From the NCBI RefSeq assembly GCF_008017535.1, contig NZ_VRUA01000017.1, positions 1 through 64,000 of the forward strand: a DNA stretch of 64,000 nucleotides. Direction: 5' to 3'. The notes under the pieces were generated by a model, which ran no database searches, had not been told where the DNA came from, and was given only the letters and a program-made list of their open reading frames with translations. A program made the position numbers and the translations under genes. Shown here in pieces: positions 1-64,000 of the stretch (the first letter of the stretch is position 1; every line of letters starts with the position of its first letter). This stretch comes from Ottowia flava. GTDB lineage: Bacteria; Pseudomonadota; Gammaproteobacteria; Burkholderiales; Burkholderiaceae_C.

Positions 1-1
1 A

Positions 2-31
2 AAAGGGAACGTCGTTTCAACGTTCCCTTTG
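2..31. terminator. Hairpin terminator at window edge
   Basis: Perfect 11-bp inverted repeat (AAAGGGAACGT at 2-12 with ACGTTCCCTTT at 20-30) around a 7-nt loop. Read on the minus strand it is followed by TTTT and lies downstream of dsbB. Read on the plus strand it ends in TTT and could end a gene left of the window. Probably a bidirectional intrinsic terminator. Confidence 0.6.
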
Positions 32-127
32 TAAGCCATCAGCGAAGCAGTAGGGCTTAACTGACTGGCATTGGCCCGCGAGGGCCGCTTTTTCATGGTC
101 AGGCTGTTCGCACTGCCCGCGCGGGGG

Positions 128-685
128 TCAGGCAGGCATCACGCCGTTGCGAGGCCCGGGCTGTTTGAGCAGCGTGATGAGAATCGCCGCGATGAAGATC
201 AGGAACCAGACGAAGGACCAGTTGGCGATGGTGCCGCCCAGCAAGGTCCAGTCGACCGCGCTGCAGTCGCCGCCGCCCTTGAAGATCATGGGAATGGCGC
301 GCTGCAGGGGGAAGGATTCGATCATTCCGTAGATGTCGCGCCCGCAGGTCGCAAATTCAGGCGGGTACCACTGCAGCCAGCTCTGGCGCGCGGCGGTGAA
401 GGCGCCGAAACCGGCCACGCCCACGGCCATCAGGCCCCAGAAGCGCCAGGCTGCGACCTTGCGGCTGAACGCCGCAATGGCGCAGAACACACCCACCACG
501 ATCAGCGCGTAGCGCTGCACGATGCACATTGGGCACGGATCAAGCCCCACCACGTTCTGCAGGTAAAGAATGCCGAACGCCAGCATGGCGGCACTGATGG
601 CGGCGATGGCGCCGAACACGCGGCGGGGATGGGCGAAGAAGGCGTTGAGCAAAGCGGTTGTCCGAAAAAAGGTCGGTCTGCACAT
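128..685 (-). CDS. dsbB: Disulfide bond formation protein DsbB
   Basis: Inner-membrane quinone reductase that reoxidises periplasmic DsbA. With the ATG at 685 the protein has 185 residues. It shows the two expected cysteine pairs: the CPMC motif (C51, C54) after the first membrane helix, and C114/C141 flanking the second periplasmic loop. Four hydrophobic helices and the QRYAL stretch after CPMC fit the family. The frame stays open to a GTG at 730, but those extra residues look unrelated to DsbB. DsbB is usually near 165-175 residues, so an even later start (the TTG near residue 12) is possible. The reading frame and stop are secure; the start is not. Confidence 0.9.
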   Translation of the reverse strand: MCRPTFFRTTALLNAFFAHPRRVFGAIAAISAAMLAFGILYLQNVVGLDPCPMCIVQRYALIVVGVFCAIAAFSRKVAAWRFWGLMAVGVAGFGAFTAARQSWLQWYPPEFATCGRDIYGMIESFPLQRAIPMIFKGGGDCSAVDWTLLGGTIANWSFVWFLIFIAAILITLLKQPGPRNGVMPA

Positions 686-775
686 GGCAGGCTGCCAGCT
701 AGAGCGCTGCGCCGCGCCGAGGTTCCCCACCGGCGCCGAACGCGCTGCGCCATCAGACAGGTGGCGGCCAAGTTT

Positions 776-840
776 GCTATTTTTTCGATAGCTGGCCGCG
801 CTTTACCCGTCTGCGCAGAAGGCCGATTTTAGGTCAAAAC
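776..840 (+). repeat. Family A dispersed repeat, copy 1
   Basis: Left-end inverted repeat GCTAT (776-780) / ATAGC (788-792), followed by a diverged core and the AGGCCGATTT right end. It lies between the 5' end of dsbB and the 3' end of the FMN reductase gene. Confidence 0.6.
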
Positions 841-891
841 CGCTTGGTGGTCCCGCTCGCCGCCTGGCTTGCGCAGCGGGAGGGCCGGGCC

Positions 892-1449
892 TTACTTGGC
901 CTGCGGGAACTTCCTCACCCAGGCGACGAAGGCGTCCATGATGCCCTGGGCGAATTCTTTGCTCTGTTCGCCCATTTCGCCGTTGACCACCAGCCCGTCC
1001 TTCCACTGGATGAAGGCTTCGTTGCCCGCCAGCGTGGGCATGGCCAGGTAGGCCAGCACGTTGCGCAGGTGCTGCTGAGCCAGCGCGGTGCCGATGACGC
1101 CGACCGACACGCCCATGACGGCGGTCGGCTTGCCTGCCCACACGCTCTTGCCCCAGGGGCGCGACGCCTGGTCGATGGCGTTTTTCAGCACGCCCGGGAT
1201 GGACCGGTTGTATTCGGGTGTGACGAACAGCACGCCGTCGGCCTGCTTGATCTCGTCGCGCAGACGTGCCACGGTCGGGACGGCAGGCGCGGCATCGGCG
1301 TCCTGATCGTACAGCGGCAGATCGTCGATGCGCACGAACGAGAACTTGAAGTCGGCCGGTGCCAGTTTGACGAAAGCCTCGGCAAACTGACGGTTGAAGG
1401 ATTCCTTGCGGATGCTGCCGACGACGACAGCGATATGGGTCTGGCTCAC
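892..1449 (-). CDS. NADPH-dependent FMN reductase
   Basis: Flavodoxin-fold NAD(P)H:FMN/quinone reductase of about 185 residues. The N-terminal GSIRKESFN segment is the FMN-phosphate loop of this family, and TPEYNRSIPG is the signature before helix 4. I chose the GTG at 1449 because the strong ribosome-binding site CAGGAG sits 7 nt upstream and the protein then begins right at the first beta strand. The open frame goes on to 1536 but adds residues with no family likeness. The physiological substrate cannot be read from the sequence. It is transcribed away from the IclR gene, so the two may share the 1450-1573 control region. Confidence 0.88.
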   Translation of the reverse strand: MSQTHIAVVVGSIRKESFNRQFAEAFVKLAPADFKFSFVRIDDLPLYDQDADAAPAVPTVARLRDEIKQADGVLFVTPEYNRSIPGVLKNAIDQASRPWGKSVWAGKPTAVMGVSVGVIGTALAQQHLRNVLAYLAMPTLAGNEAFIQWKDGLVVNGEMGEQSKEFAQGIMDAFVAWVRKFPQAK

Positions 1450-1573
1450 GGAAAAACTCCTGAAAATGCGTGGGAAACACGCGGGGGTGTACTGCAACCG
1501 CGCATCATGCTGCGCCGCGCAAAACCTTGCAGGCAACGCCCTTCACCAGAACGTGTAGGACGACAGGCTGACC

Positions 1574-2440
1574 GTGATAATCGCCCACATGGTCAAGCCA
1601 CTGTCTTCCGACGACCCGCTGGATCTGGCGCCCGACGCCGACCCAGGCCTCTCCGAGCCCAAGCGCCAGCGCCGCATCCAGTCCATCGAGGTCGGCATGC
1701 GAGTGCTGCAGGCGCTGACCGAACAGCAGCGCCCTCTGGCGCTCAAGGAACTGGCCGCGCTGGCCGGCATGCCGCCGGGCAAGGCGCACCCTTATCTGGT
1801 CAGCTTCATGGCCGCGGGCATGGTCAAGCAGAGCCCGCTCACCGGTCATTACGAACTCGGTCCGGCCGCGCTTCAGATGGGGTTGGCCGCGCTGCAGCAG
1901 CTCGATCCACTGACTGAGGCCAGCCAGGAGGCCGCCGTACTCGCCACCCGCGCCGACCTGAGCATCGCGCTGGCGGTGTGGGGCCAACTGGGCCCGACGG
2001 TAGTGCGCCTCGACGAGCCGCGCTACCCGCTGCACGTGAACCTGCGCGTGGGCACCGTGATGTCGCTCTTCAACACCATCACCGGGCGCGTCTTTGCCGC
2101 CTACCTGCCTGAAAAGATGGTGCGCACCATGCTGGAGGACGAGCACCGCCGCGTGGTGGGCGGCCCCAGTGCGGACTTCGATGCGCCCGAGATCCAGCGC
2201 CTGCTGGCCGAGATCCGTGCCAGCGGCATGGGCCGCGGACTGTCGATGCCGCAGCCGGGCGTCAACACCCTGTGCGCGCCAGTGTTCGACGCGGCCGGGC
2301 ACCTGGCGCTGGTGATGACCATGATCGGCCCGCACGGCGAGTTCGGCGCCGAGATCGACAGCCCGGCCGGGCGCCTGCTGCGTGAACATGCCGCCAACGT
2401 CTCGCGGCGCTTGGGCTACGTGGCAGCGCAGACCGATTGA
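1574..2440 (+). CDS. IclR-family transcriptional regulator
   Basis: One-component regulator of 288 residues. A winged helix-turn-helix spans roughly residues 35-95 (QSIEVGMRVLQALTEQ, then ELAALAGMPPGKAHPYL) and the IclR effector-binding domain about 110-280. IclR proteins commonly control aromatic catabolic operons. The MBL/FAD-monooxygenase/VOC operon starting 0.6 kb downstream, with a palindrome over its promoter, is a natural target, but that is inference. The divergent FMN reductase is another possible target. A second in-frame ATG at 1589 is an alternative start. Confidence 0.9.
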   Translation: MIIAHMVKPLSSDDPLDLAPDADPGLSEPKRQRRIQSIEVGMRVLQALTEQQRPLALKELAALAGMPPGKAHPYLVSFMAAGMVKQSPLTGHYELGPAALQMGLAALQQLDPLTEASQEAAVLATRADLSIALAVWGQLGPTVVRLDEPRYPLHVNLRVGTVMSLFNTITGRVFAAYLPEKMVRTMLEDEHRRVVGGPSADFDAPEIQRLLAEIRASGMGRGLSMPQPGVNTLCAPVFDAAGHLALVMTMIGPHGEFGAEIDSPAGRLLREHAANVSRRLGYVAAQTD

Positions 2441-2484
2441 TCGACCGGGCACATCCGCCCGTCTTTTCAGGACATCCGATACCC

Positions 2485-2925
2485 ATGGCACTGTATTTCC
2501 CCGCTCCCCCCACCCGTAAGTGGGCGCGCTGCAGCGCGTCGGCCGCCGCCTTCGCCTGCCTGCTCGGCGCCTTCAGCGCCGCAGCGCACGCCGATGACAG
2601 TGACTATTCGGCCAGCTACCGCAGTTGCATGGACAAGGCCAGTGGGGTGACGGCGTCGATGATCGATTGCATCGGCGTGGAACTGCAGCGCCAGGACCAG
2701 CGGCTCAATGCGGCTTACCGCCAATTTCAGCAGACGCTCAAGCCAGCGCGCCGCCAACAGCTGCAAGCGGTGCAGCGCGAGTGGCTGCAGTACCGCCAAG
2801 CCAACTGCCGCTTCCAGGGCGACCCCGATGGCGGCACCGCCGCGCGCGTGGCGGGCAATGCCTGTGTGTTGGCGATGACTGCCACGCGAGCGCGCGAACT
2901 CGAACAGATGATGCCGGTGCGTTGA
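2485..2925 (+). CDS. Secreted LprI-like (DUF1311) protein
   Basis: Protein of 146 residues from the ATG at 2485. It has a basic N-terminus, a hydrophobic segment ending in a plausible AHA-D signal-peptidase site, then a helical domain. Conserved-looking cysteines (YRSCMDKA, MIDCIGVEL, ANCRF, NACVL) and the QREWLQYRQANC stretch are typical of the LprI N-terminal family, some members of which inhibit lysozyme. The frame opens 48 nt earlier at a TTG overlapping the iclR stop, but that would bury the signal peptide. The role here is unknown. Confidence 0.82.
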   Translation: MALYFPAPPTRKWARCSASAAAFACLLGAFSAAAHADDSDYSASYRSCMDKASGVTASMIDCIGVELQRQDQRLNAAYRQFQQTLKPARRQQLQAVQREWLQYRQANCRFQGDPDGGTAARVAGNACVLAMTATRARELEQMMPVR

Positions 2926-2997
2926 CGTATTTCGGGTCTGCGCGCCTGGCGGCACCCGGGGTCGCGTGCGCCGCCACTGAAATTAAACATTAACGAA

Positions 2998-3030
2998 CGA
3001 ATTGACGAATAGATAATTCGCGCGCACAAT
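2998..3030 (+). promoter_or_regulatory. Sigma70 promoter with overlapping palindrome
   Basis: TTGACG (3002-3007), 17-bp spacer, CACAAT (3025-3030): a good sigma70 promoter in front of the MBL gene. The inverted repeat CGAATT (2998-3003) / AATTCG (3015-3020) overlaps the -35 box and spacer, as an operator would. The IclR protein upstream is the obvious candidate to bind it; this is inference. Confidence 0.65.
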
Positions 3031-3069
3031 CCGGCCCACCGATTCCCACCCCACGGAGACCGCATCCCC

Positions 3070-4035
3070 ATGGCCGACAAAAAATTCGCCTCCCACGCCG
3101 ACCTCGAAGAAAAGCAGATCAGCTGGGACAAGCTCAGCGACAACGCCTACGCCTACACGGCTGAAGGCGACCCCAACACCGGCGTCATCATCGGTGACGA
3201 CGGCTGCATGATCATCGACGCCACCGCCACGCCCGTGGCCGCGCAAGGCGTCATCCAGAAGATCCGCGAGATCACCGACAAGCCCATCAAGTACGTGGTG
3301 CTGACCCACTACCACGCCGTGCGCGTGCTGGGCGCCAGTGGGTACAAGAACGAAGGCTTGGAGCAGATCATCGCCAGCCACGACACCTGGGACCTGATCG
3401 TCGAGCGCGGCCAGCAGGATATGGATTCGGAGATCGGCCGCTTCCCGCGCCTGTTCCAGGCCGTCGAAAGCGTGCCCGGCCTGACCTGGCCCACCATGAC
3501 CTTCACCGGCGAGATGACCGTGTGGCTGGGCAAGCTGGAGGTCAAGATCAAGCAGGTGGGCCGCGGCCACACCAAGGGCGACACCATCGTCTACCTGCCC
3601 AGCCAGAACATCTGCTTCTCGGGCGATCTGGTGGAAGCCGACGCCGCCTGCTACACCGGCGACGCCTACCTGGCCGACTGGCCGCAGACGCTGGACAACC
3701 TGGCCGCCATGAAGTTCGACAAGCTGGTGCCCGGCCGTGGCCCCACGCTGATGACGCCCGACGCCGTCGCCAAAGGTCTGGCCTACACACGCGACTTCGT
3801 CAGCACGCTCTACAGCAGCGCCCAGGAAGCCGTGGCGCAGGGCATGGACCTGAACGCCACCATGAAGCACACGCGCAGCAAGATGGACCCGAAGTTCGCT
3901 CAGGTCTTCATCTACGAGCACTGCCTGCCCTTCGACGTGACCCGTGCGCACGACGAGGCCAGCGGCATCCGCGACCCGCGGATCTGGACCGCGGAGCGGG
4001 ATCAGCAGATGTGGCATGAGCTGCAGAAGGTTTAA
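3070..4035 (+). CDS. MBL-fold metallo-hydrolase
   Basis: Metallo-beta-lactamase-fold protein of 321 residues, first gene of the aromatic operon, with GGAG upstream of its ATG. Strand 2 ends in CMIIDAT. The first metal motif reads THYHAVR (residues 79-85), so H80 and H82 are present but the usual Asp-His of HxHxDH is Val-Arg. Later ligand positions look intact (GRGHTKGD, CFSGDLV). The enzyme therefore probably binds metal differently from a canonical hydrolase. I recall related Burkholderiales proteins with the same HYHAVRVLGAS, so this may be a subfamily trait. The context suggests action on an aromatic ring-cleavage product. Confidence 0.85.
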   Translation: MADKKFASHADLEEKQISWDKLSDNAYAYTAEGDPNTGVIIGDDGCMIIDATATPVAAQGVIQKIREITDKPIKYVVLTHYHAVRVLGASGYKNEGLEQIIASHDTWDLIVERGQQDMDSEIGRFPRLFQAVESVPGLTWPTMTFTGEMTVWLGKLEVKIKQVGRGHTKGDTIVYLPSQNICFSGDLVEADAACYTGDAYLADWPQTLDNLAAMKFDKLVPGRGPTLMTPDAVAKGLAYTRDFVSTLYSSAQEAVAQGMDLNATMKHTRSKMDPKFAQVFIYEHCLPFDVTRAHDEASGIRDPRIWTAERDQQMWHELQKV

Positions 4036-4136
4036 CCCCCTGAGGCGCTGACGCGCCATCCCTCTTTTGCTGCGCAAGGGGGACGACGCCGATGTGCGGC
4101 GCAGGTCCGCACATGGCGTCCGCTGGGCGGGTGCGC
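4036..4136 (+). repeat. Family B repeat with conserved hairpin, copy 1
   Basis: GGCGC-TGAC-GCGCC hairpin, then a larger one: GACGCC (4085-4090) and ATGTGCGG (4092-4099) pair with CCGCACAT (4107-4114) and GGCGTC (4115-4120), with one bulged base and loop CGCAGGT. It starts directly after the MBL stop codon. The copy at 29.3 kb has the same loop and a changed but still paired stem. Confidence 0.75.
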
Positions 4137-4198
4137 ACTTTGCGCAGCGTGCGCGAGGTTGGACGGTCAGCGACGTCGCTTTGTGGGACCGCAATTGC

Positions 4199-4260
4199 TT
4201 CTCAATTGATAGCTGCTTGCGCAGGTAGTTGTAGGGCCAGAGGCCAAAAAGACTTAAAAA
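4199..4260 (+). repeat. Family A dispersed repeat, copy 2
   Basis: Near-consensus copy: ATAGCTGC then TTGCGCAGGTAGTTGTAGGG, CCAGAGGCC, and an A-rich right end (GACTTAAAAA). It lies 32 nt upstream of the FAD monooxygenase start, inside the operon's intercistronic gap. Confidence 0.85.
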
Positions 4261-4292
4261 TCGTTCCGATCGCCGGAACACAGGAGACACAG

Positions 4293-5972
4293 GTGCAAAA
4301 GACCTTCACCTACCCCAAGTTCACATACGAGCGGCCGCCGGAGATTGCCGAAGGGCGCCCCGGGCATTACCCGGTGATCGTCATCGGCGCCGGCCCGGTG
4401 GGGCTGACGACGGCGATCGATCTGGCGCAGCAGGGGCAGGACGTGCTGCTGCTGGACGACGACGACACGGTGTCGATCGGCTCGCGCGGCGTGTGCTACG
4501 CCAAGCGCACGCTGGAGGTGCTGGACCGCATCGGCTGCGACAACCGCTTTGTCGACAAGGGCGTCAGCTGGGACGTGGGCCGCACCTTCTTTGGCGAAGG
4601 CGAGGTGTTCAACTTCAACCTGCGCCCGCAGGACCGCCACCTGCGCCCCGGCATGATCAACCTGCAGCAGTACTACCTGGAAGAGTTTCTGGTGCAGCGC
4701 TCGGACGAGCTGCCGCAGCTGCACAAGCGCTTCAAGAGCAAGGTGACGGCCGTCGCGCCCGGCGCCGAGCGCGTCACGCTGCAGGTCGAAACGCCCGATG
4801 GCCCCTACACGCTGACGACCGATTGGCTGGTGGTGGCCGACGGCGCGCGCAGCCCGGTCCGCACCATGCTGGGCCTGGACATCGACGGCAAGGTCTTCAT
4901 GGACCGCTTTCTGATCGCCGATGTGGTGATGAAGGCCGACTTCCCGGCCGAGCGCTGGTTCTGGTTCGACCCGCCCTTTCACCCCAACCAGAGCGTGCTG
5001 CTGCACAAGCAGGCCGACAACGTCTGGCGCATCGACTTCCAGCTCGGCTGGCAGGCCGATCCGGTGGAAGAGAAAAAGCCCGAGAACGTCATCCCGCGCA
5101 TCAAGGCCATGCTGGCGGCGCAAGGGGGATCGGAGCGCGAATTCGAGCTGGAATGGGTCAGCGTCTACACCTTCCAGTGCCGCCGCATGAACCGCTTCAC
5201 CCATGGTCGCGTGCTGTTCGTGGGCGACGCGGCGCACCAGGTCTCGCCCTTCGGCGCGCGCGGCGCCAACAGCGGCATCCAGGACGCCGACAACCTGAGC
5301 TGGAAGCTCAAGCTGGTCATGGCTGGCCAGGCGCCCGCCACGCTGCTGGACAGCTACCACGAAGAGCGCTCCTACGCGGCGGACGAGAACCTGCTCAATT
5401 CGACCCGCTCCACCGACTTCATCACGCCCAAGAGCGCCACCAGCAAGACCTTTCGCAACGCCGTGCTCAGTCTGGCGGGCAAATACCCGTTTGCGCGCGC
5501 GCTGGTCAATTCCGGGCGCCTCTCGGTGCCGAGCTGGCTGGCCGATTCGCGCCTGAACACGCCCGACAGCGACGGCTTTGCCGGCGACATGATCCCGGGC
5601 GCCCCGCTGCTGGACGCGCCGGTGCAGGTCGCAGGGCAGCCCACGTGGCTGCTGCACCAGTTGGGCAACCGCTTCCAGCTGCTGTACTACACCGACGACG
5701 CCAGCCAGATCGACGCGGCGACGCTGGACGGCCTGGCGGCGCTGAACCGTCTGCCGATCGGCATTGAAGCCGTGGTGGTCGCCCCGCGCGGCCAGGCCGG
5801 CGCCGGCCTGAAGACGCTGACCGACGCCGAAGGCTGCGTGCGCGAGCGCTACGACCTGGCGCCCGGCAGCACCTACCTGCTGCGCCCCGACCAGCACGTG
5901 GCCGCCCGCTGGCGCGGCTTTGACGCCGCCCGTGCCCAGGCCGCGCTGGCGCGTGCCACCTGCAACGCCTGA
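4293..5972 (+). CDS. FAD-dependent aromatic monooxygenase
   Basis: Class A flavoprotein hydroxylase of 559 residues, resembling the 3-(3-hydroxyphenyl)propionate / phenol hydroxylase group. It shows the Rossmann motif GAGPVG (G32, G34, G37), the middle motif VVADGARSPVR, and the FAD-ribose motif GDAAHQVSPFGARG near residue 310. The C-terminal region resembles the thioredoxin-like tail of these enzymes. The start is GTG 4293 with CAGGAG just upstream; the longer open frame from 4092 merely reads through repeats B and A. It would insert one oxygen into a phenolic ring using NAD(P)H. The downstream VOC and upstream MBL genes suggest hydroxylation followed by ring cleavage and hydrolysis. The substrate is not determinable from sequence. 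Confidence 0.9.
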   Translation: MQKTFTYPKFTYERPPEIAEGRPGHYPVIVIGAGPVGLTTAIDLAQQGQDVLLLDDDDTVSIGSRGVCYAKRTLEVLDRIGCDNRFVDKGVSWDVGRTFFGEGEVFNFNLRPQDRHLRPGMINLQQYYLEEFLVQRSDELPQLHKRFKSKVTAVAPGAERVTLQVETPDGPYTLTTDWLVVADGARSPVRTMLGLDIDGKVFMDRFLIADVVMKADFPAERWFWFDPPFHPNQSVLLHKQADNVWRIDFQLGWQADPVEEKKPENVIPRIKAMLAAQGGSEREFELEWVSVYTFQCRRMNRFTHGRVLFVGDAAHQVSPFGARGANSGIQDADNLSWKLKLVMAGQAPATLLDSYHEERSYAADENLLNSTRSTDFITPKSATSKTFRNAVLSLAGKYPFARALVNSGRLSVPSWLADSRLNTPDSDGFAGDMIPGAPLLDAPVQVAGQPTWLLHQLGNRFQLLYYTDDASQIDAATLDGLAALNRLPIGIEAVVVAPRGQAGAGLKTLTDAEGCVRERYDLAPGSTYLLRPDQHVAARWRGFDAARAQAALARATCNA

Positions 5973-5987
5973 AACCCGAGGTCTGCC

Positions 5988-6221
5988 ATGCCCCTGAACA
6001 CCGACCCCAATTTCCGCGAAGCCGGCAAGCGCTACTTCCAGACCTTCTCGCCGGGCGACGACTTCTATGAAGCGCTGATCGAGATGCACCGCGAGCTGAG
6101 CGACGATCAGAGCGCCGTCGTCAACGCGCGCCTGATCCTGCTGCTGTCCAACCACATCGGCGACATTGCCGTGCTGCGCGAAGCCATGCAGATCGCGCGC
6201 GCCGATGTTCAAATGGATTGA
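5988..6221 (+). CDS. DUF2783 domain protein
   Basis: Small 77-residue protein lying between the monooxygenase (15-nt gap) and the VOC gene. Its composition (DDFYEALIEMHREL, then NARLILLLSNHIGD) fits the DUF2783 family as I remember it; members are found next to FAD-dependent aromatic hydroxylases. It is mostly helical and lacks signal peptide and cysteines. The function is unknown; a small accessory subunit or chaperone for the monooxygenase is a guess from linkage. Confidence 0.8.
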   Translation: MPLNTDPNFREAGKRYFQTFSPGDDFYEALIEMHRELSDDQSAVVNARLILLLSNHIGDIAVLREAMQIARADVQMD

Positions 6222-6253
6222 TTGACCGCTACCGACGCAAGGAGACCTTAGCC

Positions 6254-6799
6254 ATGCCCTTCATCGACCGCATCCACCACGTCGCCTACCGCTGCAAGAA
6301 CGCCAAGCAGACCGTCGAGTGGTACCAGAAGTACCTCGACATGGATTTCATCCTGGCGATCGCCGAGAACGAAGTCCCCTCCACCAAGGAGCCGGACCCG
6401 TACATGCACATCTTCCTGGACGCGGGCAACGGCAACGTGCTGGCGTTCTTCGAGCTGCCAACCCGCCCCGAGATGGGCCGCGACGAGAACACCCCGGCCT
6501 GGACCCAGCACCTGGCGCTGAAGGTCGATTCGATGGAGACGCTGGACAAAGTCAAGGCCAAACTGGAAGCCGATGGCATCGGCGTGATCGGTCCCACGGA
6601 CCACACCATCTTCAAGTCCATCTACTTTTTCGACCCCTCTGGCCACCGCCTGGAGCTGGCCGTCGACACCGCCACGCCGCAGATGAACAAGGCGCTGGAT
6701 GCCGTCAAGTGGGACATGCTCAATGAGTGGGACCGCACCAAGAAAGCGCCGCAGCACGCGCGCTGGATGCACGACGGCAGCGCGGTCGAGTCGCACTGA
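6254..6799 (+). CDS. VOC family protein (extradiol dioxygenase-like)
   Basis: 181-residue vicinal-oxygen-chelate protein with two beta-alpha-beta-beta-beta units: the first starts at RIHHVAYRCKN, the second at TQHLALKVDSMETL. Likely metal ligands are the His in IHHVAY, the His in TQHLAL and the Glu in GHRLELAVD. This fits glyoxalase/extradiol dioxygenase enzymes. The start at 6254 has AAGGAG upstream; the frame open from 6218 is longer. It is the last gene before a terminator. In an operon with a ring hydroxylase, ring cleavage of a dihydroxylated aromatic is the likely role. Confidence 0.85.
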   Translation: MPFIDRIHHVAYRCKNAKQTVEWYQKYLDMDFILAIAENEVPSTKEPDPYMHIFLDAGNGNVLAFFELPTRPEMGRDENTPAWTQHLALKVDSMETLDKVKAKLEADGIGVIGPTDHTIFKSIYFFDPSGHRLELAVDTATPQMNKALDAVKWDMLNEWDRTKKAPQHARWMHDGSAVESH

Positions 6800-6830
6800 C
6801 GCGGCGACGCAAGCGCCCTCGCCCCGAACC

Positions 6831-6852
6831 AGGCGGTCATTGACCGCCTTTT
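6831..6852 (+). terminator. Intrinsic terminator after the aromatic operon
   Basis: AGGCGGTC (6831-6838), 3-nt loop, GACCGCCT (6842-6849), followed by TTTT. It closes the MBL-monooxygenase-DUF2783-VOC operon 32 nt after its last stop. Confidence 0.8.
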
Positions 6853-6873
6853 CATGCCTGGGCAAGGCATGGT

Positions 6874-6938
6874 CAGCTATGCTTACAGTAGCTGCCAGCG
6901 CAGACAGGTCTTTGTCTTTGGGCCCATCTAATTCAACA
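6874..6938 (+). repeat. Family A repeat, diverged copy
   Basis: AGCTAT / TAGCT left ends and GCTGCCAGCGCAGACAGG, then a diverged GGGCCCATCTAATTCAA right end. Clearly related in layout but well off the consensus core. Confidence 0.45.
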
Positions 6939-7121
6939 AATCGACGATCTGGCATGGATGGGCCAGCCAGCGTCCGTCGCCGCACAGCGGCTTGACCCCA
7001 CCGCCTGGCCGATATCCAGCGGCCCCACCCCGTATTTCGTAGCGTTCTGACACAATTGCGGCTGCCGCCGTCGCTCCGTCTGGGGGTAACCGCGTCCTTT
7101 CACCCTTGCCTGCTGTACCCC

Positions 7122-8447
7122 ATGGCCGCCCTTTCTGCCCCTGCCTCCCTCTCCGATGACGACGAACGCCCGGCGGCGATCGCGCCGTTCTGGCAGCGGT
7201 TGAACAACTTCTTCCTGTTCCCGTTCCAGGTCGAGCCGCTGATCTTCATGACGCTGCTGGCGCTGGGCAGTTTTGGGTTGTTTTTGCCCTGGGTGGCGCG
7301 CATCCTGATCGCCATCGGCCTGCTGCTGGGCGCGAGCCGCTACGCCTTCAAGGTGGCGGCGCTGGCCTCGCGCGGCGTGCTGCACAGCCGCGACTACACC
7401 AACGCGCTGAACGACCCGGACTGGAAGGTCCTGCCCTGGAAGTTCTTCGCCGTCCTGCTGGTGCATGGCTTGGTGATCGGCTTTCTGGGCAGCCAGAACG
7501 AGTGGCTGGGCTTGCTGGCATCGCTGGTGTCGTCGCTGCTGCTGCCCGCCACGCTGATGGTGCTGATCCAGTCGGCCAGCCTGCGCGCGGCGCTCAACCC
7601 GTTCGAGCTGCTGGGCACCATGACCGACATCGGCGCGCAATATCTGTTGCTCTGCCTGTTCCTGTTCCTGCTGCAAGCGGGCTTCCCCAAGGCGGTCGAG
7701 CTGCTGCTGCCGATCACGCCGGGCTGGCTGCTGCTGCCCATGCTGACCTTCTGCGCGGTGTACTTCCTGTGGGTGATGGCCGCACTGATCGGCTACGTGA
7801 TGTACCAGCACCACGGGTCGCTCGACATCGACCTGCTGCGCGAGCCCGAACCCGACGCCGCCGCCGTGGCCGCGCGTCCGGTCAAGACCGAAGCCCAAGT
7901 GCGCGACGCGGAAGTGGCCGAGCTGGTGCAAAAAGGCGATCTGAACGGCGCCATCGCCCAGGCGCGCGAATGGGCGCGCGTGGGCTTTGACAACGTTTCT
8001 GACCAGCGCCGCTACCACCGCGTGCTGCTGCTGGACGACGTGCATTCCGGCCGGCTGCGCGACCACACCCAGCGCTACCTGCCGCTGCTGCTGATCCGCA
8101 AGCTGGGCCCCGAGGCGCTAGAAGCGCACGCCGCCGTGCTGAAGCGGATCCCCGACTTCGCCATCGACAAGGCCGACACCACGCTCGCCCTGGCCGAACA
8201 GGCCTGGAAGCGCATGGACGCCAAGCAGACCATCGCCCTGCTGCGCGGCTTTGACCGGCATTACCCTGGCGTGGTGGAGATCCCGCGCGCCTACGAGTTG
8301 ATCATCCGCGCGCTCAAGCAAGGCCTGGGCAAGGGCGACAAGGCCATGCCGGTGATGCAGGCCATGCAGCGCCGCTACCCCGACCACCCGTCGACGCAGG
8401 AAGCCGCCTGGGTGCTGCGCGACGAGCTCGAAAAGCTATCTTCCTGA
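7122..8447 (+). CDS. Membrane protein with C-terminal TPR-like region
   Basis: 441 residues from the ATG at 7122 (the frame opens at 7056). The N-terminal ~220 residues hold five or six hydrophobic helices (for example LIFMTLLALGSFGLFLPW and YLLLCLFLFLLQAGF). The C-terminal half is soluble and helical with TPR-like spacing (VAELVQKGDLNGAIAQAREW; TTLALAEQAWKRMDAKQ). The pattern suggests an inner-membrane scaffold with a cytoplasmic repeat domain; no function is assigned. Its stop codon TGA (8445-8447) overlaps the left arm of a family A repeat, so the last residues derive from or abut that element. Confidence 0.75.
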   Translation: MAALSAPASLSDDDERPAAIAPFWQRLNNFFLFPFQVEPLIFMTLLALGSFGLFLPWVARILIAIGLLLGASRYAFKVAALASRGVLHSRDYTNALNDPDWKVLPWKFFAVLLVHGLVIGFLGSQNEWLGLLASLVSSLLLPATLMVLIQSASLRAALNPFELLGTMTDIGAQYLLLCLFLFLLQAGFPKAVELLLPITPGWLLLPMLTFCAVYFLWVMAALIGYVMYQHHGSLDIDLLREPEPDAAAVAARPVKTEAQVRDAEVAELVQKGDLNGAIAQAREWARVGFDNVSDQRRYHRVLLLDDVHSGRLRDHTQRYLPLLLIRKLGPEALEAHAAVLKRIPDFAIDKADTTLALAEQAWKRMDAKQTIALLRGFDRHYPGVVEIPRAYELIIRALKQGLGKGDKAMPVMQAMQRRYPDHPSTQEAAWVLRDELEKLSS

Positions 8448-8500
8448 TAGCTGCCTGCGCCGGTGGTTGTAGGGCCAGCGGTCGATTTGGCTTGAAATTT
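8434..8500 (+). repeat. Family A dispersed repeat, copy at a stop codon
   Basis: Perfect left inverted repeat AGCTATC (8434-8440) / GATAGCT (8446-8452), then GCGCCGGTGGTTGTAGGG, CCAGCGGTCGATTT and GGCTTGAAATTTT. It supplies the stop of the upstream gene and sits between convergent genes. Confidence 0.9.
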
Positions 8501-8544
8501 TCAGCGTGACGACCCGGGCCTGATCGGCGCCACGCGCCCCCTTC

Positions 8545-10068
8545 TCAGCTTGCGCCCTGCCCCGCCAGGCGCCGCGTCAGTGCCTCGTGCGGCGCGTGCC
8601 GCTCCAAGAGCGGCAGCCAGGTCTGTGCCTGCTGGTGGCGCCCGGCCTTCATCTGGGCGTTGATCAGCAATTCGAACGTGTCCAGCCAGCCCTCGGGAGG
8701 CGGCGCGCTGCGCGCCAGCACGCGCGCCAGTTGCTCGGCGTCGTGGATTTCCCCTTCCAGCACGAAGCTGCGCACCAGCTGCTGCAGCGTCGCCGGGCTG
8801 ATGCGAATGCCGGGTTTGGCGCGGTCCAAGTACACGCGGTAGCTTTCCACCTGAAGGCGCCGGTGCGGCGCGTGGCGGGTCGACAGCTTGAAGATCTGCC
8901 GCGCCGCGGCGTGAAAGCTGTCGCTGGCCGGGTCGTGCCGGGCCGCGTCAAACCAGGCGCGCAGCAGCTCCGGGTCGGTTGGCGCGAGGCGCGCGGCGCG
9001 CTGCCAGACCAGCGCAGCGTCGGCAAAACGCAGGCTCTGCGTCAGCGCGCGGGCCTTGTCGACCAGCGGCTTCAGCTCGGCATGGCGCGCAGCCGCCGCC
9101 GCATCGGCTTGGCTCGGCGCAGGGGCACTGGGCGCCTCCACGCGGCGCGTGGCCATGATCAGCGCCATCAGCAGCGCGCCGGTGATCAGCCCGCCCAGGT
9201 GCGCCATGTAGGCCACCTGCGCGCCGCCCATCAGGTGCTGCACCAGCTCAAACGCCATCCACACCGGCAGCATGACCAGCGCCGGCCAGCGCGCGTAGTT
9301 GAAGTAGAAGAACAGCATGTAGAAAAACGGGATGCGCCGCAGCCGGTACAGCACCACGTACATGCCCATCAGCGCCGACACCGCGCCCGACGCGCCCAGG
9401 CCCAGCCCGCCGTTGCCCGCGTACACCCAGGCCGCCAGCGCCGACGCGCCGATGCCGCCCAGCAGGTAGCACGCCAGGTACAGGCCGCGCCCCAGCGCCA
9501 TTTCCAGCGTGAAGCCAAACAGGAACAGGAAGACCATGTTGCCCACCAGGTGCCCCACGCCGCCGTGCAGGAAGGTGTTGGTCAGCCAGGTGATGGGGCG
9601 AAACGGCGCGTTGGCGTCATGGTTTTGCGACCAACGTTCGGTGAAGCGGGCGGGCTCGGTCGGCGTGAAGGCGTCGCGCGCGGCCTTCCAGTCTGCGTGG
9701 CGCGGGTCGCCCGGGCCGATCAGCCGGCCGTCCAGCAGGCGCTCGCGGAAGGCGCTGTCATGCCACATGGCCTGGTAGACCAACTCGACCATGTCGGCGC
9801 GCTGTGCCTGCTCGACGGCGTCGGCGCGCCGGCGGTCGCGCGCCTTGCCCGAGGCGGCAGCCCGTCGATCCAGCTCCTGTGCGTACAACGGCAGCTCGAT
9901 CTTCGGCAGCGGCGTGTGCTGGTAGCGCTCGGCCGCGCGCTGCACCGCGCGTTCTTCCGGCACCTGCCAGGCGAAGAACACCCAGCAGTTGATGGCGATC
10001 AGCAGCAGCGTCATCCACGGCGGCGAGCGCCAGGACGGCTTGGTTTCCAGCGGGATGGCGATGAACAT
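8545..10068 (-). CDS. Rhomboid-family intramembrane serine protease
   Basis: 507-residue protein. The rhomboid core lies at about residues 155-310: HLVGNMVFLF in helix 2, catalytic serine S227 in GASGAVSAL, and catalytic histidine H290 in MAHLGG. The first helix (residues ~18-35) is separated from the core by ~115 soluble, charged residues. The C-terminal ~190 residues form a helical region reminiscent of TPR repeats. Both flanking domains make it much larger than a minimal rhomboid. It probably cleaves membrane protein substrates in the inner membrane; the substrate is unknown. It faces the preceding membrane/TPR gene convergently. Confidence 0.88.
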   Translation of the reverse strand: MFIAIPLETKPSWRSPPWMTLLLIAINCWVFFAWQVPEERAVQRAAERYQHTPLPKIELPLYAQELDRRAAASGKARDRRRADAVEQAQRADMVELVYQAMWHDSAFRERLLDGRLIGPGDPRHADWKAARDAFTPTEPARFTERWSQNHDANAPFRPITWLTNTFLHGGVGHLVGNMVFLFLFGFTLEMALGRGLYLACYLLGGIGASALAAWVYAGNGGLGLGASGAVSALMGMYVVLYRLRRIPFFYMLFFYFNYARWPALVMLPVWMAFELVQHLMGGAQVAYMAHLGGLITGALLMALIMATRRVEAPSAPAPSQADAAAAARHAELKPLVDKARALTQSLRFADAALVWQRAARLAPTDPELLRAWFDAARHDPASDSFHAAARQIFKLSTRHAPHRRLQVESYRVYLDRAKPGIRISPATLQQLVRSFVLEGEIHDAEQLARVLARSAPPPEGWLDTFELLINAQMKAGRHQQAQTWLPLLERHAPHEALTRRLAGQGAS

Positions 10069-10145
10069 GGCGCGAGGCGCCCTCTCCTGCGCCGTCCGGT
10101 CGGGGCCGCGCGGCGCCAGGCACCGGCGCGCACGATCCGCGAGTC

Positions 10146-10178
10146 GCTACAACTTGTAATAGCTGGCGATTCTAGGGG
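10146..10178 (+). repeat. Family A repeat, truncated copy
   Basis: GCTACAACTTGTAATAGCTGG left end followed quickly by GCGATTCTAGGG; most of the core is missing. It lies upstream of the rhomboid gene. Confidence 0.4.
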
Positions 10179-10221
10179 GTGGCGCGCTGGCAGGCGCTGC
10201 GGCGGCGCATTCCCTCGATCA

Positions 10222-10283
10222 TGGAGAAAGAAATACGGCTTTTACCTCAGTGGCGCTTACGCTGGCAGCTATGCAATTCAGAG
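10222..10283 (-). repeat. Family A repeat, diverged reverse copy
   Basis: Read on the minus strand: GCATAGCTGCCAGCGTAAGC, then a diverged CACTGAGGTAAAAGCCG end. It resembles the variant near 6.9 kb more than the consensus. Confidence 0.45.
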
Positions 10284-10318
10284 CGTTTGCCCGGCAGGGT
10301 CGCGCTGCGCCTGACGCA

Positions 10319-10741
10319 TCAAAGGTCGAAAAAGTCGAAGATCGACCAGTCCAGGTCGGGCAGCTCCAGCCACGACAGATCCCAGTCGAAATCCAGCCAT
10401 GACGCCGCGTCGACCTGCACACTGTCTACGCTCAGCGCCTCGGTCAGCTCTGCCTTCATGGCGGCGTAGTTACAGGCCTGGCCGCTGCCCGCGTGCAGGC
10501 GGTCGAAGTCGGCGTGGGTGTTGAAGAAAGCGTGCGACCAGCAACCCACGTCGAGCGGGATGGCCTGGCGCTGGTTGGCGCGCCGCACCTGTTCCACCGT
10601 GTAGTAGCGCAGCTTGCCGTACTGGCGCACCAGCTCATCGCCCACCTTCTTGATCTGGCGGCGCGCCTGCAGCGGGCGCGTGCTGCAGGCGGGCGGCAGG
10701 GGTGTGGCTGGCGCTTGGGCTGTCGGCGCGGCGCCGTTCAT
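10319..10741 (-). CDS. Small protein with acidic aromatic C-terminus
   Basis: 140-residue protein without a confident family; it may belong to DUF6559, which I recall only loosely. A Pro/Ala-rich start is followed by a helical, basic region ([19 protein letters not shown]) and a stretch with GCWSHAFF and NYAAMKAEL. The last ~27 residues alternate Trp/Phe/Leu with Asp ([18 protein letters not shown]), a strongly acidic-aromatic tail. Its ATG overlaps the stop of the UPF0145 gene as ATGA, so the two are very likely translationally coupled. Confidence 0.75.
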
Positions 10742-11094
10742 GCCATTTTCACGGCGGTGCCGCTGACCGAGACCATCATCATGCCGTTGGTCTCGCCCAG
10801 CACCTCGTAGTCGAAGTCGATGCCGACGATGCCGTTGGCGCCCAACTCGCGCGCGGCGGCCTTGGCTTCTTCCAGCGCGGCTTCGCGCGCACCGGCCAGG
10901 GCGCGCTCATAACCGCCTGCGCGGCCGCCGACCACGTCGCGCACGCTGGAGAACATGTCGCGGAAGATGTTGGCGCCGATGATGGCTTCGCCGTTCACCA
11001 GGCCCAGAAACTGCGCCACCTGCGCCCCGCCCTGCCCTTGCGGCACGACGGTGGACAGGAAGAAGTCGTCGGACGACTTGGAAAACCATCCCAT
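10738..11094 (-). CDS. YbjQ/UPF0145 family protein
   Basis: 118-residue protein of the YbjQ (UPF0145) family, which forms oligomers and was once proposed as a heavy-metal-binding domain. Recognisable segments are [24 protein letters not shown] and, after a long helix, [22 protein letters not shown] lies 7 nt before the ATG. It is first of a two-gene unit with the small acidic-tailed protein (4-nt overlap). The true biological role of the family is unsettled. Confidence 0.88.
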
Positions 11095-11176
11095 GTTTCA
11101 CCCTCCTTGAGGGCGGCAGCGCCAGCGTCGGCGCCCCGCCTAGCCCCCCGCGCATCCGATCGGACGCGCAGTGGGT

Positions 11177-11240
11177 CACTACATTTTACATAGCTGCTCG
11201 CGCAGGTGGTACTAGGGCCAGCGGCCGAATTTACCCTGAA
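11177..11240 (+). repeat. Family A dispersed repeat
   Basis: CTACATTTTACATAGCTGC left end, then CGCGCAGGTGGTACTAGGG, CCAGCGGCCGAATTT and CCCTGAA. It lies between the UPF0145 start and the metY stop. Confidence 0.85.
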
Positions 11241-11282
11241 TGCGCGAATTCGGCGCCGCCCCGGCCCCGTGCGCCCCGCGCC

Positions 11283-12581
11283 TCAGACCTTGGCCAGCGC
11301 CTGGTCCAAATCGGCGATCAAATCGTCGATGTGCTCGATGCCCACGCACAGGCGCACGGTTTCTTCCTTCACGCCGGTCTTGGCCAGCTCATCGGGCGAC
11401 AGCTGGCGGTGCGTGGTGCTGGCCGGGTGCGTGGCCAGCGACTTGGTGTCGCCAATGTTGACCAGGCGGGTGAACAGCTGCAGCGCATCCAAAAAGCGCG
11501 CACCGGCCGCACGGGCGTCGTCACCGGCCGCCGACTTCACGCCGAAGGTGAACAGGCCGGACGCGCGCCCGCCCATGTACTTCTTGGCCAGCGCGTGGTC
11601 GCGGTGGTCGGGCAGGCCGGCGTAGCTGACCCACGCCACCTTCGGGTGCTTTTGCAGCCATTCGGCGATCTTCTGCGTGTTCTCGCCAATGCGGTCCATG
11701 CGCAGCGCCAGGGTTTCGATGCCCTGCAGGATCTGCCAGGCGTTGAAGGGCGACAGCGCGGCGCCCATGTTGCGCAGCGGCACGACGCGCGCGCGGCCGA
11801 TGTAGGCGGCGGCGCCCAGCGCTTCGGTGTAGACCACGCCGTGGTAGCTGACGTCGGGCTCGTTCAGGCGCGGAAAGCGCGCTTTGTGCTCGGCCCAGGG
11901 GAACTTGCCGCTGTCGACGATCACGCCGCCGATGCTGGTGCCGTGGCCGCCCATGTACTTGGTCAGCGAATGCACGACGATGTCGGCGCCGTGCTCGAAC
12001 GGGCGCAGCAGGTACGGGCTGGCGACGGTGTTGTCCACGATGACGGGCACGCCGTGCTTGTGCGCAATGGCGGCGACCTTGGCGATGTCGGTCACGTTGC
12101 CGGCCGGGTTGCCGATGGATTCGACGTAGACGGCCTTGGTGCGCGCGTCGATCAGCTTGTCAAAGCTGTCCGGGTCGTTGTGGTCGGCAAAGCGCGTTTC
12201 GATGCCGTACTGCGGCAGCGTGTGCGCGAACAGGTTGTAGGTGCCGCCGTACAGCGCGGTGCTGCTGACGATGTTGTCGCCCGCCTCGGCAATGGTCTGG
12301 ATGGCGTAGGTGATGGCCGACTGGCCCGAGGCCACAGCCAGCGCGCCGATGCCGCCTTCCAGCGCCGCGACGCGCTTTTCCAGTACGTCGTTGGTCGGGT
12401 TCATGATGCGCGAATAGATGTTGCCCGGCACCTTCAAATCGAACAAGTCGGCGCCGTGCTGCGCGCTGTCAAAGGCGTAGGCCACCGTCTGGTACAGCGG
12501 CACCGCCACGGCCTTGGTGGTCGGGTCGGGCGTGTAGCCGGCGTGCACGGATTGGGTTTCAAACTTCCAGGTGTCGGACAT
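11283..12581 (-). CDS. metY: O-acetylhomoserine sulfhydrylase
   Basis: 432-residue Cys/Met-metabolism PLP enzyme making homocysteine from O-acetyl-L-homoserine and sulfide. The N-terminus FETQSVHAGYTPDPTTKAVA and YSRIMNPTND are typical of MetY, and the Schiff-base lysine is K208 in VHSLTKYMGG. Length is right for MetY (about 430) rather than MetB/MetC (about 390). AGGAG precedes the ATG. It stands alone between two family A repeats. A cystathionine-lyase role is less likely given the length and the GGHGTSIGG segment. Confidence 0.93.
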   Translation of the reverse strand: MSDTWKFETQSVHAGYTPDPTTKAVAVPLYQTVAYAFDSAQHGADLFDLKVPGNIYSRIMNPTNDVLEKRVAALEGGIGALAVASGQSAITYAIQTIAEAGDNIVSSTALYGGTYNLFAHTLPQYGIETRFADHNDPDSFDKLIDARTKAVYVESIGNPAGNVTDIAKVAAIAHKHGVPVIVDNTVASPYLLRPFEHGADIVVHSLTKYMGGHGTSIGGVIVDSGKFPWAEHKARFPRLNEPDVSYHGVVYTEALGAAAYIGRARVVPLRNMGAALSPFNAWQILQGIETLALRMDRIGENTQKIAEWLQKHPKVAWVSYAGLPDHRDHALAKKYMGGRASGLFTFGVKSAAGDDARAAGARFLDALQLFTRLVNIGDTKSLATHPASTTHRQLSPDELAKTGVKEETVRLCVGIEHIDDLIADLDQALAKV

Positions 12582-12597
12582 GGGGGCTCCTGAGGGT

Positions 12598-12661
12598 CGC
12601 TATTGTTTGAGTAGCTGTATGCGCTGATGGTTGTAGGGCTGGAGGCCGATTTCTTTAAAAT
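12598..12661 (+). repeat. Family A dispersed repeat
   Basis: GCTATTGTTTGAGTAGCTG left end, then ATGCGCTGATGGTTGTAGGG, CTGGAGGCCGATTT and CTTTAAAA. It sits 17 nt upstream of the metY start, in the leader region. Confidence 0.85.
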
Positions 12662-12854
12662 CCGGCTTGTGCAGACGCGCGAACAGCGGAATCTTGCAGT
12701 CTAGTGCCCTGTTGCGGCGAATCCCCGGACGCGCTGAGACCGTTTCGTCATGAGCTTATGTCAGCTGCGTCGACCCACGTTCGCCGCCGTCGCTGGGCAA
12801 CGCACCGGGAGGCGGTTTGTCGCCAAGCGACTGCGCACAGCGATTTTTCATTGC

Positions 12855-12917
12855 CAAATTGATAGCAGCCTGCGCAGGTGGCTGTAGCGCTGGCGTGCCA
12901 TTTCATTTCGATCAAAA
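12855..12917 (+). repeat. Family A dispersed repeat
   Basis: AAATTGATAGCAGCC, then TGCGCAGGTGGCTGTAGCGC and an altered right end (GTGCCATTTCATTTCGATCAAAA). It lies just downstream of the stop of the 12,942 gene. Confidence 0.8.
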
Positions 12918-12941
12918 CCTGCCTCGGCACCCCGGCGCCAC

Positions 12942-14048
12942 TCAGGCACCCGCGCGCAACGCCACGTTGTTCAACTTGTCCAACCGCTCCGGCCACGCAC
13001 CCGGGCCGTCGGTGGTCGCGCCTTGCAGCAGGATGCGGGTCCAGGCGATCCAGGCGTCCCATTGCACGCGTTTGTCCCAGGCGTTGCCCCAGCTGCAGAA
13101 CGCTTGCAGGGCGCTTTCTGCCGCGCGGGCGGCGTCTTCGCGGCGGCCGGCGCTCAGGTACAGCTGGGCCAGCACCATCTGCGGCTCGCCCACCCAGGGG
13201 TTCAGGCGCACGGCCTGCTCCAGCACGCCGGTGGCCACGTCCAGGTCGGCCAGCGGCTGGTCTTGCTGGATGACGGACCAATACAGGCTGGCGGCGGCCG
13301 CGTCGTCGCTGGCGCTGAACGGCGCGGTGCAGGCCTCAAACACCGGCGGCATCGGCAAACGCCCTTTCAGTTTCGGGTGCTGCAGCGCCAGGCCCAGGCG
13401 GTTGATCTGGTGCAGCATGCGGCCGGACGGGCGCATCGGCCCGGGCCAGAGCGAGGCCATCCAGTGCACCTTCTGCTGACGGCTGGTGTCGGTGTCGGGA
13501 AAGCGCGAATAGATGTCGTCCTGCCAGCTGAACCATTGCTCGATCGTGTCGGCCATGCTGACGACCAAAAAGGCGGCCACCACGTCCGGCGCCAGCGTGA
13601 TCGGCTCGCCCTGGTTGGTGTGCAGCGGCAGGCTGCCGTCGGGCTCGATCTGCCCGGCCAGCACCTTCTGCGTGAATTCGCGGCGCGAGGCGGTGCAGAA
13701 CAGGTAGACCAGCTCTTCCTCGCCCTGGCCGACCAGCGCCTGCAGGCGCCCGCGCTCGGTCGCCATGTCGAACTTGACCAGGTCGACGAAGGCGTTGCCG
13801 TACACGCTGTGCAGCAGGCCCAGCAGGCGCACGGCGCGCGGCTGCTGCCACAGCGCCAGGCTGCGCGCCACGCCGATCAGGTGGTGGCGAAAGGTGCCGG
13901 CCTTGTGCCAGTCCTGCCCCACACCGCGCGCCAGCACGGTGGGCAGCACGGGCGCCAGGTCGGCGTCGTGCGCCAGCCATTCGTCGTCCAGCAGTGCCTG
14001 GGCGCGGGCGAACAGGTCGGGGTCGAGGGCTTGCAGGGGCAGCTTCAT
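12942..14048 (-). CDS. HD-like (DUF6817-type) protein with TPR region
   Basis: 368-residue cytoplasmic protein. The N-terminal third has a histidine pattern of HD-like proteins: GTFRHHLIGVARSLALW, then LLGLLHSVYGNAF and VDLVKFDM, as I recall from DUF6817. The C-terminal part (about 240-360) contains TPR-like helices (ATGVLEQAVRLNPWVGEPQ; AQLYLSAGRREDAARAAESA). A metal-dependent hydrolase activity is possible, but the substrate is unknown. It is monocistronic, with LysR 70 nt upstream on the same strand. Confidence 0.75.
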   Translation of the reverse strand: MKLPLQALDPDLFARAQALLDDEWLAHDADLAPVLPTVLARGVGQDWHKAGTFRHHLIGVARSLALWQQPRAVRLLGLLHSVYGNAFVDLVKFDMATERGRLQALVGQGEEELVYLFCTASRREFTQKVLAGQIEPDGSLPLHTNQGEPITLAPDVVAAFLVVSMADTIEQWFSWQDDIYSRFPDTDTSRQQKVHWMASLWPGPMRPSGRMLHQINRLGLALQHPKLKGRLPMPPVFEACTAPFSASDDAAAASLYWSVIQQDQPLADLDVATGVLEQAVRLNPWVGEPQMVLAQLYLSAGRREDAARAAESALQAFCSWGNAWDKRVQWDAWIAWTRILLQGATTDGPGAWPERLDKLNNVALRAGA

Positions 14049-14116
14049 CGGGCGCAGATCCAGTCAGAGGGGGGCAAACTCGGTCGCCCGAGCATAGCGC
14101 CGACCGGCTTCGCCGC

Positions 14117-15037
14117 TCAGTCCAACTCTTCGGCCCAGGGGGCGTGCGCGAACTGCTGCACCGCGTAGTCGATGAATGCCTGCACCCGGGCCGGCCGGCT
14201 GCGCCCCGACGGGCTGACGAGGTGCAAGCCGATGGCGTCGACCTCCCAGCCCTCCAGTGCGGTTTCGAGGCGGCCATCGCGCAACTCCTGAAACACCAGA
14301 AACGACGGTTGCAAGGCCAGCCCCAAGCCAGCCAGCAGCGCGGGTTGCAGGGCCTCGGCATTGTTGACCTGCAGTTGCATCGGCAGCGCCTGGGTGAAGT
14401 CGCCGTGTTCGCGGTGACGGAAGGTCCAGTTCATGCCGTAGCGTGCATAGCTGTACTGCAGGCCCTTGTGCTGCGCCAAATCACGCGGGTGCTGCGGGCG
14501 GCCATATCGCTCGAAATACGCAGGGGAGCCCACCAGCAGGATGCGCACCTTGCACAGCTGCCGGGCAACCATGCTGGAATCGACCAGGTTGGCGATGCGC
14601 AAGGCAACGTCGAATCGGTCGCGGATCAAATCGACCTGGTCGTCGCTGAAGTGCAGGTCCAGCTCGACCTCGGGGTGCGCCTGCATGAAGCCCGGCAGGA
14701 TGGGCGAAAGCCGCGGCACCCCAAAGGACATCGGCGCGGCGATGCGAATCTTGCCGCGCAAGGCGCTGGACTGGTCAACCACCTCGGCTTCGATCGCCTC
14801 GCCTTCCTGCAGGATGCGCGCGGCGCGCTCAACGGCGTACTGCCCCGCGTCCGTCAGGGCGATATGGCGCGATGTCCGCTGAAACAATGTGGTCTTCATC
14901 CGGTGTTCCAGCCGGGTGATGGCCTTGGAGACGGTGCCCTGCGAGAGCCCCAGCTCTGCCGCGCTGCGCGCGAATGAACCGGTCTCGGCCACCTTGGCAA
15001 AGATGGCCCAGGCTTCCAGATCGGGGAGCTTGCTCAT
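14117..15037 (-). CDS. LysR-family transcriptional regulator
   Basis: 306 residues from the ATG at 15037 (the frame opens at 15058). The N-terminal helix-turn-helix reads GSFARSAAELGLSQGTVSKA and is followed by the linker helix and a LysR substrate-binding domain (LRGKIRIAAPMSFG at ~95). It resembles the CrgA/AaeR subgroup that senses small organic acids or quinones. It is divergent from the isochorismatase-XapX-amidohydrolase-DoxX cluster across a 172-nt gap, the classic arrangement for a LysR regulator and its target. Confidence 0.9.
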   Translation of the reverse strand: MSKLPDLEAWAIFAKVAETGSFARSAAELGLSQGTVSKAITRLEHRMKTTLFQRTSRHIALTDAGQYAVERAARILQEGEAIEAEVVDQSSALRGKIRIAAPMSFGVPRLSPILPGFMQAHPEVELDLHFSDDQVDLIRDRFDVALRIANLVDSSMVARQLCKVRILLVGSPAYFERYGRPQHPRDLAQHKGLQYSYARYGMNWTFRHREHGDFTQALPMQLQVNNAEALQPALLAGLGLALQPSFLVFQELRDGRLETALEGWEVDAIGLHLVSPSGRSRPARVQAFIDYAVQQFAHAPWAEELD

Positions 15038-15209
15038 GGGTCGGGCATTGTGCTGCACGCAGCCCGAAAAAAACGGAAAGACTGGTTTTCCGAATTGTCT
15101 ATTTCTGACCTACCGCAAGGCGCCTAGACTAAAAATGAAGTAGGTGGCACAACGTGACCGACCGCCACCCACCCTTCTTTCCGGCGCCCTCCAATAGAAA
15201 GCCCAGCGC

Positions 15210-15908
15210 ATGCCCAACAAGCAATACCAGGAACTGCTGACCCCGCAGAACAGCCAGATCATCTTCATCGACCAACAGCCGCAAATGGCGTTCGGCGTGC
15301 AGTCCATCGACCGTCAGGTCCTGAAGAACAACGTGATTGCCCTGGCCAAGGCGGCCAAGGCATTCAACATCCCGACCACCATCACCACGGTCGAAACCGG
15401 CAGCTTTTCCGGTCACACCTACCCCGAGCTCCTCAACGTGTTCCCCGAAAGCCCGCTGCTTGAGCGCAGCTCGATGAATTCGTGGGATGACCAGAACGTG
15501 CGCGATGCGCTGGCTGCGAATGTGGCCAAAGGCCACACAAAGATCATCGTTTCGGGCCTGTGGACCGAGGTGTGCAACACCACCTTCGCCTTGTCGGCGA
15601 TGCACGACAAGGACTACGAGATCTACATGGTGGCCGACGCCTCGGGCGGCACCTCGCTCGACGCCCACAACTACAGCATGCAGCGCATGGTGCAGGCCGG
15701 CGCTGTGCCCATGACCTGGCAACAGGTGCTGCTGGAATGGCAGCGTGACTGGGCCCGCCGCGATACCTACGAGGCGGTGATGGACATCGTGCGCGAACAT
15801 TCGGGTGCCTACGGCATGGGCGTGGACTACGCCTACACCATGGTGCACAAAGCGCCCGAGCGCGCCCAGCACGGCCTCAGCATCGGCCCCACGCCCGCCC
15901 GTGACTGA
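15210..15908 (+). CDS. Isochorismatase-family (YcaC-like) hydrolase
   Basis: 232-residue cysteine hydrolase. The first strand carries the catalytic aspartate (IIFIDQQPQM, D21) and the nucleophile is C122 in TEVCNTT. The segment SSMNSWDDQNVRDAL is typical of YcaC-like members. The family includes N-carbamoyl and nicotinamide-type amidases and proteins of unknown substrate. It is first gene of the operon facing LysR, followed by XapX and the amidohydrolase, so amide or imidate hydrolysis in one pathway is plausible but unproven. Confidence 0.88.
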   Translation: MPNKQYQELLTPQNSQIIFIDQQPQMAFGVQSIDRQVLKNNVIALAKAAKAFNIPTTITTVETGSFSGHTYPELLNVFPESPLLERSSMNSWDDQNVRDALAANVAKGHTKIIVSGLWTEVCNTTFALSAMHDKDYEIYMVADASGGTSLDAHNYSMQRMVQAGAVPMTWQQVLLEWQRDWARRDTYEAVMDIVREHSGAYGMGVDYAYTMVHKAPERAQHGLSIGPTPARD

Positions 15909-15976
15909 ACCCGCAGCGACACCTTCCTGCGAGATTCACGGGATCGGCATGGCAGGGGTTGCGCACACAAGGAACC

Positions 15977-16264
15977 ATGCGAATGAAGATGTATGTACTG
16001 TCGTTGGGGGCGGGCTTGTTGATCGGTGTGATCTACAGCCTGCTGCAGGTGCGTTCACCCGCGCCACCGCTGGTGGCCTTAGCCGGATTGCTGGGCATTC
16101 TGCTGGGCGAGCAAATCATCCCGGTTGGAAAGCAGCTGATGGCGGGCACCGCCTTAAAGGCGGCATGCGAACAGACGCAGGCCACGCAGCACGTGTTGGG
16201 GCCGCTGCCCGGCAACCAGGCTTGTCAGGCCACCGTCGCAGCACGCGACACCTCTTCCAACTGA
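15977..16264 (+). CDS. XapX-domain small membrane protein
   Basis: 95-residue protein; AAGGA precedes nested ATGs at 15977, 15983 and 15989, so the exact start is open. The N-terminal ~55 residues form two hydrophobic helices with the XapX/DUF1427 signature (YVLSLGAGLLIGVIYSLL, then VRSPAPPLVALAGLLG and GEQIIP). The C-terminal 40 residues are polar and poorly conserved. XapX proteins often sit in operons with isochorismatase-like hydrolases; the function is unknown, perhaps small-molecule permeation or membrane anchoring. Confidence 0.82.
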   Translation: MRMKMYVLSLGAGLLIGVIYSLLQVRSPAPPLVALAGLLGILLGEQIIPVGKQLMAGTALKAACEQTQATQHVLGPLPGNQACQATVAARDTSSN

Positions 16265-16337
16265 CACGGGCGCCGCAGCGAGGGCCGAAGGGCCAGCCGG
16301 CGCCGCCATTCGTTGATCTTCCATTTTTGTTAACGCT

Positions 16338-18332
16338 ATGACTTCACGTCGCAAAGTCCTTGGCGCTGCCACTTCGGTAGCGTTGGGTAGTTTGGTGGGC
16401 TGCGCTGGCAGCACACCTTCACGTTCAGGAGCCTCCATGTCCTCGTCCCCTGAGATCGTTTTTCACAACGGCCAGTTCACCACGCTAGACAAGACCAAGC
16501 CCACGGCCACGGCGGTGGCTGTCCGGGGCGGCAAGTTCGTCGCTGTCGGCTCCGACGCCGAGGTGTTGGCGCTGGCTGGCGACGGCACGCGCAAGATCGA
16601 CCTGCAGGGCCGCAGCGCCCTGCCCGGCCTGTTTGACAATCACACCCACGTGATCCGCGGCGGGCTGAACTACAACCTGGAATTGCGCTGGGACGGCGTG
16701 CGTTCGCTGGCCGACGCCATGGCCATGCTGAAGGCGCAGGTCGCCATCACACCGGCGCCGCAGTGGGTGCGCGTGGTGGGTGGTTTTACCGAACACCAGT
16801 TCGTCGAGAAGCGCCTGCCCACGCTGGAAGAAATCAACGCCGTGGCACCCGACACCCCGGTATTCCTGCTGCACCTGTACGACCGCGCGCTGCTCAACGC
16901 CGCTGCGTTGCGCGCCGTCGGCTACACCAAGGACACGCCCGAGCCCCCGGGCGGCGAGATCGTGCGCGACAGCAGCGGCAACCCGATTGGGCTGCTGGTG
17001 GCCAAGCCCAACGCCACCATCCTGTACGCCACGCTGGCCAAGGGCCCCAAGCTGCCGTTTGACTACCAGCTCAACTCCACGCGCCACTTCATGCGCGAGT
17101 TGAATCGCCTCGGCGTGACCGGCGTGATCGATGCCGGTGGCGGCTACCAGAACTACCCCGAAGACTACGAGGTCATCAAAAAGCTGGACGAGCAGAAGCA
17201 GCTGACGGTGCGCCTGGCCTACAACCTGTTCACGCAAAAGCCCAAGGAGGAAAAAGAAGACTTCATCAAGTGGACCCAGACCGTCAAATACAAGCAGGGC
17301 AACGACTACTTCCGCCACAACGGCGCGGGCGAAATGCTGGTGTATTCGGCGGCCGACTTTGAAGACTTCCGCCAGCCGCGCCCAGACATGCCCGCCAGCA
17401 TGGAAGGCGATCTGGAAGGTGTGATCCAGGTGCTGGTGCAGAACAAGTGGCCGTGGCGCCTGCACGCGACCTACGACGAGACCATCAGCCGCGCGCTGGA
17501 TGTGTTCGAGAAGGTGAACCGCGAAACGCCGATCACTGGCCTGAACTGGTTCTTCGACCACGCCGAAACCATCTCCGACAAATCCATCGACCGCATTGCG
17601 GCGCTGGGCGGCGGCATCGCCGTGCAACACCGCATGGCCTACCAGGGCGAGTACTTTGCCGAGCGCTACGGCGCCAAGGCGCTCGAAGCCTCGCCCCCCG
17701 TCAAGAAGATCCTGGAAAAAGGCGTCAAGGTCTCGGCCGGCACCGACGCGACGCGCGTGGCGTCGTACAACCCCTGGGTTTCGCTGTCCTGGATGGTCAC
17801 GGGTAAGAGCCTGGGTGGCCTGCAGATGTACCCGCAGCGCAACCTGCTCGACCGCGAAACCGCCCTGCGCATGTGGACCGAGAACGTGGCCTGGTTCAGC
17901 AACGAAGTGGGCCAGCGCGGCCAGATCATGGTCGGTCAGTTGGCTGACTTGATCGTGCCCAGCAAGGACTACTTCAAGGTGCCGGAGGACGAGATCTCCT
18001 TCCTGACCAGCGACCTCACCGTGGTCGGTGGCCGCGTGGTTTACGGTGCCGGCAACTTCGCCAAGCACGACGACAACCCCTTGCCACCCGCCATGCCCGA
18101 CTGGTCGCCGGTGCGGCGCTACGGTGGCTATGGCGCCTGGGGCGACCCCGAAGGTGCGGGCAAGAATTCGCTGCACCCGGCGCGCTACCGACAGATGGCC
18201 GCCGCTTGTGGCTGCGGCACCGGCTGCGGCATGCACGGCCACCAGCACGCCAGCGCCTGGGCGTCCAACATCCCCGCGTCGGACCTGAAGGGCTTCTTCG
18301 GTGCGCTGGGCTGCAGCTGCTGGATGGTTTAA
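16338..18332 (+). CDS. Exported amidohydrolase (YtcJ-like) lipoprotein
   Basis: 664-residue amidohydrolase with the metal motif DNHTHV in the barrel, a second His around FFDHAETIS, and the terminal Asp in SAGTDATRVA. The N-terminus SRRKVLG plus a hydrophobic stretch and lipobox LVGC (C22) suggests Tat export and lipid anchoring. The C-terminal extension is unusual: C624, C626 and C630 with H633, H635 and H637, then C659 and C661, a likely extra metal site. The DoxX gene starts on the base after the stop codon. The substrate is unknown; YtcJ-type enzymes act on amides and esters. The periplasmic location fits a scavenging or detoxifying role. Confidence 0.87.
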   Translation: MTSRRKVLGAATSVALGSLVGCAGSTPSRSGASMSSSPEIVFHNGQFTTLDKTKPTATAVAVRGGKFVAVGSDAEVLALAGDGTRKIDLQGRSALPGLFDNHTHVIRGGLNYNLELRWDGVRSLADAMAMLKAQVAITPAPQWVRVVGGFTEHQFVEKRLPTLEEINAVAPDTPVFLLHLYDRALLNAAALRAVGYTKDTPEPPGGEIVRDSSGNPIGLLVAKPNATILYATLAKGPKLPFDYQLNSTRHFMRELNRLGVTGVIDAGGGYQNYPEDYEVIKKLDEQKQLTVRLAYNLFTQKPKEEKEDFIKWTQTVKYKQGNDYFRHNGAGEMLVYSAADFEDFRQPRPDMPASMEGDLEGVIQVLVQNKWPWRLHATYDETISRALDVFEKVNRETPITGLNWFFDHAETISDKSIDRIAALGGGIAVQHRMAYQGEYFAERYGAKALEASPPVKKILEKGVKVSAGTDATRVASYNPWVSLSWMVTGKSLGGLQMYPQRNLLDRETALRMWTENVAWFSNEVGQRGQIMVGQLADLIVPSKDYFKVPEDEISFLTSDLTVVGGRVVYGAGNFAKHDDNPLPPAMPDWSPVRRYGGYGAWGDPEGAGKNSLHPARYRQMAAACGCGTGCGMHGHQHASAWASNIPASDLKGFFGALGCSCWMV

Positions 18333-18776
18333 ATGGCGGCACCGACGTCCTTCGCCGGCCGCCTGACGCAGTCTGTGCGCCCTGTGCTGGGCAGCCCGGC
18401 GATCCGCTGGCTGGCCTACCTGGGCCTGTGTGCGGCCTACCTGCAGGGGGGGCTGAACAAGCTGACCGACTTCCCCGGCGCCGTGGGCGAGATGACGCAT
18501 TTCGGACTGACGCCGCCCGCCCTGATGGCGGTGCTGGTGATCGTGCTGGAGCTGGGCGCGTCGCTGATGATCCTCACGGGCTGGCTGCGCTGGCTTGGCG
18601 CCCTCGCGCTGGCGGCGTTCACGCTGATGGCAACCTTCATCGCATTGCGCTTTTGGGAGCTGCCCGTGGGACAGGAGCGCTTCATGGCGGCCAACAGCTT
18701 CTTTGAGCACCTGGGCCTGGTGGGCGGTTTTCTGCTCGTCGCCTGGCTCGACGTGCGCGAGTCTCGCTCGGCTTGA
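18333..18776 (+). CDS. DoxX-family membrane protein
   Basis: 147-residue inner-membrane protein with four hydrophobic helices. The DoxX signature is present (YLGLCAAYLQGGLNKLTDFPG, then ELGASLMILTGWLRWLGAL). Its ATG immediately follows the amidohydrolase stop (TAAATG), indicating translational coupling. DoxX proteins are poorly defined; some partner with redox or quinone-linked enzymes. Here it probably supports the exported amidohydrolase. Confidence 0.88.
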   Translation: MAAPTSFAGRLTQSVRPVLGSPAIRWLAYLGLCAAYLQGGLNKLTDFPGAVGEMTHFGLTPPALMAVLVIVLELGASLMILTGWLRWLGALALAAFTLMATFIALRFWELPVGQERFMAANSFFEHLGLVGGFLLVAWLDVRESRSA

Positions 18777-18782
18777 GGCCGG

Positions 18783-18821
18783 CGGCAGTTCTTCCCGCCG
18801 CGCTCGTGTGAAGAACTGCCG
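18783..18821 (+). terminator. Strong hairpin after the DoxX gene, no U-tract
   Basis: Perfect 12-bp inverted repeat CGGCAGTTCTTC (18783-18794) / GAAGAACTGCCG (18810-18821) with a 15-nt loop, 7 nt after the DoxX stop. The lack of a T-run means it is either a weak terminator or an mRNA 3'-end stabiliser. Confidence 0.55.
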
Positions 18822-18954
18822 GCATCGACCCCGGGAGTAAGGGCACTCCGAGCCATGCGTCGGACTTGTTACAGTGTCGGGTTCACATCCCCTGCTCGGG
18901 GGCGTCGCGCGCCGCCGCGCCGCGTCCACCGGCCAACCACGACGAAGGATCCCC

Positions 18955-19227
18955 ATGGCACGCATGGTCAACTGCATCAAACTGGGCCGCGAGGCCGAAG
19001 GCCTGGACTTTCCCCCCTACCCGGGCGAGTTGGGCAAGCGCATCTGGGAAGGCGTGAGCAAGGAAGCCTGGCAAGACTGGCTGAAGCACCAGACCATGCT
19101 GGTGAATGAGAACCGCCTGAACCTGGCCGACCAGCGGGCGCGCGAATACCTCAAGCGCCAGATGGAAAACCACTTCTTCGGCGGCGGCGCCGACCAGGCG
19201 GCCGGTTACGTGCCGCCCGCGGCCTGA
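18955..19227 (+). CDS. yggX: Probable Fe(2+)-trafficking protein YggX
   Basis: 90-residue protein matching YggX in length and in its hallmark segments: [21 protein letters not shown] at the start (with the conserved cysteine), then [16 protein letters not shown] and [13 protein letters not shown]. YggX protects iron-sulfur clusters from oxidative damage and takes part in iron handling. The ATG at 18955 was chosen because the family begins within two or three residues of MVNCIKL; the open frame extends further upstream without likeness. Confidence 0.95.
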
Positions 19228-19261
19228 GCACCACGCCTCCCCCAGCGCGCGCCTGCACGCC

Positions 19262-19690
19262 ATGACCGGCGCGCCAACCCCGGCCGACAGCGAAGCCGCC
19301 CTGGGCGCGCTGCGCCGCCAATACCACTTTCGGCCTGGCCCGCAGGGCCTGCGCGCGTGGGACGTGCACCGGCTGATCCGCCTGGCGCGCGACTTGCCGG
19401 TGCAGCAGGTGCCGCTGTCCGCCATCCGCGAGCTGGACGACAACTGGTGGTTTGCCCATGGCGACGCCGTGCCCACACCGCGCGCCATCGTCGAGCACGT
19501 GCGCCTGATGGACACCACCGATCTGCGCTGGCCGGTGATCCTGAGTGCCGACGGCGGCGTGATGGACGGCATGCACCGCGTCGCGCAGGCGCTGCGCCTG
19601 AGGCACACGCACATCGCCGCCGTGCGCTTTGCCGTCGACCCGCCGCCCGACCATGTGGGCGTGCAGCCTGGCGCGCTGGACTACGGATGA
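19262..19690 (+). CDS. ParB-like domain protein
   Basis: 142-residue cytoplasmic protein. The central region resembles the ParB/Sulfiredoxin fold: VPLSAIRELDDNWWF, a strand near PVILSADGGVMDGMHR, and a helix after it. The DGMHR box corresponds to the phosphate-contacting (G)ERR-like loop seen in ParB-like nucleases and CTPases. It lacks a helix-turn-helix, so it is not a partition ParB. It follows yggX by 34 nt on the same strand; no function assigned. Confidence 0.72.
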   Translation: MTGAPTPADSEAALGALRRQYHFRPGPQGLRAWDVHRLIRLARDLPVQQVPLSAIRELDDNWWFAHGDAVPTPRAIVEHVRLMDTTDLRWPVILSADGGVMDGMHRVAQALRLRHTHIAAVRFAVDPPPDHVGVQPGALDYG

Positions 19691-19760
19691 ACGCATCGGC
19701 ATTCGCGCTGGCAAGGCTGCCCATGCCGCGTTGACCTGCATCACGCTGCGCCCCGCGAGT

Positions 19761-19822
19761 TTCAAGCAAAATCGCCCTCTGGCCTTACAGCAGATTGCGC
19801 GACCAGCTCCTCTTACGATAGC
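19761..19822 (-). repeat. Family A dispersed repeat at the mnmC start
   Basis: Reverse-oriented copy ending in CTTACGATAGC only 3 nt before the mnmC ATG; it carries TTCAAGCAAAATCG, CTCTGGCC and TTACAGCAGATTGCGC. It occupies the whole ribosome-binding region of mnmC. Confidence 0.75.
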
Positions 19823-19825
19823 AAA

Positions 19826-21856
19826 ATGGCGAACCCGACGGTCGAATGGCGTGCAGACGGCACGCCGTACAGCCCGCGCTTTGGCGACATCTACCGCAGC
19901 ACCAGCGGCCTGGCGCAGGCGCAAGCGGTGTTCCTTGAAGGCTGCGGCCTGCTGCGCGGGCCAGTGGGCAGCCCGATGGCCGTGGCGCGCCCGCTGTGGG
20001 CCCACGCGCCACGCTGGGCGGTGCTGGAAGCCGGCTTCGGCCTCGGCCTGAACTTTCTGGCCACCTGGCTGGCCTGGCAGAGCGACCCCGAGCGCCCGCA
20101 GCGGCTGTTCTACAGCGCCGTCGAAGCCTTTCCACCCGACGCCACCGACCTGCTGCGCAGCGCCGCGCCTTACCCCGCGCTGCGCCCCTTGGCTGAAGCG
20201 CTGGCCGCCCAGTGGCGCGGCTTGCTGCCGGGCCTGCACCGCCTCAGCCTGAACCAAGGTCGCGTGCAACTGACGCTGGCTGTGGGCGACGTGCGCGCGA
20301 TGCTGGCCGAGCTGAGTGGCGCCTTCGACAGCGTCTACCTCGACGGTTTCGAGCCTGAGCGCAACCCCGACATGTGGGGCCTGCCGGTGATCAAGGCGAT
20401 CGCGCGCCTGGCGCGCCCCGACGCGCGCGCGGCGACCTGGTGCGTGGCCGCGCCGGTGCGCGAGGCGCTCATCACCTGCGGTTTCGAGGTCGAACGCGTG
20501 CGCGGCCCGGCGCCCAAGGGCGAGGTGCTGCGCGCCCGCCTGGCGCCGCGCTGGTCGCCACGCCGGCGCCAGGCACCCGACGCGCCGGTGCAGGTGGCAG
20601 CGCCGGGCCATTGCGTGGTGATCGGCGGCGGCCTGGCCGGGGCGTCAGCGGCCTACAGCCTGACGCAACGCGGCTGGCGCGTCACCGTGCTCGACGCGGC
20701 CCCAACGCCCGCCACCGGGGCATCCGGCCTGCCTGCCGGCGTGGTGGCGCCGCACGTCTCACCCGACGACCGCCCGCTGTCGCGCCTGACCCGCGCTGGC
20801 GCCCGCGCCACCCTGGCGCGGGCCGCCGCACTGCTGCAAGAGGGAGTGGACTTTGGCGCCACCGGCGTGCTGGAGCGCCACAGCCCCGGCGAGCGCCGTC
20901 CGCCCGCCGCCTGGCAAGACGTGGCCGCTGACGGCGCTACCGCACCCGAATCCTGGCCCGACACCGACCCACGCACCCGTGCGCACGCCCAAGCCGCCCA
21001 CGTACCGCTGGACGACACCCAGCGCGCGCTGTGGCACGAACACGCCGGCTGGATTCGTCCGGCGGCGCTGGTGCGCGCCATGCTGGGCGCACCAGGCGTC
21101 GCCTGGCAAGGGGGTCAGGCCGTGGCCAGCCTTCGCCCACACGGCGCGCAATGGCAGGTGCTGGGCGCCGATCGCACCGTGCTGGCCGAGGCCGACCTGG
21201 TCTTCGTCACCGCCGGCTTCGGCTCTCTGGCCCTGCTGCCAGCACGCGGCAACGCGGCGCTGCCCCTGCACGCCCTGCGCGGCCAGGTCGCGTGGGGCCC
21301 CATGCCGGACGACGCCGCCAGCCTGCCGCCCTTTCCCGTCAGCGGCCACGGCAGCCTGATCGCGCACGTGCCTGGCAACGGTGGTCCCATGTGGGTGACC
21401 GGCTCCACCTTCGAGCGCGGTGAAAGCCAGCCACTGCTGCGCCCCGAAGACCACGCCCACAACCGCCAGCGCCTGGCCGAACTGCTGCCCGCCGCCAGCG
21501 CGACGCTGGACGCGCAATGGCCGGACGGCCGCGCCCAGGCATGGGCCGGCGTGCGCGCCACCCTGCCCGATCGCCTGCCGGCGGTCGGCGCGTGGCCGGT
21601 GTCGATGGTGCCGGATTATGAGAAAAATCGGCCTCCAGCCGTACAACCACCTGCGCAAGCAGCTATTGAAACCGCAGCACGCGACACACCGCTCCCCCTC
21701 CACGTGCTGACCGGCCTCGGCGCCCGCGGCCTGACCCTGGCCGTGCTGTGCGGCGAGATCGCCGCCGCCTGGCTGCACGGCGAGCCGCTGCCGGTGGAAG
21801 CCTCACTGGCGCGCAAGCTGCGCGCGGGCCGGTTTGGCGGCACCCCTGCAGGCTGA
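19826..21856 (+). CDS. mnmC: Bifunctional tRNA wobble-uridine enzyme MnmC
   Basis: 676 residues. The N-terminal MnmD methyltransferase domain (about 1-235) has the SAM-binding FGLGLNFLATW. The C-terminal FAD oxidoreductase domain begins near residue 262 with VVIGGGLAGASAAYSL and ends with GLGARGLTLA. Together they complete 5-methylaminomethyl(-2-thio)uridine at tRNA position 34. Residues ~597-616 (ENRPP-type segment, NRPPAVQPPAQAA) are encoded by a family A repeat and replace the variable loop between VPDY and the final FAD-binding strand. The start abuts another repeat and has no visible Shine-Dalgarno sequence. Confidence 0.93.
   Translation: MANPTVEWRADGTPYSPRFGDIYRSTSGLAQAQAVFLEGCGLLRGPVGSPMAVARPLWAHAPRWAVLEAGFGLGLNFLATWLAWQSDPERPQRLFYSAVEAFPPDATDLLRSAAPYPALRPLAEALAAQWRGLLPGLHRLSLNQGRVQLTLAVGDVRAMLAELSGAFDSVYLDGFEPERNPDMWGLPVIKAIARLARPDARAATWCVAAPVREALITCGFEVERVRGPAPKGEVLRARLAPRWSPRRRQAPDAPVQVAAPGHCVVIGGGLAGASAAYSLTQRGWRVTVLDAAPTPATGASGLPAGVVAPHVSPDDRPLSRLTRAGARATLARAAALLQEGVDFGATGVLERHSPGERRPPAAWQDVAADGATAPESWPDTDPRTRAHAQAAHVPLDDTQRALWHEHAGWIRPAALVRAMLGAPGVAWQGGQAVASLRPHGAQWQVLGADRTVLAEADLVFVTAGFGSLALLPARGNAALPLHALRGQVAWGPMPDDAASLPPFPVSGHGSLIAHVPGNGGPMWVTGSTFERGESQPLLRPEDHAHNRQRLAELLPAASATLDAQWPDGRAQAWAGVRATLPDRLPAVGAWPVSMVPDYEKNRPPAVQPPAQAAIETAARDTPLPLHVLTGLGARGLTLAVLCGEIAAAWLHGEPLPVEASLARKLRAGRFGGTPAG
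21617..21672 (-). repeat. Family A repeat inside mnmC (in frame)
   Basis: Near-consensus reverse copy: AAAAATCGGCCTCCAGCC, GTACAACCACCTGCGCAAGC, AGCTATTGAAA. It is translated in frame as NRPPAVQPPAQAAIET within MnmC. Confidence 0.92.
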
Positions 21857-21952
21857 GGCGCGCGGCCGCTTTGGCCCGTCGGTCGGACGCGGCGCGAACG
21901 AAGGCCAGCGGGGCACTTCAGAACACACTCGCCTTCAGATGCGTGCGCAGGC

Positions 21953-21984
21953 GAGAAAAAGAAAAACCACCCCGAAGGGTGGTT
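21953..21984 (-). terminator. Intrinsic terminator of the ABC binding-protein gene
   Basis: On the minus strand AACCACCC, tetraloop TTCG, GGGTGGTT (21965-21984), followed by TTTTTCTTTTTCT. A strong Rho-independent terminator 52 nt after the stop. Confidence 0.92.
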
Positions 21985-22036
21985 GGGCTGACGAGGCTGG
22001 CGACGGCGGTGTTGACACCATCGCCTGGCGCCACGA

Positions 22037-23167
22037 TCAGTTCAGCGGCGTCTTCTTGCCGTCCTTGTAGACGTACAGCGTGATGGCCGCGTTCTTCAGT
22101 TCGCCGTTCGGTTCGAACTGGATGTTGGAAGTCACGCCCTTGTAGTTGGACTCGGCCAGCTTGGGGATGTAGACCTTGGGGTCCCACGAGTTGGCACGCT
22201 TCATGGCGTCGGCCAGCAGCATGGTGGCGTCGTAGGTGTACGGGCTGTAGACCTGGAACTGACCAGGGTACTTGGCGTCGTACTTGGCCTTCCAGGCGGT
22301 GCCACCAGGCATCTTCTGGATCGAGGCGCCGCCTTCGGCGCAGACCACGTTGCCCAGCGTCTTGGCGCCGCCGGACAGCTTGGCGATCTCGGTCGTGCAG
22401 ATGCCGTCACCGCCGAAGTACTTGACGTTGGCCATGCCCAGCTGTTCCATCTGGCGCAGCATCGGGCCGGCCTGGGGGTCCATGCCGCCGAAGAACACGC
22501 CGTCCGGGTTCTTGGACTTGATGGCCGTCAGGATGGCCATGAAGTCGGTGGCCTTGTCGGTGGTGAACTGCTCGTCGACGATCTGGATGCCCTTTTTCTT
22601 GGCCGTGGCCTTGAACACGTCGGCGACGCCCTGGCCGTAGGCCGTGCGGTCGTCGATCACGGCGATCTTCTTTAGCTTGAGCGCGTCGGCGGCGTAGTTG
22701 GCCAGGCCAGCACCCAGCGCCAGGTCGTTGGCGATGATGCGGAAGGTGGTCTTGTAGCCGGGCTTGGTCAGCGCGGGGTTGGTGGCGGCGCCGGTGACGT
22801 GCGGAATGCCGCAGTCGTTGTAAACCTTGGAGGCGGGGATGGTGGTGCCCGAGTTCAGGTGACCGACCACGCCGGCGACCTTGGCGTCGCACAGCTTCTG
22901 TGCGGCGGCGGTGCCCTGCTTGGGATCGGCGGCATCGTCTTCTGCCTGGATTTCCCACTTGATCTTCTTGCCGTTGATCGTGATGTTCTGGGTGTTCAGC
23001 TCTTCAATGGCCATGCGCGAGCCATTCTCGTTGTCCTTGCCGTAGTGCGCCTGGGGGCCGGACACGGGGCCAACGTGACCGATCTTGATCACCTGCTCCT
23101 GGGCCATCACGGCTCCGGCCACCAGGGTCAGCACTGCGGCTGCGGTCAACTTCAGCTTCATCTGCAT
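22037..23167 (-). CDS. Branched-chain amino acid ABC transporter binding protein
   Basis: 376-residue periplasmic binding protein of the LivK/LivJ type (type I fold). A signal peptide ends at AVMA-Q (about residue 22). The mature start QVIKIGHVGPVSGPQAHYGKD and VVGHLNSGTTIPASKVY are typical of leucine/isoleucine/valine binders. GGAGG lies just ahead of the ATG. There are no permease or ATPase genes beside it, so it works as an orphan receptor with components encoded elsewhere, as is common in Burkholderiales. Ligand specificity is not certain. Confidence 0.9.
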   Translation of the reverse strand: MQMKLKLTAAAVLTLVAGAVMAQEQVIKIGHVGPVSGPQAHYGKDNENGSRMAIEELNTQNITINGKKIKWEIQAEDDAADPKQGTAAAQKLCDAKVAGVVGHLNSGTTIPASKVYNDCGIPHVTGAATNPALTKPGYKTTFRIIANDLALGAGLANYAADALKLKKIAVIDDRTAYGQGVADVFKATAKKKGIQIVDEQFTTDKATDFMAILTAIKSKNPDGVFFGGMDPQAGPMLRQMEQLGMANVKYFGGDGICTTEIAKLSGGAKTLGNVVCAEGGASIQKMPGGTAWKAKYDAKYPGQFQVYSPYTYDATMLLADAMKRANSWDPKVYIPKLAESNYKGVTSNIQFEPNGELKNAAITLYVYKDGKKTPLN

Positions 23168-23288
23168 AGAAATACCTCCGAGAAAGGAAATGGGTTGAGA
23201 TGTATGAGTAAGCTCAACGGGCTCGAACGGTATCGCAATTCGTGTGCCACCACATCAGGGAACACGATAGTGTGGTGGCATGCGCAAT

Positions 23289-23672
23289 TTAGGGGTTTCT
23301 CCTGACATCTTCCCCATGCGCACCACGGGCGTGCGCAGTAGCGATGGCATCTCGCACCACTTCGGCCACCGTCTTTTGCACCCGACCATTGAGGCCGAGC
23401 AACTGCTCATGCAGCACACGGCCAATGGCTTCGCTGATGAGCCGATCGAGTTCCGGTCCCAAGAGGGCCAGCAGCGCCTGTGCGTCGGGTTGCGCAGACA
23501 GGGCATCGGCGGCTGACGCCTGTCTGGGCGCTGGCGCCTGCGGCGTATTGGCAGGGACTTCAGCACCCACGACTTCGGTCAAGGTCGGAACGTTGCGCGG
23601 CACGAGGCGCTGCGGCGGGACTTCCTGCTCGGCGCCGGAGGGCTGTTCGGACGGTTGATCTTCCTCAGACAT
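23289..23672 (-). CDS. Conserved hypothetical protein downstream of holC
   Basis: 127 residues from the ATG at 23672. The first half is acidic and Pro/Gln-rich, probably disordered (SEEDQPSEQPSGAEQ). The second half forms an amphipathic helix pair (ALLALLGPELDRLISEAIGR, then VLHEQLLGLNGRVQKTVAEV). It follows holC by only 7 nt and so belongs to the pepA-holC transcript. I do not recognise a function; position suggests a small Burkholderiales-specific protein. The open frame upstream to 23792 overlaps holC and is unlikely to be used. Confidence 0.7.
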   Translation of the reverse strand: MSEEDQPSEQPSGAEQEVPPQRLVPRNVPTLTEVVGAEVPANTPQAPAPRQASAADALSAQPDAQALLALLGPELDRLISEAIGRVLHEQLLGLNGRVQKTVAEVVRDAIATAHARGAHGEDVRRNP

Positions 23673-23679
23673 CTTTCGA

Positions 23680-24108
23680 TTACTCCTTGGCGGCCGCATC
23701 GTGCCGCTTGATCTCATACCCCCTGTCTGCGTAATGCCGCCAGCGCTGGCGCGCATGCGCCCGGCCCGCCTGGTCTGTGCCGACCAGTTCAATCAATCGT
23801 TCAAAGCGCTCGAAGCCAGCGGGCACCGTCTCCCCCAGGTGAACCATGATCTGCGCACCCTCCACCTCTTGAGCGTCGGTGGCCAGCACGACGGGCGTGT
23901 GGGCCAGCGTCTCGGGGGGCGCCGAGGCGCGGGCGTGCGGGATGAAGTCGAGCGCAGAGAACGTCCACAGCGCCGTGTCGAGCGCGTGAATCTGCTCCGC
24001 CGAGCCGACGACGACCGTGCGACCGCCGGTCGCGTACGCCTTGCGCAGCAGTCGACAGGCGTAGCCCAGCCGGTCTGGTACGTTGAAATGGAAGGCCACT
24101 TCGGTCAT
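23680..24108 (-). CDS. holC: DNA polymerase III chi subunit
   Basis: 142-residue HolC. It begins TEVAFHFNVPDRLGYACRLLRKAY, the usual opening, and has the central VVVGSAEQIHALDTALWTF and the C-terminal YEIKRHD. Chi joins the clamp loader (with psi) and binds single-strand-binding protein on the lagging strand. Located 42 nt after pepA on the same strand, the conserved pepA-holC order. Confidence 0.94.
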   Translation of the reverse strand: MTEVAFHFNVPDRLGYACRLLRKAYATGGRTVVVGSAEQIHALDTALWTFSALDFIPHARASAPPETLAHTPVVLATDAQEVEGAQIMVHLGETVPAGFERFERLIELVGTDQAGRAHARQRWRHYADRGYEIKRHDAAAKE

Positions 24109-24150
24109 GGCGGGTCAGCGCGCCGCACGGGCGCTAGATGGCGTCTCAGG

Positions 24151-26818
<2,668 letters not shown>

Positions 26819-26822
<4 letters not shown>

Positions 26823-27925
26823 GGACCATTCGGCGCCTGATCTACACCGAGATCCTGCGCTCGGTCGGCTTCGTCACGGTTGCCTTCCTGGCGCTGTTCT
26901 TCTTCTTCGACTTCGTGGACCAGTTTGGCGAACTGCGCCGCGGTGCCGAGCACGGCTACAGCGTGGGCTACGCGCTGCTGTATGTCGCGCTGCAATTGCC
27001 CAACCACCTGTATGAGTTGCTGCCCATCACGGTGCTGATCGGCACGATCTACGTCATGGCGCGGTTGGCTGAAAGCTCCGAATACACCATTTTGCGCACC
27101 AGCGGGCTGGGGCCGCAGCGTGCGCTGGTCACGCTGCTGTCGCTGGGGCTCGGCTTCGTGGCGCTGACATTCGTGTTCGGCGACTACGTGGCACCGGCGG
27201 CGAACCGGGCCTCTCAGCAACTGCAGGCGCGCTTTTTGGGCGACATCACCATCGGCCGAACCGGCGCCTGGATGAAGGATCGCCAGGCCAGCCACAACTA
27301 TTCGGTCAACGTCGGGGCGTTGGCGTCAGATGGCACGCTGGGTCAGGTGCGCATCTTCGAGTTCGACCAGACCGGCGGCCAGCTCACTTCGGCCACCAGC
27401 GCGGCCAAGGGCACGTTCGAACCCGATGGCTGGCAGCTGCACGACGTGGTGCGCCGCGTGTATGTCAGCACCGACCCGAACAACCCGACGCTCAAGTTCG
27501 AGAAGCTGGCGGACTTGCGCTGGCCGACCACCATCTCCATGGACATGGTCGCGGCCGCCCTGCTCAGCCCCGACAAGATGCAGACGCTGGATCTGTACCA
27601 GTACATCAACCACCTGCAGGCCAACGGCCAGAGCGCCCAGCGCTACGAGATCGAGTTCTGGCGCAAGGTGTTTTACCCGCTCAGCTGCCTGGTGATGATG
27701 GTGCTGGCGCTGCCCTTCGCCTACCTGCATTTTCGCTCGGGCAACATCGCCGGTTACGTCTTCATGGGCGTGCTGGTGGGCATCAGCTTCTTCCTGCTGA
27801 ATAACGTGTTCGGCTTTGTGGGCAACCTGCGCAACTGGGAACCCTGGGTCGCGGCGGCCTTGCCCGGCATTCTGTATTCCCTGTTGTCCTTGGGCGCCTT
27901 CAGCTGGCTGGTGTTGAGGCGTTAG
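26819..27925 (+). CDS. lptG: LPS export permease LptG
   Basis: 368-residue partner of LptF with the same layout: N-terminal helices (RLIYTEILRSVGFVTVAFLA), periplasmic domain ~130-265, and C-terminal helices (FYPLSCLVMMVLALPFAYLHFRSG). YELLPITVLIGTIYVMARLAESSE is the LptG coupling region. ATGA overlap with lptF ensures equal expression. The CbiX gene starts 3 nt after its stop, so all three may form one transcript. Confidence 0.94.
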
Positions 27926-27927
27926 CG

Positions 27928-28311
27928 GTGACCTCTGCAGCCACCCCACGCAGCGGCACCGTGCTGTTCGCCCACGGTTCGCGCGACCCGGCCTGGCGTG
28001 CGCCGATCGAAGCGGTGGCCGCGCGCATGCGCCAGCTCTCGCCCGGCGCGCTGGTGACCTGCGCCTACCTCGAATTCACCGCGCCCGATCTCGCCGCCGC
28101 GGTGCAGGAGCTGTTGGCACAGGGCGCGGCCCGCATCACCGTGTGGCCGATGTTTCTGGGCGCCGGACGCCACGCACGCGAAGACCTGCCCCGTCTCATC
28201 GACCAACTGCGGCAAACCCATCCGGACGTGCCGATGCATCTGCAGGCCGCCATCGCCGAGGACCCGCGGGTGCTGGACGCCATGGCCCGCAGCGCGCTCG
28301 ATTCACCATAG
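27928..28311 (+). CDS. Short CbiX sirohydrochlorin chelatase
   Basis: 127-residue single-domain CbiX/SirB-type protein starting at GTG 27928. The N-terminal FAHGSRDPAW holds the first metal-binding histidine (H16), and LGAGRHAREDLP the second (near residue 80). It would insert cobalt or iron into sirohydrochlorin for cobalamin or sirohaem. It lies next to cysB, and sirohaem serves sulfite reductase, so a sulfur-assimilation link is reasonable. Placement 3 nt after lptG suggests read-through transcription. Confidence 0.87.
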   Translation: MTSAATPRSGTVLFAHGSRDPAWRAPIEAVAARMRQLSPGALVTCAYLEFTAPDLAAAVQELLAQGAARITVWPMFLGAGRHAREDLPRLIDQLRQTHPDVPMHLQAAIAEDPRVLDAMARSALDSP

Positions 28312-28329
28312 CGCGCCGGCCTGTGGCGT

Positions 28330-28375
28330 GGAATCTTTAGAACCAATATTGCATAATAAACAGGTTCTATATTCC
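28330..28375 (+). promoter_or_regulatory. Nested palindrome upstream of cysB
   Basis: Outer arms GGAAT (28330-28334) / ATTCC (28371-28375) and inner arms TAGAACC (28338-28344) / GGTTCTA (28363-28369) flank an AT-rich centre (AATATTGCATAATAAACA). It ends 7 nt before the cysB ATG, so bound protein would block initiation. Likely the CysB autoregulatory site; inferred. Confidence 0.65.
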
Positions 28376-28382
28376 AAACACC

Positions 28383-29324
28383 ATGAACCTGCACCAGTTT
28401 CGCTTCGTTCAGGAGGCCGTGCGCCGCAACCTGAACCTGACCGAAGCGGCCAAGGCGCTGCACACCTCGCAGCCCGGCGTCTCCAAAGCCATCATCGAGC
28501 TGGAAGAAGAGCTCGGCATCGAGATCTTCACGCGCCACGGCAAACGCCTCAAGCGCGTGACCGAGCCGGGCGAGAAGGTGCTGGAGGCCATCGCCATCAT
28601 CCAGCGCGAAGTCGGCAACCTTAAACGCATTGGCGAGGAATACAGCGCGCAGGACACCGGCACCCTGTCGATCGCCACCACCCACACCCAGGCGCGCTAC
28701 GTGCTGCCACTGCCGGTGGCCAAGCTGCGCGAACGCTACCCCAAGGTCAACATCAGCCTGCACCAGGGCGCGCCCGATCAGGTGGCGCGCATGGTGATCG
28801 AGGAGACGGCGGAGATCGGCATTGCCACCGAGTCGCTGGCCAACTACCCCGAGCTGGTCACCCTGCCCTGCTACGAGTGGCAGCACGTGCTGGTGCTGCC
28901 GCGCGCGCACCCGCTGGCGCAGAAGACGCGCCTGTCGCTGGAAGACATCGCCGTTGAGCCGCTGATCACCTACCACCCATCGTTCACTGGCCGCACGCGC
29001 ATCGACAGCGCGTTTGCGCAGCGCCAGCTGACGCCGCGCATCGTGCTGGAGGCGATCGACTCCGACGTGATCAAGACCTATGTGCGCCTGGGCCTGGGCA
29101 TCGGCATCGTGGCCGAAATGGCGGTGGAGGCAGAGAAAGACCCCGACCTGGTCACCCGCCCGCTGGGCCAGCTGCTGGGCCAGAACGTGGCGCGCATCGC
29201 GCTCAAGCGCGGCGCCTATTTGCGCGACTTTGTCTATCAGTTCGCCAGCCTGCTGTCCGACCGGCTCGACAAGGATTTGATCCTGCGGGCGATGAGCGGG
29301 CACGTCGCTGATTATGAACTCTGA
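28383..29324 (+). CDS. cysB: CysB-type LysR regulator
   Basis: 313-residue LysR protein of the CysB/Cbl subgroup. It begins MNLHQFRFVQEAVRRNLNLT and has the helix-turn-helix ALHTSQPGVSKAIIELEEEL. The effector domain contains the subgroup's TTHTQARYVLP (inducer-binding Thr/Gln) and HQGAPDQVA. CysB activates sulfate and sulfonate assimilation genes with O-acetylserine or N-acetylserine as signal. The neighbouring CbiX and the metY gene elsewhere fit sulfur metabolism. Confidence 0.9.
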   Translation: MNLHQFRFVQEAVRRNLNLTEAAKALHTSQPGVSKAIIELEEELGIEIFTRHGKRLKRVTEPGEKVLEAIAIIQREVGNLKRIGEEYSAQDTGTLSIATTHTQARYVLPLPVAKLRERYPKVNISLHQGAPDQVARMVIEETAEIGIATESLANYPELVTLPCYEWQHVLVLPRAHPLAQKTRLSLEDIAVEPLITYHPSFTGRTRIDSAFAQRQLTPRIVLEAIDSDVIKTYVRLGLGIGIVAEMAVEAEKDPDLVTRPLGQLLGQNVARIALKRGAYLRDFVYQFASLLSDRLDKDLILRAMSGHVADYEL

Positions 29325-29326
29325 GC

Positions 29327-29440
29327 TCCCCCCTGTGGCGCTGACGCGCCTTCCCCCTCTCTCTTCGCGCTCCGCGCTTCGGGAGGGGAGACAACGCCAA
29401 TGCCCGGCGCAGGTCCGGGCATGGCGTTTGCTGGTTTTGG
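29327..29440 (+). repeat. Family B repeat with conserved hairpin, copy 2
   Basis: Directly follows the cysB stop. AACGCC (29393-29398) and ATGCCCGG (29400-29407) pair with CCGGGCAT (29415-29422) and GGCGTT (29423-29428). There is one bulged base and the loop is CGCAGGT, identical to the 4.1-kb copy although the stem differs. Confidence 0.75.
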
Positions 29441-29495
29441 GGGTATGCGGCGCTGACGTGCACTGCGAGCGTCGGTGAGTTGCCAACGCCCTCAT

Positions 29496-29562
29496 GCTCT
29501 TAATTTTCTAGCTGGCCGCGCAAGTCCCACTAGGGATAGACGGCGATTTCTCTTGTAAAACA
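29496..29562 (+). repeat. Family A repeat, moderately diverged
   Basis: TTAATTTTCTAGCTGG left end, then CCGCGCAAGTCCCACTAGGG and CGGCGATTTCTCTTGTAAAA. It resembles the lpdA 3' copy in core sequence and lies 24 nt before the aminotransferase start. Confidence 0.7.
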
Positions 29563-29586
29563 CCTTTTCACTTTCTCGCGACTCCG

Positions 29587-30753
29587 ATGACGACGACGCC
29601 TGTTTTTCCTTCCCGGCTGCCGAACGTGGGCACCACCATCTTCACCGTGATGTCGGCGCTGGCGACGGAGCACCAGGCGGTGAACCTGGGTCAGGGCTTC
29701 CCCGATTTCGACTGCGACCCCAAGCTGGTGGACGGCGTGAACAACGCCATGCGCGAAGGCCTGAACCAGTACCCGCCGATGACCGGGGTGCCCGTGCTGC
29801 GCGAGGCGATCGCCGCCAAGATCCTGGCGCAGACCGGCCGCGCCTACGACGCGGGCAGCGAGATCACCGTGACCGCCGGCGCCACGCAGGCCATCCTGAC
29901 GGCCATCCTGTGCTGCGCCGGTCCGGGTGACGAGGTGATCGTGCTCGAACCCTGCTACGACAGCTACGTCCCCAACATCGAGCTGACCGGCGCCACCGTC
30001 GTGCGCGTGCCGCTGACGCCCGGCACCTTCCGCCCCGACTTCGACAAGATCGCCGCCGCGCTCAGCCCGCGCACCCGCGCCATGGTGATCAATTCGCCGC
30101 ACAACCCCAGCGGCACCGTCTGGTCGCCCGCCGACATGCAGCGGCTTGACGAGCTGCTGGCGCCGACCAACGTGCTGGTCATCAGCGACGAGGTGTACGA
30201 GCACATGGTCTTCGCGCCGCTGCGGCACGAAAGCGTGGCACGCTTGCCGGGCCTCGCCGCGCGCAGCTTCATCGTGAGCAGCTTCGGCAAGACCTTCCAC
30301 GTCACCGGCTGGAAGATCGGCTACGTCGCCGCGCCCGCGGCGCTGACGGCCGAGTTCCGCAAGGTGCACCAGTTCAACGTGTTCACCGTCAACACGCCCA
30401 TGCAGCACGGTCTGGCCCGCTACCTGCAGGACCCGGCGCCCTACATCAACCTGCCGGCCTTCTACGCCGCCAAGCGCGATTTGTTCCGCCAGGGCCTGGC
30501 GTCGACCAAGTTCCGCCTGTTGCCCTGCGAAGGCACCTACTTCCAGTGCGTCGCCATCGACGGTCTGGGCGTGCCCGAGCGCGATTTGAGCGAAGCCGAC
30601 TTCTGCCAATGGCTCACCCGCGAGATCGGCGTCGCCGCCATTCCGCTGTCGGCCTTCTACGGCAACGGGTTCGACCAGAAGGTCGTGCGCTTTTGCTTCG
30701 CCAAGAAGGACGAGACCTTGCGCGCGGCGCTGGCGCGGCTGGCCAAGCTGTAA
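29587..30753 (+). CDS. Methionine aminotransferase-like PLP enzyme
   Basis: 388-residue class I/II aminotransferase. The Schiff-base lysine is K235 in SSFGKTFHVTGWK. LGQGFPDFDCDP, YPPMTGVPVLREAIA and NSPHNPSGTVW are typical of the YbdL/kynurenine-aminotransferase group, which prefers methionine, glutamine and aromatic amino acids. It may recycle methionine from ketomethylthiobutyrate. It is monocistronic, framed by family A repeats on both sides. Confidence 0.88.
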   Translation: MTTTPVFPSRLPNVGTTIFTVMSALATEHQAVNLGQGFPDFDCDPKLVDGVNNAMREGLNQYPPMTGVPVLREAIAAKILAQTGRAYDAGSEITVTAGATQAILTAILCCAGPGDEVIVLEPCYDSYVPNIELTGATVVRVPLTPGTFRPDFDKIAAALSPRTRAMVINSPHNPSGTVWSPADMQRLDELLAPTNVLVISDEVYEHMVFAPLRHESVARLPGLAARSFIVSSFGKTFHVTGWKIGYVAAPAALTAEFRKVHQFNVFTVNTPMQHGLARYLQDPAPYINLPAFYAAKRDLFRQGLASTKFRLLPCEGTYFQCVAIDGLGVPERDLSEADFCQWLTREIGVAAIPLSAFYGNGFDQKVVRFCFAKKDETLRAALARLAKL

Positions 30754-30769
30754 GCTGTGGCTGCGAAAC

Positions 30770-30833
30770 GCTATAACTTGAATAGCTGGTTGCGCCGGTG
30801 GCTGTAGGGCCAGCGGGTCATTTCTCTTGAATT
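30770..30833 (+). repeat. Family A dispersed repeat
   Basis: GCTATAACTTGAATAGCTGG, then TTGCGCCGGTGGCTGTAGGG, CCAGCGGGTCATTT and CTCTTGAA. It lies between the aminotransferase and the EVE-domain gene. Confidence 0.9.
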
Positions 30834-30954
30834 CAACGTACCTGGCAGACGCGTGTGCCGTGTGCCGTGTGCCAGCTAGCGTGACCGCCGGGTCTGGTTG
30901 AGCCATCCACCGTTGCGAGCTTGCGCCCCCAGCCGCTCGCCGCACAATGGCGCA

Positions 30955-31443
<489 letters not shown>

Positions 31444-31537
31444 TGCGCTGCCGACGCTCGGCGCCGTCCTACAGCCTGCACCGGCGCGGCGCCCTAAGCT
31501 GATCGGGCTTGTACAGCCTGCCAGGCTCTTTCGCGCC

Positions 31538-32473
31538 ATGCCCAAAACCAGCGAATCCACCGACGAAGACGACACCCCGCCCCGCGCCCCGGCGCGTGTG
31601 GTGTGGAAGGGCGCGATCAGCTTCGGGCTGGTTCACATCCCGGTGGCGCTGTACACCGCGACCACCAGCGGCGGCGTCGATTTCGACTGGCTGGACCGCC
31701 GCACCATGGAGCCGGTGGGCTACAAGCGCATCAACAAGAAGACCGGCAAGGAGATTGCGGCGGCCGACATCGTCAAAGGCGTGGAGGTGGAAGACGGCCA
31801 GTACGTGGTGCTGAGCGCAGACGAGATCAAGGCGGCCTTTCCCAAGACCACGCAGACGATCGAGATCGAAAGCTTCATCCACGCCAGCGAGATCCCCTTC
31901 ACCTACCTGGAACGGCCGTACTACCTGGCGCCCATCAACCGCGGCGAGAAGGTGTACGCGCTGCTGCGCGAGGCGCTGCTGGAGACCGAGCGCGTCGGCG
32001 TGGCCCGCGTGGTGATCCAGACCAAGCAACACCTGGCCGTGCTGGTGCCCAGTGGCCCGGCGCTGATCCTGAACCTGCTGCGCTGGGGCGGCGAGATCCG
32101 CTCTTTTGAAGCCCTGAAGCTGCCGCCGGCGGGCGTGAAGGCGGCCGGCTTGAAGGAAGGCGAGCTGAAGATGGCGCGCCAGCTGATCGAGGAGATGACC
32201 GCGCCCTGGGACGCGGACGACTTCCGCGATTCCTTCCGCGACGAGATCATGCGGCTGGTGCGCCAGAAGGCCGAGTCGGGCGAAGCGAAGAGCGTCGAAA
32301 AGGTGGCGCCCACCGGCGAAGGCGGCAGCGCCAAACCGGGCGCCGAGATCATCGACCTGACCGAATTGCTCAAGCGCAGCCTGCAGGGCGGCGCCAAGGA
32401 CAAGGACGACGATGGCGAGTCGAAAGCCACCCCCGCCAAGGCCAAGCCGCGCGCGCCGCGCAAGCGCGCCTGA
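31538..32473 (+). CDS. ku: Non-homologous end-joining protein Ku
   Basis: 311-residue bacterial Ku. The core begins ARVVWKGAISFGLVHIPVALYTA and continues through DRRTMEPVGYKRINKKTGKEI to KMARQLIEEMTAPWDADDF. The homodimer rings DNA ends and recruits LigD. The C-terminal ~50 residues are Lys/Ala/Pro-rich (KATPAKAKPRAPRKRA), the extension that contacts DNA and LigD in other Ku proteins. The ligD start lies inside this extension, so the two genes overlap by 62 nt. Confidence 0.96.
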   Translation: MPKTSESTDEDDTPPRAPARVVWKGAISFGLVHIPVALYTATTSGGVDFDWLDRRTMEPVGYKRINKKTGKEIAAADIVKGVEVEDGQYVVLSADEIKAAFPKTTQTIEIESFIHASEIPFTYLERPYYLAPINRGEKVYALLREALLETERVGVARVVIQTKQHLAVLVPSGPALILNLLRWGGEIRSFEALKLPPAGVKAAGLKEGELKMARQLIEEMTAPWDADDFRDSFRDEIMRLVRQKAESGEAKSVEKVAPTGEGGSAKPGAEIIDLTELLKRSLQGGAKDKDDDGESKATPAKAKPRAPRKRA

Positions 32474-35195
32474 GGCGGCCAAGCCCTCGCCGGCGCAGCG
32501 CCCAAGCCGCGCACCCGTCCTTGCGGATTTCAAGGAAAATCCGGACTCCGCCTTACAACCATCTGCGCAGACAGCTACCAAATCAGAAGCGAATGGAGCG
32601 CCGGACGCGCTGCGCGCCTACCGCGCCAAACGCAACTTTGCACGCACGCCCGAGCCCGACGGCAGCGCGTCCGTGGCGCCTGGCGCGGGCGACCTGCGCT
32701 ACGTCATCCAGAAGCACTGGGCCAGCCACCTGCACTACGACCTGCGCCTGGAATGGGGCGGCACCATGCACAGCTGGGCCGTGCCCAAGGGCCCGAGCCT
32801 CGACCCGGCCGACAAGCGCCTGGCCGTGCAAGTCGAAGACCACCCCATCGCCTACAACGACTTCGAAGGCCAGATCCCGCCCGGCCAGTACGGCAGTGGC
32901 CGCGTCATCGTGTGGGACCGCGGCACCTGGACGCCGGCGGGCGACCCGGCGCAAGCCTTTGCGAAGGGCCACCTCAAGATCGACCTGCACGGCGTCAAGC
33001 TGCGCGGGCGCTGGGCGCTGGTGCGGTTGAAGGACGCGCAGGCGCGGCAGCCGCCGTGGCTGCTGGTCAAGGACCGCGACGCCGAAGCGCGCCGCGCCAG
33101 CGAGTACGACGTCACCGCCGCGCTGCCGGATTCGGTCGGGCCGTCAGGCAACGCGGTGCCAAGCGCGACCCAGGCCGTCAATGCGCCACGGTCGGCTGGC
33201 GCAGGCGCGGCAAAGGCCTCGGCGAAGGCCGCGGCGCCCAAGTCGACCGGCCGCCAACGCAGCGCACCACAGCCCCCTGCGGCGGCGCTGCCCGACACCT
33301 TGTCCCCCCAACTCGCCCAACTGGCCGACGCGCCGCCGCCCGACCCCGCCGACTGGCAGTGGGAGATGAAGTTTGACGGCTACCGCCTGCTGGCGCGCGT
33401 GGACGCCGCGGGCGCGGTGCGCCTGCTCACCCGCAACGGCCTGGACTGGACGGCGCGCATGCCGGCGCTGGCGCAAGCCGTCGCCGGGCTGAATCTGCCC
33501 GGCAGCTGGCTGGACGGCGAGGTGGTTATGCCGAACGACGACGGTGTGCCCGATTTCGCCGCGCTGCAGCGCGCGTTCGACGAGCGACGGGCGGGCGATT
33601 TGGTGCTCTACCTGTTCGACGCGCCTTGGCTGTGCGGCGTCGACCAGACCGCGCTGCCGCTGACCGACCGCCGCGCCGCGCTGGAAGCCGCCCTGCCCAA
33701 GCTGCCCGGCGCGGGCACGGTCCGCCTGTCCGCCGTGCTGCCCGGCGACCCCGCCAGCCTGCTGGCCAGCGCCTGCCGCATGGGGCTGGAAGGGCTGATC
33801 GGCAAGCGGCTGGGCGCGCCCTACCGCGCCGGCCGCTCGGCCGACTGGATCAAGCTGAAGTGCCAGCAGAGCGACGAATTCGTCATCGCGGGCTTCACCG
33901 GCGGCCAGGGCGCGCGCAGCGAACTGGGCGCGCTGGTGCTGGCCGCGCACGACGCGCAGGGCCGGCTGCGCTGGGCGGGCAACGTGGGCAGCGGGTTTTC
34001 GGGGGCGACGCTGGCGGACCTGCAGCGCCGGTTGACGGCCCCGCAGCAGGCAGACAACCCGCTGGCGCCCGGCGACAAGGTGCCGGGCCGCGTGCAGTGG
34101 GTCGCGCCCCAGCTGGTGGCCCAGGTGCGCCACGCGGGGCTGACGCCGCAGGGCCATGTGCGGCAGGCCGTATTCCTGGGCTTGCGCGAAGACAAGGCGG
34201 CGCGGGACGTCGAATTCCCAGGCGTTTCAAAGTCAAATCGACCCACAGCCCTACAACCACCTGCTCAGGCAGCTACCAAACAAGGAGCAAAAATGCCCGC
34301 CCCCCCAACCATCGACGGCCAGCGGCTGACCCACCCCGAGCGCGTCATCGACCCCGCCAGCGGCACCACCAAGCTCGCCCTGGCGCGCTACTACGCCACC
34401 GTGGCGCCACTGATCCAGCCGCACCTGACCGACCGCCCCGTCGCCCTGCTGCGCGCGCCGGACGGGCTGGGCGGCGAGCTGTTCTTCCAGAAGCACCTGC
34501 AGGGTCGCCCGATCGCCAGTGTGACCCAGTTGCCGGCCAAGCTGGACCCCGGCCACGCGCCGCTGCTGGCGATCGACAGCGCCGCCGCGCTGCTGGCGGT
34601 GGTGCAGTTCAATACCGTGGAGTTGCACACCTGGAACGCCGCCGCCGACAAGATCGAGCGACCCGACCGCTTCGTGCTCGACCTCGACCCCGGCGAAGGC
34701 GTGGCCTGGGCGCAGGTGCAAGAGGGCGCCCAGCTGGCGCGCACGTTGCTGACCGAGCTGGGCCTGGTGCCGTTTTTGAAAACCAGCGGCGGCAAGGGCT
34801 TGCACGTGGTCGTGCCGATCAAGCGCCTACAGGGTTGGGACGCGGTCAAGGACTTCAGCCGCGCGCTGGCCGAACACCTGGCGCGCCTGATGCCGGACCG
34901 CTTCACCGCCGTCAGCGGGCCCAAGAACCGCGTCGGCCGCATCTACCCGGATTACCTGCGCAACGGGCGCGGGGCCACCACGGTGGCGGCCTGGTCGGCG
35001 CGCGCGCGACCGGGCATGGGCGTGTCGGTGCCGATCGGCTGGGACGAGCTGGCGCGCGTGGGCGGCGGCGCGCACTGGACGCTGGGCAACATCGAACAGC
35101 GCCTGCGCACCGGCAACGCGCCGTGGGACGGCTGGGGCGAATCTGCGCGCGCGATCGGCGCCGCGGTGAAGACGCTGGCGAAAGCGTCCCGATAG
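32412..35195 (+). CDS. ligD: Multidomain DNA ligase D
   Basis: 927 residues in the order phosphoesterase-ligase-polymerase. The phosphoesterase domain (~60-225) has QKHWASHLHYDLRLEW with H102, H108 and D110. The ATP-dependent ligase (~295-600) has nucleophile K320 in EMKFDGYR. The polymerase/primase (~635-925) has catalytic D757 and D759 in LDLDPG. With Ku it repairs double-strand breaks by NHEJ. Two family A repeats are translated in frame: residues ~38-58 just before the phosphoesterase domain, and ~604-626 in the ligase-polymerase linker. The start overlaps the 3' end of ku. Confidence 0.96.
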   Translation: MASRKPPPPRPSRARRASAPEAAKPSPAQRPSRAPVLADFKENPDSALQPSAQTATKSEANGAPDALRAYRAKRNFARTPEPDGSASVAPGAGDLRYVIQKHWASHLHYDLRLEWGGTMHSWAVPKGPSLDPADKRLAVQVEDHPIAYNDFEGQIPPGQYGSGRVIVWDRGTWTPAGDPAQAFAKGHLKIDLHGVKLRGRWALVRLKDAQARQPPWLLVKDRDAEARRASEYDVTAALPDSVGPSGNAVPSATQAVNAPRSAGAGAAKASAKAAAPKSTGRQRSAPQPPAAALPDTLSPQLAQLADAPPPDPADWQWEMKFDGYRLLARVDAAGAVRLLTRNGLDWTARMPALAQAVAGLNLPGSWLDGEVVMPNDDGVPDFAALQRAFDERRAGDLVLYLFDAPWLCGVDQTALPLTDRRAALEAALPKLPGAGTVRLSAVLPGDPASLLASACRMGLEGLIGKRLGAPYRAGRSADWIKLKCQQSDEFVIAGFTGGQGARSELGALVLAAHDAQGRLRWAGNVGSGFSGATLADLQRRLTAPQQADNPLAPGDKVPGRVQWVAPQLVAQVRHAGLTPQGHVRQAVFLGLREDKAARDVEFPGVSKSNRPTALQPPAQAATKQGAKMPAPPTIDGQRLTHPERVIDPASGTTKLALARYYATVAPLIQPHLTDRPVALLRAPDGLGGELFFQKHLQGRPIASVTQLPAKLDPGHAPLLAIDSAAALLAVVQFNTVELHTWNAAADKIERPDRFVLDLDPGEGVAWAQVQEGAQLARTLLTELGLVPFLKTSGGKGLHVVVPIKRLQGWDAVKDFSRALAEHLARLMPDRFTAVSGPKNRVGRIYPDYLRNGRGATTVAAWSARARPGMGVSVPIGWDELARVGGGAHWTLGNIEQRLRTGNAPWDGWGESARAIGAAVKTLAKASR
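32527..32583 (-). repeat. Family A repeat inside ligD (N-terminal)
   Basis: Reverse copy: TTTCAAGGAAAATCCGGAC, GCCTTACAACCATCTGCGCA, GACAGCTACC. It is translated in frame as ENPDSALQPSAQTATK ahead of the phosphoesterase domain. Confidence 0.9.
34226..34282 (-). repeat. Family A repeat inside ligD (ligase-polymerase linker)
   Basis: Reverse near-consensus copy: TTTCAAAGTCAAATCGACCC, GCCCTACAACCACCTGCTCA, GGCAGCTACC. It is translated as SNRPTALQPPAQAATK exactly between two catalytic domains. Confidence 0.93.
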
Positions 35196-35201
35196 GCGCG
35201 T

Positions 35202-36191
35202 TCAGGCCGGCTGGCGGTACACGATCACCTTGAGCGAGCGCGCCTCGTCCCGGTCGGCAAATGCGGGCGGGTTGGGCAGGCGGCCCACGCGCTGCAGGCT
35301 GGGCGCCTGTTCGCGCATCGCGTCGTCAATGAAGTCGGGGCCCAGCTCGGGCGCGTTCAGGCACAGCAAGGCCTGGCCGCCGGGCGCCAGCAGATCGGGC
35401 AGGCGGCGCATCAGGCGCGGGTAGTCTTTGGTCGCGATGAAGCTGCCCTTCTGGTAGCTGGGCGGGTCGACGATCACCAGGTCGTACGGGCCGGCGCGGC
35501 CCAGCTTGCCCCAGGTGCTGAAGATGTCGTGCGCCAGAAAACTGGCGCTGCCCTGCCCCGGCCCCAGCAACCCGTTCAGGCGGTGGTTCTGCTGCCCCAC
35601 CGCCAGCGCGCCGCGCGCCATGTCGATGTTGACCACCTGCGCCGCACCGCCCAGCAAGGCCACGACGGAAAACGCGCAGGTGTAGGCAAACAGGTTGAGC
35701 ACGCGCGCGCCGCCGCCTTCGCGGTCGGCCAGCGCCGCACACTGCTCGCGCACCCAACGCCGCCCCTCGGCCATGTCCAGAAACAGGCCGTGGTTCTGCC
35801 CGCGCAGCAACTGCAGGCGGTAGCGGGCGCCGGCCTCCTGCACGGTGTGCGGCTCGGGCAATTCGCCCGCCATCAGCCGCGTGTCGGCCTGCCCGCCCGG
35901 CGCGCGCGACTGGAACGCCCAAGTCAGCGGCGCGCCAGTGGCCAGCGCATCCCAGCGTGCCTGCAGCCGCGCACCGACCTCGGCCAGCTGCGCGTCCGTC
36001 ACCGCCTGGAAGCTGGTCAACACCAGCGCCGGTGGCAGCGCGTCCAGCGTCCAGTGCTCTTCGCCAGGGAAAAGCCCACCGCGGCCATGGAACAGGCGCG
36101 TGGCCTCGGCGCACACGGGCATGGCGGCGATGGCTTCGGCGAGGTGGTGCATGTCAGACGCGGCGCAGCGGTTGGGAAAAGCGGCGGCCAT
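35202..36191 (-). CDS. RlmI-like class I SAM methyltransferase
   Basis: 329-residue methyltransferase resembling the 23S rRNA m5C RlmI/YccW group without the PUA domain. SAM motif I is VLNLFAYTCAFSV, motif IV is VIVDPPSYQKGSF, and RGQNHGLFLDMAEGRRWV precedes the Rossmann core. An rRNA substrate is likely from family habit but not proven. The start is uncertain: ATG at 36191 or at 36152 (MHHLAEAI). It is convergent with ligD, only 6 nt apart at the stops. Confidence 0.82.
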   Translation of the reverse strand: MAAAFPNRCAASDMHHLAEAIAAMPVCAEATRLFHGRGGLFPGEEHWTLDALPPALVLTSFQAVTDAQLAEVGARLQARWDALATGAPLTWAFQSRAPGGQADTRLMAGELPEPHTVQEAGARYRLQLLRGQNHGLFLDMAEGRRWVREQCAALADREGGGARVLNLFAYTCAFSVVALLGGAAQVVNIDMARGALAVGQQNHRLNGLLGPGQGSASFLAHDIFSTWGKLGRAGPYDLVIVDPPSYQKGSFIATKDYPRLMRRLPDLLAPGGQALLCLNAPELGPDFIDDAMREQAPSLQRVGRLPNPPAFADRDEARSLKVIVYRQPA

Positions 36192-36321
36192 CCTACCCGC
36201 AGAGGCAAGTTGACCTGAAGCAGGGTTCGGGTTGCACCTCTTGCCACGGGCGCGCTGGCGACCCTACAGTGGGTTTGCAAGCGGCGCGTTGCCGCTGGAT
36301 GTACCTCTAGGAGATGGTTGA

Positions 36322-37311
36322 ATGGCTGTGAATACTCTCTGGACCCGCCGTCGCATCGCGCAAGTCAGCGCTGCCTGCCTTGCCGTGTGCGCCATGGGCG
36401 CTTCGGCCGAGGCGAACTACCCCACCAAGCCGGTGCGCATCGTGGTGGGCTTCTCGGCGGGCGGCACCACCGACATCGTCGCGCGCATCATGGCCAAGGA
36501 ATTGACCACGGCACTCGGCCAGTCGTTCGTGGTCGACAACAAGCCCGGCGCCGGCAGCAACATCGCCACCGACATGGTGGCCGCGGCGCCGCCCGACGGC
36601 TACACCCTGCTCTTCGTGGCAGTGACCAGCGCGATCAACCAGACGCTCTACCCCAAGGTCAAGTTCGACCTGAACCGCGACTTCGAAGCGGTGGCCCTGG
36701 GCGCCAAGGTGCCCAACATCCTGGTCGTCAACCCCAGCGTGCCCGCCAAGAACGTCAAGGAATTCATCGACTGGGCGCGCGCCAACGAAGGCAAGATTTC
36801 CTACGCCTCGTCCGGCAGCGGCACGTCCATCCACATGGCGGGCGAGATGTTCAAGGTGCGCACGGGTCTGAAGACCCAGCACATCCCCTACAAGGGCAGC
36901 GCGCCGGCCGTCACCGACCTGATCGGCAACCAGGTGCAGTTCATGTTCGACAACATGCCCGCGTCCTGGCCGCATGTGCAGGCGGGCAAGCTGAAGGCAT
37001 TGGCGGTGACGACCAAGACCCGTTCGCCCTCCGCGCCCGATTTGCCGACGATGGAAGAAAGCGGCGTCAAGCCGTTCGACGTCAGCTCGTGGTTCGGCCT
37101 GATTGCGCCCAAGGGCACGCCCAAGGACATCGTCGACAAGCTGAACAAGGCCATGAACGCTGCCTTCGACAAGCCTGAAGTGAAGGAAGCCTACGCCAAG
37201 CTCGGCGCCGTGGCCGAGAAGAACACGCCGCAGGATTTCAGCAAATTCATCGCCGCTGAGGTGAAGAACTGGGCGCCGATCGTGAAGGCGTCGGGGGCGA
37301 CGGTGGATTGA
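36322..37311 (+). CDS. Bug/TctC-type solute-binding protein
   Basis: 329-residue periplasmic receptor of the tripartite tricarboxylate family. A signal peptide ends near GASAEA; the mature protein opens YPTKPVRIVVGFSAGGTTD and has VVDNKPGAGSNIATD and IPYKGSAPAVTDLIGNQ, all typical. Bug proteins bind carboxylates or amino-acid derivatives; many lack a linked TctAB transporter, as here. GGAG lies 11 nt before the ATG. Confidence 0.92.
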   Translation: MAVNTLWTRRRIAQVSAACLAVCAMGASAEANYPTKPVRIVVGFSAGGTTDIVARIMAKELTTALGQSFVVDNKPGAGSNIATDMVAAAPPDGYTLLFVAVTSAINQTLYPKVKFDLNRDFEAVALGAKVPNILVVNPSVPAKNVKEFIDWARANEGKISYASSGSGTSIHMAGEMFKVRTGLKTQHIPYKGSAPAVTDLIGNQVQFMFDNMPASWPHVQAGKLKALAVTTKTRSPSAPDLPTMEESGVKPFDVSSWFGLIAPKGTPKDIVDKLNKAMNAAFDKPEVKEAYAKLGAVAEKNTPQDFSKFIAAEVKNWAPIVKASGATVD

Positions 37312-37762
37312 CCATCCACCGCGCAGCTGTTTGAAGTGAAATGTGCTGCCTGCGCGCTCTGGTCCTGCGCGGGCAGCTATTTTTTTTATAGCGTTTGCGT
37401 AGCGCACCAAATCCGTTCTTGAAGCCGCGAACGGTCGTCACCGCTCAACGTATTCGGCGTGCAGTGGCTCAACACTGCAGCGCTGCCGCGCGCCACGCCT
37501 ACCAGGCTGCGCCCCCGGCGTCCTTGATCTGCTGCAGGGTTCGCGCGTTTTTTCTATACTGCCCCCACTTGGTCTGAAAAGACGAGAGCGTGGCGGGCGG
37601 CTGACGACATACCCGCAAGCGGCTTGGCCGCGGTGGTCGTCGCAACCGTTATCACCTGCTTGCTGAGGCCTGTGCGCGTTGCGCCAGGCTGGAATAGCCA
37701 TCCTGCAACGCGCCTCTTCAGCGCCCGCTGTCGCCCGCACGTTGCTGTCAGGAGCCAAAGCA
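37312..37762. other. Intergenic region before the molybdenum hydroxylase
   Basis: 451 nt holding a degenerate family A repeat near its left end. CTATACT at 37554-37560 could be a -10 element but I see no good -35 partner. No convincing reading frame apart from the displaced Tat leader that follows. Confidence 0.5.
37336..37392 (-). repeat. Family A repeat, diverged reverse copy
   Basis: Left-end inverted repeat AGCTAT / ATAGCG around a T-run (37375-37392), with GTGCTGCCTGCGCGC on the other side. The core is replaced by a GC hairpin (GCCTGCGCG / CGCGGGC). Confidence 0.55.
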
Positions 37763-37884
37763 GTGGGTAGACATCATGTGAACCGGCGCAGTTTTCTGAA
37801 GACCGCCGCCGCGCTGGGCGTCATCGCCAGCATGCGTCCGATGCACGACGCGCTGGCGGAATTGCTGGTCCCGCGGGCGGTCAG
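37763..37884 (+). other. Displaced Tat leader of the molybdenum hydroxylase
   Basis: GTG 37763 (AGGAG 8 nt upstream) or GTG 37778 begins a leader with a twin-arginine motif NRRSFLK and the hydrophobic stretch AAALGVIAS. It runs in frame to ALAELL near 37866. The hydroxylase body (QWISGNKLNYRRDGLAKVRG) is in another frame from at least 37885 on. One base appears to be missing around CCCGCGGGCGG (37870-37880). Confidence 0.75.
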
Positions 37885-37941
37885 GACGCCCAGTGGATCA
37901 GCGGCAACAAGCTCAACTACCGGCGTGACGGGCTGGCCAAG

Positions 37942-40566
37942 GTGCGCGGCGAGAAGGTGTTCGCCATCGACCTGCGCGCCAAGAACATGAAGGGCTGGCC
38001 CGACCGCCAGTCTTACGCCCTGACGATCCACGTGCCGCGCGCCGACCGCATCTACGAAGGTCTGGACCTGGCCGCGCTGGGCCCCGAGTTCCAGCCCGAC
38101 GTGCTGATCGACGCCGAATCCATTGCCGCCGACGGCGTCGGCATGCCCGAACCCAGTTTCTATGGCGACTTCTTCGTCAAGAAGGGCCAGGTGCCTCCCA
38201 TGCTCGGCCATCCGGTGGCATTGGCCATCTGGCACGACTACGAGAAGTTTCGCGTTGCCAACCAGCGCCTGCGCTTCAACGACGCCATCTTCCGCTTCGG
38301 CGCGGCCGCCCAGCAACCGGCGCGCGCGCCCTACGTGGCGGCGCGCTTTCTGCGCATCCAGGGGCAGGACGCCTACGGCGAAGACCAGGTCTCGCCGATG
38401 AAGAACACCACCGTGTGGCCCAAGGTGGACGAACAAGGCGTGCACTGGCCGGACGCCAGCGACCCGGCCTTTGGTGAACTGATGGCCGCATCCGCGCGCA
38501 TCCAGGCGGAGATGAAGCAACCCAAGGAAGGTGTGCGCACCTTTGCGCGCAAGTACCGCAGCCAGTCCATCGACCACGTGGCGATGGAGATGGACAACGG
38601 CCTGGCCTGGTACGACACCGCCACCAGCACCCTGCACATGGTGGGCGCCACGCAGGCGCCCTACAGCACGGCAGAACACGTCATGCACATGGTCAAGGCC
38701 AGCAAGCTGCCGCTGGAGCGCCTGGATTACATCAGCGCCTACACCGTGGGCTACGGGCAGAAGGAGCACCATCCTTTCCCCTTCTACTGCGCGCTGGCTG
38801 CGCTGTACGCGCAGGGCCGGCCGGTGCGGCTGGCGCTGGACCGCTGGAAGCACTTCCAGTTCGCGCTCAAGCGCCACCCGTTCGACGTCGACACGGCGAT
38901 CTCGGTCGACAAGGACGGCAAGTTCCAGGGCCTGACCTGCCACATGCTGGGCGACGGCGGCGGAGTGATGAACTTCAGCCCATCGGTCGGCACGGTGGCG
39001 GTGACGGCGGCGCAGTCGATCTACTACTTCCCGCAAAGCGACCTCAGCACGCAGGTCAACCCGTCCGTCGGCGTCACGTCGGGCTCGATGCGCGGCTACG
39101 GCACCGTGCAGTCGATGGCCTACACCGAAATGCTGGTGGACGAGATCGCGCACGAGCTGAAGCTGGACGCCATCGAGCTGCGCCAGCGCAACGCGATGCG
39201 CAGCGGCATGAAGAACACGCAGGGCGCTTCGCCGGCCGGCGCGATGCGGATCGGCGAAATCCTGGCGCTGGCCGCGAAGGAGCCGCTGTGGACCGAACGC
39301 ACCAAACGCAAGACCGACTATGAGGCCGCCCATCCTGGCATGCGCTACGGCGTGGGCTTTGGCGCGGTGCAAAAGGACTTTGGCACCGGCGCCGAAGCCT
39401 GCATCGCGCAGCTGGAGATCACGCCCGAAGGTCGCATCAAGATGCGCCACATTGCTACCGAGATCGGCACCGGCAGCACCACCTCGCAGCTGATCGCGGT
39501 CGAACCCTTCCTGGGCCGCCCCGCAGACGAGGTGGAATTTGCCATCAACCAGTGGGACACGATGCCGCTGGAGACCTCGGACGAGCCCTATACCACGCCG
39601 CAGCACAAGGAAGACGAGCTGGCGCGCAACCCGCACTGGGTACCGCGCATGGTGTCGCCCGTGTCCGCGTCGAATTCGGCTTACTACTTCCGGCACGCCA
39701 CGCAGCAGGCGGCGCAACTGCTGCTGAAGCTGTCGATGTGGCCGGCCGCCCAGTCGATCTGGGGGGGCGCCTCCGGTGGTGGGCAGCTGCTGCCCGGCAC
39801 CGTCAGCGCCGACCAGCTGGAATGGCGCAACCGCATGCTGGTCGCCGGCGAGATGGAACCGCTGAGCCTGGAACGCCTGGCGGCGCGCGCGCACGAGTTG
39901 GGCGGCGTCACCGGCGTCTGCGTGCACACCTTCAACCGCTGGGCCTGGGCCAAGGCGGACTTCACCGTGGACGGCACGCCGTTACAGGCCTGGATCGACG
40001 CCCTCTCCGTGCAGTACGGCCAGGGCGCCAGCGAGGCGAAGAAGGCCGCAATGACCAGCGGCGGCTACGCCTTCATCCCGCGCGACAAGGTGGCCTACCC
40101 GCCGGTGCAGCGCAACAACGCGGGCACCGTGTACTACGCGCCTTGCGCCACGATGGTGGAGCTGTCGGTGAACGGCGCGGGCGTGGTCAAGATCCTGTCG
40201 CACAAGACCTGGCTCGAATGCGGCACCCAGATCGTTCCGGAACTGGTGTCCGGGCAGATTCAGGGCGGCGTCGCCATGGGCGTCGGCCACGCGCTGTACG
40301 AAGATCTGCCGACCGACGCCAGCGGCCCCGGCAACGGCCAATGGGGCCTGAGCCGCTACCACGTGCCACGCGCCAGCGAGGTGGCGGTGTGGACGGCGCA
40401 AGGCCATGTGCTGCCGCCCTTGTCCGGCAACGACCCGCCCAAGGGCATGGCCGAGGTGGTGATGATTCCGGTGGTGGCCGCCTGCGTCAACGCCGTGGCC
40501 CACGCGACCGGCAAGCGCTTTTACGCCACCCCGTTGACCGCCGAGAAAATCAAGGAAGCCCGCTGA
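37942..40566 (+). CDS. Xanthine dehydrogenase-family molybdopterin subunit
   Basis: 874 residues from the first start codon in this frame (GTG 37942), but homology-like sequence continues upstream to about 37861. The true gene product should include the out-of-frame Tat leader (37763). Molybdenum-hydroxylase features are the repeated domain layout, GSMRGYGTVQS, ATEIGTGSTTSQ and the Glu-bearing PKGMAEV near the C-terminus. With the 2Fe-2S protein and cytochrome c it resembles periplasmic IorB/aldehyde-oxidoreductase-type complexes hydroxylating aldehydes or N-heterocycles. As written the gene is frameshifted, and the complex may not be exported. Substrate unknown. Confidence 0.85.
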   Translation: MRGEKVFAIDLRAKNMKGWPDRQSYALTIHVPRADRIYEGLDLAALGPEFQPDVLIDAESIAADGVGMPEPSFYGDFFVKKGQVPPMLGHPVALAIWHDYEKFRVANQRLRFNDAIFRFGAAAQQPARAPYVAARFLRIQGQDAYGEDQVSPMKNTTVWPKVDEQGVHWPDASDPAFGELMAASARIQAEMKQPKEGVRTFARKYRSQSIDHVAMEMDNGLAWYDTATSTLHMVGATQAPYSTAEHVMHMVKASKLPLERLDYISAYTVGYGQKEHHPFPFYCALAALYAQGRPVRLALDRWKHFQFALKRHPFDVDTAISVDKDGKFQGLTCHMLGDGGGVMNFSPSVGTVAVTAAQSIYYFPQSDLSTQVNPSVGVTSGSMRGYGTVQSMAYTEMLVDEIAHELKLDAIELRQRNAMRSGMKNTQGASPAGAMRIGEILALAAKEPLWTERTKRKTDYEAAHPGMRYGVGFGAVQKDFGTGAEACIAQLEITPEGRIKMRHIATEIGTGSTTSQLIAVEPFLGRPADEVEFAINQWDTMPLETSDEPYTTPQHKEDELARNPHWVPRMVSPVSASNSAYYFRHATQQAAQLLLKLSMWPAAQSIWGGASGGGQLLPGTVSADQLEWRNRMLVAGEMEPLSLERLAARAHELGGVTGVCVHTFNRWAWAKADFTVDGTPLQAWIDALSVQYGQGASEAKKAAMTSGGYAFIPRDKVAYPPVQRNNAGTVYYAPCATMVELSVNGAGVVKILSHKTWLECGTQIVPELVSGQIQGGVAMGVGHALYEDLPTDASGPGNGQWGLSRYHVPRASEVAVWTAQGHVLPPLSGNDPPKGMAEVVMIPVVAACVNAVAHATGKRFYATPLTAEKIKEAR

Positions 40567-41135
40567 TGTCCGACCGAATCCAATTCTCGGCCACGATCAA
40601 CCGCAAGCCCGTGGGACCGATCGACCTGCCAAAGGACTTGATGATGATCGAGTTCCTGCAGGAATACGCCGGCCTGAACGGCACGCGGCTCGGCTGCGGC
40701 CAGGGCGTGTGCCGTGCCTGCACCATCATCGTCGACGATCCGCAAAAAGGCGCGACCACGGTGCCGGCGTGCATCACCGGCGTGGCGTGGCTGAACGGCA
40801 AGACCATCCGCACCGTGGAAGGCATCGCCACGGTGGACGACAAGGGCGTCGTCAAGCCCTCGGCCGTGCAACAGGCCTTTCTCACGCACTTCGCGTTTCA
40901 GTGCGGCTACTGCACGCCGGGCTTCGTCAACTCCGCCACGGCCCTGGTCGAACGGCTGGCGAAGAACCCCGTGCCGGCCGACGATGTCGAGAAGGTGATC
41001 GAACAGCAGCTGGAGCCCCATATCTGCCGCTGCACCGGCTACGTGCGCTACTACGCCGCCGTGCGCGACGTCATCCTTGGCACCCCTGGCCTCACCACCG
41101 GACAACGCACGAATAAGGTGGAACAACATGGCTAA
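40566..41135 (+). CDS. 2Fe-2S subunit of molybdenum hydroxylase
   Basis: 189-residue small subunit. The plant-ferredoxin-type cluster ligands are C44, C49, C52 and C69; the second, helical cluster domain has C113, C116 and C154, C156 (QCGYC and ICRC). It transfers electrons from the molybdenum centre. Its ATG overlaps the large-subunit stop (TGATG), and it ends inside the start of the cytochrome gene, so the three are coupled. No Tat leader, so it would be co-exported with the large subunit. Confidence 0.93.
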   Translation: MSDRIQFSATINRKPVGPIDLPKDLMMIEFLQEYAGLNGTRLGCGQGVCRACTIIVDDPQKGATTVPACITGVAWLNGKTIRTVEGIATVDDKGVVKPSAVQQAFLTHFAFQCGYCTPGFVNSATALVERLAKNPVPADDVEKVIEQQLEPHICRCTGYVRYYAAVRDVILGTPGLTTGQRTNKVEQHG

Positions 41136-42417
41136 GCGCAAATGGCTTCGCGGCCTGGCCCTCCTGCTGCTCGTTGCGCTGCTCGTGGTCGGCGGTATGT
41201 ACCTGTACGGCAGCTCCTCCGGCACCGTGCCCCCGGCCACGGTGGACTTCGCCAAGCTCAGCCCCGAGCAGGAAAAAACGCTGTACGCGCGCGGTGAGCA
41301 GGTCTTTCGCGCCGGCGACTGCGCCGCCTGCCACAGCTCGCCCCAGACGGGCGCCGAGCTGGCTGGCGGCGTGCCCATGGTCACACCGATGGGCACGCTG
41401 TACGGCACCAACATCTCACCGTCCAAGCAACACGGCATCGGCAACTGGACGGCGGACGACCTGTACCGCGCCATCGCCAGCGGTGTCGCGCCGAGCCGCA
41501 AGCTGCTGTACCCCGCCATGCCCTACACCAGCTACCACCAGGTGACCCGTGGCGACGTCGACGCGCTGTGGGTGTGGCTGATGAAGCAGCCGGCCGTCGA
41601 GGTGGCCAACCGCGCCAACGCGATGCAGTTTCCGTTCGACGTGCGCCCGGCCGTCGCGCTGTGGAACGCGGTCGAGCGCCCCGCTGCCAAGCCGTTTGAT
41701 GCATCAACCGACGCGCTGTCGCGCGGGAAGTACCTGGTCGACGTGATGGGCCACTGCGCCGAATGCCACAGCCCGCGCACGCTGACCTTTGCACTGGACA
41801 AGTCCCGGTACCTGGAGGGCAGCATCATCGAAGGCGCCTACGCGCCCGCCATCACGCCGGCGGCGCTTTCGGGCCGCGGCTGGACGCGCGACGACCTGGT
41901 GCGCTTCTTCCGCACCGGCCTGTCGCCCCAGGGCGTGATGACCTTCCGCATGGCGTCCGTGCTCGACCATTCCACCTCGCACATGCCCGAAGAGGACCTG
42001 CGCGCCATGGCCGCCTACCTGACGCAAGACCAGGCCATGCCCGGACCCAAGCCAAAGGCGCCGCAAGGCGAGGTGAATGTGAAGGGCGAGGCCATCTACG
42101 TCGGCCTTTGCGCGGGCTGCCACGGCGTGCAAGGCCAGGGACAGCCGCAAAGCTCGGTGCCATTGAACACCAACACCACGGCCATGTTCCCCACCCCGAT
42201 CAACCTGATCCGCGTCACCCGCGAAGGCCTGCAAGAGCGCGACCTGCCGCACGGCGGCCGCATGCAAAGCATGCCCGGCTTTGCCGACAAACTGAGCGAT
42301 CAGGACATGGCCGACCTGGTGAACTACCTGCGCCAGACCTGGGGCGGCCAACCCGGCGACGTGACGCCCGCGCAGGTGGCGGACCTGGTCAAGACGATCG
42401 AACACGGCGACCAGTAA
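41128..42417 (+). CDS. Tri-haem cytochrome c subunit
   Basis: 429 residues from ATG 41128. One N-terminal membrane anchor (LALLLLVALLVVGGMYLYG) and three CxxCH haem sites (C65-H69, C210-H214, C328-H332) match the cytochrome subunit of alcohol/aldehyde dehydrogenases and of Tat-exported molybdenum hydroxylases. It would pass electrons from the periplasmic enzyme to the respiratory chain. It overlaps the 2Fe-2S gene by 8 nt. Confidence 0.92.
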   Translation: MAKRKWLRGLALLLLVALLVVGGMYLYGSSSGTVPPATVDFAKLSPEQEKTLYARGEQVFRAGDCAACHSSPQTGAELAGGVPMVTPMGTLYGTNISPSKQHGIGNWTADDLYRAIASGVAPSRKLLYPAMPYTSYHQVTRGDVDALWVWLMKQPAVEVANRANAMQFPFDVRPAVALWNAVERPAAKPFDASTDALSRGKYLVDVMGHCAECHSPRTLTFALDKSRYLEGSIIEGAYAPAITPAALSGRGWTRDDLVRFFRTGLSPQGVMTFRMASVLDHSTSHMPEEDLRAMAAYLTQDQAMPGPKPKAPQGEVNVKGEAIYVGLCAGCHGVQGQGQPQSSVPLNTNTTAMFPTPINLIRVTREGLQERDLPHGGRMQSMPGFADKLSDQDMADLVNYLRQTWGGQPGDVTPAQVADLVKTIEHGDQ

Positions 42418-42729
42418 TGTCGTGATCACGGCCGACGCGCTTGCATCCACCTGGGGGTGCCGATCCCGCACCTCCAGGTTGGTTGGCGGTGTCGACGCAG
42501 CCTTTGAAAATGGTGTGATCCGTCATGAAAACGCCGATCGCCCCTACGAACATTTGCGCAAACAGCTATTGTTTCAATAGTGACTCCGCCTCAGAGCCGA
42601 CCGCTTCTTGCGATGGCGCCACGAACGTCTGCCAGCGCGTCGGGCGCTGCCACGGCTGCTTTTGAAAAGCGTATGGAGCGTTCTGGCAGGACACCGCCCC
42701 GCTCCCGTTGGCGATCCCCCCAAGAGCGC
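42418..42729. other. Intergenic region after the hydroxylase operon
   Basis: 312 nt between the convergent cytochrome gene and the small 42,730 gene. It holds one family A repeat (42,525-42,582). The rest shows no convincing gene or terminator. Confidence 0.5.
42525..42582 (-). repeat. Family A dispersed repeat, reverse copy
   Basis: GAAAACGCCGATCG, CCCCTACGAACATTTGCGCA, AACAGCTATTGTTTCAATAG. The right inverted repeat GCTATTGTTTCAATAG is well kept. Confidence 0.8.
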
Positions 42730-43068
42730 CTATGCGGCGCTGTCCGCGTGATCGTCGAACACTGACCACCCCAGAAAATCAGCAATCCGCCCAGCCAGCG
42801 ATTCGTACCAAAGCGCATTCTCCGTGTCCGAGCACACCAGTTCCACCACATTGACACGCGTCAGCGCCTCTTCGTTGGAAGCATAGCCACCGGTCGCGTC
42901 ACATGACGCCAGGATCACGCAGACCCAGGGTTGTCCTTCGGTCGACGCAAAGTGCGCTGGCGCGGTCTGGCGAAGCTCCGGCAAGGCGGCGAGAAACGCC
43001 ACCAGTGGCGCCGCCGGGGCGTGGTGTGAATAGTCAGGCGCTCCACGCAGGGTCAGGTACCAAGTCAC
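42730..43068 (-). CDS. Small hypothetical protein
   Basis: 112 residues from GTG 43068, which has GAGG upstream; the frame also opens at 43125. It has YLTLRGAPDYS, an Ala/Leu-rich helix (PLVAFLAALPELRQ), EGQPWVCVILASCD and NVVELVCSDTENALWYESLAGRIADFL. The compact alpha/beta character resembles small orphan proteins found beside toxin-immunity or unknown loci, but I do not recognise it. No partner gene is adjacent. Confidence 0.65.
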   Translation of the reverse strand: MTWYLTLRGAPDYSHHAPAAPLVAFLAALPELRQTAPAHFASTEGQPWVCVILASCDATGGYASNEEALTRVNVVELVCSDTENALWYESLAGRIADFLGWSVFDDHADSAA

Positions 43069-43138
43069 GCGAGCCTCATCGACGCGATGACGAGCACGAG
43101 CCACGAAAGCACAGCCCCATCGCACTCCCTCATCACAA

Positions 43139-43175
43139 TAAAAAAGCCGCGCAGCCCTAGAGGGACTTGCGCGGC
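43139..43175 (-). terminator. Terminator of the aceEF-lpdA operon, built from a repeat
   Basis: On the minus strand GCCGCGCA (43175-43168) pairs with TGCGCGGC (43153-43146), followed by TTTTTT. The stem is made of a family A repeat core. It ends the pyruvate dehydrogenase transcript. Confidence 0.9.
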
Positions 43176-43195
43176 CAGCTAGCTATTCAATAGCA
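43146..43195 (-). repeat. Family A repeat acting as a terminator
   Basis: Reverse copy with AGCTAGCTATTCAATAGC end touching the lpdA stop codon and a palindromic core (GCCGCGC, CCCTAGAGGG, GCGCGGC). Confidence 0.8.
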
Positions 43196-45061
43196 TTACT
43201 TCTTCTGCGGCGGCAAATCCGTGCAACTGCCGTGCGCCACTTCCGCGGCCATGCCGATGCTTTCGCCCAGCGTAGGGTGCGGGTGGATGGTCTTGCCGAT
43301 GTCGACCGCGTCGGCGCCCATCTCGATGGCCAGGGCGATCTCGCCGATCATGTCGCCGGCGTGGGTGCCGACGATGCCACCGCCCAGGATCTTGCCGTGG
43401 CCGTGCGCTTCAGGGCTGTCGTCGAACAGCAGCTTCGTGAAGCCCTCGTCGCGCCCGTTGGCGATGGCGCGGCCGGACGCGCTCCAGGGGAACAAGCCCT
43501 TCTTGACCTTGATGCCCTGCGCCTTGGCCTGATCTTCGGTCAGGCCGACCCAGGCCACTTCGGGGTCGGTGTAGGCCACGCTCGGGATCACGCGCGCGTT
43601 GAAGGCGCTACGCGCCAGCGCTTCGTCGCCCTTCTGCTCACCCGCGATGACTTCCGCGGCGACGTGCGCTTCGTGCACCGCCTTGTGCGCCAGCATCGGT
43701 TGGCCGACGATGTCGCCGATGGCGAAGATGTGCGGCACGTTGGTGCGCATCTGGATGTCGACGTCGATGAAGCCGCGGTCGGTGACGGCGACACCGGCCT
43801 TGTCGGCGCCGATCTTCTTGCCGTTGGGGCTGCGGCCAACGGCCTGCAGGACCAGGTCGTAGGTCTGCGGCGCGGGTGCGCCCTCGCCTTCAAACGTGAC
43901 TTCAATGCCCGCGTCGGTGTCCTTGGCGCCCACCGTCTTGGTCTTGAGCATGATGTGGTCAAAGCGCGGCGCGTTCATCTTCTGCCAGACCTTGACCAGG
44001 TCGCGGTCGGCGCCCTGCATCAAGCCGTCCAGCATTTCGACCACGTCGAGGCGCGCACCCAAGGTCGAATACACCGTACCCATTTCCAGGCCGATGATGC
44101 CGCCGCCCAGCACCAGCATGCGCTTGGGCACGCTCTTGAGCGCCAACGCGCCGGTCGAATCGACCACGCGCGGGTCGTCGGGCATGAAGGGCAGGCGCAC
44201 GGCCTGGCTGCCGGCGGCGATGATGCAGTGCTTGAACTGCACGACCTTCTTCTTGCCGGTCTTTTGCTGGCCGTCGCCCGAAGTCTCTTCGACCTCCAGG
44301 TGGTGCGTTCCGGCAAAGCTGCCGTAGCCGCGCAGCACGGTCACTTTGCGCATCTTCGCCATCGCGCCCAAGCCACCGGTTAGCTTGGCGATGACCTTTT
44401 CCTTGTGGGTGCGCAGCTTGTCGATGTCGAGCTGGGGCGCGCCGCCGTAGTCAATGCCCAGCGCCGCCAGGTGGCTGACCTCGTCCATCACCGCGGCCAC
44501 GTGCAGCAGCGCCTTGGACGGGATGCAGCCCACGTTCAGGCACACGCCACCCAACGTGGCGTAGCGCTCGACCAGCACCACGTTCAGGCCCAGATCGGCC
44601 GCGCGGAACGCCGCGGAGTAGCCGCCAGGCCCGCCGCCCAGCACCAACACGTCGCAGTCCAGATCGCTCTGGCCGCTGAAGGCCACGCCGGGTGCCGCAC
44701 TGGCCTGAGGCGACGCTGAGGGCGCTGCATTTTGTGTAGCTGGCTGCGCTTGCTGGGCGGGCGCTGGGGCCGAATTTGGCTTGGAAGTTTCTGCCGGCGC
44801 CGATGCGGCCGCAGCGCCCTGCTCTGCCGCGTCGAGCGAGAGGATCACCGAGCCTTCGTTGATCTTGTCGCCGATCTTCACCTTCAGATCTTTGACGACG
44901 CCCGCGTGGCTCGACGGAATCTCCATCGACGCCTTGTCGGACTCCACGGTGATCAGCGACTGCTCGGCCGCGACGGTGTCGCCCGGCTTGACCAGCAGTT
45001 CAATGACGGCGACGTCCTTGAAGTCGCCAATGTCGGGGACCTTGATATCAATGGTGGCCAT
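43196..45061 (-). CDS. lpdA: Dihydrolipoyl dehydrogenase with lipoyl domain
   Basis: 621-residue E3. The N-terminal lipoyl domain carries lipoyl-lysine K43 in ESDKASMEI. The FAD motif is GGGPGG near 143-148, the redox disulfide is C174/C179 (GGVCLNVGC), and the C-terminal HPHPTLGE supplies the catalytic His. It reoxidises dihydrolipoyl groups of the complex, making NADH. Residues ~91-111 of the Pro/Ala linker between lipoyl and FAD domains come from an in-frame family A repeat. Last gene of the aceE-aceF-lpdA operon, ending in a repeat-derived terminator. Confidence 0.96.
   Translation of the reverse strand: MATIDIKVPDIGDFKDVAVIELLVKPGDTVAAEQSLITVESDKASMEIPSSHAGVVKDLKVKIGDKINEGSVILSLDAAEQGAAAASAPAETSKPNSAPAPAQQAQPATQNAAPSASPQASAAPGVAFSGQSDLDCDVLVLGGGPGGYSAAFRAADLGLNVVLVERYATLGGVCLNVGCIPSKALLHVAAVMDEVSHLAALGIDYGGAPQLDIDKLRTHKEKVIAKLTGGLGAMAKMRKVTVLRGYGSFAGTHHLEVEETSGDGQQKTGKKKVVQFKHCIIAAGSQAVRLPFMPDDPRVVDSTGALALKSVPKRMLVLGGGIIGLEMGTVYSTLGARLDVVEMLDGLMQGADRDLVKVWQKMNAPRFDHIMLKTKTVGAKDTDAGIEVTFEGEGAPAPQTYDLVLQAVGRSPNGKKIGADKAGVAVTDRGFIDVDIQMRTNVPHIFAIGDIVGQPMLAHKAVHEAHVAAEVIAGEQKGDEALARSAFNARVIPSVAYTDPEVAWVGLTEDQAKAQGIKVKKGLFPWSASGRAIANGRDEGFTKLLFDDSPEAHGHGKILGGGIVGTHAGDMIGEIALAIEMGADAVDIGKTIHPHPTLGESIGMAAEVAHGSCTDLPPQKK
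44728..44790 (+). repeat. Family A repeat inside lpdA linker
   Basis: Forward copy (antisense to lpdA): TGTAGCTGGCTGCGC, TGCTGGGCGGGCGCTGGGGC, CGAATTTGGCTTGGAA. It is translated as PNSAPAPAQQAQPATQ in the interdomain linker. Confidence 0.85.
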
Positions 45062-45076
45062 GGATGCGGTCTCCCC

Positions 45077-46765
45077 TCACAGCAGGATGCGGCGGTAGTC
45101 CGCCAGCACCTTGCCCAGGTAGGCGTTGAAGCGCGCCGCGGCGGCGCCGTCGATGACGCGGTGGTCGTAGCTGAGCGAGAGCGGCAGCATCAGGCGCGGC
45201 ACGAAAGCCTTGCCGTCCCATTCGGGCTTCATCGCGCTCTTGGACAGGCCGAGGATGGCCACTTCGGGGGCGTTGATGATGGGCGTGAAATGGGTGCCGC
45301 CAATGCCGCCCAGCGAGCTGATCGACATGCAGCCGCCCTGCATGTCGGCCACGCCGAGCTTGCCGTCGCGCGCCTTCTTGGCGAGTTCACCCATCTCCTG
45401 GCTGATCTGGATGATGCCTTTCTTGTCGGCGTCTTTCAGCACCGGCACCACCAGGCCGTTGGGTGTGTCCGCCGCAAAGCCGATGTTGTAGTACTGCTTG
45501 TAGACGAGCGTGTCGCCGTCCAGGCTGGTGTTGAACTCGGGGAACTTCTTCAGCGCCGCGACCACCGCCTTGATGACGAAGGCGAGCATGGTCACCTTGA
45601 CATCGCTCTTGGCCTTGGCGGCCTCGGCATTGGTCTGCACGCGGAAGGCTTCCAGGTCGGTGATGTCGGCTTCGTCGTTGTTGGTGACGTGCGGGATCAT
45701 CACCCAGTTGCGCGACAGGTTGGCGCCGCTGATCTTCTTGATGCGCGACAGCTCCTTGCGCTCGGTCGGGCCGAACTTGGCGAAGTCGACCTTCGGCCAC
45801 GGCAGCAGGTCCAGGCCCAAGCCGGAGCCACCGGCCGGTGCCTTGGCGGCCTGTGCCTTGGTCTGCACGGCGCCGGTCATCACCTGCTTGGTGAAGGCAT
45901 GCACGTCCTCGGCGGTGATACGGCCCTTGTCGCCGCTGCCTTTGACTTCTTCCAGCGGCACGCCCAGCTCGCGCGCGAACTTGCGCACGCTGGGGCTGGC
46001 GTAGGGCAGCTGGCCCGTGGGCGCGGCCGCGGGGTTGTGCACTGGCATGGACGCCGGTGCAGCCACGGCCGGTGTTGGCGCCGCGGCGGCCGGCGCAGGT
46101 GCGCTGGCGGCAGGGGCTGCAGCAGGCGCCGGGGCTGGCGATGCAGCCGCAGGCGCTTCGGCGCCCGTGCCTTCCACGATGGCCAGCAGGTCGCCGATGT
46201 TGAGCTTGTCGCCCAGCTTGACCTTCAATTCCTTCACCACGCCGGCGGCGCTGGAGGGGATTTCCATCGATGCCTTGTCGGATTCGACGGTGATCAGGCT
46301 CTGCTCCAGCTTGACGCTGTCGCCGGGCTGGACGAAGACCTCGATCACGGCGACGTCCTTGAAGTCGCCGATGTCGGGCACGCGCACCTCGATCGGGCCG
46401 CTGGCCGCCGGTGCGGCGGCCGGTGCGGGCGCAGCAGCGGGCGCAGCAGCGGGCGCAGCCGCTTCTTTTTTGGTAGCTTCTTGCGCAGGAACAGCCTGGT
46501 CTGGCGCCTGTTTTGGCTCAGATCCTTCGGCCGCTTCCAGCACCACGATCACGCTGCCTTGCTTGACCTTGTCGCCCAGCTTGACCTTGAGCTCCTTGAC
46601 CACGCCCGCGTGACTGGACGGGATTTCCATCGACGCCTTGTCGGACTCGACGGTGACCAGGCTTTGTTCGACCTTGACGGTGTCGCCGGGCTTGACCAGC
46701 ACCTCGATCACCGCCACCTCATCGAAATCGCCGATGTCGGGGACTTTGACTTCCACCATTGCCAT
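45077..46765 (-). CDS. aceF: Pyruvate dehydrogenase E2 acetyltransferase
   Basis: 562 residues with two lipoyl domains (K43 in ESDKASMEI; the second at ~118-195 with the same ESDKASMEI), a peripheral subunit-binding domain (~255-290, [15 protein letters not shown] and [13 protein letters not shown]), and the catalytic domain with [13 protein letters not shown] near the C-terminus. It passes acetyl groups to CoA. The linker after the first lipoyl domain (~82-101) is a translated family A repeat. It lies between aceE (16-nt gap) and lpdA (15-nt gap). Confidence 0.96.
46465..46522 (+). repeat. Family A repeat inside aceF linker
   Basis: Forward copy (antisense to aceF): TTTTTTGGTAGCTTC, TTGCGCAGGAACAGCCTGG, CTGGCGCCTGTTTTGGCT. 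It is translated as [16 protein letters not shown] in the linker after lipoyl domain 1. Confidence 0.85.
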
Positions 46766-46781
46766 GCTCGTCTCCTCCGGG

Positions 46782-49490
46782 TCAGGCGTTCAGCGGGTTG
46801 ATCTTTTCGGTCTGGATGCCGTACTGCTTGATGGCAGCGGCCACCCGGTCCAGAGGCACCTTGCCGTCGGCCGCCAGCGCGTGCAGCGCGGCGACCGTGA
46901 TGTAGTGGCGGTTGACCTCGAAGTGCTCGCGCAGGCGGTAGCGGAAGTCGCTGCGGCCAAAGCCGTCGGTGCCCAACACGGTGTAGCTGCGGCCTTCGGG
47001 GATGAAGGGCCGAATCTGCTCGACAAAGCTCTTCATGTAGTCGGTGGAGGCCACCACCGGGCCGGCGTGCGGCTCGAGCTGGGTGGTCACGAAAGCCTTC
47101 TTCGGCTTCTCCAGCGGATGCAGCAGGTTCCACCGGGCCACGTCCTGGCCTTCACGCCCGAGTTCGTTGAAGCTCGGGCAGCTCCAGACGTCGGCGGCCA
47201 CGCCCCAGTCTTTCAGGAGCAACTCCTGCGCCGCCATCGATTCGCGCAGAATCGTGCCGGAGCCCAGCAGCTGCACGCGCGGTGCGTTGCCGGCGGCTTG
47301 CGGCGCGGGCTGGCACAGGTACATGCCCTTGATGATCTCTTCCTCGGTGCCGGGCTTCAGGCCGGGCATCGGGTAGTTTTCGTTCAGCAGGGTCAGGTAG
47401 TAGTAGACGTTTTCCTGCTTCTCGACCATGCGGACCAGGCCGTGGTGCAGGATCACGCCCACTTCGTGGGCGAAGGTCGGGTCGTAGCTGACGCAGTTGG
47501 GAATGGTGCCGGCCAGGATCTGGCTGTGGCCGTCTTCGTGCTGCAGGCCTTCGCCGTTGAGCGTGGTGCGCCCGGAGGTGCCGCCCAGCAGGAAGCCGCG
47601 CGCCTGCATGTCGCCCGCTGCCCAGGCCAGGTCGCCCACGCGCTGGAAGCCGAACATCGAATAGAACACGTAGAACGGCATCATGATGCGGTTGCTCGTG
47701 CTGTAGCTGGTGGCCGCGGCGATCCAGCTGCACATGCCGCCGGCTTCGTTGATGCCTTCCTGCAGGATCTGCCCGTCCTTGGCTTCCTTGTAGTACATGA
47801 CCTGGTCTTTATCGACCGGGGTGTACAGCTGGCCCTTCGGGTTGTAGATGCCGATCTGGCGGAACAGGCCTTCCATGCCGAAGGTGCGGGCCTCGTCCAC
47901 CAGGATGGGCACCACGCGCGGGCCGAAGGCCTTGTCGCGCAGCAGCTGCGTCAGAAAGCGCACGAACGCCTGGGTGGTGCTAATCTCGCGGCCTTCGGCG
48001 GTGGGTTCGAGCACGGCCTTGAAGGTCTCGAGCGAGGGGATGGTGAAGCTCTCGTCGGACTTGGTGCGGCGCAGTGGCAAGTACCCGCCCAGGGCCTTGC
48101 GCCTCTCGTGCAGGTACTTCATCTCCGGTGTGTCTTCGGCCGGCTTGTAGTACGGCAGCTTGTCGAGTTCGCTGTCCGGCACGGGGATGTTGAAGCGGTC
48201 GCGGATGTAGCGGATGTCCTCGTCGGCCAGCTTCTTGGTCTGGTGCACGGTGTTCTTGCCTTCACCGGCCTTGCCCATGCCGTAACCCTTGACGGTCTTG
48301 ACCAGCAGCACGGTGGGCTGGCCCTTGTGGTGCTGGGCGGCGTGGAAGGCGGCGTACACCTTCTCCGGATCGTGGCCGCCGCGGCGCAGCTCAAAGATCT
48401 CTTCGTCGGTCATGTGCTCGACCAGCTTGGCGGTCTCAGGGTACTTGCCGAAGAAATGCTTGCGCACCCAGGCGCCGTCGTTGGCCTTCATGGCCTGGTA
48501 ATCGCCATCCAGCGTTTCCATCATCACCTGGCGCAGCTTGCCGGACTTGTCGCGCCGCAGCAGTTCGTCCCAACCTTTGCCCCACAGCAGCTTGATGACG
48601 TGCCAGCCGGCGCCCCGGAAGTCGCCTTCCAGTTCCTGGATGATCTTGCCGTTGCCGCGCACCGGGCCGTCCAGGCGCTGCAGGTTGCAGTTGATCACGA
48701 AGATCAGGTTGTCGAGGTTCTCGCGCGCGGCCAGGCTGATGGCGCCCTTGCTCTCGGGCTCATCCATCTCGCCGTCGCCCAAAAACACCCAGACCCGGCG
48801 GTTGTCGGTCTTGGCAATGCCACGCGCGTGCAGATATTTCAAGAAGCGCGCCTGGTAGATCGCCATCAGCGGGCCCAGGCCCATGCTGACGGTGGGAAAC
48901 TGCCAGAAGCCCGGCATCAGCTTGGGGTGCGGGTAGCTCGACAGGCCTTTGCCGCCGACTTCCTGGCGGAAGTTCTCCAGCTGGTCTTCGGTGATGCGGC
49001 CCTCCAGATAGGCACGGGCGTAGATGCCGGGCGCGCTGTGGCCCTGGAAGTAGATGCAGTCGCCGCCGTGGTCTTCGCTCTCGGCGTGCCAGAAATGGTT
49101 GAAGCCGGCCCCCCACATGCTGGCAAGCGACGCAAACGAGCCGATGTGACCACCCAGGTCGCCACCGTCTTCGGGGTTCAAACGGTTGGCCCGCACCACC
49201 ATGGCCATGGCGTTCCAGCGCATATAGGCGCGCAGGCGCTTTTCGATCGCGATGTTGCCGGGGCTGCGCGCCTCCTGATCGGGCTCGATCGTGTTCACGT
49301 AGCCGGTCGTGGCCGAGAACGGCAGATCGATTGAATGCTGGCGGGCGCTCTCCAGAAGCTGCTCCAGCAGGAAGTGGGCGCGCTCAGGTCCCGCCTGCTC
49401 GATCACGGACGAAAGCGCATCCGTCCATTCGCGGGTTTCCTGTTGATCGGGATCCTGGCCGGGGGCTGCTGCAGTAGGCTCTGCGGACAT
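46782..49490 (-). CDS. aceE: Pyruvate dehydrogenase E1 (homodimeric)
   Basis: 902-residue thiamine-diphosphate enzyme of the homodimeric E1 type. The ThDP motif is [12 protein letters not shown] ... [40 protein letters not shown] and DSFGRS-like [11 protein letters not shown] match AceE. The ATG at 49490 has AAAGGAG upstream; the frame is open for another 650 nt with no likeness. It starts the aceE-aceF-lpdA operon and is divergent from the two-component pair. Confidence 0.97.
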
Positions 49491-49589
49491 GTAGTTGTCT
49501 CCTTTAGTTGACCTAGGCTCAAGTTCATTGTGAACGAAGACCAGATCATTGCATAAGTCGGCCTCAAATTCCGAGTTCTGGTTTTGATA

Positions 49590-49620
49590 TTCACATTGTG
49601 AAATTTCATAGAGAAATTTC
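49590..49620. promoter_or_regulatory. Palindromic boxes between aceE and the sensor kinase
   Basis: TTCAC-ATT-GTGAA (49590-49602) merges into two copies of the self-palindromic GAAATTTC (49600-49607 and 49613-49620), 13 bp apart. They sit in the 187-nt divergent gap and could control aceE, the kinase, or both. The binding protein is unknown. Confidence 0.5.
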
Positions 49621-49677
49621 GTGGTGTGCGGCCCACAATGCGCGCAGGGAACGCCCTGCTCTACACTGGCGGGTTCC

Positions 49678-52200
49678 ATGTTCACCATGCCCTCCGTCGA
49701 CAACCTCCCGGCGGCGCCTGCGCCCTGGTGGCGACGGGCCCGGCAATCGCTGACCCAGCGCCTTGCCAACCTCGCGCCGCTGGCGGCCGTACTGCTCTTT
49801 CTGGCTGCGATTGCGGCGGCTTTCTGGTACCTGCGGGTGGAAGAAGTCCGTCGCGAGCAGGAAGCCGTCAAGCGGGACGTTGAATACGCCCAGCAACGCC
49901 TGCGCCTGCGCCTCATCGAGCGGCAGGAACAGATGATGCGGCTGGCCCGTGACATCTCCAACCGCGACGTCGACGCCGAACAGTTCGCCTCGCGCGCCGA
50001 AGCGCTGGTCGCACAGAACCCCGAGCTGCTGGCCATCCACTGGATCGACGAGCACCGCCGTGTGCTGCGCGGTGAAAGCTCGCCCAGCCTGATGATGCCG
50101 CGCGACTGGCTGTCGCAAGGCGTGCTGACGCCCAGCGACACGCTGACGGGCTACGACCTGGCGCGCGACCTGATGCAGCCGGTCTACGCCCAACCTATCG
50201 CCAGCAAGGACACCGACCCGGTGCTGCAGCTGCACGTGCCGCTCACGGCCAAGGGCCAGTACGCGGGCGAACTGTTGGTCGAGTACTCGGTCGATGGCCT
50301 GCTGCGCTACGGCGTGCCAGCGGAGATCCTCGCCAAATACGCCGTGGCCTTGCTGGACGGCAAGAGCCAGTTGCTCACCGGCCAGAGCATCCCGGAACGC
50401 GAAAACCTGTCGGACATGCTGCCCTGGACCAGCAAGGTCAACGAGTTCGAAAGTCCGGTGTCGCCCGTGGGCAATGGCCTGGTGCTGCGCGCACAGGCCT
50501 GGCGCACCTCGCAGAACGTGGTGGGCGGCACCTTGTTCTGGCTGGTCGCTGTGCTGGCGGCGATGACGGCCTGGATGCTGATCGCCAACTGGCGCCAGTC
50601 GCAGCGCCGGCAGGAAGCGCAGCAGGCGCTGCAGGCCGAAACCACCTTCCGCCGAGCGATGGAAAACTCCATGCTGACTGGCATGCGCGCGCTCGACCTC
50701 GACGGTCGCATCATTTACGTCAACCCGGCCTTCTGCCAGATGACGGGCTGGACCGAGGAAGAGTTGCTCGGCCAGTCCGAGCCCTTCCCCTACTGGCCCG
50801 ACGAAGACCACGAGGTGCTGGTCACGCGCCTGACCGAAGAGCTCGCCGGTGCGTCCGACCCGTCGGGGTTTCAGATGCGCGTCAAGCGCAAGGACGGCTC
50901 GGTGTTCGACGCACGCCTGTACGTGTCGCCGCTGATCGACGCCAGCAACCGCCAGACCGGCTGGATGGCGTCGATGACCGACATCACCGAGCCCAACCGT
51001 GTGCGCCGCCAGCTCTCGGCCTCCTACGAGCGCTTCACCACCGTGCTGGAGGCGCTGGACGCCTCGGTGTCGGTGGCGCCGCTGGGCAGCGAAGAGCTGC
51101 TGTTCGCCAACAAGCTGTACCGGCAGTGGTTTGGCGGCACCACGGCCGGCCACATGCAGCTGGTGGTGCGCGCCGGCACGCCCGAGACGCACGTCAGCGA
51201 CGAAAGCCTGGACGCGGTCGACTCGTTTGCCGGCTTGCCGCTGGAGAGCCTGGCCGCCACGCCGCTGGCCGAGCACGCCGAGGTGTATGTTGAGCGGCTC
51301 GACAAGTGGCTGGAAGTGCGGTCGCGCTACCTCAACTGGGTGGACGGCCGGCTGGCGCAGATGGTGATTGCCACCGACATCACCGCGCGCCGTCAAGCCG
51401 AGGAGTTGGCCGCCGCGCAGGCCGAACGCGCCCAGACCGCCAGCCGCCTGATCACCATGGGCGAGATGGCCTCCAGCGTCGCGCACGAGCTGAACCAGCC
51501 GCTGACGGCCATCAGCAACTACTGCACCGGCATGATTTCGCGCATCAAGGGCGGCGCCATCACGCAGGAAGACTTGCTGGGCGCGTTGGACAAGACCGCA
51601 CGCCAGGCGCAGCGCGCCGGCCAGGTCATCCAGCACATCCGCAGCTTCGTCAAGCGCAGCGAACCCAAGCGCGAATGGGCCGAGGTCGGCGCCATGATGG
51701 ACGAGGTGATCGAGCTGGCCGAGATCGAGCTGCGCCGCCGCCAGGTGCGCCTGGTGCACCGCATCGCGCCGCGCCTGCCGGCCCTCTTCGTCGACCCTAT
51801 CCTGATCGAGCAAGCGCTGATCAACCTGATCAAGAACGGCGCCGAATCCGTCGACGTGGCCCAGCGTCCGCCGCCGCAGCGCACCGTCGAGCTGACTGTG
51901 GAGCAGCGCGATATCGACGGCATGCCGGTGGTCGAATTCAGCGTGACGGACCAGGGCCAGGGCCTGGCGCAGGAGGTGCTGGCGCGCCTGTTTGAAGCCT
52001 TCTTCTCCACCAAGAACGAAGGCCTGGGCATTGGCCTGAATTTGTGCCGCTCCATCGTCGAGTCGCACCAGGGGCGGATCCAGGCGGAGAACCTCTACAA
52101 TTCCGACGACGTTGTGGGCTGTCGTTTCACATTCTGGATCCCCGTGGGGCCGGCGCACGACAGCTTTCCTGAGAAGTCCGAAGCGAAGGTTGTGGCATGA
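49678..52200 (+). CDS. PAS-domain sensor histidine kinase
   Basis: 840 residues from ATG 49678 (next ATG 49687). Two membrane helices (~residues 34-52 and ~285-305) enclose a periplasmic sensor region, followed by a PAS domain (ENSMLTGMRALDLDGRIIYVNPAFCQMTGW), a second PAS-like part, and the kinase. The phosphoacceptor is H603 in VAHELNQPLTAI; the ATP domain shows INLIKNGAES, TDQGQGL and GLGIGLNLC. This resembles FixL/DctB-type kinases. The signal is unknown; placement opposite aceE suggests control of pyruvate or carboxylate use. Confidence 0.92.
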   Translation: MFTMPSVDNLPAAPAPWWRRARQSLTQRLANLAPLAAVLLFLAAIAAAFWYLRVEEVRREQEAVKRDVEYAQQRLRLRLIERQEQMMRLARDISNRDVDAEQFASRAEALVAQNPELLAIHWIDEHRRVLRGESSPSLMMPRDWLSQGVLTPSDTLTGYDLARDLMQPVYAQPIASKDTDPVLQLHVPLTAKGQYAGELLVEYSVDGLLRYGVPAEILAKYAVALLDGKSQLLTGQSIPERENLSDMLPWTSKVNEFESPVSPVGNGLVLRAQAWRTSQNVVGGTLFWLVAVLAAMTAWMLIANWRQSQRRQEAQQALQAETTFRRAMENSMLTGMRALDLDGRIIYVNPAFCQMTGWTEEELLGQSEPFPYWPDEDHEVLVTRLTEELAGASDPSGFQMRVKRKDGSVFDARLYVSPLIDASNRQTGWMASMTDITEPNRVRRQLSASYERFTTVLEALDASVSVAPLGSEELLFANKLYRQWFGGTTAGHMQLVVRAGTPETHVSDESLDAVDSFAGLPLESLAATPLAEHAEVYVERLDKWLEVRSRYLNWVDGRLAQMVIATDITARRQAEELAAAQAERAQTASRLITMGEMASSVAHELNQPLTAISNYCTGMISRIKGGAITQEDLLGALDKTARQAQRAGQVIQHIRSFVKRSEPKREWAEVGAMMDEVIELAEIELRRRQVRLVHRIAPRLPALFVDPILIEQALINLIKNGAESVDVAQRPPPQRTVELTVEQRDIDGMPVVEFSVTDQGQGLAQEVLARLFEAFFSTKNEGLGIGLNLCRSIVESHQGRIQAENLYNSDDVVGCRFTFWIPVGPAHDSFPEKSEAKVVA

Positions 52201-52823
52201 GTTTGATTCCCAAGCGCGGCACGGTGTACGTGGTCGATGACGACGAAGCGGTCCGTGATTCGGTCCAGTGGCTGCTGGAAGGCCAGGACTTCCGCGTGCG
52301 CTGTTTCGAATCGGCCGAGACGTTCCTTGCCCGCTACGACCCGCGCGAAGTGGCCTGCATGATCGTTGACATCCGCATGAACGGCATGAGCGGCTTGGAG
52401 TTGCAGGACCGCCTGGTCGAACGCGGCTCGCCGCTGCCGATCGCCATCATCACCGGCCACGGCGACATCCCGCTGGCCGTCGACACCATGAAGAAGGGCG
52501 CGCTGGACTTCATCCAGAAGCCCTTCAAGGAAGAGCAGCTGATCTCGCTGGTCGAGCGCATGCTGGAGCAGGCGCGCGCCAATTTCTCCGAACAGCAGCA
52601 GAGCGCCAGCCGCGACGCGCTGCTGGCCAAGCTCACCGGGCGCGAAGCGCAGGTGCTGGAGCGCATCGTCGCCGGCCGACTGAACAAGCAGATCGCCGAC
52701 GACCTGGGCATCAGCATCAAGACGGTGGAGGCGCACCGCGCCAACATCATGGAAAAGCTGGGCGCCAACACGGTGGCCGATCTGCTGAAGATCGCGCTCA
52801 AGCAGGCGCCGGCGCGCGCCTGA
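52197..52823 (+). CDS. FixJ/LuxR-type response regulator
   Basis: 208 residues. The receiver domain has acidic pocket DDDE (14-17), phospho-acceptor D58 in MIVDIRM and Lys in IQKPF. The LuxR-type helix-turn-helix is at ~140-200 (LTGREAQVLERIVAGRLNKQIA, then SIKTVEAHRANIMEKL). It is the partner of the preceding kinase (4-nt overlap, ATGA) and is followed by an intrinsic terminator. Confidence 0.94.
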   Translation: MSLIPKRGTVYVVDDDEAVRDSVQWLLEGQDFRVRCFESAETFLARYDPREVACMIVDIRMNGMSGLELQDRLVERGSPLPIAIITGHGDIPLAVDTMKKGALDFIQKPFKEEQLISLVERMLEQARANFSEQQQSASRDALLAKLTGREAQVLERIVAGRLNKQIADDLGISIKTVEAHRANIMEKLGANTVADLLKIALKQAPARA

Positions 52824-52831
52824 TGAAGCCA

Positions 52832-52853
52832 GGGGCGCCGCGGGCGCCCTTTT
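52832..52853 (+). terminator. Intrinsic terminator of the two-component operon
   Basis: GGGCGCC (52833-52839), 3-nt loop, GGCGCCC (52843-52849), then TTTT. It begins 10 nt after the response-regulator stop. Confidence 0.88.
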
Positions 52854-52869
52854 CGTTTCCGGCTTGCAT

Positions 52870-52928
52870 ACTCTTTTTTTGATAGCTTCCTGCGCAGATT
52901 TCTCTAGCGCTGGCGGCCTTTTTCATTC
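52870..52928 (+). repeat. Family A dispersed repeat
   Basis: CTCTTTTTTTGATAGCTTCC, then TGCGCAGATTTCTCTAGCGC, TGGCGGCCTTTTTCATTC. It lies 15 nt before the folD start. Confidence 0.8.
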
Positions 52929-52942
52929 ATAAGGCATCGTTC

Positions 52943-53797
52943 ATGACCGCACAGCTCATCGACGGCAACGCCTTGGCGCGCCAGGTCCGCGCCGAGGTGG
53001 TTGACCGCGTCGCCCGCCTGAAGGCGCGCGGCGTGCAACCGCACCTGGCCATCGTGCTGGTGGGCGACGACCCGGCCAGCCAGGTCTACGTGAAGCACAA
53101 GGTCGCCGACAGCGAGCAGACCGGCCTGCAGGCCACGCTCGACCGCCTGCCGGTGGACACCACCGAAGACGCCCTGCTCGCCCGCATTCGTGCGCTGAAC
53201 GCCGACGCCAAGGTGCACGGCATCCTGGTGCAGCTGCCATTGCCCAAGCACATGAACGCCCAGCGCGTGATTGAAGCGATTGCGCCGCACAAGGACGTGG
53301 ACGGCTTTCACGTCGCCAATGCGGGCGCGCTGATGGTCGGGCAACCCGGTTTCGTGTCGTGCACGCCCTACGGCTGCCTCAAGATGCTCGAATCGATCGG
53401 CGTCGACCTGAAGGGCAAGAACGCCGTGGTGCTGGGCCGCAGCAACATCGTGGGCAAGCCGATGGCGCTGCTGCTGCTGCAGAAGAACGCCACCGTCACC
53501 GTCTGCCACAGCGGGACGCGCGATCTGAAGGCGCACACGCTGCAAGCCGACGTCATCGTCGCCGCCGTGGGCAAGCGCAACGTGCTGACGGCCGACATGG
53601 TCAAACCCGGCGCCGTGGTGATCGACGTGGGCATGAACCGCAACGACGAAGGCAAGCTGTGCGGCGACGTCGACTTTGACGCGGTGAAAGAAGTCGCCAG
53701 TTGGATCACACCCGTGCCTGGCGGCGTCGGCCCGATGACGCGCGCGATGCTGCTGGTCAACACGCTGGAAGCGGCCGAGCGCGCCAGCGGCGGCTGA
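52943..53797 (+). CDS. folD: Methylenetetrahydrofolate dehydrogenase/cyclohydrolase
   Basis: 284-residue bifunctional FolD interconverting methylene-, methenyl- and formyl-tetrahydrofolate. The catalytic YxxxK is Y49...K53 in [30 protein letters not shown] and the NADP site [14 protein letters not shown] are typical, as is [12 protein letters not shown]. Monocistronic, with a family A repeat in its leader and another after it. Confidence 0.97.
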
Positions 53798-53830
53798 GGC
53801 GCCGAACGCGCCCACGTGTGCCACCGTCAG

Positions 53831-53896
53831 AAACTCCGTTTTTAGGAGCTGGTTGCGTAGGTGGTTGTAGGGCCAGCGTCACATTTGGCTGAAACC
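53831..53896 (+). repeat. Family A dispersed repeat
   Basis: TCCGTTTTTAGGAGCTGG, then TTGCGTAGGTGGTTGTAGGG, CCAGCGTCACATTT and GGCTGAAA. It lies between folD and prlC. Confidence 0.9.
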
Positions 53897-53960
53897 ATTG
53901 CCGCGCACTCCACGCAGCATCTGTCTTGAAACCCTGGCCAACGCCCCCACGCTAAAGCCC

Positions 53961-56003
53961 ATGAACGCCACCGCACCCAATCCCCTGCTGGACTTTTCCG
54001 GCCTGCCCTTGTTTGACCAGATCCGGCCCGAGCACGTCGGCCCCGCCGTCGACACGCTGCTGGCCGGTGCCGAAAAGGCGCTGAGCGAGGTCACGCAGCC
54101 GGACTTCCCCGCGGATTGGGCCGCGCTGGCGCGCACGCTCGACGTGGCGACCGAACGCCTGGGTCGCGCCTGGGGCGCCGTGAGCCACCTGAACGCCGTG
54201 GCCGACACGCCCGAGCTGCGCGCCGCCTACAACGACGCCTTGCCGAAAGTCACCGAGTTCTACACCCGTCTGGGTTCGGACGAGCGGCTGTACGCCAAGT
54301 ACAAGGCGATCGACCCGGCCAGCCTGAACGATGAACAGCGCCAGGCCCGCACCAACGCGCTGCGCGGCTTCGTGCTGGGCGGCGCCGAGTTGCAGGGCGC
54401 GGCCAAGGACCGTTTTGCCGACATCCAGGCCCGCGCGGCCGAGCTCGGCCAGAAGTTCAGCGAAAACGCCCTCGACGCCACCGACGGCTACGCCTACTAC
54501 GCCAACGATGAAGAAGTCGCTGGGATTCCGCACGACGTGCAGGACGCCGCCCGCGCCGCCGCCGAAGCCGAAGGTCAGCCTGGCTACAAGCTGACGCTGA
54601 AGCTGCCCAGCTACCTGCCGGCGATGCAGTTCGGCACGCACCGCCCGCTGCGCGAGCGCCTGTACCGCGCCTACGTCACCCGCGCGTCCGACTTCGCCGA
54701 TGGCGACGCGGTGAAGTACGACAACGCCCCCGTCATCCGCGAAATCCTCGCGCTGCGCCAGGAAGAAGCGCAGCTGCTGGGCTACGCCAACTTCGGCGAA
54801 GTGTCCCTGGTGCCCAAGATGGCCGAGTCGCCGCAGCAGGTGATCGACTTCCTGCGCAACCTGGCGGGCAAGGCCAAGCCTTTTGCCGAGCGCGACCTGA
54901 ACGATCTGCGCGCCTACGCCGCCGAAAAATTGCAGTTGAACGACCCGCAGGCCTGGGACTGGGCCTACATTGGCGAACAGCTCAAGGAAGCGCGCTACGC
55001 CTTCAGCGAGCAGGAGGTCAAGCAGTACTTCCCGGCGCCCAAGGTGCTGGCCGGCCTGTTCAAGATCGTCGAGACGCTGTTTGAAGTGGCCATCCGCAAG
55101 GACAGCGCGCCCGTGTGGCATCCGTCCGTCGAGTTCTACCGCATCGAGCGCGGCGGCCAGTTGCTCGGCCAGTTCTACCTCGACCCCGGCGCGCGCGCCG
55201 GCAAGCGCGGCGGCGCCTGGATGGACGACGTGCGCGCCCGCTGGCTGCGCCCCGACACCGGCGCGCTGCAGACGCCGGTGGCGCAACTGGTCTGCAACTT
55301 CGCCGAAGGCGTGAACGGCAAGCCGCCGCTCTTGACGCACGACGACGTCACCACGCTGTTCCACGAGTTTGGCCACGGCCTGCACCACATGCTGACGCAG
55401 GTGAACGAGCACGACGTGTCCGGCATCAGCGGCGTGGAATGGGACGCGGTCGAGCTGCCCAGCCAGTTCATGGAGAACTTCTGCTGGGAATGGGATGTGC
55501 TGCGCCACATGACGGCCCACGTCGACACCGGCGAGCCGCTGTCGCGCGCGCTGTTCGACAAGATGCTGGCCGCCAAGAACTACCAGGCCGGCATGCAGAC
55601 GGTGCGCCAGATCGAGTTCGCCCTGTTCGACATGCGGCTGCACACGGAGCCCGCGCGCGCCGCGGACTTCCAGAAACTGCTGGAAGAAGTGCGCGATGAG
55701 GTGGCGGTGATCCACCCGCCCGCCTTCAACCGCATGGCCAACACCTTCAGCCACATCTTCGCCGGCGGTTACGCCGCGGGCTACTACAGCTACAAGTGGG
55801 CCGAGGTGCTGAGCGCCGACGCATACGCCGCTTTCGAGGAATCTGCCCACCCCGACGGCTCGCCGAACGTGGAAACCGGGCGAAAATACCGCCAGGCCAT
55901 TCTGGAAGCGGGCGGCAGCCGCCCGGCCATGGAATCGTTCAAGGCGTTCCGCGGGCGCGAGCCCTCATTGGATGCCTTGTTGCGCCACCAAGGCATGGCC
56001 TGA
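53961..56003 (+). CDS. prlC: Oligopeptidase A (M3 metallopeptidase)
   Basis: 680 residues from ATG 53961 (the frame opens at 53898). The zinc motif HEFGH is at 468-472 with the downstream Glu in the ENFCWEW helix. The N-terminus PLLDFSGLPLFDQIRPEHVGPAVD and GGYAAGYYSYKWAEVLSADAY are typical of PrlC/OpdA. It degrades signal peptides and short peptides in the cytosol. The putative glutaredoxin gene follows 59 nt after. Confidence 0.95.
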   Translation: MNATAPNPLLDFSGLPLFDQIRPEHVGPAVDTLLAGAEKALSEVTQPDFPADWAALARTLDVATERLGRAWGAVSHLNAVADTPELRAAYNDALPKVTEFYTRLGSDERLYAKYKAIDPASLNDEQRQARTNALRGFVLGGAELQGAAKDRFADIQARAAELGQKFSENALDATDGYAYYANDEEVAGIPHDVQDAARAAAEAEGQPGYKLTLKLPSYLPAMQFGTHRPLRERLYRAYVTRASDFADGDAVKYDNAPVIREILALRQEEAQLLGYANFGEVSLVPKMAESPQQVIDFLRNLAGKAKPFAERDLNDLRAYAAEKLQLNDPQAWDWAYIGEQLKEARYAFSEQEVKQYFPAPKVLAGLFKIVETLFEVAIRKDSAPVWHPSVEFYRIERGGQLLGQFYLDPGARAGKRGGAWMDDVRARWLRPDTGALQTPVAQLVCNFAEGVNGKPPLLTHDDVTTLFHEFGHGLHHMLTQVNEHDVSGISGVEWDAVELPSQFMENFCWEWDVLRHMTAHVDTGEPLSRALFDKMLAAKNYQAGMQTVRQIEFALFDMRLHTEPARAADFQKLLEEVRDEVAVIHPPAFNRMANTFSHIFAGGYAAGYYSYKWAEVLSADAYAAFEESAHPDGSPNVETGRKYRQAILEAGGSRPAMESFKAFRGREPSLDALLRHQGMA

Positions 56004-56062
56004 GCGCGAGGCGCTCTGCCGCCCTGGCTGTTTTCAGGTCTCGACAAGGGAGTCACTGTCCG

Positions 56063-56710
56063 ATGCTGCACCCATCCTCTTCTCGCTTCGTGTCCGCCGC
56101 AGCCTGTGCGGCCCTGGCGCTGCTGGCCAGTGCCGCCAGTGCGCAGGTGTACCGGTCGGTCGGCCCCGATGGGCGGGTGGTCTATTCGGACAAGCCGCCA
56201 GCGGCCAACGCCCGCGAAGCCGCGCCCACCGCTGCCGGCGGCACGCCAGCCAGCGGCGGCGCCCTGCCCTACCAACTGAACCAGACGGCCCAGCGCTACC
56301 CCGTGACGCTGTATTCGGGCAGCGCCTGCGCGCCCTGCAACAGCGGGCGCAACCTGCTGGTGCAGCGCGGGGTTCCCTTCACCGAGAAAACGGTCGAGTC
56401 GAACAACGACATTGAAGCCCTGCAACGCCGCGCGGGCGACACCAACCTGCCGGTGCTGACCATAGGCGGCCAGCGCCTGTCAGGCTTTTCCGACGCGGAA
56501 TGGACGCAGTACCTGGACGCAGCCGGTTACCCCAAGACCTCGCAGTTGCCCGCCAGCTACCGCCGCCCCACGGCCAGCCCGCTGGCGCCGGCGAGCGCGG
56601 CCCGCGCGCCCGCTGCAGGACCCGCGGCAGACGCCTCTGCCGCAGCGCCCGCCGCACCGAGCGTGGCGCCCGCGCGTGACGCGAGCAACCCGGCCGGCAT
56701 CCGCTTCTGA
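56063..56710 (+). CDS. Exported DUF4124-glutaredoxin protein
   Basis: 215 residues from ATG 56063. A signal peptide ends near ASA-Q; a DUF4124 segment follows (QVYRSVGPDGRVVYSDKPP, ~32-50); then a glutaredoxin-like domain (~85-160) with CAPC (YSGSACAPCNSGRN) and LPVLTIGGQ. The C-terminal ~45 residues are Ala/Pro-rich and probably disordered. An exported thiol-disulfide protein is likely; partners are unknown. The gene ends in a family A repeat that can act as terminator. Confidence 0.85.
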   Translation: MLHPSSSRFVSAAACAALALLASAASAQVYRSVGPDGRVVYSDKPPAANAREAAPTAAGGTPASGGALPYQLNQTAQRYPVTLYSGSACAPCNSGRNLLVQRGVPFTEKTVESNNDIEALQRRAGDTNLPVLTIGGQRLSGFSDAEWTQYLDAAGYPKTSQLPASYRRPTASPLAPASAARAPAAGPAADASAAAPAAPSVAPARDASNPAGIRF

Positions 56711-56766
56711 TTTTGTAGCTGCCCGCGCAGATCGGGCCTGCGCTGGCACCGTTTTTTCCTTGGAAA
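56708..56766 (+). repeat. Family A repeat with terminator-like hairpin
   Basis: Overlaps the glutaredoxin stop. GCCCGCGCA (56721-56729) pairs with TGCGCTGGC (56739-56747, one mismatch), then ACCG and TTTTTT (56752-56757). Likely both repeat and terminator. Confidence 0.75.
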
Positions 56767-56802
56767 ACGGGCGGTGGCGTTGCGCTCGACGCGCGAGCGT
56801 GG

Positions 56803-57750
56803 TCACGCCAGCTTCAGCAGCCACAGCAGCGCGCTGATGGTGAAGAACGACGCCACGGTCGTACCCAGCAAGGCCGCTGCGGCCAGCCCGTCGTGGCCCT
56901 GGCGCTGCGCCAGGATGGGGTAGATGCCGAACATCGGGCAGGCCGTGGCCAGCAGCACGCCGGTGCGCAGTTCCGGCTGCAGCGGCGCCATGCCGCCCAC
57001 TTCCAGCGCGGCCAGCACACCGAAGGTCAGCAACGGGTGCACGATCAGCTTGCCCACGGCGATCTGCGCCACCTGCGCGCGCATGCCCACGATCGATAGG
57101 CCCGCCAGCGAACCGCCAATCACGAACAGCGACAGCGCGCTGCTGGCCTGCGCAAACAGGCTCACGCTGCGCTGCACCGGACCGGGCAGGGGCAGCCCGG
57201 TCCACGCCACCAGCAGACCCGCCACCAGGCCGAGCACCATCGGGTTGCGCACCAGCCCGCGCGCCACGCCGCGCAGCACGTCGCGCCAGTGGCCGCCGCC
57301 CTGCGCAACGTCGATCAGCGCCAGCAGCAGCGGGATCAGCAGCAGGTTTTCCACCAGCATGTTCATGCCCAGGATGCTGCCCGCCACCGCACCCAGCACC
57401 AGCAGGTTGATCGGGTAGCCAACGAAGCCGCTGTTCGGGCACATCGTGCCCATGGTTTGCACGACCGCGAGCGTACGGTCCGCCTGCGCACGGCGGCGGA
57501 ACCACAGCAGCATCACGATCAGCGTGGCCAGGCTGCCCAGCGCGTAGACCAGCAGGTAGTCCCAATGGAGTGCTTCGCGCAGCGGCCGGTTGGCCAGCGC
57601 ATCGAACAGCAGCGCGGGCAGCGCCACGTACAGCACAAACTTCCCCAGCACGCGCATGTCGGCACGCGCAAACAACCCGGCGCGCACGCTCAGGTAACCG
57701 AGCGCGATGACGATGTAGATCGGCCCGGTGATGGCCAGAATGCCCAGCAT
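56803..57750 (-). CDS. AEC-family transporter
   Basis: 315-residue inner-membrane protein with about ten hydrophobic helices of the auxin-efflux-carrier family (bacterial malonate/malate-type permeases). It begins ITGPIYIVIALGYLSVRAGL and has GTMCPNSGFVGYPI in the middle crossover region and VLLATACPMFGIYPILAQ near the end. It is last in a probable minus-strand unit after the oxidoreductase (15-nt gap). Substrate is probably a carboxylate but not readable from sequence. Confidence 0.87.
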   Translation of the reverse strand: MLGILAITGPIYIVIALGYLSVRAGLFARADMRVLGKFVLYVALPALLFDALANRPLREALHWDYLLVYALGSLATLIVMLLWFRRRAQADRTLAVVQTMGTMCPNSGFVGYPINLLVLGAVAGSILGMNMLVENLLLIPLLLALIDVAQGGGHWRDVLRGVARGLVRNPMVLGLVAGLLVAWTGLPLPGPVQRSVSLFAQASSALSLFVIGGSLAGLSIVGMRAQVAQIAVGKLIVHPLLTFGVLAALEVGGMAPLQPELRTGVLLATACPMFGIYPILAQRQGHDGLAAAALLGTTVASFFTISALLWLLKLA

Positions 57751-57765
57751 CTGCGCTGGCCGGTG

Positions 57766-58671
57766 TCAGGGTTGGGCGCGGCGCGCCAACAGCGCATCGG
57801 CGTAGGCCTGCCAGGGCGCGCCGGGCGGCACGTCGGCAAAGGCGCCTTCGCGCGCCTGATCGGCCACCCATTGCTGCTTGGCGGCGATGGCGCTGGCCAT
57901 CAGCGGCTCGAACCCGGCTTCGGCCACGGTGCGCGCGGCTTCGCGCATTTCTTCGGCGCGGCGCTGGCCGTGCTGCACCACGCGGCTGAAGAAGTAGGCG
58001 CCCTGCTCCGACCAGTCGATGCTCGGGAAGGTCTCCTGCAGCGTCGGCAGCACATGGTCTTCGACGCCGTAGGCGCGCGCCGTGGCGTAGGCCTCGATCA
58101 CCAGCGCTTCCAGGCCCTTGATCATCACGCTGCGGCTCATCTTGATGGCGCTGGCCACGCCCAGGCGGTCGCTCACCGGCTTGGCGTCCATGCCCCAGCC
58201 GCGCAGGCGCTCGGCCAGCGCAGCGGCTTGCGCGCCGCCCAGCAGCATGGGCACGCGGATGCCGTAGGGCGGCACCGAGGTCATCACGCCCGCCTCGACG
58301 TAGTGCGCGCCGGCGCCGTCGACCAGCGCGGCGCACTGCTGCTTGGTGCCGGGCGAGGCCGAGTTGAGGTCGAGAAACAGCGTGCCGGGCCGCAGGTGCG
58401 GCGCCGCTTGCTCTGCCACCGCCAGCGTGTTGGACGCGGTCACGGCGGAGATGACCAGATCGCTCGCCGCGCACAAAGCCGCCATAGAGGGCTGGGCCAT
58501 GGCACCGGCCTGCGTCGCCCGGGCGGCTTCGGCGGCGCCGCCCTCGGCGCGGGCAAACTTCAGGTCCCAAGCGCTGACGGCGGCCACCCCAGGCTGACCC
58601 AGCAGGCCTGCCGCGAAGATTCTGCCCACTTCGCCGTAGCCGACGAGGCCAATGTGCTGCGCTGCGTTCAT
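57766..58671 (-). CDS. NAD(P)-binding beta-hydroxyacid dehydrogenase-like protein
   Basis: 301-residue protein with an N-terminal Rossmann motif (HIGLVGYGEVGRIF) and a C-terminal helical domain of the DUF1932 type (SRSVMIKGLEALVIEAYATARAYGVEDHVL). It resembles 3-hydroxyisobutyrate and 6-phosphogluconate dehydrogenases. FLDLNSASPGTKQQ corresponds to the substrate loop. Linked to an AEC permease and a Bug receptor, so it probably oxidises an imported hydroxy acid; inference. Confidence 0.85.
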   Translation of the reverse strand: MNAAQHIGLVGYGEVGRIFAAGLLGQPGVAAVSAWDLKFARAEGGAAEAARATQAGAMAQPSMAALCAASDLVISAVTASNTLAVAEQAAPHLRPGTLFLDLNSASPGTKQQCAALVDGAGAHYVEAGVMTSVPPYGIRVPMLLGGAQAAALAERLRGWGMDAKPVSDRLGVASAIKMSRSVMIKGLEALVIEAYATARAYGVEDHVLPTLQETFPSIDWSEQGAYFFSRVVQHGQRRAEEMREAARTVAEAGFEPLMASAIAAKQQWVADQAREGAFADVPPGAPWQAYADALLARRAQP

Positions 58672-58681
58672 CTGAATATGC

Positions 58682-58745
58682 TCTCTTTATAATAGCTGCC
58701 TGAGCTGGTGGTTGTAGCCGCGCGGGCCTATTTTGTCTGAAATTC
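58682..58745 (+). repeat. Family A dispersed repeat
   Basis: TCTCTTTATAATAGCTGCC, then TGAGCTGGTGGTTGTAGCCG, CGCGGGCCTATTTT and GTCTGAAATT. It lies between the oxidoreductase start and the Bug gene stop. Confidence 0.85.
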
Positions 58746-58765
58746 CAGGACTGGCGCGCAGCCTG

Positions 58766-59737
58766 TCACTGGCGCGCGACGTGCGCCTTGTCGATGACGG
58801 CGTTCCAGCGCTGAATGTCCCCGCGCAGCATCTGCGCCGCCTCCGTGGGCGTGCCCGGGTGCGGATCGAGGTTCAGCGTTTCCAGCTTCTTGCGCACACC
58901 CTCGTCGGCCAGCGCGGCGTTCACCGCTTTGTTCAGTCGCGCGATCACGTCGGCGGGCGTCTTGGCCGGTACGGCCAGGCCGTTCCATGAAGCGGCGTTC
59001 AAGCCCTTGACACCGGCCTCCTGCGCCGTGGGTACGTCGGGCAGCACGCGTGAGCGCTTGGGCCCGGTCACCGCCAGCGGCTTGAGTGCCTTGCCCTGAA
59101 TCTGGGCCAGCAGCGGGCTGAGGATATCCAAGCCCGCGTCGATCTGGCCGCTGCGCAAGGCGGTGATCACGTCCGGCGTGCTCTTGAAAGGCACGACTTG
59201 CAGGTCGATCCCGGCCGCGGACTTGAACAGCTCGGCCGCGAGGTGCTGCGTGGTGCCGAGGTTGGGCGTGCCCAGGTTGACCTTGCCCGGGTTCTGCCTG
59301 GCGTAGCCCACGAGATCGCCCAGCGTGGCAAAGCGGCCGTTCTCGGCGCCGACGATCACCAGATCGAACGTGGCCAGCGGCGCCACCGGCGCGAACGCCT
59401 TGAGCGTGTCGAACGGCAACGACTTGAACAGCGCTTCGCTCACGGCCGTGCCGCTGGAGATCAGCAGCAGCGTGTAGCCATCCGGCGCGGCGCTGGCGAC
59501 CGTTTGCCCGGCCACCACACCACCCGCGCCAGGTTTGTTTTCGATCACGATGGGTTGGCCCAGCGTTTTGGTCATGTGCTCGCCCACCGCGCGCGCCGTG
59601 ATGTCGGCGGCGCCGCCCGGGGCGTTGGGCACGACGATGCGGATCGCCTTGTTGGGATACCCCTTTGCCGCCCAGACGGCAGGCAGGTAAGCGGTCAGAG
59701 CGGCGGCGGCCAGCAGTTGGCGGCGGTGCATGGGCAT
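58766..59737 (-). CDS. Bug/TctC-type solute-binding protein
   Basis: 323-residue periplasmic receptor. The basic HRRQLL start and hydrophobic stretch form a signal peptide ending near VWA. The mature part shows YPNKAIRIVVPNAPGGAAD, VIENKPGAGGVVAGQ and PFKSTPDVITALRSGQID. It is divergent from the crotonase/feruloyl-CoA synthase operon and shares its control region, so it may deliver an aromatic or phenylpropanoid acid; inference. Confidence 0.92.
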   Translation of the reverse strand: MPMHRRQLLAAAALTAYLPAVWAAKGYPNKAIRIVVPNAPGGAADITARAVGEHMTKTLGQPIVIENKPGAGGVVAGQTVASAAPDGYTLLLISSGTAVSEALFKSLPFDTLKAFAPVAPLATFDLVIVGAENGRFATLGDLVGYARQNPGKVNLGTPNLGTTQHLAAELFKSAAGIDLQVVPFKSTPDVITALRSGQIDAGLDILSPLLAQIQGKALKPLAVTGPKRSRVLPDVPTAQEAGVKGLNAASWNGLAVPAKTPADVIARLNKAVNAALADEGVRKKLETLNLDPHPGTPTEAAQMLRGDIQRWNAVIDKAHVARQ

Positions 59738-59826
59738 GGGTTTCCTGAAAGGTCGTGTCCGAGGCGCACAGCGCGCCTCCTGCCGAGGTGGCTCTATTGT
59801 GCCGATCGCGTTCCGGATCGTTGAAA

Positions 59827-59844
59827 CCTAGGGTTTGCCCTAGG
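59827..59844. promoter_or_regulatory. CCTAGGG palindrome in the divergent control region
   Basis: Perfect inverted repeat CCTAGGG (59827-59833), spacer TTTG, CCCTAGG (59838-59844), 90 nt upstream of the Bug gene start. A likely operator; binding protein unknown. Confidence 0.55.
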
Positions 59845-59871
59845 CACAACATGCACAAAAGTGCTTGTATT

Positions 59872-59890
59872 TGATTATCTGAAATAATCA
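59872..59890. promoter_or_regulatory. TGATTAT palindrome before the crotonase gene
   Basis: TGATTAT (59872-59878), CTGAA, ATAATCA (59884-59890), ending 23 nt before the crotonase ATG. The size and AT-richness suit a MarR-type repressor, which often controls hydroxycinnamate operons; no such regulator is in the window. Confidence 0.6.
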
Positions 59891-59913
59891 TAATTCGCCA
59901 TCAGGAGACCTCG

Positions 59914-60705
59914 ATGAGCGGCAAGCACCAAGACATTTCCCTGGAAATCGGCGGCAAGGACGGCAACATCGCCATCGTCCGCCTCACACGCGGCGCCAAG
60001 CGCAACGCCCTGTCGGACGGCCTGATCGCGGCGATCCGCGACACCTTCCAGAACCTGCCCGACACCGTGCGCGCGGCCGTGCTCGACGGCGAGGGCGAGC
60101 ACTTCTGCGCCGGGCTCGACCTGTCCGAGCTGAAGGAGCGCGACGCGGGCCAAGGCATGCACCATTCGCGCAGCTGGCACACCGCGCTCGACGGCGTGCA
60201 GTACGGCCCGGTGCCGGTGATCGCTGCGCTGCACGGCGCCGTGGTCGGCGGTGGCCTGGAGCTGGCCAGCGCCGCGCACATCCGCGTGGCCGACGCCACC
60301 ACCTTCTTCGCCCTGCCCGAAGGCCAGCGTGGCATCTTCGTGGGCGGTGGCGGCTCGGTGCGCATCCCCAAGCTGATTGGGGTTTCGCGCATGACCGACA
60401 TGATGCTGACGGGCCGCGTCTACAACGCAGAAGACGGCGAGCGCATCGGTCTCGCGCAGTACCTCGTGCCGCGGGGCCAGGCCTTTGACAAGGCGATGGA
60501 ACTGGCCGAACGCATCGCCCAGAACGCGCCGCTGACCAACTACGCGCTGATGCACGCGCTGCCGCGCATCGCCGAACAGCCGGCCGACCACGGCTACATG
60601 ACCGAGGCGCTGATCAGCGCCATCGCCCAGGCCGCCCCCGACGCCAAGGCGCGCGTGCGCGCCTTCCTGGAAGGCAAGGCCGGCACGAAGGTGCAACGCG
60701 ACTGA
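59914..60705 (+). CDS. Crotonase-family enoyl-CoA hydratase
   Basis: 263-residue crotonase. Oxyanion-hole segments are EHFCAGLDLSEL and GAVVGGGLELASAAH; the catalytic acid region is PEGQRGIFVGGG. Upstream of feruloyl-CoA synthase and a thiolase, it most likely hydrates (and perhaps cleaves) hydroxycinnamoyl-CoA. Because a thiolase is present, a beta-oxidative route is as likely as the retro-aldol vanillin route. AGGAG precedes the ATG. Confidence 0.87.
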   Translation: MSGKHQDISLEIGGKDGNIAIVRLTRGAKRNALSDGLIAAIRDTFQNLPDTVRAAVLDGEGEHFCAGLDLSELKERDAGQGMHHSRSWHTALDGVQYGPVPVIAALHGAVVGGGLELASAAHIRVADATTFFALPEGQRGIFVGGGGSVRIPKLIGVSRMTDMMLTGRVYNAEDGERIGLAQYLVPRGQAFDKAMELAERIAQNAPLTNYALMHALPRIAEQPADHGYMTEALISAIAQAAPDAKARVRAFLEGKAGTKVQRD

Positions 60706-60719
60706 TCGGCCGCCCCAAG

Positions 60720-60778
60720 ATTCAAGCCATTTTGGCCGCCAGCGCTTGCTGGGCAAGCGCAAGCAGCTATGAATTCAA
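60720..60778 (-). repeat. Family A dispersed repeat before feruloyl-CoA synthase
   Basis: Reverse copy: ATTCAAGCCATTTTGGCCGC, CAGCGCTTGCTGGGCAAGCG, CAAGCAGCTATGAATTC. Its CTATGAA places an extra in-frame ATG 24 nt upstream of the likely start of the next gene. Confidence 0.85.
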
Positions 60779-60792
60779 GAGTGGAGACAAGC

Positions 60793-62694
60793 ATGAGCAA
60801 TGCCCCGTCCAGCGCCAACGCAGCGCCCCGCTACCGCCCGCTGACCTTCGGCGTCACCACCATCACGGTGCGCGACGGCGATGAAGGCGTGAAGTACCTG
60901 AACGCCGAGGTGCCTCTGGCTTCGTTCGGCGAGCGCATGGCCGACCGCCTGATCCACTGGGCGAAGGCCACGCCGGACGAGACCTTCGTCGCCCAGCGCC
61001 AGCGGGGCGCCGACGGCACGCTGGGCGACTGGCGCCACGTGAGCTACGCCGAGGCGCTCGACGCGGCACGCCACATCGGCCAGGCGCTGCTCGACCGGGG
61101 CCTGTCCGAGCACCGCCCCGTCGTGGTGCTCAGCGACAACGGCATCGACCACCTGTTGATGGCCATGGGCTGCATCTACGCCGGCGTGCCCTTCTCGCCC
61201 GCATCGCCCGCCTATTCGACCATCAGCAAGGACTACGGCAAGCTGCGCCACGTCATCGACACGCTCACGCCCGGTTTGATCTGGGCCGAGGACGGTGATC
61301 GCTACGGCGCGGCCATCGCTGCGGTGGCACCGTCCGACTGCGAAATCGTGCTCTCGCGCAACGCCGATTCGGCCAGCCTGCGCGAGCGCGAAAGCACGCC
61401 GTTCGCCGAGCTGCTGGCGACCCAGCCCACGCCCGCCGTCGATGCGGCGCAGGCCGCCACCGGGCCCGACACGATCGTCAAGTTCCTCTTCACCAGCGGC
61501 TCGACCAAACTCCCCAAGGCGGTCATCAACACCAACCGCATGTGGTGCGCCAACCAGGAGCAGATGCGCCTGTCGATGCCGATCCTCATGGAAGAGCGCC
61601 CGGTGCTGATCGACTGGCTGCCGTGGAACCACACGTTTGGCGGCAACCACAACGTCGGCATGGTGCTGAACAACGGCGGCACGCTCTACATCGACGAGGG
61701 CAAACCCACGCCCGCGCTGATCGGCGAGACATTGCGCAACCTGCGCGAGATCGCGCCGACCATGTACTTCAACGTGCCGACCGGCTTCGAGGCGATCGCC
61801 AATGCCATGAAGACCGACGACGCACTGCGCAAGAACTTCCTCTCGCGCGTCAAGATGTTCTTCTACGCCGGCGCCTCGCTCGCCCAGCCGGTGTGGGAAT
61901 CGCTGTTCGAGAGCGCTGAGCGCGAACTCGGTCAGCGCGTCGTCATGACCTGCGGCTTCGGCATGACCGAATCCAGCCCTTATGGCCTGTTCGTCACCAG
62001 CCCCGACATCCAGGCGGGCGACCTCGGCCTGCCCACGCCGGGCATGGAAGTGAAGCTCGCCCCCAGCAACGGCAAGGTCGAGATCCGCTACAAGGGCCCC
62101 AACATCACGCCGGGCTACTGGCGCGCGCCCGACGCCACGGCCGAAGCCTTCGACGACGAGGGCTACTTCTGCACCGGCGACGCCGTGACCTGGAGCGACC
62201 CGGCCAACCCCAGCGCCGGCCTGCGCTTCGACGGCCGCATCGCCGAAGACTTCAAGCTGGCCACCGGCACCTTCGTCAGCGTCGGCCCGCTGCGTGGCCG
62301 CGTCATCGCGGGCGGCGCGCCCTACATCCAGGATGTGGTCGTCACCGGCCTGAACCGCAAGGAAGTCGGCGCGCTGGTCTTCACCACGCCCGCCGTGCGC
62401 ACGCTGACCGATCTGCCAGCCGATGCGCCGCTGGCCGACGTGCTGCAACACCACGCCGTCCTGCAGAAGTTCCAGAGCCTCGTGACCGACCTGTCGCTGA
62501 CGGCCACAGGCAGCGCCAACCGCGTGACGCGCCTCATGCTGCTGTCGGAGCCGCCGTCCATCGACAAGGGCGAGATCACCGACAAGGGCAGCATCAACCA
62601 GCGCGCCGTGCTCAAGGAGCGCGACGCCCTCGTGCAGGCGCTGTACGACGAGCCGGCGGGCGTGACCGTCATCAAGCCCGGCGTCGATTTATGA
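60793..62694 (+). CDS. fcs: Feruloyl-CoA synthase
   Basis: 633 residues from ATG 60793 (GGAGAC upstream; a repeat-borne ATG at 60769 is also in frame). ANL-superfamily enzyme; the phosphate loop is FTSGSTKLPKAV and the adenylate-binding motif is MTCGFGMTESSP. The WNHTFGGNHN box and the ~620-residue length are typical of feruloyl-CoA synthases rather than 4-coumarate ligases of plants. It activates ferulate/coumarate with ATP and CoA for the neighbouring crotonase and thiolase. Confidence 0.9.
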   Translation: MSNAPSSANAAPRYRPLTFGVTTITVRDGDEGVKYLNAEVPLASFGERMADRLIHWAKATPDETFVAQRQRGADGTLGDWRHVSYAEALDAARHIGQALLDRGLSEHRPVVVLSDNGIDHLLMAMGCIYAGVPFSPASPAYSTISKDYGKLRHVIDTLTPGLIWAEDGDRYGAAIAAVAPSDCEIVLSRNADSASLRERESTPFAELLATQPTPAVDAAQAATGPDTIVKFLFTSGSTKLPKAVINTNRMWCANQEQMRLSMPILMEERPVLIDWLPWNHTFGGNHNVGMVLNNGGTLYIDEGKPTPALIGETLRNLREIAPTMYFNVPTGFEAIANAMKTDDALRKNFLSRVKMFFYAGASLAQPVWESLFESAERELGQRVVMTCGFGMTESSPYGLFVTSPDIQAGDLGLPTPGMEVKLAPSNGKVEIRYKGPNITPGYWRAPDATAEAFDDEGYFCTGDAVTWSDPANPSAGLRFDGRIAEDFKLATGTFVSVGPLRGRVIAGGAPYIQDVVVTGLNRKEVGALVFTTPAVRTLTDLPADAPLADVLQHHAVLQKFQSLVTDLSLTATGSANRVTRLMLLSEPPSIDKGEITDKGSINQRAVLKERDALVQALYDEPAGVTVIKPGVDL

Positions 62695-62745
62695 GCACCC
62701 CGGTGGCGCGCTGCGCGCGCCTTCCCCTCAAGGGGCCGAACCCAT
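62695..62745 (+). repeat. Family B-like short repeat
   Basis: CCCCGGTGGCGCGCTGCGCGCGCCTTCCCC followed by TCAAGGGG starts at the fcs stop. It keeps the first hairpin of family B (GGCGCGC / GCGCGCC) and the C-run/G-run pair but lacks the covarying second hairpin. Confidence 0.55.
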
Positions 62746-62772
62746 CTCGGCACACATCTAGGAAACACTGAC

Positions 62773-64000
62773 ATGGCCTCCAAAGGATTTTTCTCCGCTT
62801 TCGACGACGTCTGGATGCTGGACGGCGTGCGCACGCCGATGGTCGACTACTGCGGCGCGCTCGGCCACGTCTCGCCCACCGACTTGGGGATCAAGGCCGC
62901 GCGCGAAGCCCTTAAGCGCGCCGGCGTGCCCGGCAGCGACATCGGCTCGGTCGTGACCGGCAACATGGCGCCCGGCGACTTCGACCAGTTCTTCCTGCCG
63001 CGCCACATCGGCCTGTACGCGGGCGTGCCGGTCGAAGTGCCGGCCATCATGGCGCAGCGCATCTGCGGCACGGGCTTCGAGCTGTTCCGCCAGGCGGGCG
63101 AGCACATCCAGGGCGGCGCGTGCGATGCGGCCCTGGTCGTCGGCACCGAAAGCATGACGCGCAACCCCATCGCCGCGTTCGATCACCGCACCGGCTTCAA
63201 GCTGGGCGCGCCGGTCGGCTTCAAGGACTACATGTGGGAGGCGCTGAAGGATCCGGCCGCCGGCATCAACATGATCCAGACCGCCGAAAACCTGGCCAAG
63301 AAGTACGGCATCACGCGCGAAGAAGTCGATCAGTTCGCGGCCAACTCGTTCGCGCGGGCCGTGGCGGCGCAGGAAAGCGGCTTCCTGGCGGGCGAAATCG
63401 TCCCCGTCGTCACCGAGAAGTTCGAGCTGGAAGGCTACAAGGCGCGCGGCATCAAGCTGCAGGGCAAGCTCACCGAGGTGGCGACGGACACGCACCCGCG
63501 CATCTCGCCCGCCGAAGTGCTGGCCAAGCTGCGCCCGGTGTTCGAGAACGGCGTGCAGACCGGCGGCAACTCCTCCGCGCTGGTCGATGCGGCCGCGGCC
63601 GCCGTGGTCGCCTCGGGCGCCTACGCCAAGGCGCACGGCAAGAAGCCGCTGGCGCGCGTGGTGGCGGCTGCCGCGGTGGGCGTGCCGCCCGAGATCATGG
63701 GCATCGGCCCCGCGCCTGCCATCCGCCTGCTGCTGGAGCGCGCGGGCCTGAAACTGTCCGACATCGGCCGCTTCGAGATCAACGAAGCGCAGGGCGCGCA
63801 GACCCTGGCCGTGGGCAAGGAACTCGGCCTGGATCTGGACAAGCTGAACGTGAACGGCGGCGCCATCGCGCTGGGCCACCCGCTGGCCGCCACCGGCGTG
63901 CGCCTGACGATCACCGTGGCGCGCGAAATGCAGCGTGCGGGCGTCAAGTACGGCATTTCGTCGGCCTGTGTGGGTGGCGGCCAGGGTATCGCGCTGCTGC
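62773..64000 (+). CDS. Acetyl-CoA acetyltransferase-like thiolase (partial)
   Basis: First ~409 residues; the gene runs off the right edge. Thiolase features: active-site C98 in RICGTGFE, the His in GHPLAATG, NEAQGAQTLAV, and a second Cys in SSACVGGGQG near the edge. In the fcs operon it would cleave a 3-ketoacyl-CoA of the aromatic side chain to aroyl-CoA and acetyl-CoA. Family B-like DNA separates it from fcs by 78 nt. Confidence 0.9.
   Translation, partial: MASKGFFSAFDDVWMLDGVRTPMVDYCGALGHVSPTDLGIKAAREALKRAGVPGSDIGSVVTGNMAPGDFDQFFLPRHIGLYAGVPVEVPAIMAQRICGTGFELFRQAGEHIQGGACDAALVVGTESMTRNPIAAFDHRTGFKLGAPVGFKDYMWEALKDPAAGINMIQTAENLAKKYGITREEVDQFAANSFARAVAAQESGFLAGEIVPVVTEKFELEGYKARGIKLQGKLTEVATDTHPRISPAEVLAKLRPVFENGVQTGGNSSALVDAAAAAVVASGAYAKAHGKKPLARVVAAAAVGVPPEIMGIGPAPAIRLLLERAGLKLSDIGRFEINEAQGAQTLAVGKELGLDLDKLNVNGGAIALGHPLAATGVRLTITVAREMQRAGVKYGISSACVGGGQGIALL

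Follow-up and report, generated by a model that had tools for sequence, protein, structure and literature searches.

The conserved core of the uptake signal sequences (USS) of the Pasteurellaceae is about 9-12 nt long. The DUS of the Neisseriaceae are 10-mers that occur as species dialects (extract of PMC3630211), and within reading frames uptake sequences are commoner in one orientation (extract of PMC2346458). Rickettsia palindromic elements (RPE) are, in the available part of PMC10969869, inserted elements of about 150 bp, which are read in frame as parts of otherwise unrelated housekeeping proteins. The REP/REPIN sequences are, as excerpted from PMC8049555, short, imperfect palindromes, mostly extragenic, which form vertically persistent populations.

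The element described here is a DNA motif of Ottowia flava, of which many copies are present in the window, the whole stretch of 64,000 nucleotides that was analysed. With about 66 bp and 59 bits against 10-12-mers it differs in size from DUS and USS, has no short core of about 9-12 nt, lies mostly outside genes and combines conserved arms with a switching core, and a function in uptake would be putative. It resembles them, as far as the extracts describe them, in a copy number of hundreds to thousands, in forming species dialects, in occurring in either orientation and in its in-gene orientation bias (PMC3630211, PMC2346458). Like RPE, as excerpted, it is translated in frame inside unrelated housekeeping proteins; on a comparison with RPE by description only, the differences are that its copy in PurK is gained or lost by substitution alone and that the cores at shared sites are species-specific. 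Like REP/REPIN in the extract cited, it is short, imperfectly palindromic, mostly extragenic and vertically persistent, but there is no hairpin covariation between paired arms, a transposase was not found in four of the 16 element-rich genomes, and in the closest pair of species the arms are inherited by site while the core is homogenised. No published description of the element and no uptake signal in the host's family were found in the literature searched, where the literal sequence gave two hits that are irrelevant to judge by their titles.

Architecture and distribution of the element

The motif is conserved across about 66 nt. The left arm is AT-rich (TTT..AAG..AAAT) and its inner tract is an A-run or a T-run, two alternatives which are rarely mixed (27 copies, 124 expected). 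GGCC separates the left arm from the core, a species-specific stretch of about 18 nt in the centre that is delimited by GC(G/C)C...GCGC, and the right arm reads GCAGCTAT..AAT..ATAGCA. The core is a near-dyad without strand pairing; in three genomes no hairpin covariation was detected, core-arm pairing being near the expectation from column composition, linkage between far columns was close to the shuffled level, and no subfamilies were seen among the copies. The information content of about 59 bits and a length far beyond that of the DUS 10-mers are arguments against an uptake function.

In the 31% of the O. flava genome that was sampled (G000, 1264 kb) 354 copies were found, 351 of them gapless, or about 280 per Mb, from which we estimate a thousand or more sites genome-wide. 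In 200 kb each, the congeners G146 and G015 carry 51 and 59 copies (58 of the latter gapless), and the reversed controls of the three genomes gave 0, 0 and 0 matches. Copies with indels (3/354 in G000, 1/59 in G015) and matches below 18 bits were left out; as the iterated HMM contracted to the right arm in G146 and G015, copies were there taken by arm-anchored extraction. Split halves recovered 325 of the 351 copies, including 61 of the 70 coding ones. There is no global strand bias (195 forward, 183 reverse), and stretches of lower GC hold fewer copies (rho 0.59, 60 stretches). Some congeners have lost the motif almost entirely; in the element-poor G225, whose GC is lower (58%), four dialect models found 0 copies in 200 kb. 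A phage collection gave no match to one 55-base query. One copy is contained in a class 1 integron cassette on plasmid R751.

Only 70 of the 351 copies lie well inside genes, most being situated between genes and close to gene ends. Of the gaps of at least 40 nt, an element is held by 71/133 convergent, 155/479 co-directional and 19/153 divergent ones, and in co-directional gaps its midpoint lies at a median of 50 nt past the upstream stop. This placement would suit a transcription terminator or a 3'-end RNA element, which we nevertheless consider very improbable, since both orientations are about equally frequent in co-directional gaps (86 vs 72), pairing covariation is lacking, copies in genes must be read through and the dialects would be left unexplained. 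The scarcity of copies well inside genes is also unfavourable to an uptake signal, and the favoured convergent gaps fit a 3'-end function as well. An unusually even spacing (CV 0.79, dispersion of counts 0.74) was discarded as a property of the element, the gene-gap control being as even in 7% and 18% of 300 simulations.

Table 1. Copies of the element in the 64-kb window, scored in bits with the HMM of the own genome
Position	Strand	Location and peptide	Bits	G146 and G015
770..839	-	intergenic	32.5	G146, G015: same place and orientation
4191..4260	-	intergenic	50.4	same place in G146, G015
6870..6939	-	intergenic	27.4	same place in G146, G015
8429..8498	-	intergenic, convergent genes either side	46.6	same place in G146, G015
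10221..10290	+	intergenic, weak	20.6	G015 mapped place: opposite-orientation element only
11172..11241	-	intergenic	48.2	same place in G146
12593..12662	-	intergenic	43.0	G146, G015: element between same genes
12844..12913	-	intergenic	32.7	G146: also a second element between same genes
19759..19828	+	immediately upstream of mnmC	41.2	same place in G146, G015
21615..21684	+	mnmC, coding, NRPPAVQPPAQAAIETAA	49.7	orthologous in G146, G015
29490..29559	-	intergenic	39.6	same place in G146, G015
30764..30833	-	intergenic	46.2	same place in G146
32527..32596	+	ligD copy 1, N-terminal end, between gene 31538-32473 and ligD, ENPDSALQPSAQTATKS	41.3	G146: same place and orientation
34225..34294	+	ligD copy 2, coding, between ligase C-terminal and primase-polymerase domains, NRPTALQPPAQAATK	30.3	orthologous in G146
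37329..37398	+	intergenic	33.5	
42518..42587	+	intergenic	31.2	
43131..43200	+	lpdA 3' end	39.0	
44718..44787	-	lpdA, coding, linker after lipoyl domain, KPNSAPAPAQQAQPATQ	24.3	orthologous in G146, G015
46455..46524	-	aceF, coding, linker after first lipoyl domain	18.7	orthologous in G146, G015 (28.2 bits)
52864..52933	-	intergenic	31.2	same place in G146, G015
53827..53896	-	intergenic	29.3	none at G146 mapped place; G015: opposite orientation
56697..56766	-	gene end	35.9	
58674..58743	-	intergenic	28.4	same place in G146
60719..60788	+	between genes	40.3	

Orthologous sites and core dialects

Most sites of the element are shared with the two congeners G146 and G015, where it recurs with unchanged orientation at 21/24, 14/17 and 11/11 mappable sites. 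In the closest pair, G000 and G146, arm sequence is passed on together with the site: over 20 ortholog pairs their identity is 0.678 against 0.547 when shuffled (maximum of 2000, 0.615). The core matches instead the genome-wide version, or dialect, of each species, its identity between orthologs being 0.539 against 0.520 shuffled (maximum 0.572) and within the genomes 0.627 and 0.611. Arm identity was inside the shuffled range for G000 and G015 (0.573, maximum shuffled 0.594) and no arm inheritance was found between G146 and G015 (0.547 vs 0.531). By the core alone, 269/351 copies in G000 and 34/51 in G146 can be traced to their own genome. The genomes of two other genera share a near-palindromic core, GCGCTTG-N5-CAAGCGC, and the five genomes with this form are poorly separated by it (32/58, 7/22, 5/21, 7/18 and 3/15). 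Because the core follows the genome-wide dialect, the linkers of MnmC, LigD, LpdA and AceF change in concert. The lpdA and aceF copies of the window are degenerate (the first extended model gives them 8.4 and 13.9 bits), their G146 orthologues scoring 44.7 and 49.0 bits with G146's own model. Exact insertion boundaries were not found, the intergenic DNA being too diverged.

A repeat of the REPIN kind, which a RAYT-type transposase moves or copies and whose new copies replace old ones, would account for an imperfect palindrome found chiefly outside genes, and the single RAYT-like gene of G000 does have an element directly after its stop. We regard this origin as improbable: a Y1 transposase (PF01797, E<=0.001) is matched in nine of the 13 poor congeners and has no match in four of the 16 rich ones (two of these four genomes are 99% complete), neither arm covariation nor long-range linkage is seen, the PurK copy involves no change of length, and in the closest pair the arms keep their ortholog identity and the cores do not. 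Transposase presence was not associated with motif richness, and RAYT was thus dismissed as the driver.

A different possibility is that the motif is the binding site of a putative chromosome-organising or other genome-wide DNA-binding protein, ordinary selection rather than transformation keeping some 1000 sites in agreement with this protein, the specificity of which would have shifted from one species to another. The large split motif, the A-run and T-run AT tracts, the near-dyad core without strand pairing, the mostly orthologous sites and the almost complete loss in some congeners are all consistent with it. Selection alone would however have to move about 1000 sites together, and in coding DNA codon bias gives way to the motif, so that we see this as a serious candidate but a rather unlikely one.

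Reading frame and protein length at the coding copies

The earlier note had reported five in-gene copies (mnmC, two in ligD, lpdA and aceF) in one orientation and one frame, which is borne out; the observation is real, and the sample was too small. Copy 1 of ligD lies upstream of the ligD start given by the gene caller and is probably an N-terminal tail, since the same frame is open in G146 (read by eye). When all genic copies in the 31% genome sample were tabulated, the 70 were not equally spread, and two frames, one on each strand, predominated: 25 copies use the Pro/Ala/Gln frame, which the note had taken for the only one in use, and 21 that of the opposite strand (xSVAARADGSRAEGQ). These counts supersede those of the first model (12, 14, 4, 2, 2 and 0 among 34 coding copies), in which the model start and hence the frame labels differ. 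At a share of 25/70, five out of five would by simple arithmetic occur in about 0.6% of cases, and the pattern is one chosen after the fact. It is true of the core, but not of the whole element, that the strand often has all three frames open: in 203 intergenic copies one frame per strand is open in 114 and 124 copies, and the others in 96, 30, 27 and 18.

Frame use is non-random against a uniform expectation (0/20000 draws as extreme) and still differs from one based on stop codons only (p=0.0006). The Pro/Ala/Gln frame is slightly over this expectation (25 vs 19.5) and the opposite-strand frame agrees with it (21 vs 21.2); the difference comes chiefly from a Cys-rich frame, which is depleted (5 vs 16.4), and from two rarely open frames, which are in excess (10 vs 4.6 and 7 vs 3.1). 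In the opposite-strand frame the 21 coding copies hold 5 Cys, against 169 in 124 open intergenic copies. The frame preference is thus due mostly to stop codons and, for much of the remainder, to avoidance of Cys; selection, which had been proposed as the cause, works on the protein only afterwards.

The PurK copy is situated inside a conserved protein stretch, which has equal length and no gaps in 20 congeners (3 of 23 genomes, with no match or a distant one only, were left out). The motif, at 18 bits or more, is present in 12/13 rich and 3/7 poor genomes and has been gained or lost through substitution; the codons within it end in A or T. In MnmC the loop exceeds that of 16/17 genomes from other genera by about 27 residues, the remaining row not covering the site, and five other sites have 7-18 extra residues with respect to distant homologues. 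The loops of MnmC and of the carboxyltransferase are shorter in most of the element-poor congeners (L115 was left out of the MnmC tree, and 7/23 genomes with a paralogue or partial match out of the carboxyltransferase comparison). Such gains of length at some sites speak against the reading favoured below.

These longer loops are what would be expected of an RPE-like selfish element inserted in frame as a ready-made linker, as the earlier note had proposed. At mnmC the proposal agrees with the longer loop. As a general origin it is unsupported and improbable: the PurK copy arises or decays without indels, the E. coli MnmC loop is just 6 residues shorter, cores at orthologous sites are species-specific and coding copies use both orientations.

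A candidate recognition motif, possibly under molecular drive

The reading we favour, although we give it somewhat less than an even chance, is that molecular drive acts on a genome-wide DNA recognition motif, which behaves much as an uptake signal does and is not simply an inserted linker. A putative machinery would recognise the motif as double-stranded DNA and favour matching copies, whereby all sites would drift together. The likeliest machinery would be one of selective DNA uptake combined with homologous recombination, as in the case of uptake signal sequences, and the Pro/Ala/Gln peptide may be a by-product tolerated by proteins, chiefly in linkers. ComEC was found in 26 of 29 congeners, the other three being poor in the motif but incomplete (62-81%), and weak ComEA-like matches, none above the family cut-off, in 25 of 29. 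As both occur in rich and poor congeners alike, they do not predict the motif, and competence genes were rejected as its predictor.

On a broader and still more tentative interpretation, part of this Comamonadaceae-like family may possess an undescribed self-recognition system, with a two-armed motif of about 66 bp at some 1000 conserved addresses, whose central word could be switched genome-wide in one lineage, sequence recognition of DNA thereby rewriting parts of unrelated proteins in concert; a novel and rapidly evolving protein, which several congeners would have lost, would be the putative recogniser.

Fixed, dispersed sites with a genome-wide change of core constitute a natural record from which the concerted evolution of a bacterium can be read, and in which a force at the DNA level alters the sequences of PurK, MnmC, LigD, LpdA and AceF, in PurK without insertion. 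Should the element prove to be an uptake signal, its type would be new, in a family for which the searches made gave none, and its dialects would predict the partners of DNA exchange. As its presence on the R751 cassette illustrates, the element may also serve as a watermark of the family.

Anatomy and census of the motif

The motif is about 66 nt long, holds about 59 bits of information and has the consensus TTt.aAG..AAATcgGcCtccaGCCCTAcA.CcAcCTGCGCaggCAGCTAt..AaT..atAGCa, in which a central core lies between a left and a right arm. Neighbouring columns are linked in the O. flava genome (G000) and in the congeners G146 and G015. Distant columns behave nearly like shuffled ones (linkage of 0.0181 vs 0.0159 bits in G000, 0.0738 vs 0.0728 in G146 and 0.0722 vs 0.0729 in G015), and there is therefore no sign of subfamilies in these three genomes. 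No covariation of the core arms was detected, even in genomes with a near-palindromic core. The inner left tract is either an A-run or a T-run, mixed tracts being observed 27 times where 124 were expected, which suggests that DNA shape is being read. No description of the motif was found in the searches made of open-access papers.

Copies were counted in the window and in 60 further stretches of 20 kb each, which together make up 1264 kb or 31% of the 4.12-Mb genome. With a cut-off of 20 bits a first extended model gave 246 copies, and at a cut-off of 10 bits it gave none on the reversed sequence; the model built from G000 copies, with cut-offs of 18 bits and more than 40 positions, gave 354 copies and 0 in the reversed control. 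Split-half models recovered 325 of the 351 gapless copies and 61 of the 70 coding ones. On 200 kb of the motif-poor congener G225 (58% GC) four models of species-specific core versions (dialects) found 0 copies, with a top score of 10.4. Low-GC stretches of G000 are poor in the motif (mean 1.33 in 3 stretches vs 5.67 in 57). The 20-kb stretch L063 (61% GC), with ring-hydroxylase and IS66 genes, has zero copies.

Reading frames of the coding copies

Genes were called with a home-made codon-usage gene caller, and copies flanked on both sides by 60 nt or more of gene were considered coding (70 of 351 in G000). The five peptides of the earlier note, in ligD (two), mnmC, lpdA and aceF, were recovered in the named genes and in a single frame. 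Its proposal that only the Pro/Ala/Gln frame is used was not borne out, this frame accounting for 25 of the 70 coding copies (19.5 expected if stop codons alone set the frame, taking 203 intergenic G000 copies as reference). The others are the opposite-strand Ala/Asp/Gly/Ser/Arg frame (21; 21.2 expected), the QPYNHLRxQLS type (10; 4.6), the LPAQVVVGLEA type (7; 3.1), the Cys-rich frame (5; 16.4) and other frames (2; 5.1). Most of this bias is therefore due to stop codons, and much of what remains to cysteine avoidance: the opposite-strand frame has 5 Cys in 21 coding copies vs 169 in 124 open intergenic copies, and the Cys-rich frame 0 in 5 vs 122 in 96. In small samples, the Pro/Ala/Gln frame is used by 6/10 coding copies in G146 and 3/10 in G015.

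Orthologous sites and changes in length

The window is syntenic with both G146 and G015. Mappable G000 sites carry an element in the same orientation at 21/24 positions in G146 (none at the other 3) and at 14/17 in G015 (2 opposite, 1 none); G146 and G015 agree at 11/11, and reverse mapping gave 22/24 and 10/14. Two of the three G000 sites without an element in G146 align gaplessly to similar sub-threshold sequence. Between G000 and G146 (20 ortholog pairs) ortholog identity is retained by the arms (0.678 vs a shuffled mean of 0.547, maximum of 2000 being 0.615) and not by the core (0.539 vs 0.520, maximum 0.572), within-genome core agreement being 0.627 and 0.611. The arms give 0.573 vs 0.520 (maximum 0.594) for 12 G000/G015 pairs and 0.547 vs 0.531 for 10 G146/G015 pairs, so that arm inheritance is clear for the closest pair only.

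Coding sites mirror this pattern of an orthologous site with a changed core, as in MnmC, where the motif peptide is NRPPAVQPPAQAAIETAA in G000, SNPPPAQQPPAPAAITSAA in G146 and KKPALALDHQARAAINLKA in G015. The insert is present in 10/19 congener loci, the window not counted. Of 17 genomes of other genera (15 picked as motif-rich and 2 as poor), 16 have a loop some 27 residues shorter and free of such an insert, the remaining row not covering the site; at MnmC the motif thus arrived together with a gain in length in this genus. E. coli MnmC is shorter by 6 residues at the site. Given the gain in MnmC length, insertion may be the origin at some sites.

In PurK the element region aligns gaplessly with the three solved PurK sequences that match it best, and likewise among 20 congeners (23 searched). 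Motif scores are 29.8-50.0 in 12/13 motif-rich genomes; in PurK of the motif-rich G200 (L184) the copy is missing (5.8 bits) and the length unchanged. The seven poor genomes score 30.3, 22.6, 21.7, 14.4, 9.7, 3.7 and 3.7, a gradation which suggests decay after loss of the system. Third-position GC is 0.24-0.52 inside the motif (12 motif-bearing rich genomes) vs 0.70-0.95 outside (all 20). Ile-Ala is encoded by ATA GCA in 14/20 (counted by eye), and by ATC GC(C/G) in the congeners G207, G222 and G225.

Against the best distant homologue, extra residues (by eye) number 7 in a carboxyltransferase, 8 in RlmD, 9 in the CCA-adding enzyme, 12 in YihE and 18 in RlmJ, one further protein being unaligned at the motif site. 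At the carboxyltransferase site, 8/9 rich and 0/7 poor genomes carry the motif, and loop length varies. Together with the gapless PurK, these alignments show that some sites gained length, though such a gain is not required. In the CCA-adding enzyme one motif arm overlaps the codons for DLTINAIA, a stretch alignable with solved enzymes of this type, and the element is therefore partly built from conserved coding sequence.

Distribution, dialects and mechanism

A core near GCGCTTG-N5-CAAGCGC is common to three congeners (G015, G200, G223) and to genomes of two other genera (G072, G120); the G000 and G146 cores are derived. By core alone, copies were assigned to their own genome in 269/351 cases for G000, 34/51 for G146, 32/58 for G015 and 7/22, 5/21, 7/18 and 3/15 for the remaining four, the poor assignment of the last five genomes being as expected if they shared one dialect. 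Allowing up to 2 mismatches, the G000 core has 263 matches in G000, and each of the other 199 genomes of the family sample stays at the control's level with 0-2 matches. The arm pattern GCGCNNGCAGCTATC has at least 30 matches in 16/29 congeners and at most 9 in 13/29; in the family sample it is found, with a patchy distribution, in 88/200 genomes, counts of one or two being at reversed-control level. On an MnmC tree of 19 the rich/poor state needs three changes. G015 has 20 Y1 transposase (PF01797) matches, several of identical score and length and some split, and looks rich in IS200-type copies.

Acidovorax-type genomes may carry similar repeats. A Diaphorobacter plasmid bears a copy (49.8 bits, G072 model), and 77 plasmid records match a motif query, with the DUF1010 label on 16 of 20 among the matches listed. 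G000 itself reads as Comamonadaceae from its gene content and relatives. The motif copies fit an origin of the R751 DUF1010 cassette in that family, as proposed for dfrB genes in PMC11662351.

Coordinates of individual features
Record	Position	Feature	Observation
L243 (plasmid R751, NC_001735.4)	1494-1549	near full-length motif copy, 35.7 bits (G015 model)	in class 1 integron cassette annotated DUF1010, adjoining dfrB3
L097 (G000 stretch)	1464-2227	single RAYT-like (Y1) gene detected in G000	motif copy directly after
L049	12590-13885	CCA-adding enzyme	
G015 C1	~2453014-2453071 (region r015 33014-33071)	second, opposite-strand copy in MnmC, 37.8 bits	not seen in MnmC of the window or G146

Given its placement at 3' ends, the motif may have a terminator role. 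The main rival explanation is a chromosome-binding protein recognising the motif. ComEC and ComEA-like genes did not separate rich from poor congeners. For uptake sequences, PMC3630211 and PMC2346458 document dialects and a bias in orientation inside genes. Our preferred reading is that sequence-selective uptake would exert a molecular drive on motif sites. Such a drive predicts that sites stay fixed, that the core takes the form of a dialect, that columns vary almost independently, that copies change by substitution in place and that lineages can lose the motif, and we infer it because these are found here, with sites largely fixed and the motif lost in some lineages.
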